Assembly: GCA_958496175.1 (NCBI GenBank) | Contig: OY292276.1 | Coordinates: forward strand, 53,209,080-53,273,079 | Reading direction: 5' to 3' | Origin: Sisyra terminalis | Taxonomy: Eukaryota > Arthropoda > Insecta > Neuroptera > Sisyridae | Length of the DNA: 64,000 nt | In this document: one piece after another, positions 1 through 64,000 of the stretch | Position numbering within the stretch: position 1 is the stretch's first letter | Layout: each line of letters starts with the position of its first letter | Notes under the pieces: generated by a model | Seen by the model: only the letters and a program-made list of their open reading frames with translations | What the model was told of the DNA's origin: nothing | The model's database searches: none | Position numbers and translations under genes: made by a program

Positions 1-263
1 AGGTGTTATTACCTGATTTTAACCCTTGAAAGATGTGTTAATTGCATTTTCACACTTTGTTGGAATGTGGCCGGTTTCTTGCACTTTGGAATTCAAAGTT
101 TTATTACTTGATTTTAACCTTCGAAAATGTGTTAATTGCATTTTCCCACTTTGTTGGAATCTGGCTGGTTTAACAAATTTTGGTATTCAATGTTTTATTA
201 CTTGGTTTTAACCTTCGAAAGATGTGTTAATTGCATTTTCATACTTGGAATGTGATCATTCTT

Positions 264-469
264 TTGTATACAATATATAGGATATATTGTGGTCCAATTT
301 ATGTAGTATAATTTAATATAATAATATATAAAAATCATACCATAAACATAAATTTGAACAGAAGTTCAAATAAAAATATTCGTGACGTATTGCCCAGATA
401 CGTATTTTGATTGCCAAGCAATCTTCCTCAGTGGTCATCAAGTAGTTTGGATTACTCCGTAACTGCTTT
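264..469 (-). mobile_element. Short hammerhead-bearing retroelement inside the satellite
   Basis: A 206-bp insertion interrupts the satellite. It is flanked by a 12-bp direct repeat with one mismatch (GTGATCATTCTT at 252-263, GTGATGATTCTT at 470-481), the size expected of a target-primed retroelement duplication. Its sequence matches the left arm and centre of the palindromic element at 62095-62501 but lacks the inverted right arm. It contains a minus-strand hammerhead motif (383-439). It has no ORF, so it must be non-autonomous. A Penelope-like origin is inferred from the ribozyme class; other retroelement machinery is possible. Confidence 0.75.
383..439 (-). ncRNA. Hammerhead ribozyme motif, catalytic-core mutant (G12A)
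   Basis: On the minus strand CTGAGGA (431-425) is followed by a perfect 6-bp stem II (GATTGC, loop TTG, GCAATC). Then comes AAAA where the core requires GAAA, and the palindrome ATACGTAT ending in the C at 397. Stem I is conserved: CCA/TGG, an internal loop, then GATG/CGTC. The sister copy at 62263-62318 has the correct GAAA, so this copy carries a G-to-A change at the catalytic G12 position and is predicted inactive. Confidence 0.75.
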
Positions 470-622
470 GTGATGATTCTTATTCGTTTTCGTATTCAAG
501 GTTTTATTACCTGATTTTAACCCTCGAAAGATGTGCGAATTGCATTTTCACACTCTGTTGGAATGTGGCCGGTCTTATGCTCTTTGGAACTCAAGGTTTT
601 ATTACCTGGTTTTAACCCTCTG

Positions 623-1944
623 AGAATTAAAATGCATTTAAAAGAAAGATATTTTCTGCAGTTATTCAGTGTAATATTTAAAATAATGTAATATTAATCG
701 ATTCATATATTATATTACATTATACTTTTCTATATACGAATGAAATTGAAATGACAGTTGAATCTAATGACATTATAGTTCAAATTAGAACTAATAATTA
801 TTATATTTTTATTCCACTAATATGGATGTATTTAAAAATTTGCATTCTTTGTCCCTTGAATTTGCCGCAACACATACGTTTCCTATAAAACGTACCCAAA
901 TAGATTTTGACAAAAATATTACTACCACTGAGTCGAAGAAACAAATGAAATTTTCTTTTGTATGAAAAATTTTACTGCTGGTTTATTAATTGTTGATAAA
1001 ATTGATAAAATGTACAGAGAAAAAAGGTTTTTTTTGGTTGTTGTGAAATCCACCCCTACATTGAAATAATTCTTCACCTTTTTATTTTGGGAGGTTTTCC
1101 CAAATTTCAGTAATTTTAAGTTCCTGATTATTAATAAAACGACTTCGAGATAGATAAACCAAGTTTTTAAAAGTTTCCATACTTTTTCAATAAGATATAG
1201 GTCTAAAGTCATCTTGCTAAGAGAAGATTGGGATATTTTAAGAAAATAATTCATTTTTTATGGTACAGGATAATGGCAGGGTGCATCTACGGTTATAAAA
1301 TTCCAAGAATCAATTGTTATAGAATGTTGGGTTTTGCTCATTGTTAGACCAACAAAATATATTTACATAAAAACGTAGGTGGGCGTACCGTTTTTTTATC
1401 AAGATTGTAACTATATAACACAAAAGCCACTGTTTCTTATAATAAAGGAAAAATCGTTCAATCTTGTAATAATATTTGAAAAATATATTTTAATATTGAT
1501 ACAATCGAAGTGTTACCTTTTGACATAGTAATCAATATTTTGTTTGAAAATATTTTTATTCTGAGTTATAAAATGTGTCAATATAATCAAACAATTTTTT
1601 TTACATTTACTTTAGCTCAATATGGTGATTACGTTGTACCTTAAATATTGCATAACAGTAAATGAATCTTTTTTTGGATATTAAAAACTTTATATTTTTA
1701 TTTCATCTTCGTACAATATTTTGCTACTTTCGTAGCTTCATTAGATGAAGTAGCTTTAGTATCCAACCAATAAGATTCAATTTCAGTTATATTACATAAA
1801 TCCATGGATGAGAACATAAATAATGCTTAAATATTGCTTTGTGACTATCAAAGAATGAATTTGAAGCTACTCAAAAGTAATTAGCATCATTATCATCATA
1901 TTTATATCATCATATTTTTATTGGCATAAGAACTTCTTAAGTAA
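623..1944. other. A+T-rich spacer, no supported gene
   Basis: No coding frame with recognisable domains or codon character is seen on either strand. A 110-codon minus-strand frame at 922-1254 is lysine- and phenylalanine-rich with poly-A/T-driven composition and resembles nothing. A patch at 740-800 (AATGAAATTGAAATGACAGT onward) weakly resembles 16920-17000, suggesting an old dispersed repeat. Confidence 0.6.
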
Positions 1945-3170
1945 TCTTTACTAATATATAAAATTCTTACGTCTGTCTGTACATTTTGATTTTGAACCCA
2001 ATTTTAGGGTAAATATTTGTTTCAAGAGGCCCTTATTCCAAATTTAACATTTTTAAAATTTTTGTTTGTCTGTCTGTCTGTGTGTCCCGATTTAACTAAA
2101 GAATGGAACAACCGAATTTAATGAAATTTGGTATTAAGATACAACACAATTTCCCAAAGACTATAGGCTATTTATCATTCCAAAAAAATAATAAGGGAAG
2201 GTATTCCCTAGGGATGAAACAAAAACATTTTTTACTTTAGACAGGCGAGTTATATATCATTGGAAAGGTAGTTAAAAATTAGAAAATAATCTGTACAAAT
2301 ATTTTTAATTGAACTGATAAAAAGCACAGTAAATTCAATTTAAAGTCTTAAAATTGCCTCTTTGAAATATAAACGTTTATATATTATTTAAGCTTAGTTT
2401 ATAAGTGAGCATTAAGTTTTTTGGCTTTCACATATTGTAAACCTGAAAATCCGAAATACGTATTCACAAATAAATACATTAGTGAGTGAATATCGAATAG
2501 CGAGAAATTCGGCGAGCTGAAAGAAAATGGTTTAATTATATAGTTAAAATTCAGATATTTTAATAATAAGTGCATAGATATACAATGGTTATACTTGATT
2601 ATGGTGGAGCTGGGTTTCGTGCAATTGAATAAATTTTAATTTCGCGGTAGTTTTGTACATTGCAGTAGTGAAATAGTTTTGAGAAAAAGGTTCATTCGGA
2701 AGTCGAGACAATGAAATGGGATTTCTACTAATATTCTAAATTTAGACTCTTTACTCCTGTTATTTTGACGCGAGTGTTTTGATAACTTCTTACTGTTTTA
2801 AGTCATAATTAAGACCGACTTTATTGAACATTACGATATTTTTTTTATGTATAGATCCTGATTGATTTATGAATTATTTGGTTAATGGTAGGTATACCTA
2901 CTGTAGGTATACGCAATTGAATATACTCTTTTTAGATATTTATAAATATTTTTTGTAAATTAATTGATCATTACATACAAATATTTTATTCTAAACAAGT
3001 TTATTAAATGTTTTTTTAAAGCTGACAAAATAGTGTTTTTAAGTATGATTATATTTTTCCTAAAAGAAATAACAAAAATAAAAATTTTCATATACCACTA
3101 CAAATAGCAAATCTAAAAAAAATATTATCTACACCTACGTTACGCAGACGAAGGCGCGGGGATCAGCTAG
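1945..3170 (+). mobile_element. Helitron-like non-autonomous element, copy A
   Basis: The element starts with TC after an A and ends with CTAG before a T, the arrangement of Helitron ends inserted at an AT site. The 5' end reads TC then TAATATATAAAATTCTTACG, followed by a CTGT-rich tract (2065-2085). The 3' end contains GACGAAGG and GGGGATCAGCTAGT. It shares its 3' end with copies B and D and its 5' end with copy D (55340-56571). No Rep/helicase frame is present. The Helitron call is inferred from ends and copy structure only. Confidence 0.65.
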
Positions 3171-3918
3171 TTAATTATAGATTTATAACGCTAAATGTAT
3201 AAGTACTATATATTACAGAGGGCATTATTTTACACTATCTCATATACTCGCTAATAACTTGAGAAGTTGAAGCGACTTTAAATAGTTCAAATATAAAAAA
3301 AAAAGATCCATTAGGTTTACGTCTGAGGAATTTGACAAGCATTATTTTACCAAAATAAAATTCAGAGTCGTACTTTTTAATCATCCTTGGTTAACCAGCG
3401 CTTTATGAAACGTTACCGAGACCTGGTTAAATGTTTGTGATCTGTTGTTGAAATGCTTATCAGCCCACGGTTTCAGGGTGGGTTCCAGAATCATTCCCAA
3501 TAATGTAATGCTAACTTTGACCTTATGGTAAAGGAAAACGATTGGAAAATGTCCTGCAGCGGTTACAGCTGCCCACATCACTACCTAAGGTAAATGTCAC
3601 TTTCTGATGGCCAAAGGTTGGTTTAAATTGTGCGTTTAGTCTCAAGTAGTAGATATGATAGTTTTGCGACTTTATAAATTGCTCTGTTGGGAAATTTTTC
3701 TCGTCAAAAAATATAAAGCTTGGAAATAAACTAAATAAGCTTTCAAAATAAACGTGTCACATATTGGTTAGCAGGTGGTTACACCTCCAGTGAATATTCT
3801 TGTAGTAACAAAAATCTTATAAATTTTAGAGAAAATACGAAAATATGAATAGTATATATTTTTGTTAATTTTCTTCTGTAATGCAGTTTGAAAGACATAT
3901 AATTGATATTATTTAAGA
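3171..3918. other. Spacer between two Helitron-like elements
   Basis: The sequence is mostly A+T-rich. A more GC-balanced patch at 3380-3600 contains a 66-codon minus-strand frame with no recognisable motif. No terminal repeats, RNA gene or splice-bounded coding segment can be supported. Confidence 0.5.
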
Positions 3919-5323
3919 CTAGCTGATCCCCGCGACTTCGTATGCGTAACGTATTTTATTTTCCTTATTCTTTTACGAAAAATATAATCATACTACATCA
4001 TTCATCAAATAAATAAAAAATATCGCCAAGTTCAATAAATTCGGTCTTAATAATGACTAAAAAAGTCGAAAGCTATCAAAATACTCGCATCAAAATAACC
4101 CCATCTCCCTTTTTCGATTCCCGAATGAACCTTTTTCCAAAAACTATTACACTATTGCATTGTACAACATAATCGCGAAATTGAAATTTGTACAATTGCA
4201 CGAAACCCAGTTCTTCCATAATCATGTATAACCATTATGTATCTTTACACTTATTATTGAAATATCTGAATTTCAACTATATAATTAAACCATATTGGAT
4301 AGTCCAGAGTTCGCCATACACGATTTGGCGTATGCCTTTTGCTCTGGAAGAGGATTTTAAATTTCTTTTATCATTATGATGATATGATTATTTATTATTT
4401 ATCATTATGATGATTTCTGGCTGGAATTGCGAACTTTTTTCGTGATCCCTTTCACGTACTTGCAAATAAAATATATTGTCCCCCCCCAAGAAAAAAATCC
4501 TGAATCCACCCTTGTCCGTTAGGGTAAGAATTTTCAAAAAAAAATCTTATCACATGCCTACTTCCTATAAGGAATACACCGAATATTAAAATTTCATCAG
4601 TCAGAAAAGTATATAAATACACCATTTTATATATGCACGGTTTTAAAAACGTTTTTAATTTAAGCTTTATTACTATTATTATTATTATTATTATTAGTAT
4701 TACTATTACATTTTTTGCGTTAATATTTCTTTACTGAGCAACCCTAATGATCTATTTACAATAACTTTGTAAAAAAAAAAGTTTACTGTCAGATTATTAT
4801 CTATAAAAACATTTATATTTCAAATAGGCAATTTTTTGCACTTTAAATTAAATTACTGTGCTTTTTAATAGTTCAACTAAAAATATTAATACAGATCATT
4901 TTTTAACTTTTAAATAAATTTTCAATGATATATAACTCGCCTATCTAAAGTAAATTTTTTTTTCATCCCTTAGTTTTTACGTAGGGGGTACATTCCTTTA
5001 TTATTTTTAAGGAATGATAAATAGCCTAACGTGTGTGGGTAATTGTGTTGTATCTTAGTATAAAGTTTCATTAAATTCGGTTGTTCCGTTCTTTAGTTAA
5101 ATCACCAGCGCATGCGATGTAAGAAAGTTTTTTGGTAGTTTTTTCACACATTATTGGAGTTTTAGTATGGATCCTTAATTTTTTTGAAAATTTAATATAG
5201 CCTATGTTTACCGAAAATAGTGTAGCTTCCTACCAGTGAAAGAATTTTTCAAATCGGTCAAGTAGTTTCGGAGCCTATTCAAAGCAAACAAACAATCAAA
5301 TCTTTCCTCTTTATAATAATAGA
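3919..5323 (-). mobile_element. Helitron-like non-autonomous element, copy B
   Basis: This copy lies inverted relative to copy A. Read on the minus strand it begins A|TCTATTATTATAAAGAGGAA and ends GGGGATCAGCTAG|T. Its 3' half matches copies A and D, but its 5' end is the other type, shared with copy C (26394-27349). It contains a TAT/ATT microsatellite at 4670-4710 and a C9/A7 tract near 4480. No transposase is present. Confidence 0.65.
4670..4712. repeat. ATT/TAT trinucleotide microsatellite
   Basis: A run of about ten TAT/ATT units lies inside Helitron-like copy B. The corresponding place in copy D (55925-55965) has a shorter, interrupted version, so the tract belongs to the element family and has changed length. 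Confidence 0.85.
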
Positions 5324-7148
5324 TAATGTGGTAAAATCTCTATTGGTTTCATAAAAACGCTTTTTACTCTAGTGATTGTTAAAAAAAGAACCACGTATTG
5401 AGAAATCGATTGTTATAATTTTACGTTTAACAATAATTATGCTTAATTTACTTTTGATATGTTTTACATAACATATTTCTTGCCAGCGTGAATTTTACGA
5501 TATAAAATGTACATTTATGTCAAAACGTATTTAAAATTCGTAGAACGGAAGCTTTTAAAATTTTAATAAAAAAACAATTGTTTTTATCCCTGTTTTTATA
5601 GCATTATGAATTCTAAAAAAACATTGAATTCAATTTAAAACATAATGACTTTTTAAAATTATGTATTTCTGGTGAAAAAAAATATATATTCAAAGAAAAT
5701 TTTTAGTGAAAGAGAATTTTTTGGTAGATAGTGGATAACAATGAACCCTCATTGCATTTGCTATTGATCTTTTCAATAGAAGATCTTAAGTACAGATAAT
5801 GAATGATTCGCTTCGTTTGTTTCTTTGAGATTAATTCGGGACGACACTTTGTTTTCTTAGAATTTAAAATTAGAAAGTATAAACTTGAAAAACGAAAGCT
5901 TTTTATTATAAAAGCCGCAAAGCTGAGCTTCCTGAACAAAAACTCAAAGAATTTCATTGATTTATGAGTAGGTGGGTCAATGGTTAATAAACATGTAATG
6001 TAAAAGTTTCATAAACAATTATTTTTACCAAAAACTAAAATTAAAATAATGAATTAATTCAAAAATTAATCAGTGATTTGTCATTAACGTTATGTTTTTG
6101 ATTGGAAAAATACATTAGAACGTGAAAGCTGCAACAAATGTAAACAATTCAATTGAAGAAAATTAGTTTTCCTAAAAAGCTCAATTGCCCAATGAATCGA
6201 AGTTTGCACATTGTTGGAACTAATATTTTTGATTTTTAAAATTTAATAACATTTCAGTTACTTGAATTAAAAAAATATGAAATTAATTAAGCGGCTATTT
6301 AATTTATCACTAAGTTCTCTTTTTGATTTTAATTGAATCAAATTAATTAATTACGAACAAATACAGTATGAATAAGTCAAGCAAAGCATTAATATCTGAT
6401 GACAACATACACACGTCAATGAACGTGGCTATTAGCCAATGGGATTGCGACATTTAAGGATGTTCATTTGTTTTGATTATTGAAAATTTGAAAATTTAAC
6501 ATAGTTACGCCCAAAGTCAATGCCACCATATACAGCAAACGTATTCAGGTTAAACGAGAGCGATTAATTGACATTAAGCGCGGAAGTGGTTTTTATTTTT
6601 TTTCACTATTTAATACTCTTTAAAAAAAATTGAAAAAATTCTCACATTACACGAGAAGTATATAAAACTTTTAAAAATATTTCCCGAGTGGTACCAAAAC
6701 TTTTTCAGGGTTAAAAAAATATTGTTTCTGAGATAATAAGTTTTTTCTAGTCAGGAAATTAACAATTATTAACTAACTATAGAACTATTTCGGTTGTTTC
6801 TAATCTAGCTAAAGTGTTTGAAAAAGTAAGTTACACTAGTTTGTATGACTTTTGTACTATAAATATTATTTAATAAATTATTTAATAACTGAAAAGCAAT
6901 ATAGTTTTATGAAGAATAGAAGTTCGAATGATGCCCTTAGCTTATACTTTAAATTTTATATACACTATACTACACTTTATGAATAAATAAAAATATACTA
7001 ACAATTGCCAACAGTATTAGCAATTTTAGATCATGTCAAAGCTTTCGACATTGTCAACCAAAAGATCCTGGCTAGAAATTACTTTTGGAATGCTCTGGGC
7101 CCTCATTGGGATCAATGGGGCATTCCCAATAGGGAAATCTCGATGGGG
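5324..7148. other. A+T-rich spacer, nothing recognised
   Basis: No open frame with domain features, no terminal inverted repeats and no RNA motif were found. An 84-codon minus-strand frame (5703-5957) is basic and aromatic with no match I can name. 7060-7148 has a duplicated CATTGGG/CAATGGGG patch that may be the eroded edge of the foldback that follows. Confidence 0.55.
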
Positions 7149-7385
7149 TAAGTACAAGTGCTGTAAATATTTCATTATAGGAATAGTATTTATAGTGGTG
7201 ATGGATATACTTATTCATAGTAACTGTATATTGTATACTAGCTGAACCTCGCCTTATGGCAAATTTTGAAGTTATAAGGAAATTCTCGCAATTTATACTT
7301 TCAGCAATACGAATTTATTGATTCATTAGTAACCCTCGAATTGTTCATACCTTACTACAATATATTTAACTCTAATAAAAATAAT

Positions 7386-7426
<41 letters not shown>

Positions 7427-8193
7427 TCTTTAAGTCTAATAGATTTTGGAATCTAATCGCAAACAATTTCTAAGTACGAGTATTATAGTAATATGTATTC
7501 TACTTTTTCTGCCATTGGCATGGATAAGGCTACCATTGGTCAATGCCAATTGTAAGGAAAGTCTCGAAATTTATACTTTCTGCAATACGAATTTATTAAT
7601 TCATTAGTAGCCTCGAATTGTTCATACCTTACGTTATCTTTAATTCATAGTTAAGTTCTTATAGATCTTGGAATATATAATGGTAAATAAGTATTATAAC
7701 ATGCATTTTACTTTACCAATTGGCATGGATAACTCCATGCCAATGGCAACCTTATCCATGCCAAATGGCAGAAAAAGTACAATACATATTACTATAATAA
7801 TCGTACTTAGAAATTGTAGTCTTATCCATATAATGGCAAATAAGTATTATAATATGCATTTTACTTTACCAATTGGCATGGAGTTATCCATATGCCAATT
7901 GGTAAAGTAAAATACATATTATAATATTTATATGCCATTATATTCCAAGATCTTTAAGAACTTAATTATAAATTAAAGATATTATCGTAAGATATGAACA
8001 ATTCGAGGGTTACTAATAAATTAATAAATTCGTATTACAGAAAGTATAAATTTCGAGAATTTCCTAATAATTTCAAAATTTCCCTTAAAGCCAGGTTCAA
8101 CTAGTATACAATATACAGTTACTATGAATAAGTATGTCCATCAACTCTACAAATACTTTTCCTATAATGAAATATTTACACTAATTATACTTA
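7149..8193. mobile_element. Foldback (long inverted-repeat) element, ~1.05 kb
   Basis: The left arm runs from TAAGTACAAGTGCTGTAAAT through CTAGCTGAACC, CTCGCAATTTATACTTTC and CCTCGAATTGTTCATACC. It returns in reverse complement from 7990 to 8193. The ~400-bp centre is itself built of direct and inverted copies of CAATTGGCATGGATA and GTATTATAATATGCATTTTA-type blocks (7670-7920). A run of about ten AAT units sits at 7385-7425. Small frames in it are repeats of the palindrome, not genes. No transposase and no clear target duplication are visible. Confidence 0.8.
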
Positions 8194-8204
8194 ATACACA
8201 TTGC

Positions 8205-8997
8205 GCAAAAACACCTAATAATAATACTACATACGTTTAATGTATCCATTATGTAGGCCCAGAGTAGGAATACCTAATGTTGAAATTAAAAATTACTTTA
8301 AAATTTTCCCCATTGGGTCCAATGTGGATCCATGAATCAATGTTTCCAAAAAAAAGCGTTATAAACCCATAAATTATATTAAAATTTAAGACCTATCGGT
8401 TATGAAAATCCTGAGAAATTTTTTTTTTACTTATTATTTCATTCACAAAGACAAATTGAGGTTGAAATCTGAAACTTCCAGGATCTTATTTTTTTAAAAG
8501 TTCTTTCTTCATACTTACAAAGTATCATTGAAATTTCTTTGCGGCGCTGATTCTTTATACTATAATGGTCAACTTACATTTTATTGAAACTCTAAAATCT
8601 TTTCCTATAATGCACTAAGGACACAACTTAGTTGTTGCAAACTGCAGTTGCAGAATAGTTGAATTATACGGTTCAGCAGTTTATGGTCAATACTTACTAC
8701 AGATAGAATTGTTCAAATGAAGATCATTCAAGTCATTTTACGGTCTTTATTATGATCAGTCGATTGTAAATGCTTATCCTTGTTATTCTTTATTACGATT
8801 CTTAACTGAAACTATGAAAATAAAGGACAAGGAAGAAAAATAAATTGGGAAAAAATGGAAAAAAATGACTATATCAAATGAAAAAGAATCATAATTTTGA
8901 TAAATTGAAAACTTGAAAACTTTCCTTACAACCTCAGATTTTTCGAGTGGTTCTTGGTTTTATTAATTTTCTAATGTTTTTCTCTTCATCCTTTATA
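8205..8997. other. Spacer, nothing recognised
   Basis: A+T-rich DNA between the 7149-8193 foldback and the hAT-like element at 9006. I see no coding, RNA or repeat structure that can be supported. Confidence 0.55.
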
Positions 8998-9005
8998 TTC
9001 TATAG

Positions 9006-9284
9006 CAACGGTCGGGGAACCAGGGTAAATTACCCCAAGTAGGGTAAAAATGATTTTTTTTCGGGTAATAAATAGTCCCAATTTTGAAGTAATTATATAA
9101 AATATGAAGCAACATCATTTTTTCCAAACCTATACTACAAATATGTAAATGTAAATTGATTCAATAAATAATGATTATTTAAAATTTACATTGATTGCTT
9201 TCTTTTCAGAATGGGAGGGGGGATTAATATCGACTAACACAAAAATATTTTGGGGTAATGGTTAAAAAAGTTCCCCGACCGTTG
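9006..9284. mobile_element. hAT-type MITE, 279 bp
   Basis: Perfect 15-bp terminal inverted repeats CAACGGTCGGGGAAC enclose 279 bp. They are flanked by an 8-bp duplication with one mismatch (TTCTATAG at 8998-9005, TTCTATAA at 9285-9292). An 8-bp duplication and a CA..CGG-type terminus are hallmarks of hAT elements. Subterminal GGGTAA/TTACCCC motifs recur. No coding capacity is present. Confidence 0.85.
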
Positions 9285-9292
9285 TTCTATAA

Positions 9293-10849
9293 GATATTAG
9301 GTATATAGAAATATAATTACAAAATTGTGTATTTTGGCGAAATTTTCGCTCAATCATCTTTCGTAAAAACCAATTTTCCACCACCTATCATGATATAGCT
9401 TGCATATTCATTCGTTTGGTTGGCAAATATATAAATATTTGCAGAATAATTATTCATTAAAATGTGCTCTATAGATTATTGCCGCGTAAGTGCATATAAA
9501 AGAAATACAATTTTCTCATTTTCCAACAAAGCACGTAACATTTAAATGACTCTTGTAAAATAATGCGAGAAATTTTCCACTCCAAGATGACGGCACCGAC
9601 GTTTGGATATGTTCAAGATTACTATTATAATAAAAAAAGTTCAAGTCTGTGATATAATATTTTACATTCTTTATTAAATAAGTTCTCGAATTCTCGACGG
9701 CCTATTTAGATTTATAGTTGAAATTCATAAAGTTTGAAATTTGTAGAGCTTGTCGGTGAATAGGGCAAGTTTAGGGTTTCTAGATTTTCGGTGGAATATT
9801 TGTTTTTTCTTTATATAAAGTTCATTTTGTGTTTTAAAGTTTATTTATGCTTAAGAGATTTGTCAACCATTTATAAATGATACGATGACGTTTGTGTCTC
9901 AATGGTCTTTTAAATTTGTAAACTTTATTCTTTGGAAACAAGTTTCAAGAAAAAATTCCCCATAACTTTGGAAAAATAATTAAAAACAATTGATTTATTT
10001 TATTTGCATGTACTGTTTTCTTTTCACATATTAACTCGGAATTTATTCTATGGTATAGCTTCTTCAAGTATGTGATCAGAATGAGATTACAAGAATACCA
10101 ATAGAAACATATAAACCCCAAGTATCCGCATCTAATGATGTACCAATGCTTTAGATGTTTCTATTGAGTGCAATAAAACTTAATTTACCAAGAGGTGCAA
10201 TTTTATTTAATCTCAATAATTTATAATTGTGAATTATAACTCAACTTTACTGTTTTAAAATTATTTATTGCCCCGAAACGATTTTTTCCTTAACAAAAAG
10301 TAATCTTTTTCAAATTTAGATTAATTTCCATAATTTAGCAACAAGTTACTGTAAAGACAATTATCTGATGTTTATATGTTAGTAATTTATTTAAATGAAA
10401 TTTGTGAGGGATAAACAAATTAGCTTCTACCTAAAAGAGACTGAATGTATAGGGACTTTATTCAGTCAACTAATCAAGGTAATTTGACGGGATTAATTAA
10501 TTAATTAACATTGGTATTGTGTTTTGAGCCAGCACTAATAATAATTTTGAACAAGTATCAAGCTTTGGGCTGTGAAATTATTTCAAAGTTATCTTCTTTT
10601 TTTCTGTAATGATTTTTTTTAATTAAATTGTTTATTTACGTTTTATCGTTGATTGCTTTAAACGGTGTATTCCTTGTTGTTTTAAAAAAAAATGCTTATT
10701 TAAAAGTTTAATTGAATATTTGTTTATCAACATAAAACAAAAAGATTAATGCATTTTTGTATTTTCAATTTATTCCTAAATATTTTTTTTTATTAGAAGT
10801 ACTTGTTTACGGATAGTTAACTGAAACAAAGATTGGAACCTCAAAAAAT
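9293..10849. other. Spacer, nothing recognised
   Basis: A long A+T-rich interval with no domain-bearing frame, no inverted-repeat termini and no RNA motif. The TTAATTAATTAATTAAC run at 10491-10510 is simple sequence. Confidence 0.55.
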
Positions 10850-10857
10850 ATTCGAAA

Positions 10858-12054
10858 CAGTGGCGTAACTACCTAGGAGCTAGGTGGGGCAGTGCCCCGG
10901 GGCCCTCAAGCTCAGGGGGCCCTCGAATGCTTACCAGAAATCTCGATTGAACTGAACTTTTGGAAATTCATCAAGCCTGGATTTAAACAAAGTCATTGAT
11001 ACTTTTGCGAAAACTAAAGCTGGGAAAAAATTGTTATTATAATTGTTATTTAGTCAGTTGGTAGGGTCGACCTTTATATAATAAACCCTTGAATCTTCTC
11101 CTATTTCGTTCTATTAGCCAAACCTACACCAAGTATTAAGGGTCGATCACCGTCAGAAAAAAAAAATCATTTTTTTTTTCCATAAATGTCTTCTTATAAC
11201 ATTCAAGAATAACGTGTTAAAAAGATTGGAATAGCTGATTAATGTATTTTCACTGATAAAAATTGAATAAATTGATAGTAACATAAAAAAATATCTTAAA
11301 ATAACTTTAAATGCGTTTTTCTCGAAATCAAATTTTTAAAACTGGGAGACAAGATTTCTCAGAAACTATCCGACGGATTAACTTGAAACTGGAGAGTGTT
11401 ATAGTTCAACACGTCTTCTTGGTACTGAACCTCTGAAATTGGCAAAACCTCCCCTCCCCTCAAAGTGGGAGAGGGGAAAAGGTTCAAAAAAAGGTCGTTT
11501 TTTTAAAAAAAATTTTCAAAGTCGCGCCATTTTGTGAATTTTCAACTTTTTTCGCATATTCGAGGTTCAGTACCAAGAAGACGCATTATCAAAACCTTCA
11601 TTCTTTGGAAAATCATGATCCGACTTCCGGTTTCCGAGAAAACTTGTCTCCCGTTTGCCTCCTCATTTTTGAGGACCCTTTTTCAAAGCGCTGTAAAAGG
11701 GGGAGGGGGACATATCGGGGCAAATAAAACAAAAAAAAATAGTTCAAAACTTCAACTCTTACATGTTGAAGATCCTATTTTAATATCTCTAAAAAAAAAT
11801 GCAGCAGTTTTAAAAAAGTTTTTTTTTTTTTACGTTCTGACGGTGATCCACTCTTAATTGTAATTCATGTTGTTACTGTTTAATATTTTTGTTACCTGCC
11901 CTGCAGTGCACAAAAAAGAGTTTAAGTAGCTTAGCATTTTTAAAGTATTTGTATATTTCATATTTTTATTTGATAAAATCTATTCAGTTTATATAGCAGT
12001 GGGGCCCCATTTTTTAATTTGCCCAGGGCCCTTGGTTACCTAGCTACGCCACTG
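10858..12054. mobile_element. hAT element, non-autonomous, with nested insertion
   Basis: Terminal inverted repeats begin CAGTGGCGTARCTA and are followed by a GGGGCCC-rich subterminal zone at both ends. A perfect 8-bp duplication, ATTCGAAA, lies at 10850-10857 and 12055-12062. This places the element firmly in the hAT superfamily by termini and duplication length. A 722-bp TTAA-flanked element (11136-11857) sits inside it. Without that insertion the hAT copy is about 475 bp and has no transposase frame. Confidence 0.92.
11136..11857. mobile_element. TTAA-flanked inverted-repeat element, copy 1
   Basis: The outer ends are TTAAGGGTCGATCACCGTCAG and the reverse complement of TTAAGAGTGGATCACCGTCAG. 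TTAA is present at both edges (11136-11139 and 11854-11857). A second copy in opposite orientation is at 37756-38493, where the termini read TTAAGGRTGGATCACCG. Internally an inverted pair around 11405-11425 and 11560-11583 (TTCTTGGTACTGAACCTC) makes a second hairpin. A TTAA target suggests piggyBac, but GG-starting ends are atypical, and a TA-targeting mariner-type MITE is the alternative. A 107-codon frame inside is part of the repeat and occurs in the other copy with frame breaks; it is not a gene. Confidence 0.85.
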
Positions 12055-12096
12055 ATTCGAAATAGTAAATTTTACACCTTTTAAAAGTTTTCAATA

Positions 12097-12613
12097 CACC
12101 TATCCCCCGATTTACACGATACTCGTTTTACACGATTTCGCTTTTACACGGTTCATAAACTTATGAAATTCGGAAAATTTCTAAAAATGTATTTTTGGTT
12201 ACATAATCATATCCACAATACATATGGTGAAATTATTTTTGAGTTTCTTTCATTTGGCATCACTGATTGCAACAACAAGGGATTCCTCTTTCTGATAGTT
12301 CCTCAAAGTGATAGCGTATAAATTTCGAACATACCTGAATTTGTTAAGTTTCAGCAGGTACTTTTTGAAAAATTTTTAGTTTCTATTTATGTTTTCATTT
12401 TTAGAATAAGTTCATTTCGACATCACGCCATTTTTTGGGCAAACTATACCTAGTTTAAAGTTTCTGGATATGATTTAATCTTGTTCCATTTGAATAAATG
12501 ACTTAATTGTGCAGTTTTTTTCGTTTTACACGGTTTTATATAGGAAAAATAAAGATTTCATTTTACACGGATTTGTCTGGAACCTATCTTCTGTGTAAAT
12601 CGGGGGATAGGTG
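12097..12613. mobile_element. pogo/Tigger-like MITE, 517 bp
   Basis: 22-bp terminal inverted repeats start CACCTATCCCCCGATTTACA and are flanked by a TA dinucleotide at 12095-12096 and 12614-12615. Subterminal TTTTACACGG motifs recur, and GGATTTGTCTGGAACCTATC is close to the subterminal sequence typical of Tigger elements. This indicates the pogo branch of Tc1/mariner. There is no transposase frame, so movement would depend on an enzyme in trans. Confidence 0.85.
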
Positions 12614-12615
12614 TA

Positions 12616-13954
12616 CACCACAAAAGTTAAACTTTAGCTAAGTAAAAACTGTCTTTGTTTTTGGAATAATTGAACTTTATCTTGAGATCTTAAGATCAAA
12701 AAGGTTATAGGTTTGTGTAGGATGAAATCATCGATTAAATTCTATGTATGACTCGTTTATTTTGAAAGTGGCGTAAGTCCATTTCAAGGACGGTCTATAT
12801 GGTGATTCTTCTTCTTGTAACTAAAACAATATATGTTAATTATTTAACTGCTAAGTTTTCAGAAATTACTGATTTCGTTTTTGTTGTTATGGTTCGTTTT
12901 TTTTTTTATTAACCATTTATTATACATTATTATAAACAAAAATTAACCATAGTTCCTATGGTTAAAAATGATAACACTATATAGGGATTGTTCTTGAAAT
13001 GAACTTAACTGACTTTCAAAATAAACGGCGCATATAAAAGATGCATTTCTTAAATATCTTACCTTACATTGTTCTATTAGTATAATTTATAAATTTTATT
13101 TTTAACCCTTAATGAGTTAGTACATTTAAATTTATAACTATATAACATTTAGTACATGAGAAAAATGGGAACAAAATACTTTTACATTTTAACCCCAATA
13201 GCTTTAAAACTAGTGACCTAAAAATGTATCTAAATGATACAAAAAAAATACCATTTCTTAAGGGCCAATTAGCCCTTTTCCAAAAAGGTACAATAAAAAG
13301 AAATATCATTAGTCAATACCTTTTTCTTGCTACAAAATTGACTTCAAACCAATAAAGTCAAGAGCTTGAATTTTTCTTCGCTGGATTTCCTATAAACAGC
13401 AAATGTTACATGTTATTTTATGTAATGCATTTTTGTCTCTCACTTCTCAATTTTTTATTTCAACCCTCGCTAATTCCTAGAACAGTTTGAGGCAAACATG
13501 ATGGTAATATTACCTTATATTCCCTTACTTTATATCGCTTTAAAACTTTGTGTAAGATTGTTGAGCTTTTACGGTTTTCCTGTAGAGCAGTAGTTGAAAG
13601 CTCTATGTTTTTCTTTTTGATCATCATTTATTTTTATTTGAGGAAGTTTTATATAATTTTATCTTCTTTTTACTGTTCTGTAGTAGTTCCATATTTTAAT
13701 TTTCAAGTTTTTCTCAGGTTTTTACTTGAAAAAATTGTATTTTTGTAAAAATATTTAGGAAAGGATTTTTTTTGAAATTATTCAATCAAATATTTAAGAA
13801 AAATTAAAGAATAGTCGATTGATACATTATATTGGAATATAGTTTTCTGCAACTGATTTATAACTCAGTTTCAATAGAAAGATATAAATTGGTAATATAA
13901 AGAATGTCGCTATTTGTACGTGTTGAAAGAACATACAATTGACTATTTAGACAT
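12616..13954. other. Spacer, nothing recognised
   Basis: A+T-rich DNA. Two 66-codon frames (13109-13309 minus, 13548-13748 plus) are hydrophobic low-complexity translations of T-rich sequence. No termini or RNA structure are identified. Confidence 0.55.
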
Positions 13955-16093
13955 TAGGGTTCCCCAAGCTAAAAAACACAATTTTTTTTCGAATTTTGAT
14001 GCGCATATCCTCTTTTTTCTTTCTATTTGACCCAAATAACTAAAATATTAAATTTTATCGCTATCGAATAACGATAACCCGTGCCGATTTGATCTCAAAC
14101 TTTTAATATAAAAATTAATGTAGAAACCATACAGGAATATAAGATCTTTGTTAATTTAGTAAATAAGACACTACTTTGTCTGTATCTTATATTTATTAAG
14201 TCTTTATTATTAAACGGACATTATTTAGTAGCTTTTCTTTTCAACGTTGACTTTTTCCAGTTAGAATATAACTTGTTTAAAAAAAATTCATCGATGATTT
14301 TCTCTGAAATTAAAAATGAGCCTAACTTGATCATATATCTTAGTAATAAATAAAATGTATATTATTACTTGCCAGATTAACCGTAAAATGAGTCACTAAG
14401 TTCTTCTTTGAATAGGATATAGCGTTTATTGGTTGTATAAATTTTACTTTTGGTTTTTGGTCTTCATCATCATCAACGGACAAGATTGACAATACATCTA
14501 TTAAATACTATAAATTCTGGAAGAACTTCTATAAAGCTGATTTTGAGATCCATTTGTCTATTTTTTCCTAAGCTTTCATGGCCTTTAAAAAGCATAAAAA
14601 ATCACCAGGTAAAGTGTTTTTAAAACTAAATTGTATTGCAGCCAATGTTTAGCGTTGGATTTCAATAGTTAATGCCAGTAAATTAATTCTCAATAGTCAT
14701 CTTTAGTGATTTCTTTAGTTAACTCAATTCAGTAAAATTCTAACATTTTGTTCATTTCTGATACATTGAGGCATGAAAAGTTTTCAGTACTACTCTGTAT
14801 TTTCTTGAAATCAATATTTTTCCAATTTTCATGGAAATTTGTCTACAAGCAAATGTCAAGACATTTTAATAGTCTGACTAATTTTTTCTTCAATCACGCC
14901 TTTGAATACTAATTTATAGACGTGATGGCAGTACGTAAAATGGAGCATTTCTTTACTTAGTTTCTGCTCAAGAAGCACAGATGTTCTCATTAATTCAACT
15001 TATATGTGAAGCAGTAATATCACAACAAAGAATTTGCACTTTATTTTCAAGATTCCAGTCAATCTTGGCGTTCCAAACTGCCTTTGACTGTTCTCCTTCC
15101 TGGAGAGTTGTCCAATTTTGGTAGAGCGATAGGTTGTTCTTTAATACCATATGAAATAACTATCAGTAAACGTTCTTCTTTTGATTTTCATGCATTTAAA
15201 GTCAGGAAAATTTACCATCCTAATGGACAGTTTCAGTATCAGGTACTCATTTTGGGAAACGACTTTTATAACTTCTTGTGCTCTTTTCACTTTTCCCTAC
15301 AAATTTTTTGAATGGAGGAATTACTTATGAGAAATTCATCATTGTTAAGTCCCAGTACCTCAATAGTTACTTCAGTAGTAAACACAATTTCTTATACTGA
15401 ACTGATGCCTATCTAATATTACCACTAATTTTGAAGTTATGAAATTTCTTCTAGTTAAACTTTTATTAGTATCAAATTGTGTGCTAATAACTGAGATGGA
15501 AAAATTTGCTTATAAATCCATTATTTCAGAATCAGAAACACAAGTTTATTTGTAGTAGAATTTAGATTTTATTTCTTGTAAATTTCCCTAAGTTTAATAT
15601 ATGGTCGTTAGTTTTTTTATATAGTTTGATAAGATTTAATCGGTTTCTGTTCTTTTTCTCAATACATAATGCATTCGCGAATAAATTTGCGCATTCATTA
15701 ACAAATAAATTCACTTCACGGATATTATAGAACAAAATTTCTTCAATTTGTCCCTTTTAAGGAAGTTTGGAACCGATTATTTGGTGTTTTACGTTTCCTA
15801 CTAAAAATATTTCCATTTTAAACGACGTAATTTCACCGACATATTGATTGAATGAAAAAAAAGAATTTTTCTTTATTAAACAGATAAGCCATAAAAAGCA
15901 TAAAAATATCCATACGTTAACTTCCGTGCACCTTTGTATACAAGTATTGGTATGTTTTAAACCAAGTCGGCACGGGTTGCAGTGGTTCTAAGTGGTTGCA
16001 TGAAAATTTATTTTCAATCGTTTTAACAACATTCAAAAAAAATTATGGAATATGCGTTGAAAAAAATAAGTTTTGTTTTTTTGGGACACCCTA
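13955..16093 (-). mobile_element. ~2.1-kb DNA transposon with long terminal inverted repeats
   Basis: The left end ATTAGGGTTCCCC and right end GGGACACCCTAAT are inverted. A second pair, CCCGTGCCGA near 14080 and TCGGCACGGG near 15966, makes imperfect inverted repeats of roughly 130 bp. Both subterminal zones contain ATATKCGCATCAAAA/TTGAAAAAAA-like patches. The interior holds a decayed minus-strand coding region (14880-15330). The family is not assigned with confidence; a cut-and-paste DNA element with an unusual transposase is the best reading. Confidence 0.7.
14880..15330 (-). pseudogene. Decayed transposase-like coding region
   Basis: Conceptual minus-strand translation, switching frame several times, reads fragments such as NAKIDWNLENKVQILCCDIT, then NENICASxAETK and FYVLPSRL/CRHHVYKLVFKGVIEEK. 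The order (a CDTT-like acidic site, then a leucine-rich LLEQKL-type segment, then CRHH) recalls a group of unassigned insect transposon proteins with a CRHH motif. Stops and frameshifts are frequent, so it cannot be functional. A 75-codon plus-strand frame here is a shadow. The family resemblance is from memory and needs a translated search. Confidence 0.5.
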
Positions 16094-16347
16094 ATATTTA
16101 TGCAGTTGACTTTTTATGATTACATTCCACTTCTATATGGTAAATGTTTTTAATAAGTATTTTTCGAATTAGCGACCAATGCTGCATTTATAAACAATTA
16201 ATTTATATATATAAGATACATATAAATTGTCAATGGTGTAATATTATATTGTGAAATACTATACAGTACGAGTATGTGCAAATAGCCAACTTTGAATAAA
16301 TACAATATGTATAAATAGCAGATTTGGTTCATGTTCCTTTTAGTAAC

Positions 16348-16611
16348 AGATGATAAAATTCAGATCTCAGCTTTTATTCAATAAGAAGACTATTCAGATT
16401 GTTTAAGATCGGTTTTTTTTATTTAATATTTTTTAATATTCAAATTAGCTACGTTTCGTTACGTATTGTTACTTCATCAAGCTTCTTGAAACACAAAAAA
16501 TATAATATTTTCAATTTAAATTCAATGAAATTGAAAATATATACGTAGCTAATTTGAATATTATATAATATTTAATAAAATAAAAACCGATCTTAAACAA
16601 CCTGAATTGTC
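16348..16611 (-). mobile_element. Hammerhead-type short retroelement (type II), 264 bp
   Basis: It is flanked by a perfect 14-bp duplication TTCCTTTTAGTAAC (16334-16347 and 16612-16625). It begins AGATGATAAAATTCAGATCT and ends CTTAAACAACCTGAATTGTC. The two halves are inverted around 16520-16528: GTTTAAGATCGGTTTTT in the left half returns as ACCGATCTTAAAC in the right. The same element with a longer centre occurs at 57970-58609. There is no ORF. The duplication length supports retrotransposition and the ribozyme motif suggests Penelope-like machinery. Confidence 0.8.
16441..16490 (-). ncRNA. Degenerate hammerhead ribozyme motif (type II)
   Basis: Minus-strand TTGATGA (16480-16474) replaces the required CTGATGA. 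The 5' arm of stem II has changed to GTAACA, so it no longer pairs with CGTAAC, although GAAACGTA is intact. The sisters at 58514-58565 and 58061-58112 show the ancestral form. This copy is predicted inactive and reads as a relic. Confidence 0.65.
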
Positions 16612-16625
16612 TTCCTTTTAGTAAC

Positions 16626-19041
16626 GTTAACATCTGGCAACTTTGCATTTTCAACAATATTGTTACTTGATTCACGGGTAAATTAGGTCATAATGAAAAT
16701 TTACCGACAAAAGAGCAAATTGTACGTTATTAGAATTCAAAGAACAAAAAAATAAAACATGTGAAATACATCAAAAAAAAAATAGAAAATGTAACGTAGT
16801 TAGATATCGATAAAGCTAAAAGGAATATAAGTCTATTATTTTAATGCTAGTAATTTTCTGGAAAATATTCACAGCCCAATACTGAAAAAAGTGACAAATT
16901 GCAAAAATAGGCAATTGAATGAAAATGAAATGATAGTTGAAACCAATGACAACAATCAGTTAGTTCATAATTGAGACGATAATTATTAAATTTGTATTAC
17001 ACTCTTATATTTGTGATTTAATTCTTTGTTCTCTGTTTTTGTCGATACATATATTTGCCAAACCTATTGACATTAAATGCAAAAATTATGTTTAAAATTC
17101 TATTATATTTTAGTTATACTCACAAATTACTAATAACTGGTTCGATAGGCTAATAATAAGGTTAGCTAAAAAAGTTTGGTATACTTTGCAAAAAGGAAAG
17201 TTTATATGCTGGCGGAAATTTTTTTTATTACTTTAAAAAATATATGGTGATAGTTATACCAAAAGTAGTCAAGGTTATAACTGCAACTATAAATTAAAAA
17301 AATAAATCGAAATAATGGTCACTTTTAATTGTTTTCGTTTATCAAATATTTGTTTTGCCTTTTTCATTCGTCTGGCTTTTTAAATCCATTGTTAAACTGC
17401 ACAAAAGTCATTTTAAATCAGTTAAGCTTTTTGTAAATATAATACCTTCATTAAATAAACGTGAAATATATATACGGGATGCATGTAGAATACTAACGCA
17501 GTTTGTACGTCAACATTATATATATAACGAATCTAATATTACGAGTACTTACATTTTTAGTCATTAAACGAAGAAAAAATTTCCTTCCGTATTCTTTTGT
17601 TGATCTCGGAAAACTACGAACAAAAACGTATCCTGCTATTCAAATGATTTATATACAGTCTAATGGAAAAAGCTCTCAATTATTACGAATTATTACAATG
17701 TTATCATATTCGTCACATTTCCTTTCCATTTCATTAATTTAAAACCTTTTGAGGGAAAATATTAGCAAATAAAGAGACGTCGTATAATTAATCCCTTGCA
17801 TCCCATACAATATTTGACTTCTTGTCATTTTGTGATGGTGATTTTCGAGTATAAAATGAGCTTTTTAAATTTATAGATTTCATATTTATTTGCTTGAAAA
17901 TTTTTGAAATTTTTTGATGGGGAAATATTTTTTTATTTTGTGAAGGATTTCAATTTAGTTTCTCTTTTAATTATTCAATTTCTATTTATTTTGAAACGTA
18001 ACAGTTCAAAGAGGTAACTTAGCTCTTCTGTTTTTCTTATGAGAGTTGGGTCGACAAAACTTGAAGATTTTATGCATGTTTAATAGAAAATGTATAGGTT
18101 GAGCTTGAGCTTTCCCTTGAATATATAATATGGTTAATGATCTTATTTCTTTGCCTTGTGATAAAATCATTAAAATTGCAAGCGCACGATATTCACGTGT
18201 TGTAGACGATGAAAAACTTTCCGATAGAGAAATGGAAAAAAAAAACTATTTTATAAGCATTTCATAACTTATTCTCGACAAATATAATAATCAAGTGCAT
18301 GAATCGACTGAATAAAACAAGCATTACAGTTCCATTTGATTTGTGTTGATTTATTTTCATAGTTTGATTAAATTAAAAAGTTATCCACTTTTTTCTCGTG
18401 AAAAACTATGAATAATTGCTTCACTGTTGAATAATGCATGGCACAAAATGTGTCGCAAAAAAATTGAATTTCACTTCTAAATACAATTTTATCACTTGAA
18501 AATTGAATAAAACCAAATGGAAATAATCAGGTTCTATTAAATTGGGAATGTTTGCTCAACAAATGAATCTAATAAAAGGAATAACGATGCTGTTCAAAAA
18601 AATAAAATCAAACGTGACACTGCGCTGGGAATTGGATAAAATTGCCATTTAACTTTTCGTTGATAAGATCGAAATCCAATCGTAGCGTAGAAAGTTTTAT
18701 TGCATTTGATAGTCATTTTCCATGCTACAATATTGAACATAGACAGAATACTGATATTATGTTTGTTACGCTCAGTTACCTTTATATCTGTGTATATAAC
18801 TATATACCTTTATATCCATGTAATATTTAATCGCCACTAATTTTGGTATGTCATCTCAATCGCGATTTCGACTAACGTTTTATGGGAAATTACAAAATAA
18901 AATTTTATGCCAATATGATAATATTTTCCAGGTTAAATGCTTAATATCTCCTTAAATTTTCATCACGAAATATTAATGTAAGGTATATCGGGAAAGCTTT
19001 ATTTCTTTTAGAGGTATCCAACAAATTATTATATAAGAATA
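16626..19041. other. Spacer, nothing recognised
   Basis: A long A+T-rich tract. Frames of 60-80 codons at 17355-17742 and 18642-18830 lack any domain signature, splice context or codon bias distinguishing them from background. 16915-17060 weakly resembles 740-860, suggesting an old shared repeat. Confidence 0.55.
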
Positions 19042-20181
19042 CTAGTAGTTGCCCGTTGCATTCGCAACTAAAGGTATTATCTCAATAAAATGTTTAATAT
19101 GAGATAATGTAGAGTTAATCAACAATCGAAATTTTAAATTTAATAATCAAAGTATTGTCAGTATAAAAAAAGTTTATCTAAAATTATATTAAAAATAAAA
19201 TATAAGTGTTTTTTTTTTATATCATTTTAATGACAATTTAAATAACGTCATTTCACTAAATTAGTAAGAAAGTTTAATACTTATGTAGTACTTATACCAA
19301 ATAAGCGATTTTAAATTTTGATTCGTTTTTCAACAATCAAACTTTTTAAAATCTATTTTATTTTATGAACCAATGTTTGTGTTCTGGAGTAATTATATAT
19401 TCGGCTGAAAAGCATTAAGGTAGCAATTTTTTGCCATATATTTCACTGTCAATTCAAATATGAAATCTTCGATACTAACTTTTTTTCGGTATTTAGTACA
19501 ATTTGAAAACCAATTATTGTTATTGAAAATAAACAAAATATTCGAATTTACTTCCACGTTTTCCACCTATTACCAACAATTTTGTATGTACAATGTCCAA
19601 ATGTGCGAAATCGAATAGCTTTTTAGTCTAACTAAAATAAAGGTCATTATTTTTTTTCGTTTTACATTGTATTTTCAAATATAAGTGCACATTTGTGTCG
19701 ATGAAATTTGGAAAATGTTTTCCTTATACGATGCAAATATATAATAAGAAAGGGTTTTTGAAAATTTCTCCCTTAAAAGAGTGAAAAACGGTAGCAAAGT
19801 TTGTAAATGATAACGTTTAATAAACAATCGAAATTTCAAATTTAATAATCAAAGTCCGTTAAAAGCGAAACGTTATTACTGCTTAATATAAAACAAAGTT
19901 GATTTATTATTAAAAACAAAAACTTAGGGTCCGCTTAAATATTTAAACTCTGATAAGTAGATATATCTGAAAAGATTAAGTTAAGTTTATAAGTGAACAC
20001 TATTTTTTTTGACTTTCACATATTGTAAACCTGAAAATCCGAAATACGTATTCACAAATAAACACATTAGTGAGTGAATATCCTTCTCAACGTTTTGAAT
20101 GCGTAAATGGGGATAACAGAGCGCATGCGCATAGCCCATTCTGCACGGACGCACAGCAAGATAGTCAATTTATATATAAGA
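19042..20181 (-). mobile_element. Diverged Helitron-like element, copy F
   Basis: Its minus-strand 3' end reads CAACGGGCAACTACTAGT and the other end is TC followed by TTATATATAAATTGAC. The end grammar therefore matches the other Helitron-like copies, but the terminal sequence differs. It shares about 100 bp with copy A (2397-2505 versus 19985-20085, TTTCACATATTGTAAACCTG onward) in the same window strand. Because A and F are oppositely oriented as Helitrons, this block was probably acquired or inverted independently. No coding capacity. Confidence 0.45.
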
Positions 20182-20305
20182 AATTACTAAAACTGAAATT
20201 TAGTTTTTTAAAATGCCTTTTAAATTAAAAGTGGATGTTGGTTACAAAGTCTGTGGCTTTTTTTATTTTTACGTTGGATTTTTCAGGATAACTCCCTACT
20301 TTTCC

Positions 20306-20551
20306 TAATTAAGACCAAGCAGCTGGGCAAACCACAGCCCTCGTTGCACTAGGAGCTTTCCGATAATTTCAATTCCAGGGCTTCCAGTAGTTAATGTTTG
20401 TGATGGTTTTCCCATCATCCTCTTACTGTGCTTTTGCCCAGTTGTCCTTTCCATTTTTTTCAGTGATTTTTGTAGACCAATTCCTTGAAGGTATTTTTCA
20501 ATACTGATCTTGTAATTCCAATTACTAGGGTGACAATTGTTATTGTATCAA
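20306..20551 (-). other. Unassigned minus-strand open frame, about 80 codons
   Basis: A stop-to-stop frame without an early ATG translates to NCHPSNWNYKISIEKYLQGI, then LQKSLKKMERTTGQKHSKRM, then GKLLVQRGLWFAQLLGLN before a TAG. Its GC content is higher than its surroundings and it abuts the hammerhead at 20576. I recognise no family. It could be a captured exon, a decayed transposon frame or chance. Confidence 0.3.
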
Positions 20552-20575
20552 AAAACAGTACAAGGTGCAAAACAA

Positions 20576-20625
20576 ATATTACCTGATGATGACAGCCAAA
20601 GATTGTTGAAACGCGTTGTATTAAT
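20576..20625 (+). ncRNA. Hammerhead ribozyme motif (type I)
   Basis: CTGATGA at 20583-20589 is followed by stem II GACAG/TTGTT (20591-20595 with 20103-offset partner 20603-20607, including G.U pairs) and GAAA at 20608-20611. Then CGCG, T and the cleavage-site base T at 20117-offset position 20617. All core bases are present. Stem I pairs ATTAC with GTATT across one T.T mismatch and is weaker than in the 58-kb copies. The ACGCGT stem III palindrome can close only between two molecules. Self-cleavage is plausible but less certain than for the 58-kb pair. Confidence 0.65.
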
Positions 20626-20929
20626 TCAACAATTCATCAATTGTTTATTAATTAATAAAGTATTTAAAAAAACTATAACAAATTTTAAAACGTCTTTTAA
20701 CACAATTTTTTTTCCTATAATATTATTTGTAAACTTAATTATTATACATTTATACTACATTTTTAAATTTAAAAATTAAAATTGAGTATAATTTCAATTT
20801 CAATGAAAAACAGTACAAAACAGGACTTTTATGCGGTGTGTTTTCTATATTTCGTATTTTCGTATTTCATATTTCCGAAGAGTGTTTCGGATTCTTTCCG
20901 GGCAAGGGCGTTATCCTTTTCATTGTTAC

Positions 20930-21779
20930 TAAAGGATGTTTCAATAAGAGCGCAAAATTTCAGTGTCCAATTAAACATGGCTTTTTGTAGCAAAGTATTG
21001 AAATATTTATTATTGATATAGAAAATATAAATTTGGGAATTATGTATGGAATACATTTTTTTTTAATGACCGCCACGACTTTGCTAGAATTTGCTAGAAT
21101 TTGATACCATTTTAACGAAACTTTCAATAACGTTATTGAATACATGTGATGGTATTTCATTTCACTTATTGGCATAAATCTGTAACTTCAGATAATCCCA
21201 CATCCAGATATTTAAAGGCGTTATATCGTCAATGACTAATTTTGGTCACCAAATCAAGAAATGACACGACCAAGAGCAAACTCGTGCAATATCGTCAATG
21301 TTTCACGGACAATATGGTACGTGGCATCATCCTGCTGAAACCACAAGTCGTTAAGATCAATAGCTTCCAAATAAGACACAAGAAAGTGTTATCATATCAC
21401 GATAACGTTCATAATTCACCGTTACTGCATTACCTTCTTCGTTTTCGAAGAAAAACGGTCCAATTGTTCCTCCAGACTATAATGCACACCATACAGTGGA
21501 CCCGTTGTGGATGCATTGCTTTCTGATGAATAATTCGTGAATTTTCTAATCCCCAAATGCGACAATTTTGCCTACTCACGAAGCCATCGAGGTGAAAATG
21601 GCCTCATTACTGAAAATGATTTTGTTGGCAAAATCAGCAGGCTGGTCAAGGATCTTATTGGTGAATTCTCTTAGCTGTTCATGGCCTACTATTTCATGTT
21701 TACTAACTCCGAGCTGACATTATGACTGTCAAATATGGCGCGCAATTCAAATCTTGCGCTCTTATTGAAACCACCTTTA
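20930..21779 (-). mobile_element. Mariner-like element, internally deleted
   Basis: Terminal inverted repeats TAAAGGTGGTTTCAATAAG (right end, minus strand) and TAAAGGATGTTTCAATAAGA (left end) continue into AGAGCGCAARATTT. The TA at each edge fits a Tc1/mariner target. At 850 bp it is shorter than a typical ~1.3-kb mariner. The N-terminal DNA-binding third of the transposase is missing, while the DDE part survives as a broken reading frame (21060-21700). Confidence 0.88.
21060..21700 (-). pseudogene. Mariner-like transposase relic
   Basis: Across frameshifts the minus strand reads ILDQPADFANKIIFSNEA, SRQNCRIWGLENSRIIHQKA, GGTIGPFFFENEEGNAVTV, LNDLWFQQDDATYHIV, DDITPLNIWMWDYLKLQIYA and finally SRGGH. 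This is the order of a mariner-family catalytic domain. The first catalytic Asp (SDEA in relatives) is Asn, at 21600-21614. The second (QQD) is intact, at 21311-21345. The third (PLD) is Asn, at 21212-21229. With at least two catalytic residues lost and several frameshifts, it is dead. Confidence 0.88.
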
Positions 21780-22576
21780 TTTGTAAGCAAAGTAGAAGAT
21801 TATTATGAAATATATTTTTTTTATCTTTTATAATTGAATAATTTTAAAAGTGATACTAGTCCATTTACAATCCATTAATATGCATTATTTTAGTTAAATT
21901 CATCTAAAAAATTGTTATATTAACAATTAACGTATTGACATATCAGTAGAAACATTGGCAGATTTGGTATAATTAATTAATTTTTTTCATTAATTCATCA
22001 ACAGATATGCTAATCTTTAATTTTCTTGAAACACGAAAACATGGACTTACACCATTTTCAAATTAAATGACCCGGATGTTGGTAAACTTTATTGGCACAA
22101 ATTTCAATTTCAAGAGCCAAAGCATCATATTATAATAATTCAAGTACTCAAATACTGAAAAATGATTACGAGACCATCCTTAATTAATATATGTTGTCAC
22201 AATTTTATTTTTATGAATTTTAGGATATTCAAAAAAAAAATAAGATAGTGGTTATACACAATAGGGATAACATTGGTAATTTTAAACTGCGAAAAAGTAA
22301 TTTATTGCTTATTCTCCCCTTAAACAACTAACTTTAGACACGCACAACATTAAAACAACCCTTATTCTTGTTTTATTTCTCTTCAGTTTCACCTAAAAGA
22401 CTTTTATTTCCTTGTATTAAGGAAAAAAATAATAAAAACATAAATAATGAAATGAATTTTCATAAAGCTAATAGTAACTGACAAAAAAGAACCAATTTTA
22501 TTATTAAAGCATGCGACCTGATATCATTTTCCTTCAATTATAATTACAAAAATTGACAAAAAAAAAAAAAAATAAC
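21780..22576. other. Spacer, nothing recognised
   Basis: A+T-rich DNA between the mariner and the tandem duplication. There is an A15 run near 22559-22573. No gene or repeat terminus is supported. Confidence 0.5.
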
Positions 22577-23595
22577 AAGGTACTCAAATAGCTGATGAAT
22601 TGAAGCATTCGTATTTCAATAGACTTCACAAAAGTCTATCAAAGAAAACTAAAAAAAAAAAAATGCTCGAAAATTATACTAATAGTAAATCAATACTTTT
22701 GAAAAGTTTTCCGAACCTAAAACATATGTAGGCGATTGATTTTCATAGAAAATTTTCTAATTTTATATGCAAAAATTGTACGGATCACCAAAAAGAAAAT
22801 CTTTAACTGATTTATTTATATTATCTTATTTCTTTTAGGCTTCTTTACCTCCTATAGTTCTCTCACAATACGTTATCGATTATATAATTCAAAAAACGAG
22901 GAAAATTTGATTTACAAAAATTAAAAAATTCCAATTATTAACGGAAAACAGTATTGCTATTGATATTTTTCTGATGTCCTTTGAAAGGTCAAAATACTTA
23001 TCCAAATCTAATAACATTGGTGCATAGGAAAGATGCTATTTGTTATCCTGTGGGTTTCCTTAAAACCTCCTTACAAGGTACTCAAATAGCTGATGAATTG
23101 AAGCATTCGTATTTCAATTGGCTTCACAAAAGTCTATATTCGAGAAATTATCAAAGAAAATTCAAAAAAATTACGTAAAAAGTAAATCAATACTCTTGAA
23201 AAGTGTTCCGAACTAAAATCATTTGTAGGCGATTGATTTTCTCAGAAAATTTTTCAAATTTCATTTGCGAAAATTGTACGGATCACCAAAAAAAAATATA
23301 AATCTTTAACCAATTTATCTACATCTTATTTATTTTTGAATGCTGAAACCATAATCGGTGTCGGGCCTTATCAATCTCCTATAGTTCTCTCACATTACAT
23401 TATCGATTATATAATTCAAGAAACGAGGATTATTTCATTTACAAAAATTAAAAAATTCCAATTATTAACGGAAAACAGTATTCCTATTGATATTTTTCTG
23501 ATGTCCTTTGAAAAGTCAAAATATAAGTCCAAATCTAATAACATTGGTGCATTGGAAAGATGCTATTAGTTATCCTGTGGGTTTCCTTAAAACTT
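22577..23595. repeat. Tandem duplication of a ~500-bp unit
   Basis: Copy 1 starts at 22577 and copy 2 at about 23075. Both begin ACAAGGTACTCAAATAGCTG and end with GTTATCCTGTGGGTTTCCTT. Divergence is modest and includes small indels: copy 1 lacks part of a TATTCGAGAAATT block and differs around a TTCTTTTAGGC / GAATGCTGAAACC segment. Frames of 65-77 codons in the copies are not conserved between them, so the unit is probably non-coding. The origin (unequal exchange or a tandem element) is undetermined. Confidence 0.88.
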
Positions 23596-25009
23596 GTTAA
23601 AACCTCCTTAAAACTCCTTAAACTCCCTTTAGTCTTCTGTTTCCTGTTTCCCTTTAGTCTACTGTTAAATATCAATCCACCATAAAAATTAAACTTTATC
23701 AATTATTAATGTAAAGTGACAGAAACGGAAAACTAAAAAGTTAAATGTGAAAGACAAGAACAACTATTTCGAATATAATTGTAACAATAATTTTTAGTGA
23801 CAAAGACGGTATATTAAAAATCAAATGTGTAAGACAATAATAGATATATTGTTTTTGCGTTGCCGATTGCAAGCGATGTAATCCAAATTCGCAAAGATCG
23901 AACGAAGCCGAATTGAAAAAAATTGAAGGTCAAAATGTAATAAACAAGTTGTTTTGTCATTTTTACAAAAATTATGTCGTTAATTTCTTACGATTTAATT
24001 GAGTTTGTCTTTGTAATTTTTTAATTATTGATAAAGAAGTTATAAATAAATTTGTGCAATTTATTGTTTTAACGTTTTGTGATATGTTTGATGAAATTAA
24101 CCATAATTTGTTGGGTGAAAATGGTGAAAATTCCAACATCAAAATGGAGTGTTCTGAAGTTGGTGACGATTGAAGATTATGATTAATCAAAGGTATAGTG
24201 ATTTGTTCCTCTATAAATAATTTTTGCGATTGATTGATAAATTTTTTGATTTACTTTGTTTCTTGTGAATATTTCTTCTACACCCTTTTTGTTATTGAAT
24301 CCTTTATATTAGTTTTGCGTCTTGATGGCGACAAATTTTGGTTATGATAATTAATACACTTCCCGTTATCCCATCGTGCTTAAACTTTTTACATAGACTT
24401 GTGGGGATTATACTTTCTAAATAATCCCAACTTGTATAAATATGATATATTTATTCAATACTAACTTAAACTATTACAAATTTTAGAATGAAAATTTTGT
24501 TTTTATGGGTTAATTTTTTACGATTACCACTTATACCGTCAGAGTATATAGTACCGTTGGAGGTTAAAGGACTGCATTTTCCGCTTAAATGAGGATTCGC
24601 TACGACAAAAAATAAAGCAAATGGTTAATCACTAAAAGTAGCAGGAATCGATCTGAAGGGGGACTACTTCCTGAGGAGGGACAGCCAGTTATATTTGTCC
24701 TGCTCGAAAGTGAGTTCATCTAGCGACTTGATATTGTTAGAACCTGAAGGGAAAATCTGGAATGCCGATTATAAACAGGAACCAACTTTAAATGAGTTCT
24801 TTTTTATATTAAGAGACCTTAATTTAGTATTTCGTTATATACCGCATCAAAATCAACTTTTGAATAAATTGTTTGTTATTTAACGTCAATAGAGTAAAAT
24901 TTCAATACTAAACTTTTATTTTTCTGGTTCCTATACTTATTATGGCTAATATTCTTCGTAATTGAATAATTTGTTTTGATGCCACATATAAAGAAGTACC
25001 CAATTAAAA
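23596..25009. other. Spacer, no supported gene
   Basis: 23580-23660 has a short CTCCTTAAAACTCC-type tandem stretch at the edge of the duplication. 24540-24900 is more GC-balanced and holds a 62-codon plus frame (24695-24883) without recognisable features. It could be a decayed coding segment, but nothing decides it. Confidence 0.45.
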
Positions 25010-25017
25010 TATCTTAG

Positions 25018-25190
25018 AGCCTACTGGTAGCCAAGTGGTCTAGGTGACCACTCCAAAACTAGTAGGTACTGGGTTCAATCCTTGTAAAGTGCAAATTTTC
25101 AATATTTCTCGATAACGGATTTAATTAACCCTAGAGTCGCTAAAAGACCTTAGTAGTTATAAAACGACGGTAAATAACAATTAAAAAAAG
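25018..25190 (+). mobile_element. tRNA-derived SINE, 173 bp
   Basis: The head carries a pol III A box TAGCCAAGTGG (25028-25038) and a perfect B box GGTTCAATCC (25072-25081). A tRNA-unrelated body (CGCTAAAAGACC, AAAACGACGGTAAATAACAA) and an A-rich tail follow. Perfect 8-bp target duplications TATCTTAG flank it (25010-25017 and 25191-25198). This is the full anatomy of a short retroposon transcribed by RNA polymerase III and mobilised by a LINE in trans. Confidence 0.9.
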
Positions 25191-25198
25191 TATCTTAG

Positions 25199-26050
25199 TA
25201 TAAAGAAATACTCATTTAAAGTACTTCTTTATAAACGACAACCCAGGTTTTTCCTTCAGGTGCTTAGTAAAACTCCGATCGATTCCTGTTACTTGCAGTG
25301 ATTGATCCTATGATTTTTTATTGTCATGGTAAAACTTAAGAGAAAACTAAAGTCTTTGAAATGGATATTTTTATAAGTGATATCCGTACCATAAGCATTG
25401 ATTCACCTCGAATGTATCCAGGAACCTGGTTCTATTACATAGCTTTGGTGGGTTAAGATTTCATCCGCTTTTCGGTTAGGTATATGAGACGGAACACCTG
25501 ATGGATCATGCATAAGAGTATTAAGGATTTTCATTGGATAGTTTTTAGCATCATTCAGTTTGCACCAAAGTGTTCACAGTTTTAAACTGGTTTTCTGACC
25601 CTTTGTAGGATATCAACAAAGTTCCATTCCAAATAGTTCCGAAGTTCCAATCCAAGTTTAGCAATTTGGTTCCTTTAAAAGTGGAAATATTTTTGTTTCC
25701 ATTTCAGAGTCAAATAAATAAATTCAAATCAAAAAAATTAATTCTAATTATAAAGCCGTTGAATGTTTCGTGTTTATTGGCAAGTTGATATTTTTATTTA
25801 TTAAAATTGCATTCTGTACAACTATATACAACAAACAATGTGATAAGATAAGATAATTTCTTGCTGTGTAACGGCTTGAGGGTGGGTTCTTCTTACCGTA
25901 CATTGATATTTAAATTTAAAATTTCGATTATTGATAAGGTGACATCTTATCCCTATACACACTTTTAAGGGTAGAATTTTCTAAAATATTTTTTTATTTG
26001 ATGCCTTCCTTTTATAAGGAAAATTGCCAGCAAAATTTTTGTCTTTAAGA
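25199..26050. other. Spacer with one coding-like minus-strand patch
   Basis: Most is A+T-rich and featureless. The exception is 25405-25575, described separately. Confidence 0.5.
25405..25575 (-). other. Unassigned coding-like segment, 57 codons
   Basis: The minus-strand frame reads TLWCKLNDAKNYPMKILNTL, MHDPSGVPSHIPNRKADEIL, THQSYVIEPGSWIHSR and then a TGA. Composition is unlike the lysine/phenylalanine-rich translations of the surrounding spacer, with Pro, Ser, Asp and Trp well represented. No ATG initiates it and I recognise no family. A pseudogene fragment or an exon of an unseen minus-strand gene are both possible; a clean splice-site pair was not evident. Confidence 0.35.
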
Positions 26051-26262
26051 CCAGTGGCTATGGCTGTGCGTTGATTCTTCAATTAGTCAGTCAGAACAAA
26101 CGATTTTATAAATTAGCCTAAGTTTTAACTATTTTTATTTTTATTTTAAGAAAATTTTTATTTTTATTCTTAAAATAAAAATAGTTTAAACTTAGACTAC
26201 TTGATAAAATCGTTTGTCCTGACTGACTAATTGAAGGATCAACGCAAAGCCATAGCCACTGG
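26051..26262. mobile_element. Palindromic MITE, 212 bp
   Basis: Inverted arms of about 100 bp begin CCAGTGGCTATGGC and include TCAATTAGTCAGTCAG and AAACGATTTTAT. They meet at an ATTTTTATTTTTATTTTAAG / CTTAAAATAAAAATAG centre. The CAGTGGC ends suggest a hAT-type origin, but I find no convincing 8-bp target duplication. There is no coding capacity. Confidence 0.8.
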
Positions 26263-26393
26263 TTGTGAAGATATAAAACTTAGTACTTGAATATAAGTAT
26301 AAAAGTATTACGTAGTATTTACTATTTTACGTAGTATTTTATAGTACATATAGTTATATCACATCCGATTTTTTGATTATTTGTTTATTAAAG

Positions 26394-27349
26394 ATAGCTG
26401 ATCCCCGCGACTTCGTCTGCGTAATGTAGGTGTAGATTATGTTTTCTTTTCAAATTTGCCATTTGGAGTGGTATATGAAAATTTTTATTTTTCTTATTTC
26501 TTTTACGAAAAACATAATCATACTTAAAAACACTATTTCGTCAACTTTACAACTTTAAAAAGACACATTTAATAAACTGTTGCAAAGAATAAAATTGTTC
26601 TATGTAATAATCAATTAATTTTCAAAAAATATTTATAAATATCAAAAAAGAGTATGTCTATTGCATATAGCTACGGTAGGTATACCTACCGTAGACCAAA
26701 TAATTTGTAAATCAATCAGCATCTATACATAAACAAAAAATATCGCCAAGTTCAATAAAGTTGGTCTTAATTATAAGTAAAATGGGGTGACCATGCGACA
26801 TTTTTCAAATAACTTACATTTTTGAACTTGTGATATCTTTCGAATGGAAGGTTCAAATTGAATAACTCAAAAAGTTATATAATGGTATTGTAGCAAACTT
26901 AAATATGAAGTCATTTATTTTGATAAGGATTAATCCCAAAGTCTAAATAAAAAAGCTTTTATAACGGTGGCATTTATATATATTTTTTAAAATGAAAAAA
27001 CACTTATTGTGACATAACTATAATAGTTAGACATATTCTGTCGCTCTATTTTTTGTAGATAATATGTTCTGCAAAATCATACTACATTATTTTGTTCTAT
27101 AACCAATAGTTTTAGCAACGCACGCGATAAAAGAATTTTTTTTTGGTAATTTTTTCAAACCTTGGGCTACATTATTGGAGTTTTAGTATGGATCCCTAAC
27201 TTTTTTGAAAATTTAATATAGCCTATGTTCACCGGAAATAGTGTAGCTTCCCAACAGTGAAAGAATTTTTCAAATCGGTCAAGTAGTTTCGGAGACTATT
27301 GAAAGCAAACAAACAATCAAATCTTTCCTCTTTATAATAATATAGAAGA
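26394..27349 (-). mobile_element. Helitron-like non-autonomous element, copy C
   Basis: It shares the AGCTGATCCCCGCGACTTCG end with copies A, B and D. It shares with copy B the opposite end CAAATCTTTCCTCTTTATAA, preceded by the AAATCGGTCAAGTAGTTTCG block. Its terminus is CTAT rather than CTAG on the minus strand, a point change at a position Helitron ends usually conserve. No coding capacity. Confidence 0.62.
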
Positions 27350-30300
27350 TTAAACTTTTATAATTCAAAAACTAAAAATAATAATATTTATGCCATAACT
27401 TCAATGCCACTTCCAATGGATTTAATACAATCTATGAAAAGCTTTTTTTTATATAAAAAGATAATGACAAACTTGAATTTTTAATTTACTAAATTTTTCA
27501 GCGAAATTTTTTGTCTTATACATTTTATCATATTAAATTTTTTTTATATTTACTCAACGGAACAAAAGTATAAATGTTTAAATATTTTGAATTCTTCGAG
27601 GAATACTTGATATGACAGTCCTTGACGTTGTATTATTTATACATCTCATTCGATGTGGTACTATACAGGAATTTGAATTCTTCGCAGTCCAATTTTCCAA
27701 CTTTACTGAGAAAATTTCAAAGAATTAGAATTTATTGTAGAAAAAGAAGTCACACTTGAATAAATATCAAAGAGATGAAAGAGTATATGTTGATAATTCA
27801 ACGTTAAGTAAATATTCCATATTTGCATTAAGTAGCACATAGGAATAAAGGGAGACGTGTGTATATAATTATATTCACTATTCACACATACTCATATTGA
27901 TTTTTTAACGTGACACATTGCTTAAGTGGGAATAGAAACAAAGTCTGAGCCGTATGAATTTTTTATTTTATTCCTTCACCCATACAACCCCAGACCAAAT
28001 ACCTATTGCCAAGTTTATGTATAGGTAAAATAATCTCTTGTGGTCTCTAAAAAAAATAAGCGAATATTAAACAAATATTATTTTTGTTGTTCCAACCGTA
28101 AGCTTTGGTAAATATTTAAATTAGATGTAGTTTAACAAGAAAAGAAAGACTTTGCCGAGTTCTGAGATTCGACTTTTATGTACTCTCAGCATTTCAGTCA
28201 AGTGGTGTTTTCACTTGGAAGCATATTTGAGAGGGAATATCAAGTTTCAATTAGGATTTCAAATTGGAAAAATGGAAAAAATGAATTCATTTAGTTGAAT
28301 GGCAAAAGCGTGTTTCAATGAAGAAAAATATACGATAACAATGGATTATTTTGTATTGAAAATATATATACGTTTAGTTCTGCAGATTGTCTATTTTAAA
28401 TTAGTGAGTCTCATCAATATTTATGTATTCGCTTTGAGATATATTTCAATTTATTTCTCTAATTTGATTTGGTGTCGATTAATTTTATTCAACACAAATT
28501 GATTTAGGCTATAAATAGACGGAATAAATTTTTGATTTTCTAGAGTGATCCTGTTGATATTCTTGACAGAATTTGACATGGAAAATGAAAATAAAATGAA
28601 CGCATTTCATGCAGGATAGAACAAAAAAAAAAAGGTAAATGTTGAATTAAGAATTTTATTTTTTTACTATTTTTTTTTGTATGTACACGAATTGTATGTT
28701 GGTATGTACAATAGGTATTCACCTACATTAATATTTGATGTAGAGGAAAGTCGTCATGGTAACATGAAGCAATTTTATATGTAGGTATAATATACGTACG
28801 ACCAGGTTATAGCTATGGGGCGTTATGGGAGTAAAGAGATATATCGCAAAAATTGTAGTGGTAGAAAGTAGTTGTTCATTAATGTTACATATTCTCTCTT
28901 GCGCTATTAGTTGGGATTTTTATTTTATATTTCATAGAAAATCCATCAAGGGATTTACTGATTTCATTCCGGAGCGTTTTTTTTTTTATTATATATTATA
29001 TATCCTATTCAATAGCGCGTAATATTATAACGTTGCATTTTGTTAATATTTGATGTACCGGAGAGTAATTTCATTTTTTTTTTAATATACAATTAAAATA
29101 AAATGTTGTTGCATGTATTGATTTTAAATCAATGATTTAATCAGGCTTAATAGTATCAACGTTTTGACATCTAGTATGCAAATTTTTAATGCCAAATTAG
29201 TAAAAATCAATTAATTGGAAAAGGAAAGTATTAAAATAGCATAAAGCTTTAAATTTTTTTACCACTTAGTAAATGTTGTAATGATTAAAATTAATAGAAA
29301 TCCGATGGAATAACTTTAGACGGTAGTAATGGATACAGTAATAGTACTCTCCCCCTTAATTTATTAGGTCTTCCAGGGCTTTTTGTTGCAGAGGAATCTT
29401 ATATTACCATTTTGCAATAAAAATTTTTCACTGTTAACAGTTTTTGGGCACTTTTGGGTATTTGGTTGATCGACCAATATTGATTAGGATTGTTTGATAA
29501 CTCATCGCCTTTCTGGCATACATTGGGCACCATTTTTTCTCTTAACTTCTTACCAGTTAAATTTTTTGATATTCTTCTTTGGTACCAGATGGCAAAATGA
29601 AAATTATCGAATTTGAACTTAAAAACTTATTTGGCATTAGTGAACATCAAAATCCCTTAGATAAACATTGAAGATGTTTTTAGTTATAACTACTATGTGT
29701 TGCTATCCTGGGAAACTCGATGAGCATACAATAGCGAATTTATATTCTTTCGGGTTTTTGGTTTTACCATTTCTATATAGACTTCGGAATAAAAAATATT
29801 TTGTAATTTTTTATAAGTTCATAAGTCAGTACAATCATAAAATGTCTTTAGTATCACTTTGAAGTAACTTATAAGCTAAAAAATGGCAATTGATTGGCTA
29901 TAAGCAAAATGAAATTACTTTTCAGCACACCTTATAATTTAAAATATAAGAACATTTTTAGATTTACTGGAATATTTGTCATACACTGTTGCATTTATAA
30001 AAATTAATAAAAAACCAACTAAATCTAAGGTTAGTTAAAATTTACCATAATTTTACAACTAAAATTAATACACTAACAAATCAAATTGGTTCCTGCTTAA
30101 CATTAATTATTCATTATATTTCGTTAAAATAAATTTTCAAGTAAGAAAAACTGCTAAAGCTTTTATACAGTAAACATGGCTAATCTAAACCTTACGATTC
30201 TAAGATCATATTTCTCTTCATCATTCAAATCTGCATCAAATGTAAAGGCATGAAAACTCGTAAAAACTGCTTTTTCATTGGCCAAAATTTCACTTAATTT

Positions 30301-30767
30301 TCCAATAGCCTCCTATGACAAGTTTCGGTGAAAATTTGCTTTATATTTATGATAGAAAAATAGCTAAATTCTAGGAGAAAAATTTGTACACATATCATTG
30401 AGAATGTATCATTGATGGCATGAGTGTCCTGTTTCATCGGAAAATCAAAACAAAGAGTATTCCTGATTAAACAGACCAAAAATAATTGTACTGACATTTG
30501 GAATATTTTTAATTTACTAAAAAAAAATGCAGCTGGGTGACGATTGACTTTTTAAAAAGAAGTTCATTTTTCTGTTGATTTTTCTGGAATTAATAGAATT
30601 AATAGTTCAAATGAAATGCATGCATTTTAATTGGACTTTGTTCGTTTTGCTAACCTTTTATACTAATTCAAATTTGAATATCTAATATAAGGTAGATATA
30701 ATATATCTTAAAATAAGTTAAATAGTTATAGTACTTAATAGTATTATATCTATTTATTGTCTTATAT
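27350..30767. other. Long spacer, nothing recognised
   Basis: About 3.4 kb of A+T-rich DNA with several 60-67-codon frames on both strands, none with domain, signal or splice context. The 29330-29600 patch is slightly richer in GC but gives only broken translations. No inverted-repeat termini were found. Confidence 0.5.
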
Positions 30768-30769
30768 CT

Positions 30770-31190
30770 AAGGTCGTCTGGTGAGATTTAATCGGTTTAG
30801 TTGCAGATTGGCTATCTTGTATTTTGAAATTTTCATTTTATATTTTCCTGTAGACTTATGATGTTTCTTGGAATTTTCTCCTCATATTCTAGTATTCTAA
30901 AGCGTCAATGAACAATACTACACCACCTTACTTTTATTTATTATTTAATTTACTGATATATTCTACTTTATTACTTTTTACTTTATTTTTTATTTTGTGT
31001 TTCCCTTGCCAATTGTCTTTGACTTATATTGGTCTCGAAAGACTTTTCAAACCTAATTTGGTTTTCGTGTGGTTATATCATCCAAAAGTTCTGATGATCA
31101 ATTACATGGTAATTAAAATTCAGCTTTAATTCACGCTCTGCATTGCTCAAGAGCTACGCTACTCCTGCTTTCGTATGGAACAACCTCAAT
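30770..31190 (-). pseudogene. LINE RNase H-region fragment, copy 1
   Basis: Aligned with the copy at 61087-61640, this is a diverged segment of the same retrotransposon. Near the low-coordinate end the minus strand reads DSQSATKPIKSHQTT, the SDSQAA-type core of a non-LTR RNase H domain. It stops abruptly at about 30770, and upstream parts are riddled with stops. A 73-codon plus-strand frame across it is an antisense shadow. It is truncated at both ends and non-functional. Confidence 0.75.
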
Positions 31191-31239
31191 AAAGTATATA
31201 ATATATTTATTTTATTGAATTTACTATTCAATTTTTCTC

Positions 31240-32060
31240 GTCAATTTTTTCAATTGTAAAATTACTGTCATTTCGAGATATTCAGAACAAATTGAAGATC
31301 TTTAAAATGGTAGTTTTTAGGAACCGTGGAGCTTCTTGCTAAATCCGATCCTTTTTTGTTAGAACATTTAAAGTCCTAGTTATGCGAACCCTGGTAGTCG
31401 AAATACGTTATTTTTATCTTAAGCCTTAGATTACCCTGACAACTTTGGAAAATCGCAAAAAGATGAATATATCACAAACATTATCTACATTAAGATTCAT
31501 TTCAAAATAGTAAAGATATCCGCTTCGCACAAAATATATGGACTACAATGCATTTACGGAATCTTAGAGATGTGTACCCTAATGTTGACATTGATTTGCG
31601 CTTTTTTTTTTAGTCTAGATGACAAATTGTTCAAGAAAAAGATGTTTTCCACTTTGGAAAGGATGAAATGCTACTAGTGTGCAAGTATTGGCTAAGGTAG
31701 ATTTGATACTCTAGATTTATTATTTATTGAAGCTTAATTAGTCCAAAAAATTGACATAATTGATATAATTGACATTTTTGCATAAATCAAAGCTAGGGAA
31801 TGGAATTCTATATCTTAAGTGAAACTGGAAAAAAGCTTTTATATTAAACTTTGAAACAAGATATTGCAATTGATAAGCTACATTTAAAAGATTATATTTG
31901 ATTCATAAGTTTTGTAAAAACTTATAAAAACTAATTCTTTACTTATGTATTTGATTTCAAAAATAGATGTTTTTTCTGGGTAACCTACTTGTTACGAAGT
32001 GAAAAGGGCGGCATATTGAATGGGGCTTCGGACATAAATCTACCACTGCTCTGGATCGAG
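31240..32060. mobile_element. Diverged hAT-like relic, copy 1
   Basis: About 65% of bases match the element at 59331-59920 in two blocks: CAGAACAAATTGAAGATCT with GAACATTTAAAGTCCT, and the end GGGCGGCATATTGAAT followed by ACCACTG. Read inward from the right the terminus is CAGTGGTAGATTTATGTCCG, hAT-like. The left end is not identifiable and may be lost against the LINE fragment. No coding frame survives. Confidence 0.5.
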
Positions 32061-33560
32061 AATATCGTTTTTTTTTTATTTTTTGCAAAATTTCAGGGGT
32101 AACACCCACTTCCATGGTTCCATGGTGGTTATAGTTTTCTTATTTCTCTTATTATAAACCTCTTCTTATTATATCTAATATGAAGCAAATGAAAACCAAA
32201 GACTTTATTTACGAACTTATTTAAGGAACTACCCAATAGATTTTTTTATTTTTTATGGTTCTTATTGTTAGAAGAGGCATTGCTTTTAAATTCGCCATTG
32301 CATATTGCTACTTTTTTATTCATAAGCTTGGAAAAAACGGTAATAGAAAGTTTGAAATACACAACAGTGATTTTATATGGTTACGGAATTTTGAAATCCT
32401 CAATTTGCCTGCATTAAAAATTAGAGGAAAAATAATTTTAAAAAACCAACAGTATTTGTTTACGACGCTATTTGATTTAATTTATTTTTATTATTGTTAT
32501 AATCAGGGTTAGATGTAAAAGTTTCAATGTCAAGGAATTTCTTTACAGTTTATAGTAAATTATTATTTTTTGACCTTTAGCATTTGTCTTCTGGCCGTAT
32601 ATGTTTTGAAATCTATTTAGGTTTGATCTTGTGGCCAGAATTTAAAAATTTGATAAAAGCCGTAGATTAGTGATCAATAGGTTGACAAATATCCACTGTT
32701 TTTCTCTGCAAATTATCATCATTGCCAAAAAATGTAATTTTAAGTAAATAACTTATTAACTACTTAAGATATTCTACATTTTGGTAGGTCTTCTTAAAAA
32801 ATTGAATATCTTTTAAATTTCTCAAAACACAAACTTTAAACTATTCGAAATAATTCGTTGTATTCTGAAATTTCATTAAAATACTGCTTTTGTTGTACTT
32901 AAACAATAAATGATATACCTACTTAATACTGACCGGGAGATGAAAGAATATTTTAATAAATAGTGATGAAAGGCCTTCGCCAGATAAGATGGTCTAAAAT
33001 GCCTCCATTGTAATCGGGCTATTTTTTTTTCTGAAAATACTTTAGAGTATGGACAACATCTCAGCCAATTTTCAACTCAAAAATATGACGCGTTTTTGTG
33101 TAAAAAAGAAAAATATTTTTTTTTTCAAATTCAATATTCTCTGAAACTGTTTGATAATACTGAAAAAAGTGCTTATGAGTTTCAAGATATCACAAAGTAG
33201 TATTCCGAGAAAAATTTGCTCATGAATCAGATCGATCGATCATTGTTGAAAATACGATTTATTTTTTCAAAATTTTTTTTTTATGCCAAAATCTTATGGT
33301 ACTAAAGTGATTTTTTTTTTACTTTTTTTACTTTTTTTGGTCCCATCGTGAAATTTTGTTGGAAATACCAAAAAAAAAAAAAAATTCTCTGAAAGTTTGA
33401 GCCCTTAATATTTATTTTAAGTCCTCGACCAAGACGTGTAAAGATTTCCCATTGAAAATACACGGAAACTCTGATTTTTATTTTGAAATTTCTATATCTC
33501 AGCGGCATTTCATGGGATCTCTTTTACCAAAGATGGTTTTTTCTTTTTTCTGAGAATTAA
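32061..33560. other. Spacer, no supported gene
   Basis: It includes an 85-codon plus frame (32255-32512) with mixed composition but no recognisable domain, and long T-runs at 33110-33380. No element ends are identified, though 33040-33600 may belong to the inverted-repeat unit that follows. Confidence 0.45.
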
Positions 33561-33626
33561 ACGCTCTACAAAAGTGCCCATTGCGACAAAGTCGTAACTC
33601 ACACCGGTGAGGTAGTACGGGCCACT

Positions 33627-34041
33627 GAACCTGATTTTTCCATAAAATTCGCGTTTTTTTTTGCATTTATCTCGTAAATAACAAGAGCTACGGAAAAATT
33701 ATAAATGAAAAACTTGTAGAGAATTTGATTTCCTACAAAAAAGGTCCTAAAGACCAAATCGCTAAGATCAATATTAAACGAGATATTAAGCCTTGAATTG
33801 AGTTTTCTAAAAGAAGATTTTAATAAGTTTAAATCAATGATCCTCAAAAATTTCACAGAAAAATCAATTCAAGGCTTAATATCTCGTTTAATATTGATTT
33901 TAGCGATTTGGTCTACAAGACCATTTTTGTAGGAAATCAAATTCTCTACAAGTTTTTCATTTATAATTTTTCCGTAGATCTTGTTTTTTACGAGATAAAT
34001 GCAAAAAAAACGCGAATTTTATGGAAAAATCAGGTTCAGTC
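33627..34041. mobile_element. Inverted repeat with ~200-bp arms
   Basis: GAACCTGATTTTTCCATAAA, TTGCATTTATCTCGTAAA, ACTTGTAGAGAATTTGATTT and CAATATTAAACGAGATATTA in the left half return in reverse complement on the right. The right half starts at CAAGGCTTAATATCTCG and ends near GGAAAAATCAGGTTC. The spacer is short (about 33800-33865). It is probably the core of a foldback or MITE; outer termini and a target duplication were not found. An 85-codon minus frame here is a product of the palindrome. Confidence 0.8.
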
Positions 34042-34059
34042 AAAAAGTCAAAAAAAAAA

Positions 34060-34416
34060 AAAATCACCCTAATGGTACACCTTAGTTTTTTTTCTATATA
34101 ATCCTCTATCATCATTCTACAATATATAGTTTTTTCAGATTTTTAAAAATATTAGACAATAGTTAAAAAAAAGTATTCTTTAAACATTTTTTTGTGTGAT
34201 AAAATCTTTTAGTACAATCACGTAATTTTTTTTACATCATCCCCTTGTCTCAGTTTACTAAATATATTTCTTTCGTATTTTTAAAAATGTTAGATAATGG
34301 TTATAAAATTAAACGTTTTTTTTAATTCAGATTTTCAGATCTTACTTACTTTGCTTTTTTTCTAAAGTAATTTTTCAATTTTCTTTCAAAATCAGTACAA
34401 ACTTTACAGAAGTTTA
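34060..34416. other. Spacer between two inverted-repeat elements
   Basis: T-rich sequence without coding or structural features that can be supported. Confidence 0.5.
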
Positions 34417-35571
34417 CATGAAGTGTTTGATACACCTTGAAATTTTGTAAGGATAGTATTTATAGGATGAGAAAGTAGGAATACCTGTGTTTGCATAACC
34501 CAACCCGGGACACCAGGTACTGCGCATGGGTGAAAGGTGTAATAAAATATAAGCCAAAAAAAATGTTTGATTCACAGATCAACAAACATTAATCGAAAGT
34601 TTAGGTAATTTTAAATCAGAATCCAAGATGGCAGGCACTTTTGAAGGGTTTTATATATAATTAATCCCCCTCAAAGTTGATTTTTTTTAATACAAAATGA
34701 AGTGTTTGATTCACTCTGAAATTTGAACAGCTTATTAATTAAATATTTAAGATTTTAATTACAAAAAGTCAGACAGTTTTGTTGGGGTTTAACTATCGGC
34801 AGACGTATTTTTTTTTATTTAAAATAGAAAGAGATAGGCTACGTATGGTTGGCGGAGTGAGCGAGAGGGCCGATCACCGCTGTAGCTGACTTTGTATTGC
34901 TTTTTCAAACTTGTAAAATTCGAATAGCATAACCGGTGATAATTTTCATTAGAAGACACTTCTAATAGTAAAATCACATCACAGTACTTTAAATTATATT
35001 TTTGACGGATTTCTAATGTGATTCGACATTACATTATATTATAGATTATCACCGGTTATGCTATTCGAATTTTACAAGTTTGAAAAAGCAATACAAAGTC
35101 AGCTACAGCGGTGATCGGCCCTCGCGCTCACTCCGCCAACCATACGCAGCCTATCTCTTTCTATTTTAAATAAAAATTTTTACGGTTGCCGATAGTTAAA
35201 CCCCAACAAAACTGTCTGGCTTTTTGTAATTAAAATCTTAAATATTTAATTAATAAGCTGTTCAAATTTCAGAGTGAATCAAACACTTCATTTTGTATTA
35301 AAAAAAAATCAACTTTGGGGGGCATTAATTATATGTAAACCCCTTCAAAAGTGTCTGCCATCTTGGATTCTGATTTAAAATTACCTAAACTTTCGATTAA
35401 CGTTTGTTGGCCTGTGAATCAAACACTTTTTTTGGCTTATATTTTATTACACCTTTCACCCATGCGCAGTACCTGGTGTCCCGGGTTGGGTTATGCAAAC
35501 ACAGGTATTCCTACTTCTCATCCTATAAATACTATCCTTACAAAATTTCAAGGTGCATCAAACACTTCATG
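34417..35571. mobile_element. Large foldback element, ~550-bp arms
   Basis: The arms are nearly identical in reverse complement, from CATGAAGTGTTTGATACACC at the left edge to GGTGCATCAAACACTTCATG at the right. They are separated by about 60-80 bp around 34975-35030. Each arm carries three copies of a GTGTTTGATTCAC-like motif (near 34422, 34565 and 34702 on the left). It also has a GC-rich block with GGCGGAGTGAGCG and GCCGATCACCGCTGTAGCTG. The high arm identity points to recent insertion or ongoing gene conversion. No transposase and no convincing target duplication. Confidence 0.88.
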
Positions 35572-37409
35572 AAACTTGTGTTACTGGCTCTCCGACTATA
35601 ATAACAGTGATAAAGACAATCTATTAAATGAATTTTCCTTGAAAAAAAATATTAACTGTTTTACCTTTTTTTGTGACAAATATCCCATAGAATCTCTATT
35701 TGCCTTATACTAAACTCATGAATTGATTATAGTCTATAAATAGCTGTTAACCTTGTTTGTATAATTGTATGTAAACACATTCTAGCTCCTGGATTTGCAA
35801 CTATACTTAGTTTAGGTACTCTGTTAACAGTTTACAATATGTAAACCCAATTAGCTGTCCTATATACGTATTATGAGGTACATAATGGAAAATCTATTGG
35901 AACTCGAACATAATGGAATTATAAATTGACATTGAAAATCAAAACAAAACGAATAAGGAAACTCTTAGATCTAATGTTGAATATTCATTTTATATTTCAA
36001 CCTGTACATAACAGATATCTCATTAGCTTTTAATTTAAAGTTTCCAAGTTTTATGAGATTTTTTTTTTATAAAACATATTAGATAATGTAACCCTTATGA
36101 GAATACGACCAACAAACATGAAAAGTTTAATTTGAAAACCTTATGTTCAAAACAGATATAACTTAATAAAATTGTTAAAAGAAAAAAACTTTTTTTAAAA
36201 AAAATATGTTTTAATTACTAAATTATATGTATTTTTTTGTAGTTTCATCAAAACCGATGATAAAAAATGCAATTACGTTTTTATCTACGTTTCTTGGTAT
36301 TATTTAATTTAATATGCTAATCAACAAGAGTTCTATTTTAAGATAGTAAAAAATATTTTTAAAAAAATTTTTATTCCATACTTTAGAGCGTTTTAAAAAA
36401 AGCACATGGAGATAATTAAATGCTATGTTTAACTTTTATGTTCTAGATTTAATGAAAGTGTAAAATAGCCGTAAATTGAAATATTTTACGTTAAAATTAC
36501 AAATAAAAAATCCCCGCAAACATTAATTACATCAAATCAGGCAGTTTTATTGGCTATGGGAGCAGATTGATGTATTTATTTTGCTTTATATTCTGGATGT
36601 ATAAAATTTAATTTACTTAAATTATCCGAACGCAAATGATGGATTGAAGCCTATCGTTGGAAAATGTTGATTTTCTGCTCACAACAATAAATATTTCAAC
36701 CGAATTTTTCGCTTAATGTAATGAAACTACGTAATTAAACGTTTGTAATTTCAATCGTTAATCTTTTAAATCTGTAGAGCAAATTATTCGATTACAAATT
36801 CCTCTATAAAATTGTATTGCATAAAGTTTTAGTTAGAATATGTGAAAATATTATTCAATGTTTTGAAATTTATGTTATGTTGGTGAAAAAGCAGAAAATA
36901 TTGTGCTTGAAAATGTAGAGGTAAATTTAATATTGAGATTTATGTGGCCAAATGCATGTATGCTGTTAGGTTGATGTACTTTTCTGCATATGTTCAGAGG
37001 GAACAACATAAAAGCAGGATAAATGTAATGGACTTTTTTTCGAAGATCAAATGGAATTAGATACTTCCGTGTTCTGTTTTGAGATTGAAAAGGATAACAA
37101 GATTTTATTTAACATAATTTTTCCAGTGAAAATATAAATGAATTGTTGATTATTTTTGAATTTCAGATATTGAAAAGGTCAAAGCTATCTTGATTTGAAA
37201 ATTTAAAATAAAAATGATGAAAAGAAAATCTCATTTATGACAATGATATTTTCTTACTTTGTACCCATATTTCGTAGATATTATTATGATTATTTGATTT
37301 TCAAGTATCTTAACTTAGTATTCTATTTTTTTCCTTTCATTCTTTGATTCGTTCTGTCCTTATTTTCCAAGTATAATGTCATTTATTTTTGCAACTATTA
37401 TGGTTCTTG
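35572..37409. other. Spacer, nothing recognised
   Basis: A+T-rich sequence with no domain-bearing frame or repeat termini. Confidence 0.55.
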
Positions 37410-37755
37410 TAGGGTGGGTGGGGTTGAAAGGTCCAATTTTACTATTTCGTATTATATTTTTAAAACCAATCCTATTAATTTGAAAAGTATGTTGCTAACC
37501 AAACCAACAAATATCTGGTCATGTTTAATTTAATTTTTAATGGAATCATCCTAATAAAAGTTTGTTATTTTACATTTTTTTCTAGACCTTGTTGCCTGCT
37601 CTTTTTGCCACTTAGAAGGAGCAAAAAGGGACGGCTAAGGGGAAAAAGGTCCTATCTTTATTTTAAGTATTTAACAGGTGTTATTAATTAATAACAGTAT
37701 TTGATTCGATGAAATATTTCTGAATTTTCATTTGGAAAATTTTATTGCACCCATT

Positions 37756-38493
37756 TTAAGGATGGATCACCGTCAGAACGTAAAAAAAAATGACATTTTT
37801 AAAACTGCTGCCATTTTTTTTTTTAGAGATATTAAAAAACGGTCTTCGGCATGTAAAAGTTGAAGTTTTGAACTACTTTTTTTTATTTGCCCCGATATGC
37901 CCCCTCCCCCTTTTACAGCGCTTTGAAAAAGGGTCGTCAAAAATGAGGAGGCAAACGGGAGACAAGTTTTCTCGGAAACCGGAAGTCGGACCATGATTTT
38001 CTAAAGAATGTAGGTTTTGGTAATGCGTCTTCTTGGTACTGAACCTCGAAAATCCGAAAAAAGTTGAAAATTCACAAAATGGCGCGACTTTGAAAAAAAG
38101 TTTAAAAAAACGACCTTTTTTTGGACCTTTCCCCCTCTCCCACTTTGAGGGGGGAGGTTTGGCCAATTTCAGAGTTTCAGTACCATGAAGACGTGTTGAA
38201 CTATAACACTCTCCAGTTTCAAGTCAATCCGTCGGATAGTTTCTGAGAAATCTTGTCTCCCAGTTTTAAAAAGTTGATTTCGGGAAAAACGCATTTAAAG
38301 TTTTTTTAAGATATTTTTTTTTATGTTATTATCAATTTATTCAATTTTTTGTATATATGTATATATAGATAGGTCTATAACTCGAAATATTTCGAATATC
38401 GACAAATCCTTTTAACACGTTATTCTTGAATGTTATAAGAAGACATTTATGGAAAAAAATCGATTTTTTTTTCTGACGGTGATCCACCCTTAA
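37756..38493. mobile_element. TTAA-flanked inverted-repeat element, copy 2
   Basis: This is the same element as 11136-11857 but in the opposite orientation. Ends TTAAGGATGGATCACCGTCA and the reverse complement of TTAAGGGTGGATCACCGTCA have TTAA at both edges. The body is 738 bp with the same GCGCGAC, CCCCTCTCCC and TTTCTCGGAAACCGGAAGTC blocks. A TATATATGTATATATAG-type insert near 38352 is absent from copy 1. Frames of 68-97 codons inside are shared-repeat artefacts. Confidence 0.87.
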
Positions 38494-38562
38494 ACACAAC
38501 ATAAAACTCTTCTTCCTTTATAATAATATTGGCATTAATTGTTACATAAGAGGCATTCCATG

Positions 38563-39773
38563 GTGACTGGTGGGACATTTGACTTTGAATTTCGATTAAT
38601 TATGAGCTATAATTAGAAGATTGAAACTAATATAATCATAAAATGTATCACATTTTATAGAAAAATAACATATTAACAATATCATTTAAGAAAAATCTTT
38701 TTTTTCTTAGTTTCTTGTAATTGTCACTTGAATTAGTGTGATTAGTGGGACACCAAAAAATCCTTCTCTCTTACTATGGTGCACTTAAAGACAAATTTCA
38801 GTTCGACTACTAAATTTTCAATAGAGATTTCTTCCTTCTATTATATTTATCTCACATTTTTTCATTTTCATCAAGTATTAGACTAATTACTTACGTAGAA
38901 GAAATTAAAAAAAAATATATTGTGACTGGGGGGACAAGTACAAAATGTGTAAACAAAATTTTTCGTTAATGACACTTTTATATTTTTTCTATCTTTGTAT
39001 TGTTAATTGGGCAACGTATTGGTGGAAGTTTTTGATTTAAGGTACAATTTTATTTATTTCTATACATTTATATATTTTCGGTAACACAAGAATATCGTTT
39101 AGACTTAAATTTTTTCTATAATTTCCGAATAAACATTAAATTAATTTTTATTCAATCATTATCCTTGAAGAATAAAGTCCAGTGTCTTACATTATTGGAC
39201 TCTGATGATGTTGCCGTCAAATAATAACTAATGCTTTTATTGTTATCAGCTTTAAAATAATGGTGTTTTCTAATGCATGAAATTTTTTAAATGTTTTGTC
39301 ACTGTTTGTTAGGATGTGAATGATTTTTTTAATATCATTTGCTCCAACAAAGAAAAAATGGAACCCATTGATATCTTTTAACACTAAATAGTCGTTGCAG
39401 TCTTTACTATTTGTAATTACTGATTTTCTTGTCATAATAGCAGACCAAAGAGTTCGTTTTGCTATTGCTCCGATACCATCAACTGCTCCTTTACCGTGAC
39501 CAGAAGCAAAAAAAACTCCAATTCTATCCAATTCAAAAAAAAAAATTCTATCATGTATTGGCTAATAAGCTATAGTCTCACCAGTCACATGTGACTGGTG
39601 GTACATATTCTAAAAGAACCTAGAGACTATAATATAGACTTTTTAACAATCATAAGAAGTTTAAATTATTTACGACATATTTATTTTTACTTTTACCGAG
39701 AAAAAAAAATGAATTAGGACGGTTTGAAGTTAAAAAAACAACTTTAGTATTATTTTGTGTGACTGGTGGGACA
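38563..39773 (+). repeat. Five dispersed GTGACTGGTGGGACA motifs
   Basis: The motif occurs at 38563-38577, 38738-38752 (GTGATTAGTGGGACA), 38922-38936, 39591-39605 (GTGACTGGTGGTACA) and 39759-39773, all on the plus strand. The copy at 39591 is preceded by an inverted CACCAGTCAC, making a short palindrome. Spacing is irregular (about 150-670 bp), so this is not a satellite. Regularly oriented motifs within a transposon may be transposase-binding sites, but no function is shown. Confidence 0.75.
39217..39531 (-). CDS. Transposon-derived protein fragment with HGKG motif
   Basis: A 104-codon frame contains FFASGHGKGAVDGIGAIAKR followed by TLWSAIMTRKSVITNSKDC and a poorly conserved tail. The HGKGxxDGIGGxxKR signature is one I associate with unassigned transposon-encoded proteins found in many insects and cnidarians. 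That association is from memory. The usual second glycine of GIGG is Ala here. Residues upstream of the ATG are A-run-interrupted but continue the resemblance (NFFF), so this is a remnant of a longer protein inside the 37412-40660 element, not a complete gene. Confidence 0.5.
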   Translation of the reverse strand: MDRIGVFFASGHGKGAVDGIGAIAKRTLWSAIMTRKSVITNSKDCNDYLVLKDINGFHFFFVGANDIKKIIHILTNSDKTFKKFHALENTIILKLITIKALVII

Positions 39774-40662
39774 TGTAATTATCTTATATTCAAACACGAA
39801 ATATACAAAAACTAAAGTATCTTTTCAATTAAACAAATCGTAGTCCTTTTGTTTATAATGTTATTGGTCTTCTGAATATAATGATAAACTTACTGAAATT
39901 AATTAGATGGTTAAAACCAATGTTGCTAACAGGAACATTTCCCATGGATACATGTACTAACTTGTACTCGAATGTTAGCCAAACTAAAAAATCGATTTTT
40001 TATCGTTTTAGAAAAAATTCTTTTGATATTAGTAAAATTTATGATTTTTATTATAAGTAAGGGCTAAATTTAAAATAATAAGAGTAATTATTAATTCAAA
40101 GTAATTTTCTTATTTCTCATAGAATGCCCCATAAGTAATATTTTTTTTCCGGAATCATAATTATAACAAACGAAATAAACGAACCTTTAGTTAGAAATCC
40201 AGTTTTCATGGGTCCATTGCTTGCAAAGATTGCGTTGAATCCATTCTTCACGTGGCTGAATAAGGAAAAGGTCCATGTGGACCTTTTTACCCCAGTTATG
40301 TTCAAGTGTTTTTACTAGGTCATAACTAGTTTACTGTTTAAATTAGCTAAAAATTAATAATAAATCCTGAAATACCACTAAGTCTCATATACTATTAAAT
40401 TATGTTTTAGTCAAGTCAAAACAATTTAACTGCTGGAAACCGAAAATAATAGTGATTAAAAATTTTATTATCGTAAAAATACCAAGGTGCCATCGTAAAT
40501 CTCTTATCTGTGATGTATCTTTATTGCCAGGGTGGACTCGAAATGCTTTTTACACTTCCTCATCCCTACCATTATAGTTAAATAGAGTAATATACCACTA
40601 GTATTTTAGATACTTATGGTGGACCTTTATACCCGCGGACCTTTAAGCCCCACTCTACCCTA

Positions 40663-41161
40663 CTGGAAAAATATTAGTTAGTAGAATGCATTAATTTGGA
40701 TCAAAAAACCGTTTAGTGGTTCTGAGGAAAAGTGGACTTTAGTTTGAGTCGTTTTTGTCAACTACGTTTTACCATCTTCTATGAAAGTACAGAAAAAAAC
40801 GGGATGACGAATATAATAGGGAATGACCAATTTTTGGGAAGAGATGTTGTGCAAATTTTGGATCAAGTTTTGTGTTCCCTACTCCATTTCTTTAATAACA
40901 AGTACTAAATACGGTGAAATTACCACAATGAAAATAATGCTGGAACTGTTATATTTTTGTATATTGGCTTATGAAGAAAATTAAATTTTAAATTAAAATT
41001 AATTTTAAATCAACTTTAAAACGTATTTACATAGACACACAAAGAAAGTTTTCAGTTTTCAATAAGAAGTATGAAATATATAGCTTATGCAAACAATATA
41101 TCTTGAAAGTATATTTATACTTGTGATTGCCAAAGAAAGCCAAAATTGTCTCTTTTTTGAC
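40663..41161. other. Spacer, nothing recognised
   Basis: No feature beyond A+T-rich background. Confidence 0.5.
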
Positions 41162-42409
41162 CTCTGTCAAGTTAGCACCCAACTTTTACAAATTAAAATT
41201 TTAAATATATTTTTAGGTAGCCTTTTGTTTGTACTTGATTGTACCGAAAAAATCTTCGTTTGTACCTCAACCGAAAAAAAGTTATTAAATTTTTAAAAAT
41301 CGATAGCTCTCCATTGTAAGATTTTTCAAAAAATTTAACGGACATAGATAAGCCTTGACACGTAGAGGATTGTACTGAAAAAAAATTGCTTCTAACTTTA
41401 ATCCAAAAAAAAAAAATATGAGCGATTTTGTGAATGTACTTATTCCATTGAAAATAGAGTTTTCCGGCTACTACGGATTTTCCTTGAAAGATTTTCCAAA
41501 TCCAAAGGCGGTACAATCTAGCTACGGAAGCGCTGAGGATTGTACCGAAAAAATTATCCTACTAACTTTATTCCAACGGTAGTTATAAAGACTTTTGTAT
41601 GGGTAATTAGACTCTCATTACTTTTTTGTTTAAACTGCAATAAAGTAATTTTAGTCTAATTACTCATACAAAATAGTTTATAACAACCGTTGGAATAAAG
41701 TTAGAAGGATATTTTTTTCGGTACAATCCTCAGCGCCTCCGTAGCTAGATTGTACCGCCTTTGGATTTGGAAAATCTCTCAAGGAAAACCCGTAATAGCC
41801 GGAAAACTCTATTTTCTTTCCGGTTGAGGTACAAACAAAAATTCAACTGATACCATAAACTAGAGACCAGCACCCGAAAGAATCCGCAAAAAAATTCGTT
41901 TGTACTTCAATAGATTCAAAGTTATGGCGGTTTTTGCAATTTCAACAATGAAGTAATTAGAATCTAATTACTCATACAAAATCCTTTATAACTACCGTTG
42001 GAAAAGAGTTAGAAGGATATTTTTTTCGGTACAATCCTCAGCGCCTCCGTAGCTAGATTGTACAGCCTTTGGATTTGGAAAATCTCTCAAGGAAAATCCG
42101 TAGTAGCCGGAAAACTCTATTTTCAATGGAATAAGTGAATTCACAAAATCGCTCATAATTTTTTTTGGGTTCAAGTTAGAAGCAAATTGTTTTGGGTACA
42201 ATCCTCTACATGTCAAGGCCTATCTATGGCTGTTAATTTTTTTGAAAAATCTATCAATGGGGGGCTATCGATTTTTAAAAATTTAATAAATTTTTTTCGG
42301 ATGAGGTACAAACGAATTTTTTTTCGGTACAATCAAGTACAAACGAAAGGCAATGAAAAAATATATTTAAAATTTTAATTTCTAAATGTCGGGTGCTAAC
42401 TTGACAGAG
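41162..42409. mobile_element. Foldback element with internal repeats, 1248 bp
   Basis: Terminal inverted repeats CTCTGTCAAGTTAGCACCC open long arms that share ATTGTACCGAAAAAA, GTTTGTACCTCAACCG and ATCGATAGCTCTCCATTG-like blocks. The middle is a further palindrome (AACGGTAGTTATAAAGACTT versus its inverse at 41670-41700). The block AGGATATTTTTTTCGGTACA with CGCCTCCGTAGCTAGATTGT is duplicated at about 41705 and 42013. Several 60-107-codon frames are repeated or antisense versions of one another and are not genes. No target duplication was found. Confidence 0.87.
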
Positions 42410-43689
42410 ATTCTCTTTTACTTATAGTTAATACATATATGAACGATTTTGTATATTTATCATAATCGGGACCACTAAAACTATGTTTTAATATTAAATT
42501 TATGCTTTATTATGAGCTATTTTTAAGGAAAAAGGAAACGTTGAAATAAATTAAAATTACGATCCAAAATACGTACAGGTCACCCCCTACTTACTATGAC
42601 TAATTTAGTAGACACTAATTTACTAATATTACTCAAAACCAAAACTTCAGATTCATTTATACCTCTTATTTTTTTCAAACACCTGTTCTTAAATAAATCA
42701 TCAATTTTGAGAAATGAAAATCAAATTTACCGAAAACAATTTCATACCGAAACACTTTCAATCGCACAATATTGATTTTGTATCCAGCAGATGTCGTTTT
42801 ATATTTAGAAAAAAAAATCAGATGTTAGCGTGAAAAATGCGTCATAAAAGGGATAGCGATCTGTCAATATTAATAATAACTACAGAAGAAAATGTTAAAA
42901 TTCGATTGAAATTGATATGGAAAAGATAATATGAGAGATGACATCAAATAAAACCTCACATTTTCAACATCACAGCGTTTTTTTTTTTGCCAAGATTTTA
43001 AAAATATGATAACTTATAGGTTGTCAAGGAAACTGGAATATTTTCTCTTTATTCTTGTAAAATTTTTAAGAGTTAAACAAAATGATAAGAACCTGTATAG
43101 TGAAATGGACTTGGAAACGGGTTGGCAGTCATATTTCCGGGTACTTAGATTGTAATTTAATTACCTTTTACTTAGTGCTCTGTTTTTCCACTCTGATTTC
43201 GTTTTAGTTAATTTATATGTAATGTAATTTATAAGAGACCTCTAAAGGATGTTATTTTCACTTTTTCAGAGTTATTCGTCCGTATAATTTAAGTTCAAAA
43301 AAATAAAGAGAAAAAAGTTCAAATATATAATGTAATCCGTTTATGTAATTATTACTTTTTTGTGCTATTTATTTATCTTTATTAGAGTACAATTTTCATT
43401 GCTTTGGAAATCATAATTTTAAAAATTTTCATTATAGTTCTAAAATTTTTTTAACATAAATTGTTTTTGATAATTATAAATGATTTCGTATCATTTTCCT
43501 CTCATGATATTACCAAAGTATCGTTGTTTTCTTTCCTTGATAGTTTTGAAACATTGATACATTACATTGTTTTTCCAAAAGATTGGGGTGCTTCATTATT
43601 GAAAATGGGAATATGTTCTTCTAAAATGATTACCCATTTATTTTTCCTTTTTTGGTTTTTTAATTATCAGAATAAATAATTACTTCTTT
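42410..43689. other. Spacer, nothing recognised
   Basis: A+T-rich sequence; a 72-codon plus frame at 43461-43679 is low complexity. No repeat termini or RNA structure. Confidence 0.5.
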
Positions 43690-43925
43690 TTTTTAATTTT
43701 TTAATTTATGTAGTAGGAATTGAACCCGTAGGGTCTCTAGCCTACATTAGTCTGATTTTACAAAATTAGAAAATATTTACATTCCTCTGACCATCGTCAT
43801 GAGGGAACAATGGTAGCAAAAATCTTAACAACTATATACAAGAAGAAAAAAAATAGAAACATGACATAAAATCCAAAACCACGGCTTGATAAAAATTGTG
43901 TAACAATAAATGCACAAAATTTATC
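43690..43925 (-). mobile_element. LINE 3' end, 5'-truncated copy
   Basis: This segment repeats the 3' untranslated region of the jockey-like fragment at 44210-44667: GACGATGGTCAGAGGAATGT, TAGACTAATGTAGGCTAG-like and GGTTCAATTCC blocks in the same order on the minus strand. It ends in a T-run (A-tail on the minus strand) at 43686-43700. It has no coding part, as expected of a copy truncated during target-primed reverse transcription. Confidence 0.8.
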
Positions 43926-44209
43926 TTTATCACAATACATTTATCCAACTCCGTCCAAATACCAAAAATATATTTATAGCTAAAACTCACCAGTTTGCAA
44001 AAGAGAATAGTCTAAAGAAAACTTTGAAATTTATTTCAAAGGAAAATTCTTTTTTAACGCCCAATTTTTTAGAAACAAAAGACTAAAACTAAAAGAGTTT
44101 CATAGTAAAGAAGAAACTATGAAATTTGGCCTGAAATTTGGACATTTTAAGGGGTGAGTTTTTATTATGAGGTCTAGTTTTCTCAACGGATTATTTTTTT
44201 TTTAACTTT

Positions 44210-44448
44210 TTAATTTATTTGGTAGGAATTGAACCCGCCCGTAGAGTCCCTAGCCTACATTAGTCTGACTTTACAAAATTAGAAAATATTTACATTCCTC
44301 TGACCATCGTCATGAGGGAACAATAGTGGCAAAAATCTTAACAACTACATACAAGAAATAAAATCCGGCTTGATAAAAATTGTTTAACATTCTTAAAGTT
44401 ACAAGAAAACATTAATGTGCCCTCTTTTTAGTCTCTTGTGGGGGGGGG
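44210..44448 (-). mobile_element. LINE 3' untranslated region and A-tail
   Basis: It follows the stop codon of the jockey-like fragment on the minus strand and ends with an A-rich tail (plus-strand T-run at about 44185-44215). The last part, CTCTACGGGCGGGTTCAATTCC, includes a perfect pol III B-box consensus, but no A box lies at the right spacing, so it is not called as a tRNA-derived SINE. The same 3' end occurs at 43690-43925. Confidence 0.8.
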
Positions 44449-44667
44449 TTAATTTAGTGTTCCCAAGACCAACTTGTTTGGGTGTTCTTCCAGCCTTTTT
44501 ACGTATCGAATTGTGAGATCCTTAATGAATTCAATGATATCCTCAACGTTTAGGTCCCGCTGAATGATGTCATTCCTGATATATCGACCAGCTCTAAAAA
44601 ATGACCCAAGGATTTTACTTTGGCATCTTCTGACCATTTCAATGTTGCTGGGCTTTGCCAGAGTTGG
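44449..44667 (-). pseudogene. Jockey-like LINE ORF2 C-terminus
   Basis: The minus-strand product SNIEMVRRCQSKILGSFFRA, RYIRNDIIQRDLNVEDIIEF, LTIRYVKRLEEHPNKLVL and LN then stop matches the layout of jockey-clade ORF2 C-termini. In relatives these run QLWG..SNIE.LQRFQSK, then an N-terminal-of-tail YVRND.IHRDL block, then RL..HPN. The upstream QLW codons are at 44658-44667 but in another frame, so one or two bases have been lost just before KPSNIE. The rest of the element is absent. It is a 5'-truncated, frameshifted copy. Confidence 0.85.
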
Positions 44668-45515
44668 AATAATTATTAATTTTTCAGAGTTTTAATTCAT
44701 TCGCTACAAAAAACTCGAAAAGCAAAACAAATGAAAACTAGTCCTCGAGGTTTCAAACGACTTAAGGTGCAAAAGGTATAGAAAGAGCTTACAGAGATTA
44801 GGCTTATAGAAAGAACAATAGCTAATTTTGAGTATTGTTTTTTGACGTTATTACCATTATGTCAATCGTAATTGGAAAATAGGCAATGCAAACGAGAATT
44901 GGTACACAGTTTTTGAGGAAGGTCTGAAAATAATGGGAAAAATTAATAACACAAAAAGTCAAGATATCAAGATATCAAGAATAGACCACGTTATTCGTTA
45001 ATTGGCTTCAACTAGCAAAGTAAAAGTCAACAATGATATCATCCAATTAATCCAATACTGTCAATTCAGCTCATATGCAATTTAAAATAATCGCATAAAT
45101 AACTTAAACACTAAATTATTTATGAATTGGCTTCTTTCCTCTTGTTCTTTTTGAGATTGGAGAACAACACTACAGAACAAAATCTGCATTTTTTGGGTTA
45201 TTCCCAAAAGTAGCCGTGAAAGTCAATGATTTACCAAAAAATTTCTATGTATTTGATGGAGGGATGTCACTGCACTATTGCAAGTGGCAATTTAAATTAG
45301 AAATATTTTTAAATTAGCAATATTTGTGAATTACTATGTCAGGCATAAATAATAAATTACATAAAAATACATACAAATTTTGGATGCCAAATTTACGTGA
45401 CAATTTCATGAACTAAAATTAATGGTCTTCCTATAGGGTTAATGGGATAATACTTAGAAAGTGCAAAGTATTGAAAGTTATAACGATAAACGATGCTTAA
45501 AATATTTATTCAGAA
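44668..45515. other. Spacer, nothing recognised
   Basis: No coding or repeat structure is supported. Confidence 0.5.
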
Positions 45516-45955
45516 CTAGCTGAACCCTGATGAACCCGTTGTCTTGCCAACGTATGGTTTTGAAAGGTTATAAATAAATATATTGAATTTAGGAAAAATA
45601 AAGCTTGTAAATTATTAGAATCGCCTCCCTTATCAACCTGCAGCATCCCTGGCTGTACCAATTATAACTTACCTTCAAGATATACATTTATCAATTACGT
45701 TTAGAGAAAATTTGCTCTACCTTTAAAAATCACTGCACCATCATAGCAATGCAGTATTGACAGTTAGCGGCTATTGTAATGGCCGTTGAAAAAGCCGTTT
45801 TCTTGCGATCGCAGATATATTACTAACTCAATAAAATTATAAAAACAATTTTTAAGGCAAATTGTAAATCGTGACAAAATTTGAGCTAAATCGATCCAGA
45901 ACTTTTTGAGTTCTTGAATTTTAACAAACCAATATAATAATTTTATATATCTAGA
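45516..45955 (-). mobile_element. Short Helitron-like element, copy E, 440 bp
   Basis: On the minus strand it begins A|TCTAGATATATAAAATTATT and ends CAGGGTTCAGCTAG|T. It follows the same end rules as copies A-D but has different internal sequence, including AAATCGATCCAGAACTTTTT and GCCGTTTTCTTGCGATCGC. No coding capacity. Confidence 0.55.
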
Positions 45956-45960
45956 TAAAC

Positions 45961-46239
45961 AATAGATTATTCATAGTTTATATAAATCAAAGGTTGTCAG
46001 AGGTGACCAATCCTCGAGAAGCATCAGACTTTTATACAATGTATACATTTTTTAATGACCAAAGTGGTGAAAACCAATATATTAAAAATGTTTACAGTGT
46101 ATCTAAATTTAGTAAGGAGAATTTGAGATATAACTTCAAAAGTGGTCCGCGGAGTTATGATGCATTTCCGAAGTGGGCCGTAATATCATTTGGATTGGCC
46201 ACTCCTGATTTCAAGTATGCTGATTTTTCGATATCTTAA
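45961..46239 (+). other. Unassigned open reading frame, ~80-90 codons
   Basis: From a TTG at 45994 (the frame is open further upstream, at least to 45961) the product reads SEVTNPREASDFYTMYTFF, NDQSGENQYIKNVYSVSKFS, NLRYNFKSGPRSYDAFPKWA, VISFGLATPDFKYADFSIS and stops with TAA at 46237-46239. Composition is protein-like, not the Lys/Ile/Phe pattern of chance frames here. There is no ATG at the natural start. The frame begins within 10 bp of the Helitron-like element, and AATAAA lies at 46443. It may be the 3' part of a decayed or captured gene; no family is recognised. Confidence 0.4.
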
Positions 46240-46259
46240 AAAAGAACAAAGATATTTAA

Positions 46260-47011
46260 TTAAAATGTTCAATTTATATCCAACTAATAGGTGTCCGATT
46301 ATTTATTTTAAACAGCCTACTTCTGAATGCTGTTTTTTTATTAATAATTAATCGTCTGAACAACAATTAGATGAACTTGATTATAAAGTTTCTATCAAAT
46401 CGGTAAGATTGTCTTTAAATTGGAACCATTACAAAAATCAGAATAAAATATTTACATTAGATTTGTTCGTGACCTTCCTTATACTTTTTTTTTGGCGATA
46501 CAATAAGAAGTACCTGAAAACAAAATATTATCGATATCGATTAAGCTGTTTTTGAATTGTACGATAGAATTCAGGTAGACAAATATTTATGTTCAATTTT
46601 ATCAACCTTTGCCCCATAATGATCATTATTGTAAGCAAATCCGGATAAACCAAACAGGTGTTAAAATTGCAAAGAATTTCTACCTGCTCTCAAGTGGTAA
46701 CATATAATATAGTAAAAGCTTGAAGGTCAAACTGTGAGAAAAATGTGAGCTCAAAGGTGAGATTTATGGATTCGGAATCAGGTGTTAATGTGATTGTAAT
46801 TGACAACAAATAATAAATACCTCAAACTGGTTTCAAATTCCTTAAACGATATATTTAAAGCTACCATTCTCTTGTACTACACATTTTGGCCTTCAAGCTT
46901 TTACTATGTTACTTCATATCACCAGTTGAGCATATACTTGAACTTTTCGTATATATACTATTTAATAATATTTTTAATTATTGTAAAGTTTCAGATCATC
47001 AATGATGATAA
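46260..47011. other. Spacer, nothing recognised
   Basis: A+T-rich; an 82-codon plus frame (46800-47048) runs into the following foldback and is low complexity. Confidence 0.5.
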
Positions 47012-47394
47012 ATTGGTAAAAAATACTCAGAGGACTAGGATCAAATAATAATCAGTTAAAACTATTTATTACATGCGCGACATTTCGGCCCGGTTATTGA
47101 GCCTTCCTCAGGCGTTCGTAAATAATCGCTTTAACTTTGTTAAAAACAATCATTGTCCATTCATTTTTATACGGTACAGTTGGTAAAAACAATCATACAA
47201 CTCCCAAGATACACAACATTTTTTCAGTAAAATATATAAAATAAAATTTCAACAAAAACAATTAAAAATTAGTTAAAGAATGACGTTAATTTAAAAAAAA
47301 AAAAACTGACGTTTCGGGCTGAAACGTCGCGCATGTAATAAATAGTTTTAACTGATTATTATTTGATTCTAGTCCTCTGAGTATTTTTACCAAT
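47012..47394 (-). mobile_element. Foldback element carrying a hammerhead motif, 383 bp
   Basis: Inverted arms of about 80 bp (ATACTCAGAGGACTAG, AATAATAATCAGTTAAAACT, ATTTATTACATGCGCGAC) enclose a unique ~220-bp centre. The left arm continues into a complete minus-strand hammerhead. The right arm contains only its 3' half (GAAACGTCGCGCATG). This is the same design as 16348-16611, 57970-58609 and 62095-62501. No ORF; no target duplication could be assigned because the flanks are part of the palindrome. Confidence 0.75.
47071..47125 (-). ncRNA. Hammerhead ribozyme, intact core (type III)
   Basis: Minus strand: CTGAGGA (47111-47105), stem II GGCTC/GGGCC (47103-47099 with 47091-47087) with a 7-nt loop, GAAA (47086-47083), then TGT and cleavage-site C at 47079. 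Stem I pairs CGC/GCG, has a 2x2 internal loop (AA/CA), and continues TTACG/TGTAA. An internal loop here is where natural hammerheads make their activating tertiary contact. Stem III is AUGU, too short to close within one molecule. All invariant core bases are present. Confidence 0.8.
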
Positions 47395-49433
47395 ATTTTT
47401 AATGTTTTTACAAACAATCCAAATTTCAAATTTTATTTCATGGTTTCATTTAGTTCTTTTGTGTATGGTAATAATGTTACATTTAAAAAATAACGCGTTT
47501 TACAAATTGCCTACGTTACAATTGATATGTTCTTGATTATATTATATGCAAATATTTTTTTTATAAAATATCAGAGGATTCGGTGAACTTCGTACGACAT
47601 AAAAATGAATTGCGAAAATTAATAAAAGTCAATTAACAATTAAATTAATATACATTGTATTTTACTTATTTTGATTTACACTTATAAAAACATTCAACAT
47701 GTTAAAACTCATATGCATACAAAAAATCCTTAAATTCTCACCTATTCATGAGTTTAAAGACATACATTGATATTTCTAAACATATTTTATTGAATATTTT
47801 GTATCCCTTGAAATTTTATAATTCTTTTGACCAATTCGATCCTAACGTCGCTATTAGTTAGGGACTGGAAGCTTACTGGGAATGTTCCTGTTTTCTTCAG
47901 AACTTCCTTAAACATACTATTCGTTTTATGTTCCAAACGATGCCATTTGAAAACAATTGTTATATTTTTGAATATTGGCCAAGGAGTTTTTAGAATCATT
48001 ACCTATTCCATAAATTAAGGAACATAATGGATCTGGTGGTGGTACCAATTGATGCAATTTCCACCAGCACAACTTAACTCGATTCACTACTGTATTTTAA
48101 CAACTTACAGTATTGACAATTGACTGTCATTTATCCAATTGTTACAGATTACAATAAATATTAAGTAAAGTATGTTAATATAAGTAAATGGCAGTACTTT
48201 TGCAAAACTACATAGCCAAGAAATCACATATTTGATTGTTGTCAAATATTTATTAATGTCAGCGCCTGTTCTGCCTATTTGGCAAATTTGACAGGTATTA
48301 ACAGGTGATATTAATGGGATTTTTTTTATTGGTTTAATATTTTCCTTACAACTTCTTCCTGTTTTCTCATCTTTTAAATCTTTATTTGCCTTCTACAAAT
48401 ATTTCAACACCACAATGAGCCACAAAAAAGACCCCCAAGTCTCAACTCGTTTGTCTATTATTTTATTTTGTTTATTATTATTTATTTTGTTTATTATTTT
48501 GAATCAGTCTTTTATTTACTATGTTTAAATTTGAAATTTTTTGGTACATTTTTTGATCTTATATCATACCAAGTTGCATGTAATTTTCGTTGTAAATTTT
48601 TGTAATCGAAACTGAAAAATTAGGACCGATAAACTATTCTCTTTGAAGTTTTCACGAAAATTTATTCACTGTAACTGGAGTCCGAGGTTTTATAATTTTT
48701 AATTATAAATTTATAATATTATAAATTATAATATTAATAAATTTTATAATTTTTATTTTTTGTGGTACCCACTCCACTATTTTTAGTTAATCAAATAAAA
48801 AGACTTAGGAATTTAAATCGCAATAACATTGTTATATTTTCTATTCCTTTTTCTAATTACCTATTGTATAATTACTAATTCTTTTTTTTTTTGTTTTGTT
48901 TCAGAATGTTTGACAACTTGACAATTCCACACATTTTCTGTCCATAAATTCTTCAGAATAACTGTCAATATCACAATCATTATATAAATGAATAATTAAA
49001 TTATTCCATTAATTTTTTATGATTAAATTTGTGTTATGATAAATATTCGAATATCCTATAATGTGTGGGCAGACCGCACAAACGGTGATAAGTTCATATC
49101 AAAAATAAATTTTTATGAAATCGAAATGTTTGACCAGAATTTAGTACGAGTAATGTAATATACAATGTAGTTGAAAGTTAAAGCAAAAAATATTTCATCC
49201 ACATTATTGTAAAAGTCAATTGAAATTGAATCAATTAAATTCGACCAAAAGAATGCACCATTCGTAAAAAAAAAATATATAAATATTCACACATATCAGT
49301 TTTAGTGAAATTAAATGCTTTAAATATATATTTAGAAAATTCCTATTGGTAACTTTAAAATTTTGATAGAGATATAAGTTTGAAAAAGTTTAAATATTCA
49401 GACTATTAAATTTTGAAATAAAATATTAAATTT
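47395..49433. other. Spacer and probable 5' flank of the ankyrin gene
   Basis: 47395-48880 shows nothing beyond A+T-rich DNA, with an AATATTATAAATT palindromic run at 48690-48745. A strong polypyrimidine tract followed by TTTCAG at 48882-48904 looks like a 3' splice site and could open a 5' untranslated exon running to the coding start. Upstream ATGs with immediate stops (48906 onward) make this uncertain. No promoter motif is called. Confidence 0.35.
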
Positions 49434-49640
49434 ATGCGATCGAAAATGGAATTATTCGAGTCAAGTAATCAATATTTACGGCGTACAAGTCGAGCAATGT
49501 CTTTGACTCCTGAAGAACAAGAGCAACGGGCTAGAATCTTGAGGAATGACCTTTTACTACATGAAGCCGTTATCAAAAGTGATGTGGATGGAGTTCGACG
49601 AGTTCTTCGAGAGCCTACCGATGTCAACTCCCGAAATAAT
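49434..49640 (+). CDS. First coding exon of an ankyrin-repeat protein
   Basis: The exon encodes about 69 residues. A basic serine/arginine N-terminus (YLRRTSRAMSLTPEEQEQRA) leads into LLLHEAVIKSDVDGVRRVL and REPTDVNSRNN. The LHEAV...G....VL....DVN.RN pattern is the start of an ankyrin repeat array. The exon ends in phase 0 at AAT|GTAAGT, a consensus donor. An in-frame stop lies upstream (49419). The second ATG (49446, AAAATGG context) is a better initiation site than the first (TTTATGC). The remaining repeats must be on exons further right; none is found up to 64000, so the intron is long (over 14 kb), unless the candidate micro-exon at 49763 is real. Which ankyrin family is not decided; a resemblance to ANKDD1-like N-termini is only suggestive. 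Confidence 0.85.
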
Positions 49641-50128
49641 GTAAGTGGTTCTTTCAATTCTCAAAGAAAAACGTGAAAACAAAACTCTTAAGTAGATTTG
49701 TTTGTATTTTTGTCAACTTTTGTCACAAAGTGATCATTATTCATTTTCTCTATCCTATACAGAGGCCACGAAAGACTGATGTACACTTATTTAAGGTAAA
49801 CCTTATAAAGAGTTATAATCACGCTATTTTGAAGCTAGATGCCAACAAAAAAAAGCTTAATTTTGCAAAGTTTAAACTCCTTGTTTTGAAGGGTTCAATT
49901 ATTGGAGAGAAAATATAAGGAATATTTTTCTAGCACTTTTTAAAATAGTCACTAGAAAAAAAATCATGTTTTCTTGTAATAATATGGAAAATAGGATATA
50001 ACAAGAAGGGAAAGTTTAAAATTGGCATTTAAACCAAGAACTCATTTTTGGGAAGGATTTGTTTTAATTGCCCAGAAAAAAATTAATGAATAATTATTTG
50101 TGTCGAATGACCAAATTTTCTTTTTCCT
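49641..50128 (+). other. Start of the ankyrin-gene intron
   Basis: Intronic by position after the GTAAGT donor. Apart from the micro-exon candidate, it holds an 81-codon frame that is not bounded by good splice sites. Nothing else is recognised. Confidence 0.45.
49763..49795 (+). other. Possible 33-nt micro-exon after the ankyrin exon
   Basis: CTCTATCCTATACAG precedes AGGCCACGAAAGACTGATGT, and the segment ends CTTATTTAAG before GTAAAC. It would add RPRKTDVHLFK in frame with exon 1 (phase 0 on both sides). Ankyrin arrays usually continue directly with a YGR.P.H-type helix, which this is not. It is more likely chance or a rare alternative exon. Confidence 0.15.
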
Positions 50129-50170
50129 CAATGCGTTTCAACAGTAGTTAGCTGTCATCGTCAGGTGGTA
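50129..50170 (-). ncRNA. Partial hammerhead ribozyme motif (type I)
   Basis: Minus strand CTGACGA (50164-50158), stem II GACAG/CTGTT with a 7-nt loop, and GAAA (50139-50136). Then CGCAT, with U at 50130, instead of the CGCGTC of its relatives. Stem I pairs four of six positions. Core bases are intact because position 7 tolerates any base. Stem III has lost its palindrome, so activity is doubtful. It lies in the ankyrin intron, antisense to the gene. Confidence 0.55.
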
Positions 50171-50521
50171 TTTTTATTTTTTCAATTGTAAACAAATTTT
50201 ATACAAAATATTTGGTTTAAATAACTTGATCTGATTGGATCAGATCATTGGAGATATTGATGAGATTTTGGTGGAAGTCAAATTTGACCAGAGTTAGGCA
50301 AATGTTTTTGGCAGAGTGCAATGGTGTTTGCTAAAAAAAATGCAAGTCGTCTTTCCATAATGGGGAATATTTTGCTCAATATTAACAAAATTATCAACAA
50401 CAATGCCATGTAACGACCAAAAAACCAAAAAACGACCTAAAACATTGGGGAAGTTTGGCAAATTGGTTTGATCAATTATTAAGATTTTGTTTGATAAAAT
50501 TGAGAAAGATTTTAATCGGAT

Positions 50522-52424
50522 CAATATGGCGAGTTGGCCCTCAAATAGGAACCTATATCGAAATATTTCGTACTTGTATATCGTAATTCAGATCCTGATA
50601 ATTTAAATTAAATTTATCCAGAACTATTTGAGAATCAAAGTATTACAATTGCAATTACTTATAACAGTGACGATGATTATTATATTTTTTCTTTAATTTT
50701 TATAAATAATGAACACTATATGCTTTCCTTTTCTTTTAGGATAATTATTCCAATTCTTAAAGGCAATTATCTTATGAGTAAATGTTGAAAAACAAATAAA
50801 TATAAAAAACGATTTTTATGTGTTTTTTCAGTGATTTACAATCACAAAACCAATATATGTTTTGCTCGTATATGTGTGCTGATTTTCTATTTAGAGTATT
50901 TAATTAATAATTAATTCGAATTTTAATTAATGCCAGATTTAAACATTTATCTCTAAGATAGATCAAATAGACGCAAAAATTAAATACAAAAAGACAACAT
51001 AAGCATATACAAAACAGAATTAAAAACGCCAAAAAGCGTAAATTTTAAGGTCAAATAAGTAAATTTATTGAATAATTAATACTTCCTTTGCCATGGGGGC
51101 TCACATTTATGTTTTTGTCCTAAAGGAATACATTTAGTTTCCCCAAGGAATTAAATTTTTTCAAATGGATTAGAAGACCCAACGTATGCTTGCATTTATA
51201 TTTTTTTTGAAATATTGGGCACGTACAATTACATTACCAATATCAGGATCTATATTAAACGCCTAAGTGCCATAAAACTCTATTCAAAATCTTCAAAAAC
51301 TTCCCAGTCTTTCGTAATATATTTGGTTCCCAATTCTGAAGTTATACTTTTATAACTCTAATTTGAAGTACACACATAGTATGTATTATCCTCTTTTATA
51401 TTTTCTTGTTTTGCAATACCCAATGATAAGATTCGGTTCATTCTTTTAAAGTAACTATTGGTTTCACAGAAAAAAATATGTAGCATTGCAGCTCTGGATT
51501 TCTGCCCATAGATTATTTAATTAGAGTAAATCATTTAATTTATTTCAAAATTGAGAAACAGATAAACAATCTCTTAAAGTGTATTCTTCTTTAATTATGA
51601 AATTGGTAGATTTAATCCAATTATTTGTACTTAGATATCCTGATGCTGTATTGAACTAATTTTGATATGATTTTAGCCACTTAGTGTATTGAAATAATTA
51701 ATAATTTCCGGAATTGTTTCTTTCCACTTTTCTACGAAAAGTGCTGCTACCTTTAAAGAAGTTTGTTAATAATTTTACATTTGTAAAATCAATTTGTTTG
51801 TTACTTATAAATTAATAAATTTGCTAGGTATATCAATATTAATATGAATTTATCAGTTTTAATTGATAATCAATAAAACCTTTTTAATTTGACTTCCAAA
51901 TTGGCAGGTAAATTGCCAATGTAAACATTTTTACCAACTTATAATAATATTTAGATATTGTGGTTCAAATTTAAAATAATTTCACATTATATAGAAGTAA
52001 ATTAAATTTTAATGCTGTTAAATAACCATTATTGAAGTGTTTTTCATACATAGATGTCCAATTTAATATTTTTCTGTACATAATATAAAATAATTGTCCC
52101 CTTTTATTAAATGGCGTTAAAACACACTTTTTTGACGTGATTGTCACCATTTCGGTGTACATTTAAATTGCATCCTTAAAAATATGTATGATATACTCTG
52201 TAAAGTTACCGTAAGCTTTTTATTGGTTTTATTTCTCTAGCTCAATTATTATTTGAGAAATATTACTTTAATAGTCAGGCGGATGGACATTTTAGCTCAA
52301 ATCTCAAGGATAAATGGGAATTTAGTCGCGAAATGTACATAAAATGTCTTTGTACATCAATTCGATATTTTAGCATAAATTTCGATATAGGTTCCTATTT
52401 GGAGGCCAACTCGCCATTCTGAAC
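50522..52424. mobile_element. Inverted-repeat DNA element, 1.9 kb
   Basis: A ~43-bp inverted pair marks the ends: ATGGCGAGTTGGCC followed by CTCAAATAGGAACCTATATC at 50525-50562, and the reverse complement at 52382-52422 with one insertion. The interior is A+T-rich with no recognisable transposase. No target duplication is evident (flanks GGATCA versus TGAACT). It is probably a decayed DNA transposon within the ankyrin intron. Confidence 0.65.
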
Positions 52425-53618
52425 TGGCTTAAACCCTTTGACCAACAAAATTGCCAAATATAAATTTAAACTTTTACCTCAATAAGTGAAAAATTGCGGA
52501 AAACAAGTATAGATTCCCAAAAATTAATATTGATCTGCACAAATAAATTTTAGAACTGTCCTAGATGATAAGAACTGCACATCAAAAAACACTGACGTCA
52601 TTACAGGATATTCAATTCTGAATGATTATTTTTAATTTCTTCATTATTGCTGAAAACGTGATAGGGAAATTTAATCTTGATCTTGCAACTAATGAGGAAC
52701 TAATTGCCTCATTTTAATAATAAATTATAGGCTTCTGACTTTCATTACGAAAAATTAACAATTAAATCGTTTTTATTCAAAACTGTAACAGTTTTAGAAA
52801 CATAAATGAATCCAATCAGTGATATATAAAATTGAAATACGTTTTTTTTCCATGAAATTAAAATTATCTGACTTCAATCATAACTATGATATTTGTAGTG
52901 ATAAGTTCAAGTTTGCTTTAATGAATATTAAAAAAATCCTTTGAACATATCTTTTGTCATTATATTTTTTCAACTTTATTTTACAAGATAAAAGAAAAAA
53001 ATATTATTTTTTTAGCAATAAATTCTTTCTCTTTGAAATCAAACAGCAGTTGAAATCTAAAATATTTTTGTGAATATAAATTTCATTAACTGAAGGGCAA
53101 CACTGTAAAGTCTACTTAATTTTATTTAAACTTCAAATTTTGAATTAGTTCTACAGTTACCCCCTACAATTTTCTTATTGAGAAAACAAAAATTATGAAA
53201 AGATATTAGGAATTAATCAGTAAGAATTAAAATTATTTATTTTTGGATATAATGCACCGCTTTTCACTTTTTTCTTCACCAAAATTTGGTATTGAATTTT
53301 GGCTGAACATTTGTTTTTAAATTATTGCTAAATGTTTTTTAGTCAATCTACATAGTTTGTTGCACAGTTTTATTCATTTTTATTTGTGGAAAAAGTTGTT
53401 CATAAATGTTTGTGCTACCAAAAATGGATAATATTGGTATAACTAAAGGTCCAATTCCAGAAAAACGATCAGGAAGTATATATGCAAATAAATGCTGTTT
53501 CAATTCTGGAATACCAATTTACTTATAGTATAGGATCTAGTTGCAACACGAGTACAAATTTAAAACTTTGAATACGGAAAAAATAGCTCTAATATGGTAC
53601 AAATGAAATAAATATATA
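52425..53618. other. Spacer, nothing recognised
   Basis: A+T-rich, probably intronic; no feature is supported. Confidence 0.5.
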
Positions 53619-54528
53619 GGAACACGGGGCGGAATGGGGTGCCGGGGCGGGATGGGAAATGGAATTAGCGCTTGCTACAGGTGACAAAAACGCGAAAAAA
53701 TCATACTCAATGTTCTGTTAACTGTGCTGCATTATAAAAAGTGGCTATCGCCAGTAAAGAGTGCAGTTGTTTTTATTTTTATCAAAAGTCGAAATAAACG
53801 TTTCCGAATTGTAATTTTTGCAAAGTAACACTAAGGTAATTACCCTATGTTCTATTTTTTGTTTGAATATTAACATAACATGTTTGTTAAAACATACTGA
53901 TGACTAACTAAAAGCTCAGTGATAATTCAAATATAACCAATATATCCTGCCATAATAGTCGTGCTTCTGGGAAAGGTACTTTGGGGCACAATGAGTGGGG
54001 AGGAATGGGATATACCATTCAGATAGTATTTCCCATTTAGATAGACATTTTTATTTTATCAGCAGATAATGCGTACATATATAAGGAAAACTAGCCGATA
54101 ATCCAAATATAAGAAAAGTCGGAAGATAAAGAGGTAATCTGCTTATACTGTCAGGATTTATACTCCAAATCTAATGAAAGCTGGTGTTCCTGCAGAATTT
54201 GTCAAAAATGGGCACATTTGGCATGTGCTGGGCTAAACACGATGATGACAGTGTCTTCATCTGCGAACTAAGCCAATAACAAGTATCCTATTGCGCCCAA
54301 GGCTCATTTCCCATTGTGCCCCAGAGGGTGGAACAGAATGGAAAATTTCCATTTGTTTTTGAAACCTAAATGTTTAATATCAATTATTAATTTAAATCAA
54401 TAAAACCTTTTTTTATTTGTAAAGAATGAATTAAATAAATATATAAATTACAAAACAATGAGATTGTTTCTTTAAATCTCTCGTAAATTGTAATTAAAAC
54501 TTAGGTACCCCGTTCCGCCCCAGGTTCC
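53619..54528 (+). mobile_element. pogo-like transposon relic, ~0.9 kb
   Basis: The inverted ends GGAACACGGGGCGGAATGGG (left) and the complement of CCCCGTTCCGCCCCAGGTTC (right) are GC-rich islands in A+T-rich DNA. The interior keeps the zinc-finger tail of a transposase (54113-54279), while most of the DDE domain is missing. GGGGCAMAATGRG motifs recur at 53980-54005 and 54297-54345. Internal deletion left a non-autonomous relic. Confidence 0.75.
54113..54279 (+). pseudogene. PHD-like zinc-finger tail of a transposase
   Basis: Translation reads EDKEVICLYCQDLYSKSNES, WCSCRICQKWAHLACAGLN and, after a one-base shift near 54240, HDDDSVFICELSQ and stop. The CxxC...CxxCxxWAHxxCAG...FxC spacing is that of the PHD-like finger at the C-terminus of many insect pogo-type transposases. 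The frameshift and the absence of the rest of the protein make it a pseudogene. As read, the shifted frame stops at TAA a few residues after AGLN. Confidence 0.75.
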
Positions 54529-55339
54529 CCACGTCATTAAAGAAGAGTTTAAACGAAAACTTACCTACTTACACCTTACAATTAGTAGCAACTGTGACTT
54601 TAAAAACCTTTTAAATATACTGTTGCGATATGGATTAGGATTTATTTCCATAAGATTTAATTGAAATGTTAAATAAATATACGAAACGTCGCCACTTTAA
54701 AAAGACTACTATTGATGCGTCTTATGTCAAAATTTCCTTTATTCACATTCTTAATTTTGATAATTTGACGTTATCAGTATGGATCAATTAATAATATTTT
54801 AATCAGTAGTACTGGCAAGCAATTTTAAATTAACACCTTATAAAAATGAAAATCCAACTTGTAAAAAAATACTCAAAAAATTAGATTTCGATTATTTGCA
54901 TTCTTCATGCGGTAATTTCGCTGTCGGATTCTGTGCTATGAGTTCAACTTTGGGGTAAAAATTTAAATTCAAAGTTATGTGTTGTTATCCAATCGAAAAT
55001 TATTAGAGCCATAACTGGTGCTCTAAAATACGTGCAAAGTGTTATAATGTTTAGAGATATTGATTATGAAATAGACTAAGAAATCGCTTCGATAATTAGT
55101 AAAAATTACAAGAAAAGGTTCCACACCCGAATCAATTAGCCAGAAAAAGCTTAAAAGCCAAATGTTAAACGAGACTCAAGCGAATCCGTTTAACCTAATG
55201 GAGTAAATAGGGAAACAACAATCGAGTCCAACGATAGACGCACCTTTTATATTCAAATCTACACAGGTGTAGGGAGGAATAATTACTTAAGTTTTTAAGT
55301 TTCCTTAGATTTAAGATGTATAATAAGTTTTATTAGAGA
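54529..55339. other. Spacer, nothing recognised
   Basis: No coding or repeat feature is supported. Confidence 0.5.
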
Positions 55340-56571
55340 CTAGCTGATCCCCGCAACTTCGTCTGCGTAACGTAGGTGTAGATTATATTTTTTTTTTAGA
55401 TTTTTCTATTTGTAGTGGTATATAAAAATTTTTATTTTTCTTATTTCTTTTACGAAAAAAACATAATCATACTTAAAAATGTATTTTGCCAATTAAAAAT
55501 TTTTAAAAAGTTTGATTTGTGAAAAACAAACAAAAATTAAAAACCACCTCTTTGATATTTGGTATAAGTATCTACTATACTTAAATTTTCATGCAAATTA
55601 AGTAAAATTACGTTATTTAAAATGCTGTTATTAAAATAATATAAGAAAAATAGAAACTATCATAATTATTTAATTAATTATTTATTTATTAATTACTCTT
55701 ATTAAATTTAAAATTTCAATTCTTTATTAACTCTACATTTTCTCATACAAACTTAGTCATCCCTTTTACTCTTTCAGAGTAGGAATTTTCAAAAAAAAAA
55801 ATTCTCATCAGATGTCTACTTTCTATAAGGAATACATCGAATATTAAAATTTCATCAGTCAGAGGGGACATTTAATGCATGATTTTATGTATGCACGGTT
55901 TTAAAAACGTATTTACTTTAAGTTTTATTACTATTATTATTATTATTACTACTACTATTACTTTTTTTCGTTAAAATTTCCTTATTTGAGCAACTCTAAC
56001 GGTCTATTTAAAAAAAGAAATTTTTAAAGTTTACTGTAAGATTCGAACCCACCTCTTCTTAATGAGGAACATCAGAATGTCAGACACTTAAGCTATTACG
56101 CTATTAACATCAACTATTGTTTTTATATATATATAAACGTTTATAATTCAAAAGGGCAATTTTTTAAAATTTAATTTGAATTTACTGTGCTTTCTGTCAG
56201 TTCAACTAAAAATATTCTTACAGATTATTTTCTAACTTTTAATTATCTTTCCAATGATATATAACTCGCTTGTCTAAAGTAAAAAATTCTGTTTTCACCC
56301 CTAGGGAATACCTTCCCTTATTATTTTTTTGGAATGATAAGTAGCCTATAGTCTGTGGGAAATTGTGTTGTATCTTAATACTAAATTTCATTAAATTCGG
56401 TTGTTCCGTTCTTTAGTTAAATCGGGACACACAGACAGACAGACAGACAGACAAAAATTTTAAAAATGTTAAATTTGGAATAAGGGCCTCTTGAAACAAA
56501 TATTTACCCTGAAATTGAGTTCAAAATCGAAATGTACAGACAGACGTAAGAATTTTATATATTAGAATAGA
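55340..56571 (-). mobile_element. Helitron-like non-autonomous element, copy D
   Basis: It is inverted relative to copy A and shares both of its ends: minus-strand 5' A|TCTATTCTAATATATAAAAT and 3' GATCAGCTAG|T, including the CTGT-rich tract (56428-56450). A ~70-bp tRNA-like insert (56035-56105) is present here but absent at the matching place in copy B. No coding capacity. Confidence 0.65.
56035..56110 (-). other. tRNA-like segment (SINE head) inside Helitron copy D
   Basis: The minus strand has an A box TAGCTTAAGTG (56095-56085) and a B box GGTTCGAATCT (56049-56039), about 36 bp apart, with tRNA-like spacing and one change from the B-box consensus. Acceptor-stem pairing is not evident, so it is a tRNA-derived relic rather than a tRNA gene. 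It may carry an internal pol III promoter. Confidence 0.6.
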
Positions 56572-57957
56572 TATACCTATTTATGTCTGATTCAAATTCT
56601 ATAATTAAAACCATAGTATAAACTATGATTATATTCTTTGGGTGAGGTTAAAAAGAGTAAAAAAAAAAACAGATATTTCTCAAAAACATAAATATATTTT
56701 TCTTGAGAGTTTAATACGGTAAAGTTGTCACATTTTTACGACATAAAAACGTCAAATTGTCCCTTAAAAGTAAAACACTTTATTGACACGATCATCATCT
56801 TTATATCGCTTGAAAAACACATTTTTTTTTCCTTTTCCTCTTTTCCTCTTTTCGTCTTTTTATTTTTACTTATGTGACATTGCGTTTATCATTAAAATTT
56901 CCGAGCGAATAATTTCCTATGAAATGTACATAAACACACAAGAAACAAGATTAAATCAAAATTTAAATTTGATTTTTAACCCGGAAACATTTCACCAATG
57001 ACATTAAATTATTTTTAACTACAAACCAAGGACTGACATGCTAGCACGAGTGGAGGCATTTAATACGAGAACTTCAAAAGCTTTTTTTGGTCGTAAAATA
57101 TCAAATCGAAATTGTTATTTCTAAAAAAAATATTTATTCAACTTTTAATTTTTCAAATAATTTTCCCTTACTGTTTTATTTTTAGATGCACATTTCAAAG
57201 TGAATATTTCGCGTCGTATATAAAAGCAAGATATAAATCTTGATTTCAAGTGCTTTGAAGTACACAGACCTAAATCCGTCTTTTCTTGCAAATAAAAGCC
57301 ATTTATTTGGAGGTACATTAGTGATTAAATAAATGAAAAAGCTTGAGTTTGCCGTCACAAACAAAGCAAAGTGAGATATTTCAGAGCTTTAGTGCTTTTC
57401 GTATTTGTTAATTTCAATTTACATCGAAAAGTAAATATGATTCATCAAATTAACTCGTTAATATAAAAGTAATTGTAATGAACGTAATTGCTTGAAATTT
57501 TCTTTACATGTTTTTTTTTTTTGGGAAAGATTACAAGTTTTGCTCGACATTATTTTTTTTTTTTTGTTTTAATTAAAAGTTATCTTTCATCTCGGGTAAA
57601 AGCTGGCAAAACTTTATGAAAAAGCATCTGGAGAGAAAAGTTGGAACAATTAATACTGAAATATACTTTAATTAATTGCAAGAACGAAAAAGTTATAAAC
57701 ATCTTCTTCTAATGTTAAGAAATGTTTAGAAGATGCTTGGAAATAAAATTAATTGGTCGGCTTTTTAGGTTTGTGTTTTATGTCTCGTAGTGTTTTACAA
57801 ACTTTATCTTAGTGCTAGTCTCATAAAACATTTAGAAAAAAAGTTTATTGACTTTTTTTTTGTTCCCTTCATATGGACAACTTTGTATTGGATTTGAAAT
57901 TTTTTAGTTCTTAAATAATTTAAACTAACCAAAGCATCTAAACATGATTATACTATT
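56572..57957. other. Spacer, nothing recognised
   Basis: A+T-rich; small frames at 56783-57001 and 57182-57364 have no recognisable features. Confidence 0.5.
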
Positions 57958-58060
57958 GCTATTTATAACAGATGATAAAATTCAGATCTCAGCTTGTATT
58001 AAATAAGAAGATAATTCAAGTTGTTTAAGATCGGTTTTTTTATTTAATATTTTTTTAATA

Positions 58061-58112
58061 TTCAAATTAGCCACGTTTCGTTACGTATCGTAACTTCATC
58101 AGGCTTCTTGAA
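58061..58112 (-). ncRNA. Hammerhead ribozyme motif (type II), cleavage-site variant
   Basis: Minus strand CTGATGA (58102-58096), perfect 6-bp stem II GTTACG/CGTAAC with loop ATA, GAAA (58079-58076), then CGT and G at the cleavage position (58072). Relatives have A there, and G at this site blocks hammerhead cleavage. Stem I has TTCAA/TTGAA and AGC/GCT helices around an internal loop. Well folded, but predicted uncleavable. Confidence 0.72.
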
Positions 58113-58235
58113 TCATAAAAAAAAATATAATATTTTCAATTTAAATTCAATAAATAAAAAAAAAGTATTTAAATAATTTTTTTATTTATTTATTGATGGA
58201 TAATAATATATGTCTTATGAGACTCAATTTCTTCC

Positions 58236-58284
58236 TTATTACGACGCGTTTCAACAATTTTTAACTGTTATCATCAGGTAATAA
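58236..58284 (-). ncRNA. Hammerhead ribozyme, intact core (type I)
   Basis: Minus strand CTGATGA (58277-58271), stem II AACAG/TTGTT with a 7-nt loop, GAAA (58252-58249), CGCG, T and cleavage-site C (58243). Stem I is 7 bp (TTATTAC with GTAATAA). ACGCGT is a perfect palindrome, so stem III would form between two RNA copies. All invariant bases are present. Confidence 0.82.
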
Positions 58285-58353
58285 TTATTTAGTGAATTAA
58301 TAATTAATAATTTAATAAATCAAAAACTATTAATTATTATTATAATTAAATTA

Positions 58354-58402
58354 TTATTACCTGATGATGACAGTCAAAAACTGTTGAAACGCGTCGTAAT
58401 GA
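58354..58402 (+). ncRNA. Hammerhead ribozyme, intact core (type I)
   Basis: CTGATGA (58361-58367), stem II GACAG/CTGTT (58369-58373 with 58381-58385), GAAA (58386-58389), CGCG, T and cleavage-site C (58395). Stem I is 7 bp, TTATTAC with GTAATGA. It faces the minus-strand copy at 58236-58284 with about 70 bp between them, so transcripts of either strand contain one forward ribozyme and one antisense copy. All invariant core bases are present. Confidence 0.85.
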
Positions 58403-58513
58403 AGAAGAAAGTCTCATAAGACATATTTTACTATCCATTATTTTATTGTGAATCGGAAATAAATAAAATACTTATTTATTGAATTTAAATTGAAAATATT
58501 ATATTTTTTGTGT

Positions 58514-58565
58514 TTTAAGAAGCCTGATGAAGTTATAATACGTAACGAAACGTAGCTAATTTGAA
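58514..58565 (+). ncRNA. Hammerhead ribozyme, intact core (type II)
   Basis: CTGATGA (58524-58530), stem II GTTAT/GTAAC (one G.U), GAAA (58547-58550), CGT and cleavage-site A (58554). Stem I pairs AGC/GCT, then has an internal loop, then TTTAA/TTGAA with one G.U. ACGT is the palindromic stem III. Cleavage after A is allowed. This is the best copy of the type II family here. Confidence 0.78.
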
Positions 58566-58621
58566 TATTAAAAAATATTAAATAAAAAAACCGATCTTAA
58601 ACAACCTGAGCTATTTATAAC

Positions 58622-59075
58622 TTAAGAAAATGAAAATTTTACTTAAACACCAATAAAACACTGCAGTAGGTTTTTACACTTATACTGCCTTTTTTGCTAA
58701 TCGTGGATCTAGATCTTAAGATTAAAATGGAGGATAATTAGAATCTAATCATGGAAAAAAATAAATCAAAAATTACAATAATAATTTCGTATTTTCTGTT
58801 GTCTATAAGAGTGCAGGACCTGAACTAACGTTTCGTTGTATAGTAAAATTCATTTGACAAAATTTACTACTTTAAACATCAAATAGTCCTTTTCATTTTC
58901 ATAAGTTTTAGGATGTTAAAATAACAGAAATAACATTAATCAGACTAGACTAGTTGCAAAAGAAGAGTTTCTCCTATTCGACAATTATTTTTTTTTATAC
59001 TGAAATCTACAAAATACTCATAATATGAGCGAAGTAATGAGACCAAATAATTATTTGAATCAATTTTATATTCTT
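58622..59075. other. Spacer, nothing recognised
   Basis: A+T-rich with no supported feature. Confidence 0.5.
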
Positions 59076-59240
59076 GACTTGCAGCTCAACTAGTGGTCCG
59101 ACTTTAGAAGTTGGTTTTAAAGTCGGATCGTGAATGATGTTGTTGGAAGCTGGATGTCTAGTCTAGTCGGACTGGTTGAATTATTTAGAGGGACAACTAG
59201 AAGATCCAACTAGTAATCCGACTAGTTGAACTGCAAGTCG
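59076..59240. repeat. Short inverted/direct repeat cluster (GACTAGTTGAACTGCA)
   Basis: CTTGCAGCTCAACTAGTGGT near 59079 returns as ACTAGTTGAACTGCAAG near 59220. Between them AAGTCGGATCGTGAATGATG and AAGTCGGACCATGAATGG are direct repeats. It is probably the core of a small MITE; clear ends were not resolved. Confidence 0.6.
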
Positions 59241-59330
59241 GACCATGAATGGCGTGCTTTCATCACTAAATTTTATAATGATTAATATAGTGATTATTTT
59301 TTTAATGTATGTAATTATCCATATTATTAC

Positions 59331-59920
59331 AGACCCATGAGGCCTGGACCTAGGTCTGCACCATTTAAAGGGCGGCAAAATTTTCGTAATACCAAAATAT
59401 TAATGACGTAGAAAAGTACGGACCGTACGGACAATTCAAATACAAAAATTGGCTAAAGTTAGTTTTATTATGAATGTATGGAACATCTTCATAAAAGTAT
59501 ATTTATCTAATAAACTTTTCTATTTACCACATCCATTTTTCAATAATTAAATCACTGGCAATAAGAAGGCTGCCGTTTTGAGGACATTCAAAACAAATTG
59601 AGGATACCCTTAATGATATTCTTTAGAAACCGTTAAATGTCCCTACTAAATTCGTTTCATTATTGTCCGAACATTTAAAGTTCTTTAGTGGAATTCCTCT
59701 AGAAGCCAAAATAAATCAAACTTATTAACTTCCCAAAATGATAAGTAAATATTACATTAATTGTTTTAAGTTTTCTAAAAATTAATAAAAATAAACACAT
59801 GATCCAAGTATTCGAAAATTAGATGTTTTATCTGAATAACCATCTGATTTTGGAGTAGTAAGGGCGGCATATTGAATAAGGTCTAGGGCCACATCGGACC
59901 CAAATCCGTTACTGGGACAG
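59331..59920. mobile_element. Diverged hAT-like relic, copy 2
   Basis: It begins CAGACCCATGAGGCCTGG with GGGCGGCAAAATTTTCGTAA after it, and ends GGGCGGCATATTGAATAAGG then CCGTTACTG, so GGGCGGCA lies near both ends. The right block matches 31240-32060. No 8-bp duplication is convincing. A 65-codon minus frame at the left end is a chance translation. Confidence 0.5.
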
Positions 59921-61086
59921 AACTTCCTTAAAAACTGTTTTCCAATCGAAAATCCATTAAACGAAACCGCTATTACTATGAAATCTTATTAGAAAGTGAT
60001 AGATGCGTTCAAGCTAGTAAAAATACCTACAAAAGAACCCAATTTTACTAAATTCACACTAAATATTGAGCGTAAATAAATTAACATTACATTTTACCGC
60101 ATAACATCAAATATTAATTCGTAACAACGATTGATAACTATTTTGGGTTTGTCCGTATGACAAAACCCACATATAGTGTATTTATGTACTAAAAATCTTT
60201 TTTATTATTTCCTTTTTGGGGTTCCTCACATAAAATGTAAGCAAAATTAACAGAATATACATATATTTTTTGTAATTGTGAATATTTTATCCGTATACTG
60301 CAATTTTGATACTTTTGATACTTAATTAACTATGTCCATAATATCGAATTTCTGCTTAATGAGCGTCTGTAAAGCGGGGGATTACTGTAAATGTATATGC
60401 ACTTGCACTTATAGAAAATTTTGTAATCTAACTTCGTACCCTTTGTTGTAGTACTTATTACCTACAGAAAACTTTTCTTATAGTTGCGATTTTATAATGT
60501 AAAAATTCAATTGTAAATAGGAAATTTAAGATAAAATATTGTAAGGAATAGGAAAATTAAAGTCTGGTCCTAGATTACGCTGTTCCTATCGTAATATTTA
60601 TTTTTATCCGAATATGCCAAATGTCAAATATATTTAATCGGATGCCATTATAATGGTAATATGGTAAATATATGGTAAATGGTCAATATTAATGGTTTTT
60701 CATTTTACTTTAATAAAATAGTTTCACTATCAAAAATATAAATTAATTTTGAAAAGGAGACTTTGTAATACGGAAACTAATTTCCTGAAGTCTTCTGATA
60801 TTCAAATAATATTATCAAACTTAATTCGATTATATATTCCAATATTAAAACTATACCCTCTAATAAATGGAATCTTTTTTTGCTTCTCCTGGAAACTTTA
60901 AGAACATGGACTCAATTTCTTTTGAAAATTGCCGTCTTAATCTATATTGATTAGCTGATTCTCTATATGAAGAATCTTCTTTAATTTTCAATTTGGCCTC
61001 TCAGTGTTTTATGGTTTGTCTTTCGTTTTGTAACATTTTCCCTTAATGAGGTCATAGTGGATTTGTGTAGTGACGTAAATTTAATA
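59921..61086. other. Spacer, nothing recognised
   Basis: A+T-rich; 60880-61086 may include eroded sequence downstream of the LINE RNase H region but cannot be read as protein. Confidence 0.45.
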
Positions 61087-61640
61087 TTATTGGTGATCCA
61101 AACTGTAATTTCCCTTGATTTTACTGAGGTTTATAAATTTTTGGGTCCATTCGATTATTTGATTTAGTATTGTACACATCGGTGCATCTATAGCCAGTTC
61201 TGGACCCATAAATATGGCATTCTTCAATGTTTTTGTAAGTTCGTCTACCTCTTCCTTATCATTGATACCAGGATATCCTAACATCTAAGCAATTGTTACT
61301 TTTTTGGATGTTTCCAAATAGATGAAAAATATTTTAAATTCCCAGATCAGTTTTTAGAGTTCGTCTAGTGAGATTCGATTGTTTTAATTGTAGTTTGGCT
61401 ATCTGAGAAGAATCCCATCCTTTTATTATGATATTTTCTTCTCATGTTTTCGTATATAAATATGATAATGACATAGACTTCTGCTTTGTATATATTGTGG
61501 TAATTTTCCCTAGGCTAACAATTATTCATTTCCTGGGATTTTCTCTCCATAATCTAATTTTCTAATGCATAAGTGAACAATGTTAAATCACCAGGATTTA
61601 CTTCAATTTTCTCATGCTAATCATCTCTTTGACTTATTTT
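61087..61640 (-). pseudogene. LINE RNase H domain relic, copy 2
   Basis: The minus strand reads, with frame changes, SLGK then YHNIYKAEVYVIIIFIYENM and FFSDSQTTIKTIESH, followed by ETSKKVTIAxMLGYPGIND and KEEVDELTKTLKNAIFMGPE. This is the order of the RNase H domain of non-LTR retrotransposons (AEVYA, SDSQAA, VPGHxGIxGNExADELA, FIGPEP). The TDGS segment expected near 61590 is unrecognisable, stops occur, and the GHSG histidine is Tyr here. The domain occurs in I, R1 and LOA-like clades; which one is not decided. The open stretch at 61087-61284 is the best preserved part. Confidence 0.85.
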
Positions 61641-62094
61641 GGTCTCAAAAGAGATATCAAAATGGAATTTGATTTTCTTGTAGTCTTATATGATCCAGAA
61701 ATTTGGATGGTCAACTACATGGTAGTTAAAATCCAGTTTTTAAATACGTCCAGTATTGTCCAGGAACTACACAGCTTTTACTTTCGTTGAGGTGGAAGTC
61801 AAACTTGCTAATCGTATTCATAGTATTTTTAAATTTGCAGTGAAAAATTATCCATATTTCAAAATTCTTATTTCTTTAAATAGGAAGATTTTAAGTATAA
61901 GTGAAAATGCTCAAACGTTAATTAAACCAAAATTTCAATTTTTTCAGATTTCTATCCTTTTACGTAAATTTAAACTCAACTATTTCTAACCATGTGAAAT
62001 TAGGGATAAAAAAAATTTAAAGGAAACTAAATCCATTACATCTTTGCTTTTTATAATACTTTACCATGTTTTATCTAAATATTTATGGTTTTAC
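61641..62094 (-). other. Probable further decayed LINE sequence and spacer
   Basis: 61640-61800 aligns with 31000-31190, so the same LINE continues upstream, but no domain can be read. A 77-codon plus-strand frame (61756-61989) crosses it and has no recognisable motif. 61990-62094 shows nothing. Confidence 0.5.
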
Positions 62095-62501
62095 TATACT
62101 GTGTATACAATATATAAAATATATTGCAGTCCAATTTATGTAGTATAATTTAACATAATAATATACAAATTTAATATAATAATATATAAACTTAAAATAA
62201 TAATATATAAAAATCATACCACCAACATAAATTTGAACAGAAGTTCAAACAAAAATATTCGTGACGTACTGCCCAGATACGTATTTCGATTGCCAAGCAA
62301 TCTTCATCAGTGGTCGTCAAGTAGTTTGGATCACTCCGTAACTGCTATGTGAATCATCACAAAATTTATGTTGGTGGTATGATTTTTATATATTATTATA
62401 TTAAATTTGTTTATTATTATATTAAATTTGTATATTATTATGTTAAATTATACTACATAAATTGGACTGCAATATATTTTATATATTGTATACACAGTAT
62501 A
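62095..62501 (-). mobile_element. Palindromic hammerhead-bearing element, 407 bp
   Basis: Arms TATACTGTGTATACAATATA (62095) to ACCACCAACATAAATTT (62234) return inverted at 62365-62501. Both contain degenerate TTAATATAATAATATATAAA repeats. The ~130-bp centre holds an intact minus-strand hammerhead. The copy at 264-469 has only one arm plus the centre, with a 12-bp duplication, so the palindrome here looks like an inverted dimer of that unit. A 67-codon plus frame across it is an artefact. Confidence 0.82.
62263..62318 (-). ncRNA. Hammerhead ribozyme, intact core (type IV)
   Basis: Minus strand CTGATGA (62310-62304), perfect 6-bp stem II GATTGC/GCAATC with loop TTG, and GAAA (62287-62284). Then TACGTAT and cleavage-site C (62276). 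Stem I is CCA/TGG, an asymmetric internal loop (A versus GCAGTA), then GACG/CGTC. ATACGTAT is an 8-nt palindrome, giving the longest dimer stem III of the set. Every invariant position is satisfied; this is the best candidate for activity in the window. Confidence 0.88.
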
Positions 62502-64000
62502 ACTGTTCAAAGTCAGCGGAAAAAATCTTATTTTGGTTTTACTATAGATTAATTGTAAGAGATTGTATTAAGTCAACAATTTTTTTGTACATTGTTGTAG
62601 GTGTTTATAGTGTCAATGATGAATTTTTGAATAAAATGTCATAAGCATCTTTGTTTATAGAAGTTTCGAATCAAATACCATAAATATTTATGAAAAAAAT
62701 TATAATTGCTTTTCTATTCCCAAAGGTTAACGATTTTTCTTGAAATATAAAAAAAAATAAAATTGAAGATTATCTTGAGGATCAAATAATTTTTCTGTAA
62801 TATTATGCATTGACGTGAGAATGAAAGTAGTTAAGATATTATTCTCATATTTATCGACTCAATTTTTTTGTATGTAGGTAATTACTCTAAACTTATAACT
62901 ATTATTTATATATGTAGATAAAACATGAGACATGTAAATATAAATTATAATTTATGATGATGGCTACATCCTGTCTATAAAAGACTTATACATAAGATAA
63001 ATAAATTCATTTAATCTTTGGTCTATTTTATTATAATTAAAGCTCTAAGGAAAATAAATGTAGTGGAAGAAATGTTCTCATAATGTAGTTGTAATGAAGG
63101 TAACTGGTAATAAAAGCTTGACTGCTTGTTCTCTTTATCCATAGGTAGTACCTACCTAAATGATCTTCGTAGATATATCACAGTTAGTTGAAATTATTTC
63201 ATCCTTTGACCCTACCACTATTATTTGCCTGGAGCTTACGAGAAGCGAAATTTATAAACCTTACATAATTTATGTATAATGTATGTAAATAGACGTTTAA
63301 AAGACATTACATTTTAAAATGTGCTTTAAATTTTTAGTTTGTATTGTTCAAATGGAAATTATGTCAAGTGACTGATAATATTTCTCTCTAATTTTTTTGA
63401 GATTCCAAAAAATCTTAGTATTTTTGTTGTATGGGAAAAATAAGAGGATATAATAGCAGAAATAAATCTTTGTTTCGATATCGGTTGAAATTTCACTAAT
63501 ACGATAAGAAGATAATACCACTCAAGCAAAATAAATGTCGAAAAGAAAGATGTTTGTTCTTATACAAATCTATATGTTTCCATTGAATAGGTCAAATGTG
63601 AATGAAGATGGAATAAAATTGAGAAAAAAAAATCAATAAAACACAATTTTTCACGACTTATAGATATGTTTATTTAAAAAGGCGCAGTGTATGAGAAATT
63701 TTGTGGAATCATGTTTTTTTTTTAAAAATTATGAGCTTTTATCGCATTTAAAATTATTTAAAGAACACTCGGAAGTCAGTAGATAAATAATATAAGTATC
63801 CAGTTGATAATATCGGGTACCTACATGATAAGATCCTCTAATTGAATTAATACTTCTTAAATAAGGGTTTTTTTTTCCGATAGTGTGATAAGACCAAAAA
63901 AATAACGTCTTAACCTATATATCCTTAACTATGACTCTTACTATTTATAAACTGCAAATAAAAAACACTTAGTTGAATTAGGTATAGCAAAGTAGTGGTT
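62502..64000. other. Spacer to window end, nothing recognised
   Basis: A+T-rich DNA, possibly still within the ankyrin-gene intron. No ankyrin-coding exon or repeat terminus is found. A 60-codon frame crosses 62462-62644 without features. Confidence 0.45.

Follow-up and report, generated by a model that had tools for sequence, protein, structure and literature searches.

The hammerhead motifs in the 64-kb window (the whole stretch of DNA that was analysed) are carried by Penelope-like elements (PLEs), a known kind of element, and it is very probable that they lie in PLE pLTRs and that their head-to-head insertions were copied from two RNA templates. The insertions are palindromes with target-site duplications (TSDs), a tail at one end, and arms that start upstream of the hammerhead cleavage site; their relation to PLEs is strong for families C and B, and is provided by a decayed remnant for family A.

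All ten motifs listed in the preliminary description were found in the window sequence at the positions first given. The strict descriptor comprises, in its 5' part, CTGANGA, 0-1 nt, a stem II of at least 4 bp and GAAA, and, in its 3' part, a short stem III closed by A-U, H17 and a stem I of at least 3 bp. It was passed by six of the ten motifs (20583+, 47111-, 58277-, 58361+, 58524+, and 62310-). Among 300 dinucleotide shuffles of the window, a control proposed at the outset, 299 had no match and one had a single match, and hence the motif density is not matched by shuffled sequence. The four remaining motifs, read by eye, belong to the same families but have decayed. The identification of the motifs as hammerheads of four families is confirmed at the sequence level, and the original family assignment was right: the ten motifs correspond to eight insertions of families A to D, because two motifs each come from the family A element at 58 kb and from the family B element inserted within it. 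These insertions are as follows:

265..479, minus strand: single-arm remnant of family C with a decayed hammerhead (core 431-, G12 lost), identified by arm alignment, at 95% to q3-172 and 84% to q194-285 of the C arm
16348..16624, no single strand: family A head-to-head element with TSD CTTTTAGTAAC; the left arm has the tail and a decayed hammerhead (motif at 16441, C3 changed), and the right arm is truncated, starting at q84 without a hammerhead
20568..20624, plus strand: family B fragment with a descriptor-passing hammerhead (core 20583+), identified by descriptor and arm alignment
46980..47394, no single strand: family D head-to-head element, identified by arms and descriptor, with a complete arm at 46980-47298 (-) containing core 47111- and a short second arm at 47315-47394 (+) without a hammerhead
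50077..50181, minus strand: single arm of family B whose hammerhead (core 50164-) is decayed, with stem III broken
57970..58630, no single strand: family A head-to-head element hosting a nested family B element, identified by arms and descriptor; the left arm at 57970-58162 (-) has the tail and core 58102- with G at position 17, and the right arm at 58469-58630 (+) has core 58524+, which passes the descriptor
58192..58475, no single strand: family B head-to-head element inside the family A element, at its AT-rich centre, with cores 58277- and 58361+ and a tail on the right arm only
62095..62533, no single strand: family C head-to-head element with TSD TGGTTTTACTATA; the left arm (-) has core 62310-, and the right arm is internally truncated yet keeps its tail at 62502-62533

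The complete window insertions are head-to-head inverted pLTR pairs with an outward-pointing hammerhead, one per complete arm; the solo copies are RT-less, and no PLE or other long frame was noted in them. The Rfam 15 models miss all hammerhead copies of the window, both at gathering scores and at E up to 10, and the hammerhead claim rests on the descriptor and the location in PLEs rather than on membership in an Rfam model. A genome search with RF00008 gave 0 matches, but its controls also gave 0 everywhere, so that this result carries no information.

Six of the ten window motifs have the CUGANGA...GAAA...H17 core of minimal type I hammerheads along with stems I and II. Stem II pairs, with different sequences, in five families, namely the four of the window and a further family E described below, and unconstrained RNAfold predictions contain it in all five, together with stem I and the internal loop in A and D; outside stem II, the predicted minimum departs from a hammerhead in E and resembles one only in part in B and C. 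As part of the PLE and two-template explanation, which we hold very probable as a whole, the motifs are minimal short-stem-III hammerheads of PLEs and are predicted to be self-cleaving. In a read-through transcript of a solo copy, the hammerhead would be locked inside a hairpin with nearly perfect pairing.

The density in the window had suggested that these elements are very abundant in the genome, and the genome-wide counts bear this out. Family-specific 31-35-nt hammerhead patterns, allowing up to 3 mismatches, found 4,902 sites for A, 1,661 for B, and 7,787 for C (14,350 sites in the three families counted), with 0 matches to the reversed patterns used as controls in each case. A genome DNA search for family D gave 1,656 first-look candidates, 40 of which were scored. 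The flanks of other copies, a non-random sample of 102.6 kb, contained 9 further A-D elements, or about one per 11 kb. At the sequence level, the first reading of these motifs as abundant hammerheads of four families is therefore supported.

Resident PLEs were located with a PLE RT query. The frames of loci L069 and L065 contain RT and GIY-YIG-like motifs recognized by eye, and both align with the frame of L070; a genome search with the Pfam GIY-YIG model found one locus only. L069 is a 6.3-kb palindrome in which two frames of 839 codons, each with RT and GIY-YIG, stand head to head; it has C hammerheads, a 14-bp TSD, a tail upstream of the ATG, and two identical direct 378-bp pLTR copies together with their inverted counterparts. 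Complete C arms start within the final nine ORF codons of the PLE and proceed through the stop codon and hammerhead to the 5' leader and an optional tail, which is strong evidence that family C represents the pLTR of L069. Family B is tied with similar strength to the RT-EN ORF of a second PLE lineage, since its hammerhead core follows the frame by 24 nt in L070 and 20 nt in L075; a decayed B hammerhead lies further from the frame in L071, only a matching arm is present in L072, and L076 and L077 are also PLEs of the B lineage. The family A arms in L078 flank pieces of an RT C-terminus and GIY-YIG domain (tblastn E values of 1e-8 and 6e-7 at that single locus), which links family A to a decayed RT/EN remnant of a putative third PLE lineage. 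A further lineage, E, has another hammerhead, and the proteins of E, C, and B share 29-34% identity. A search for a parent of family D found none; L072 was considered, as a small D element lies near its B-lineage ORF, and was read as a chance neighbour.

Exactly one end carries a PLE tail of about 30-38 nt in 63 of the 66 measured insertions, which are the best-scoring copies fetched rather than a random sample of the thousands. One-tail insertions account for 28/28 elements in C (14 with the tail on the left and 14 on the right), 20/22 in A, 4/4 in B, and 11/12 in D, the three insertions with both tails being two of A and one of D. The queries for A and D include the tail, so that copies lacking it may be under-represented; that for C is without it. 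The script alone gave 19 one-tail elements for A and 3 for B, and L038 and L049 were reassigned by eye, because the target duplication directly abuts the arm end, which the alignments had overrun by chance AT-rich matches. The D count was made by hand on rows with both arms aligned over at least 233 nt, leaving out short-arm rows. For tail and end counts, rows were merged per arm, and L001, L031, and L032, which duplicate window elements, were left out wherever a family would count twice.

Exact end repeats of at least 10 bp were found in 19/28 C and 11/22 A elements (a raw count in an AT-rich genome, with one A case doubtful); the others have shorter repeats or none, and L007 was measured at a wrong boundary. 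Where found, the repeats are mostly 10-14 bp long and variable in sequence. Not one of the 100 arms has an inner end 3 nt or less from the cleavage site (A 0/44, C 0/56), which argues that the inserted RNAs were uncleaved there; one A arm starts at q84, 5 nt away. Arms with and without the tail agree in their majority base, except at a length-variable repeat in C, and the inner ends and junctions vary between copies, which indicates that the palindrome is remade at each insertion.

We propose that the PLE protein cuts both target strands and that each target 3' end would prime reverse transcription of uncleaved PLE RNA, beginning at either of two internal start sites, only one of which gives a tail. 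The two cDNAs would run inward and join mid-way to form the palindrome, both start sites presumably being used once each per insertion. In the Anolis PLE PAc, both target strands are cleaved and extended in vitro, reverse transcription begins at two sites bounding the tail, and RNA is inserted with no need for hammerhead cleavage (PMC11167929). The start sites described for PAc are the same on both strands, and thus the one-tail rule is not predicted by PAc alone (PMC11167929).

An unlikely alternative that still deserves weight is snap-back synthesis, in which a tail-started cDNA folds back and copies the second arm, with no second RNA involved. Palindromes of Adineta vaga pLTRs have been read as signs of self-priming (PMC3846280), and the two halves of L069 have 0 substitutions over 3,154 aligned columns, differing by one 18-bp indel only. 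Derived variants are also common to both arms of one element somewhat more often than in arms permuted 2000 times: 11 in 16 pairs for the whole A arm (reached by 0/2000 permutations), 6 in 23 pairs for its outer part (54/2000), 2 in 23 pairs for the outer part of C (72/2000), and 3 in 5 pairs for the inner part of C (92/2000). This excess implies that the two templates are not fully independent, and the shared variants could come from same-source RNAs, gene conversion or snap-back. Truncation in family A is confined to tail-less arms, as snap-back predicts: 8/19 of these start at q16 or beyond, and no tail arm starts beyond q13, in a sample from a query that favours complete tail arms. In family C, however, 14/28 elements have a truncated tail-bearing arm (inner end at q99 or beyond) beside a near-complete tail-less one, and folding back of a cDNA begun at the tail-less site would offer nothing from which a tail could be copied.

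Copying of the whole palindrome end to end from a hairpin RNA, in the manner of a SINE, would automatically give one tail per copy, and such an RNA would be very stable (-221.6 kcal/mol). This route predicts two distinct arm consensuses, whereas the majority base is the same in both arms outside the C repeat, and the inner junctions differ among copies; it is largely contradicted and we regard it as highly improbable. Even less credible is the spread of tandem hammerhead repeats via self-cleaved circular RNA, as in retrozymes. The short stem III and the arms of about 100-320 nt do resemble metazoan retrozymes (PMC7229834, PMC7761336), but the units are inverted head-to-head pairs instead of direct tandems, none of 100 arms starts within 3 nt of the cleavage site, and the arms are parts of PLE pLTRs. 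A MITE or foldback DNA transposon with a chance CTGANGA...GAAA motif would share the inverted repeats and the absence of a long frame in the window solo copies, and it is almost certainly wrong given end repeats of variable sequence and 10-14 bp rather than a fixed TA, an asymmetric tail and variable internal truncation instead of symmetric termini with a fixed short TSD, the presence of the same pLTR in resident PLEs, and near-zero shuffle and reversed-pattern controls.

Returning to the two-template reading, there is a small chance that the stem III palindrome serves mainly to pair the two RNA templates, similarly to retroviral dimerisation, rather than to cut. Paired RNAs in one PLE complex would then yield head-to-head copies of two uncleaved RNAs, template pairing would account for the single use of each start site in the 63 one-tail insertions, and a geometry capable of cleavage would be incidental, or would act as a switch for destroying templates left unpaired.

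The role of the hammerhead in PLEs has been called unknown in a review (PMC7761336). On this point, the sampled inserted copies appear to derive from RNA uncut at the hammerhead, and almost all of them are products with two arms and a single tail. The genome also offers a resource, with its thousands of sites in three families and resident PLEs whose RT-EN frames are long. Minimal type I hammerheads of PLEs were described by Cervera and De la Pena (2014) and by Lunse, Weinberg and Breaker (2016) (via PMC6155905, PMC7761336, PMC6466107), and the copies analyzed here share their core, very short palindromic stem III, pLTR location, and thousands of dispersed copies; in all five families here, one unpaired nucleotide lies between CUGANGA and stem II. 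Published dimer cleavage reportedly requires the copies to be in tandem (PMC6466107), whereas the two hammerheads of the solo elements are opposed on two strands. Metazoan non-LTR retrozymes have the same type I hammerhead, short non-coding repeats, and weak helix III, but form direct tandems and circular RNA (PMC7229834, PMC7761336), in contrast to the inverted pairs and upstream arm starts observed here. Penelope elements of A. vaga also have inverted pLTR pairs, head-to-head junctions, solo pLTRs, an optional 31-bp tail on one pLTR, and TSDs of 8-10 bp; they are described as low in copy number (PMC3846280), unlike the thousands of hammerhead sites found here, and our data add head-to-head pairs lacking an RT in four families and a one-tail rule based on counts. 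PAc has a tail that matches the stretch between its two start sites of reverse transcription, as proposed here, and a hammerhead near the pLTR-ORF junction, as found here; hammerhead cleavage is dispensable in PAc (PMC11167929). PLE hammerheads, inverted pLTRs and tails are already published, and the interesting part is the regularity of the one-sided tail: PAc in vitro is described as having no strand difference (PMC11167929), whereas nearly every insertion measured here uses each site once, an unusually clear clue to how PLEs copy themselves.

The preliminary description placed ten hammerhead motifs of four families (A, B, C and D) in the 64-kb window and proposed that such elements abound in the genome. 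All ten motifs are present where it placed them. Six of them pass a strict structural descriptor, which found nothing in 299 of 300 dinucleotide-shuffled versions of the window (one match in the remaining one); the four motifs that fail it are decayed and belong to these same families, in line with the proposed division into four. None of the ten was detected by an Rfam 15 scan of the window. The families that we read share the order stem I, CUGANGA, one unpaired A or U, stem II (5-6 bp), GAAA, stem III, H17 and stem I. Stem II pairs in A, B, C, D and a fifth hammerhead, E, with a different sequence in each, and unconstrained RNA folding recovered it in all five; for A and D it also gave stem I with an internal loop. 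Apart from stem II, B and C folded only partly like a hammerhead and E folded differently. Stem III is tiny, closed by A-U and capable of self-pairing.

Stem III by hammerhead family
A and E: ACGU
B: ACGCGU
C: AUACGUAU
D: AUGU, with wobble

With the window elements as queries, a search of the 376.6-Mb genome, which has seven large contigs, identified A, C and D as palindromes present in many copies; family B is palindromic in the window and in three further copies (L005, L037 and L049). Each complete arm, i.e., one half of a head-to-head pair, carries one outward-pointing hammerhead, and the ten motifs of the window represent eight insertions. One of these, a B element at 58192-58475, lies within the A element at 58 kb, at its AT-rich centre; AT-rich centres of palindromes may attract insertions preferentially. 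Genome-wide counts with family-specific patterns (at most three mismatches, both strands) bear out the proposed abundance, with thousands of sites for A, B and C and none for the reversed-pattern controls of these families. The flanks of fetched copies, a non-random sample of 102,600 bases, hold nine A-D elements (about one per 11 kb), a density resembling that of the window (eight elements in 64 kb).

Pattern sites in the genome, forward + reverse
A: 2,430 + 2,472
B: 829 + 832
C: 3,886 + 3,901

The window contains further long inverted repeats, with arms 89-96% complementary, in which neither the preliminary description nor the strict descriptor located a hammerhead; these repeats may represent foldback elements of another kind. 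Two-copy direct repeats, 81-92% alike and spaced by approximately 500-530 bp, occupy 22575-23593. The starts of three small contigs (C8-C10; L061, L062 and L063) have a GC content of 0.36-0.38 vs. 28% in the window, and L061 begins with a short repeated unit.

Further long inverted repeats in the window
34473-35516
41162-42409
7149-8193
33655-34010

The hammerhead palindromes are linked to Penelope-like elements (PLEs). A search with a PLE reverse transcriptase (RT) sequence, in which 150 of 908 candidates were scored, gave at least 151 matches, including 15 with an identical score of 217.4 bits, most of them with long open frames and several forming head-to-head pairs 2-3.6 kb apart. One of these pairs, the PLE locus L069, is a 6.3-kb palindrome flanked by the target site duplication ATTAAATCAAAAAT, and each of its two units has an 839-codon frame with RT and GIY-YIG-like motifs. 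Family C is the terminal repeat (pLTR) of L069 (90% identity over 341 nt to a C arm with its tail, which in L069 directly precedes the ATG), and the start of the C arm encodes VNHHKAVTE-stop, the end of a PLE ORF, with VNHHIEVTE-stop as its L069 counterpart. In one of the four L069 hammerheads, at 4732 (-), inserted repeats of ATACTGTA-like units add 18 bp to stem III and would make a longer, closable stem III loop; apart from this insertion, the two halves have zero substitutions. Family B belongs to a second PLE lineage, in which the hammerhead core starts 24 nt (L070) or 20 nt (L075) past the frame; L071 has a decayed hammerhead and L072 a matching arm without the core. A decayed third lineage lies between family A arms (L078), and a further lineage (L065-L067) has its own hammerhead, E. 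The proteins of the E, C and B lineages share 29-34% identity, so the hammerhead structure has outlasted the sequence. Family D is built in the same way, but no PLE parent was found for it.

The two ends of an insertion are unequal: one runs on into a tail of approximately 30-38 nt, and the other ends with the arm. With rows merged per arm and two copies (L038 and L049) reassigned by eye from both ends to one, a single tail was scored in 28/28 C insertions (14 left, 14 right), 20/22 A, 4/4 B and 11/12 D, the remaining two A and one D having tails at both ends. If ends took tails independently at 50:50, the odds of 28/28 would be 2^-28. Of the 28 C insertions, 19 have exact end repeats of 10 bp or more, as do 11 of the 22 A insertions. 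Apart from a variable repeat in C, the majority base does not differ between tail and tail-less arms, indicating that each insertion makes the palindrome anew. A single cDNA might fold back and copy its own second arm; however, this simple scheme leaves unexplained the tails on truncated arms, as the truncated C arm (inner end at arm position q99 or beyond) is tail-bearing in 14 elements and tail-less in 7. Truncation in A is confined to tail-less arms, although the A query favors complete tail arms. We favor synthesis from two templates. Within one element, the arms have somewhat more derived variants in common than permuted arms do (0, 54, 72 and 92 of 2000 permutations reached the observed sharing in four tests), thus the two templates are not wholly independent.

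No arm starts 3 nt or less from the cleavage position (0/44 A, 0/56 C; one A arm starts 5 nt away), and 35 A and 27 C arms start upstream of it, at arm positions 1-9; hence the RNA inserted in these copies was uncut at that hammerhead. In a transcript of the solo element L033, the arms pair into a hairpin (computed energy -221.6 kcal/mol) in which the hammerhead would be buried. For PAc, a PLE, hammerhead cleavage is reported to be dispensable for insertion in vitro (PMC11167929). A speculative dimerizing role of the palindromic stem III would be compatible with the uncut templates, the buried hammerhead and PAc.

PLE hammerheads, with their short palindromic stem III and cleavage as dimers, are already described in the literature, as are inverted pLTRs and tails. 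Neither a count of single tails nor a comparable population of RT-less head-to-head pairs is reported in the portions of the literature searched, Cervera 2014, Lunse 2016, Craig 2021 and Arkhipova 2017 aside, and we do not claim either as unpublished. PAc cleaves and extends both strands, and its two start sites bound the tail (PMC11167929); Adineta has inverted pLTRs with a single tail (PMC3846280). The one-tailed palindromes fit both systems, and go beyond them in that each of the two starts is used once, almost always, per insertion.
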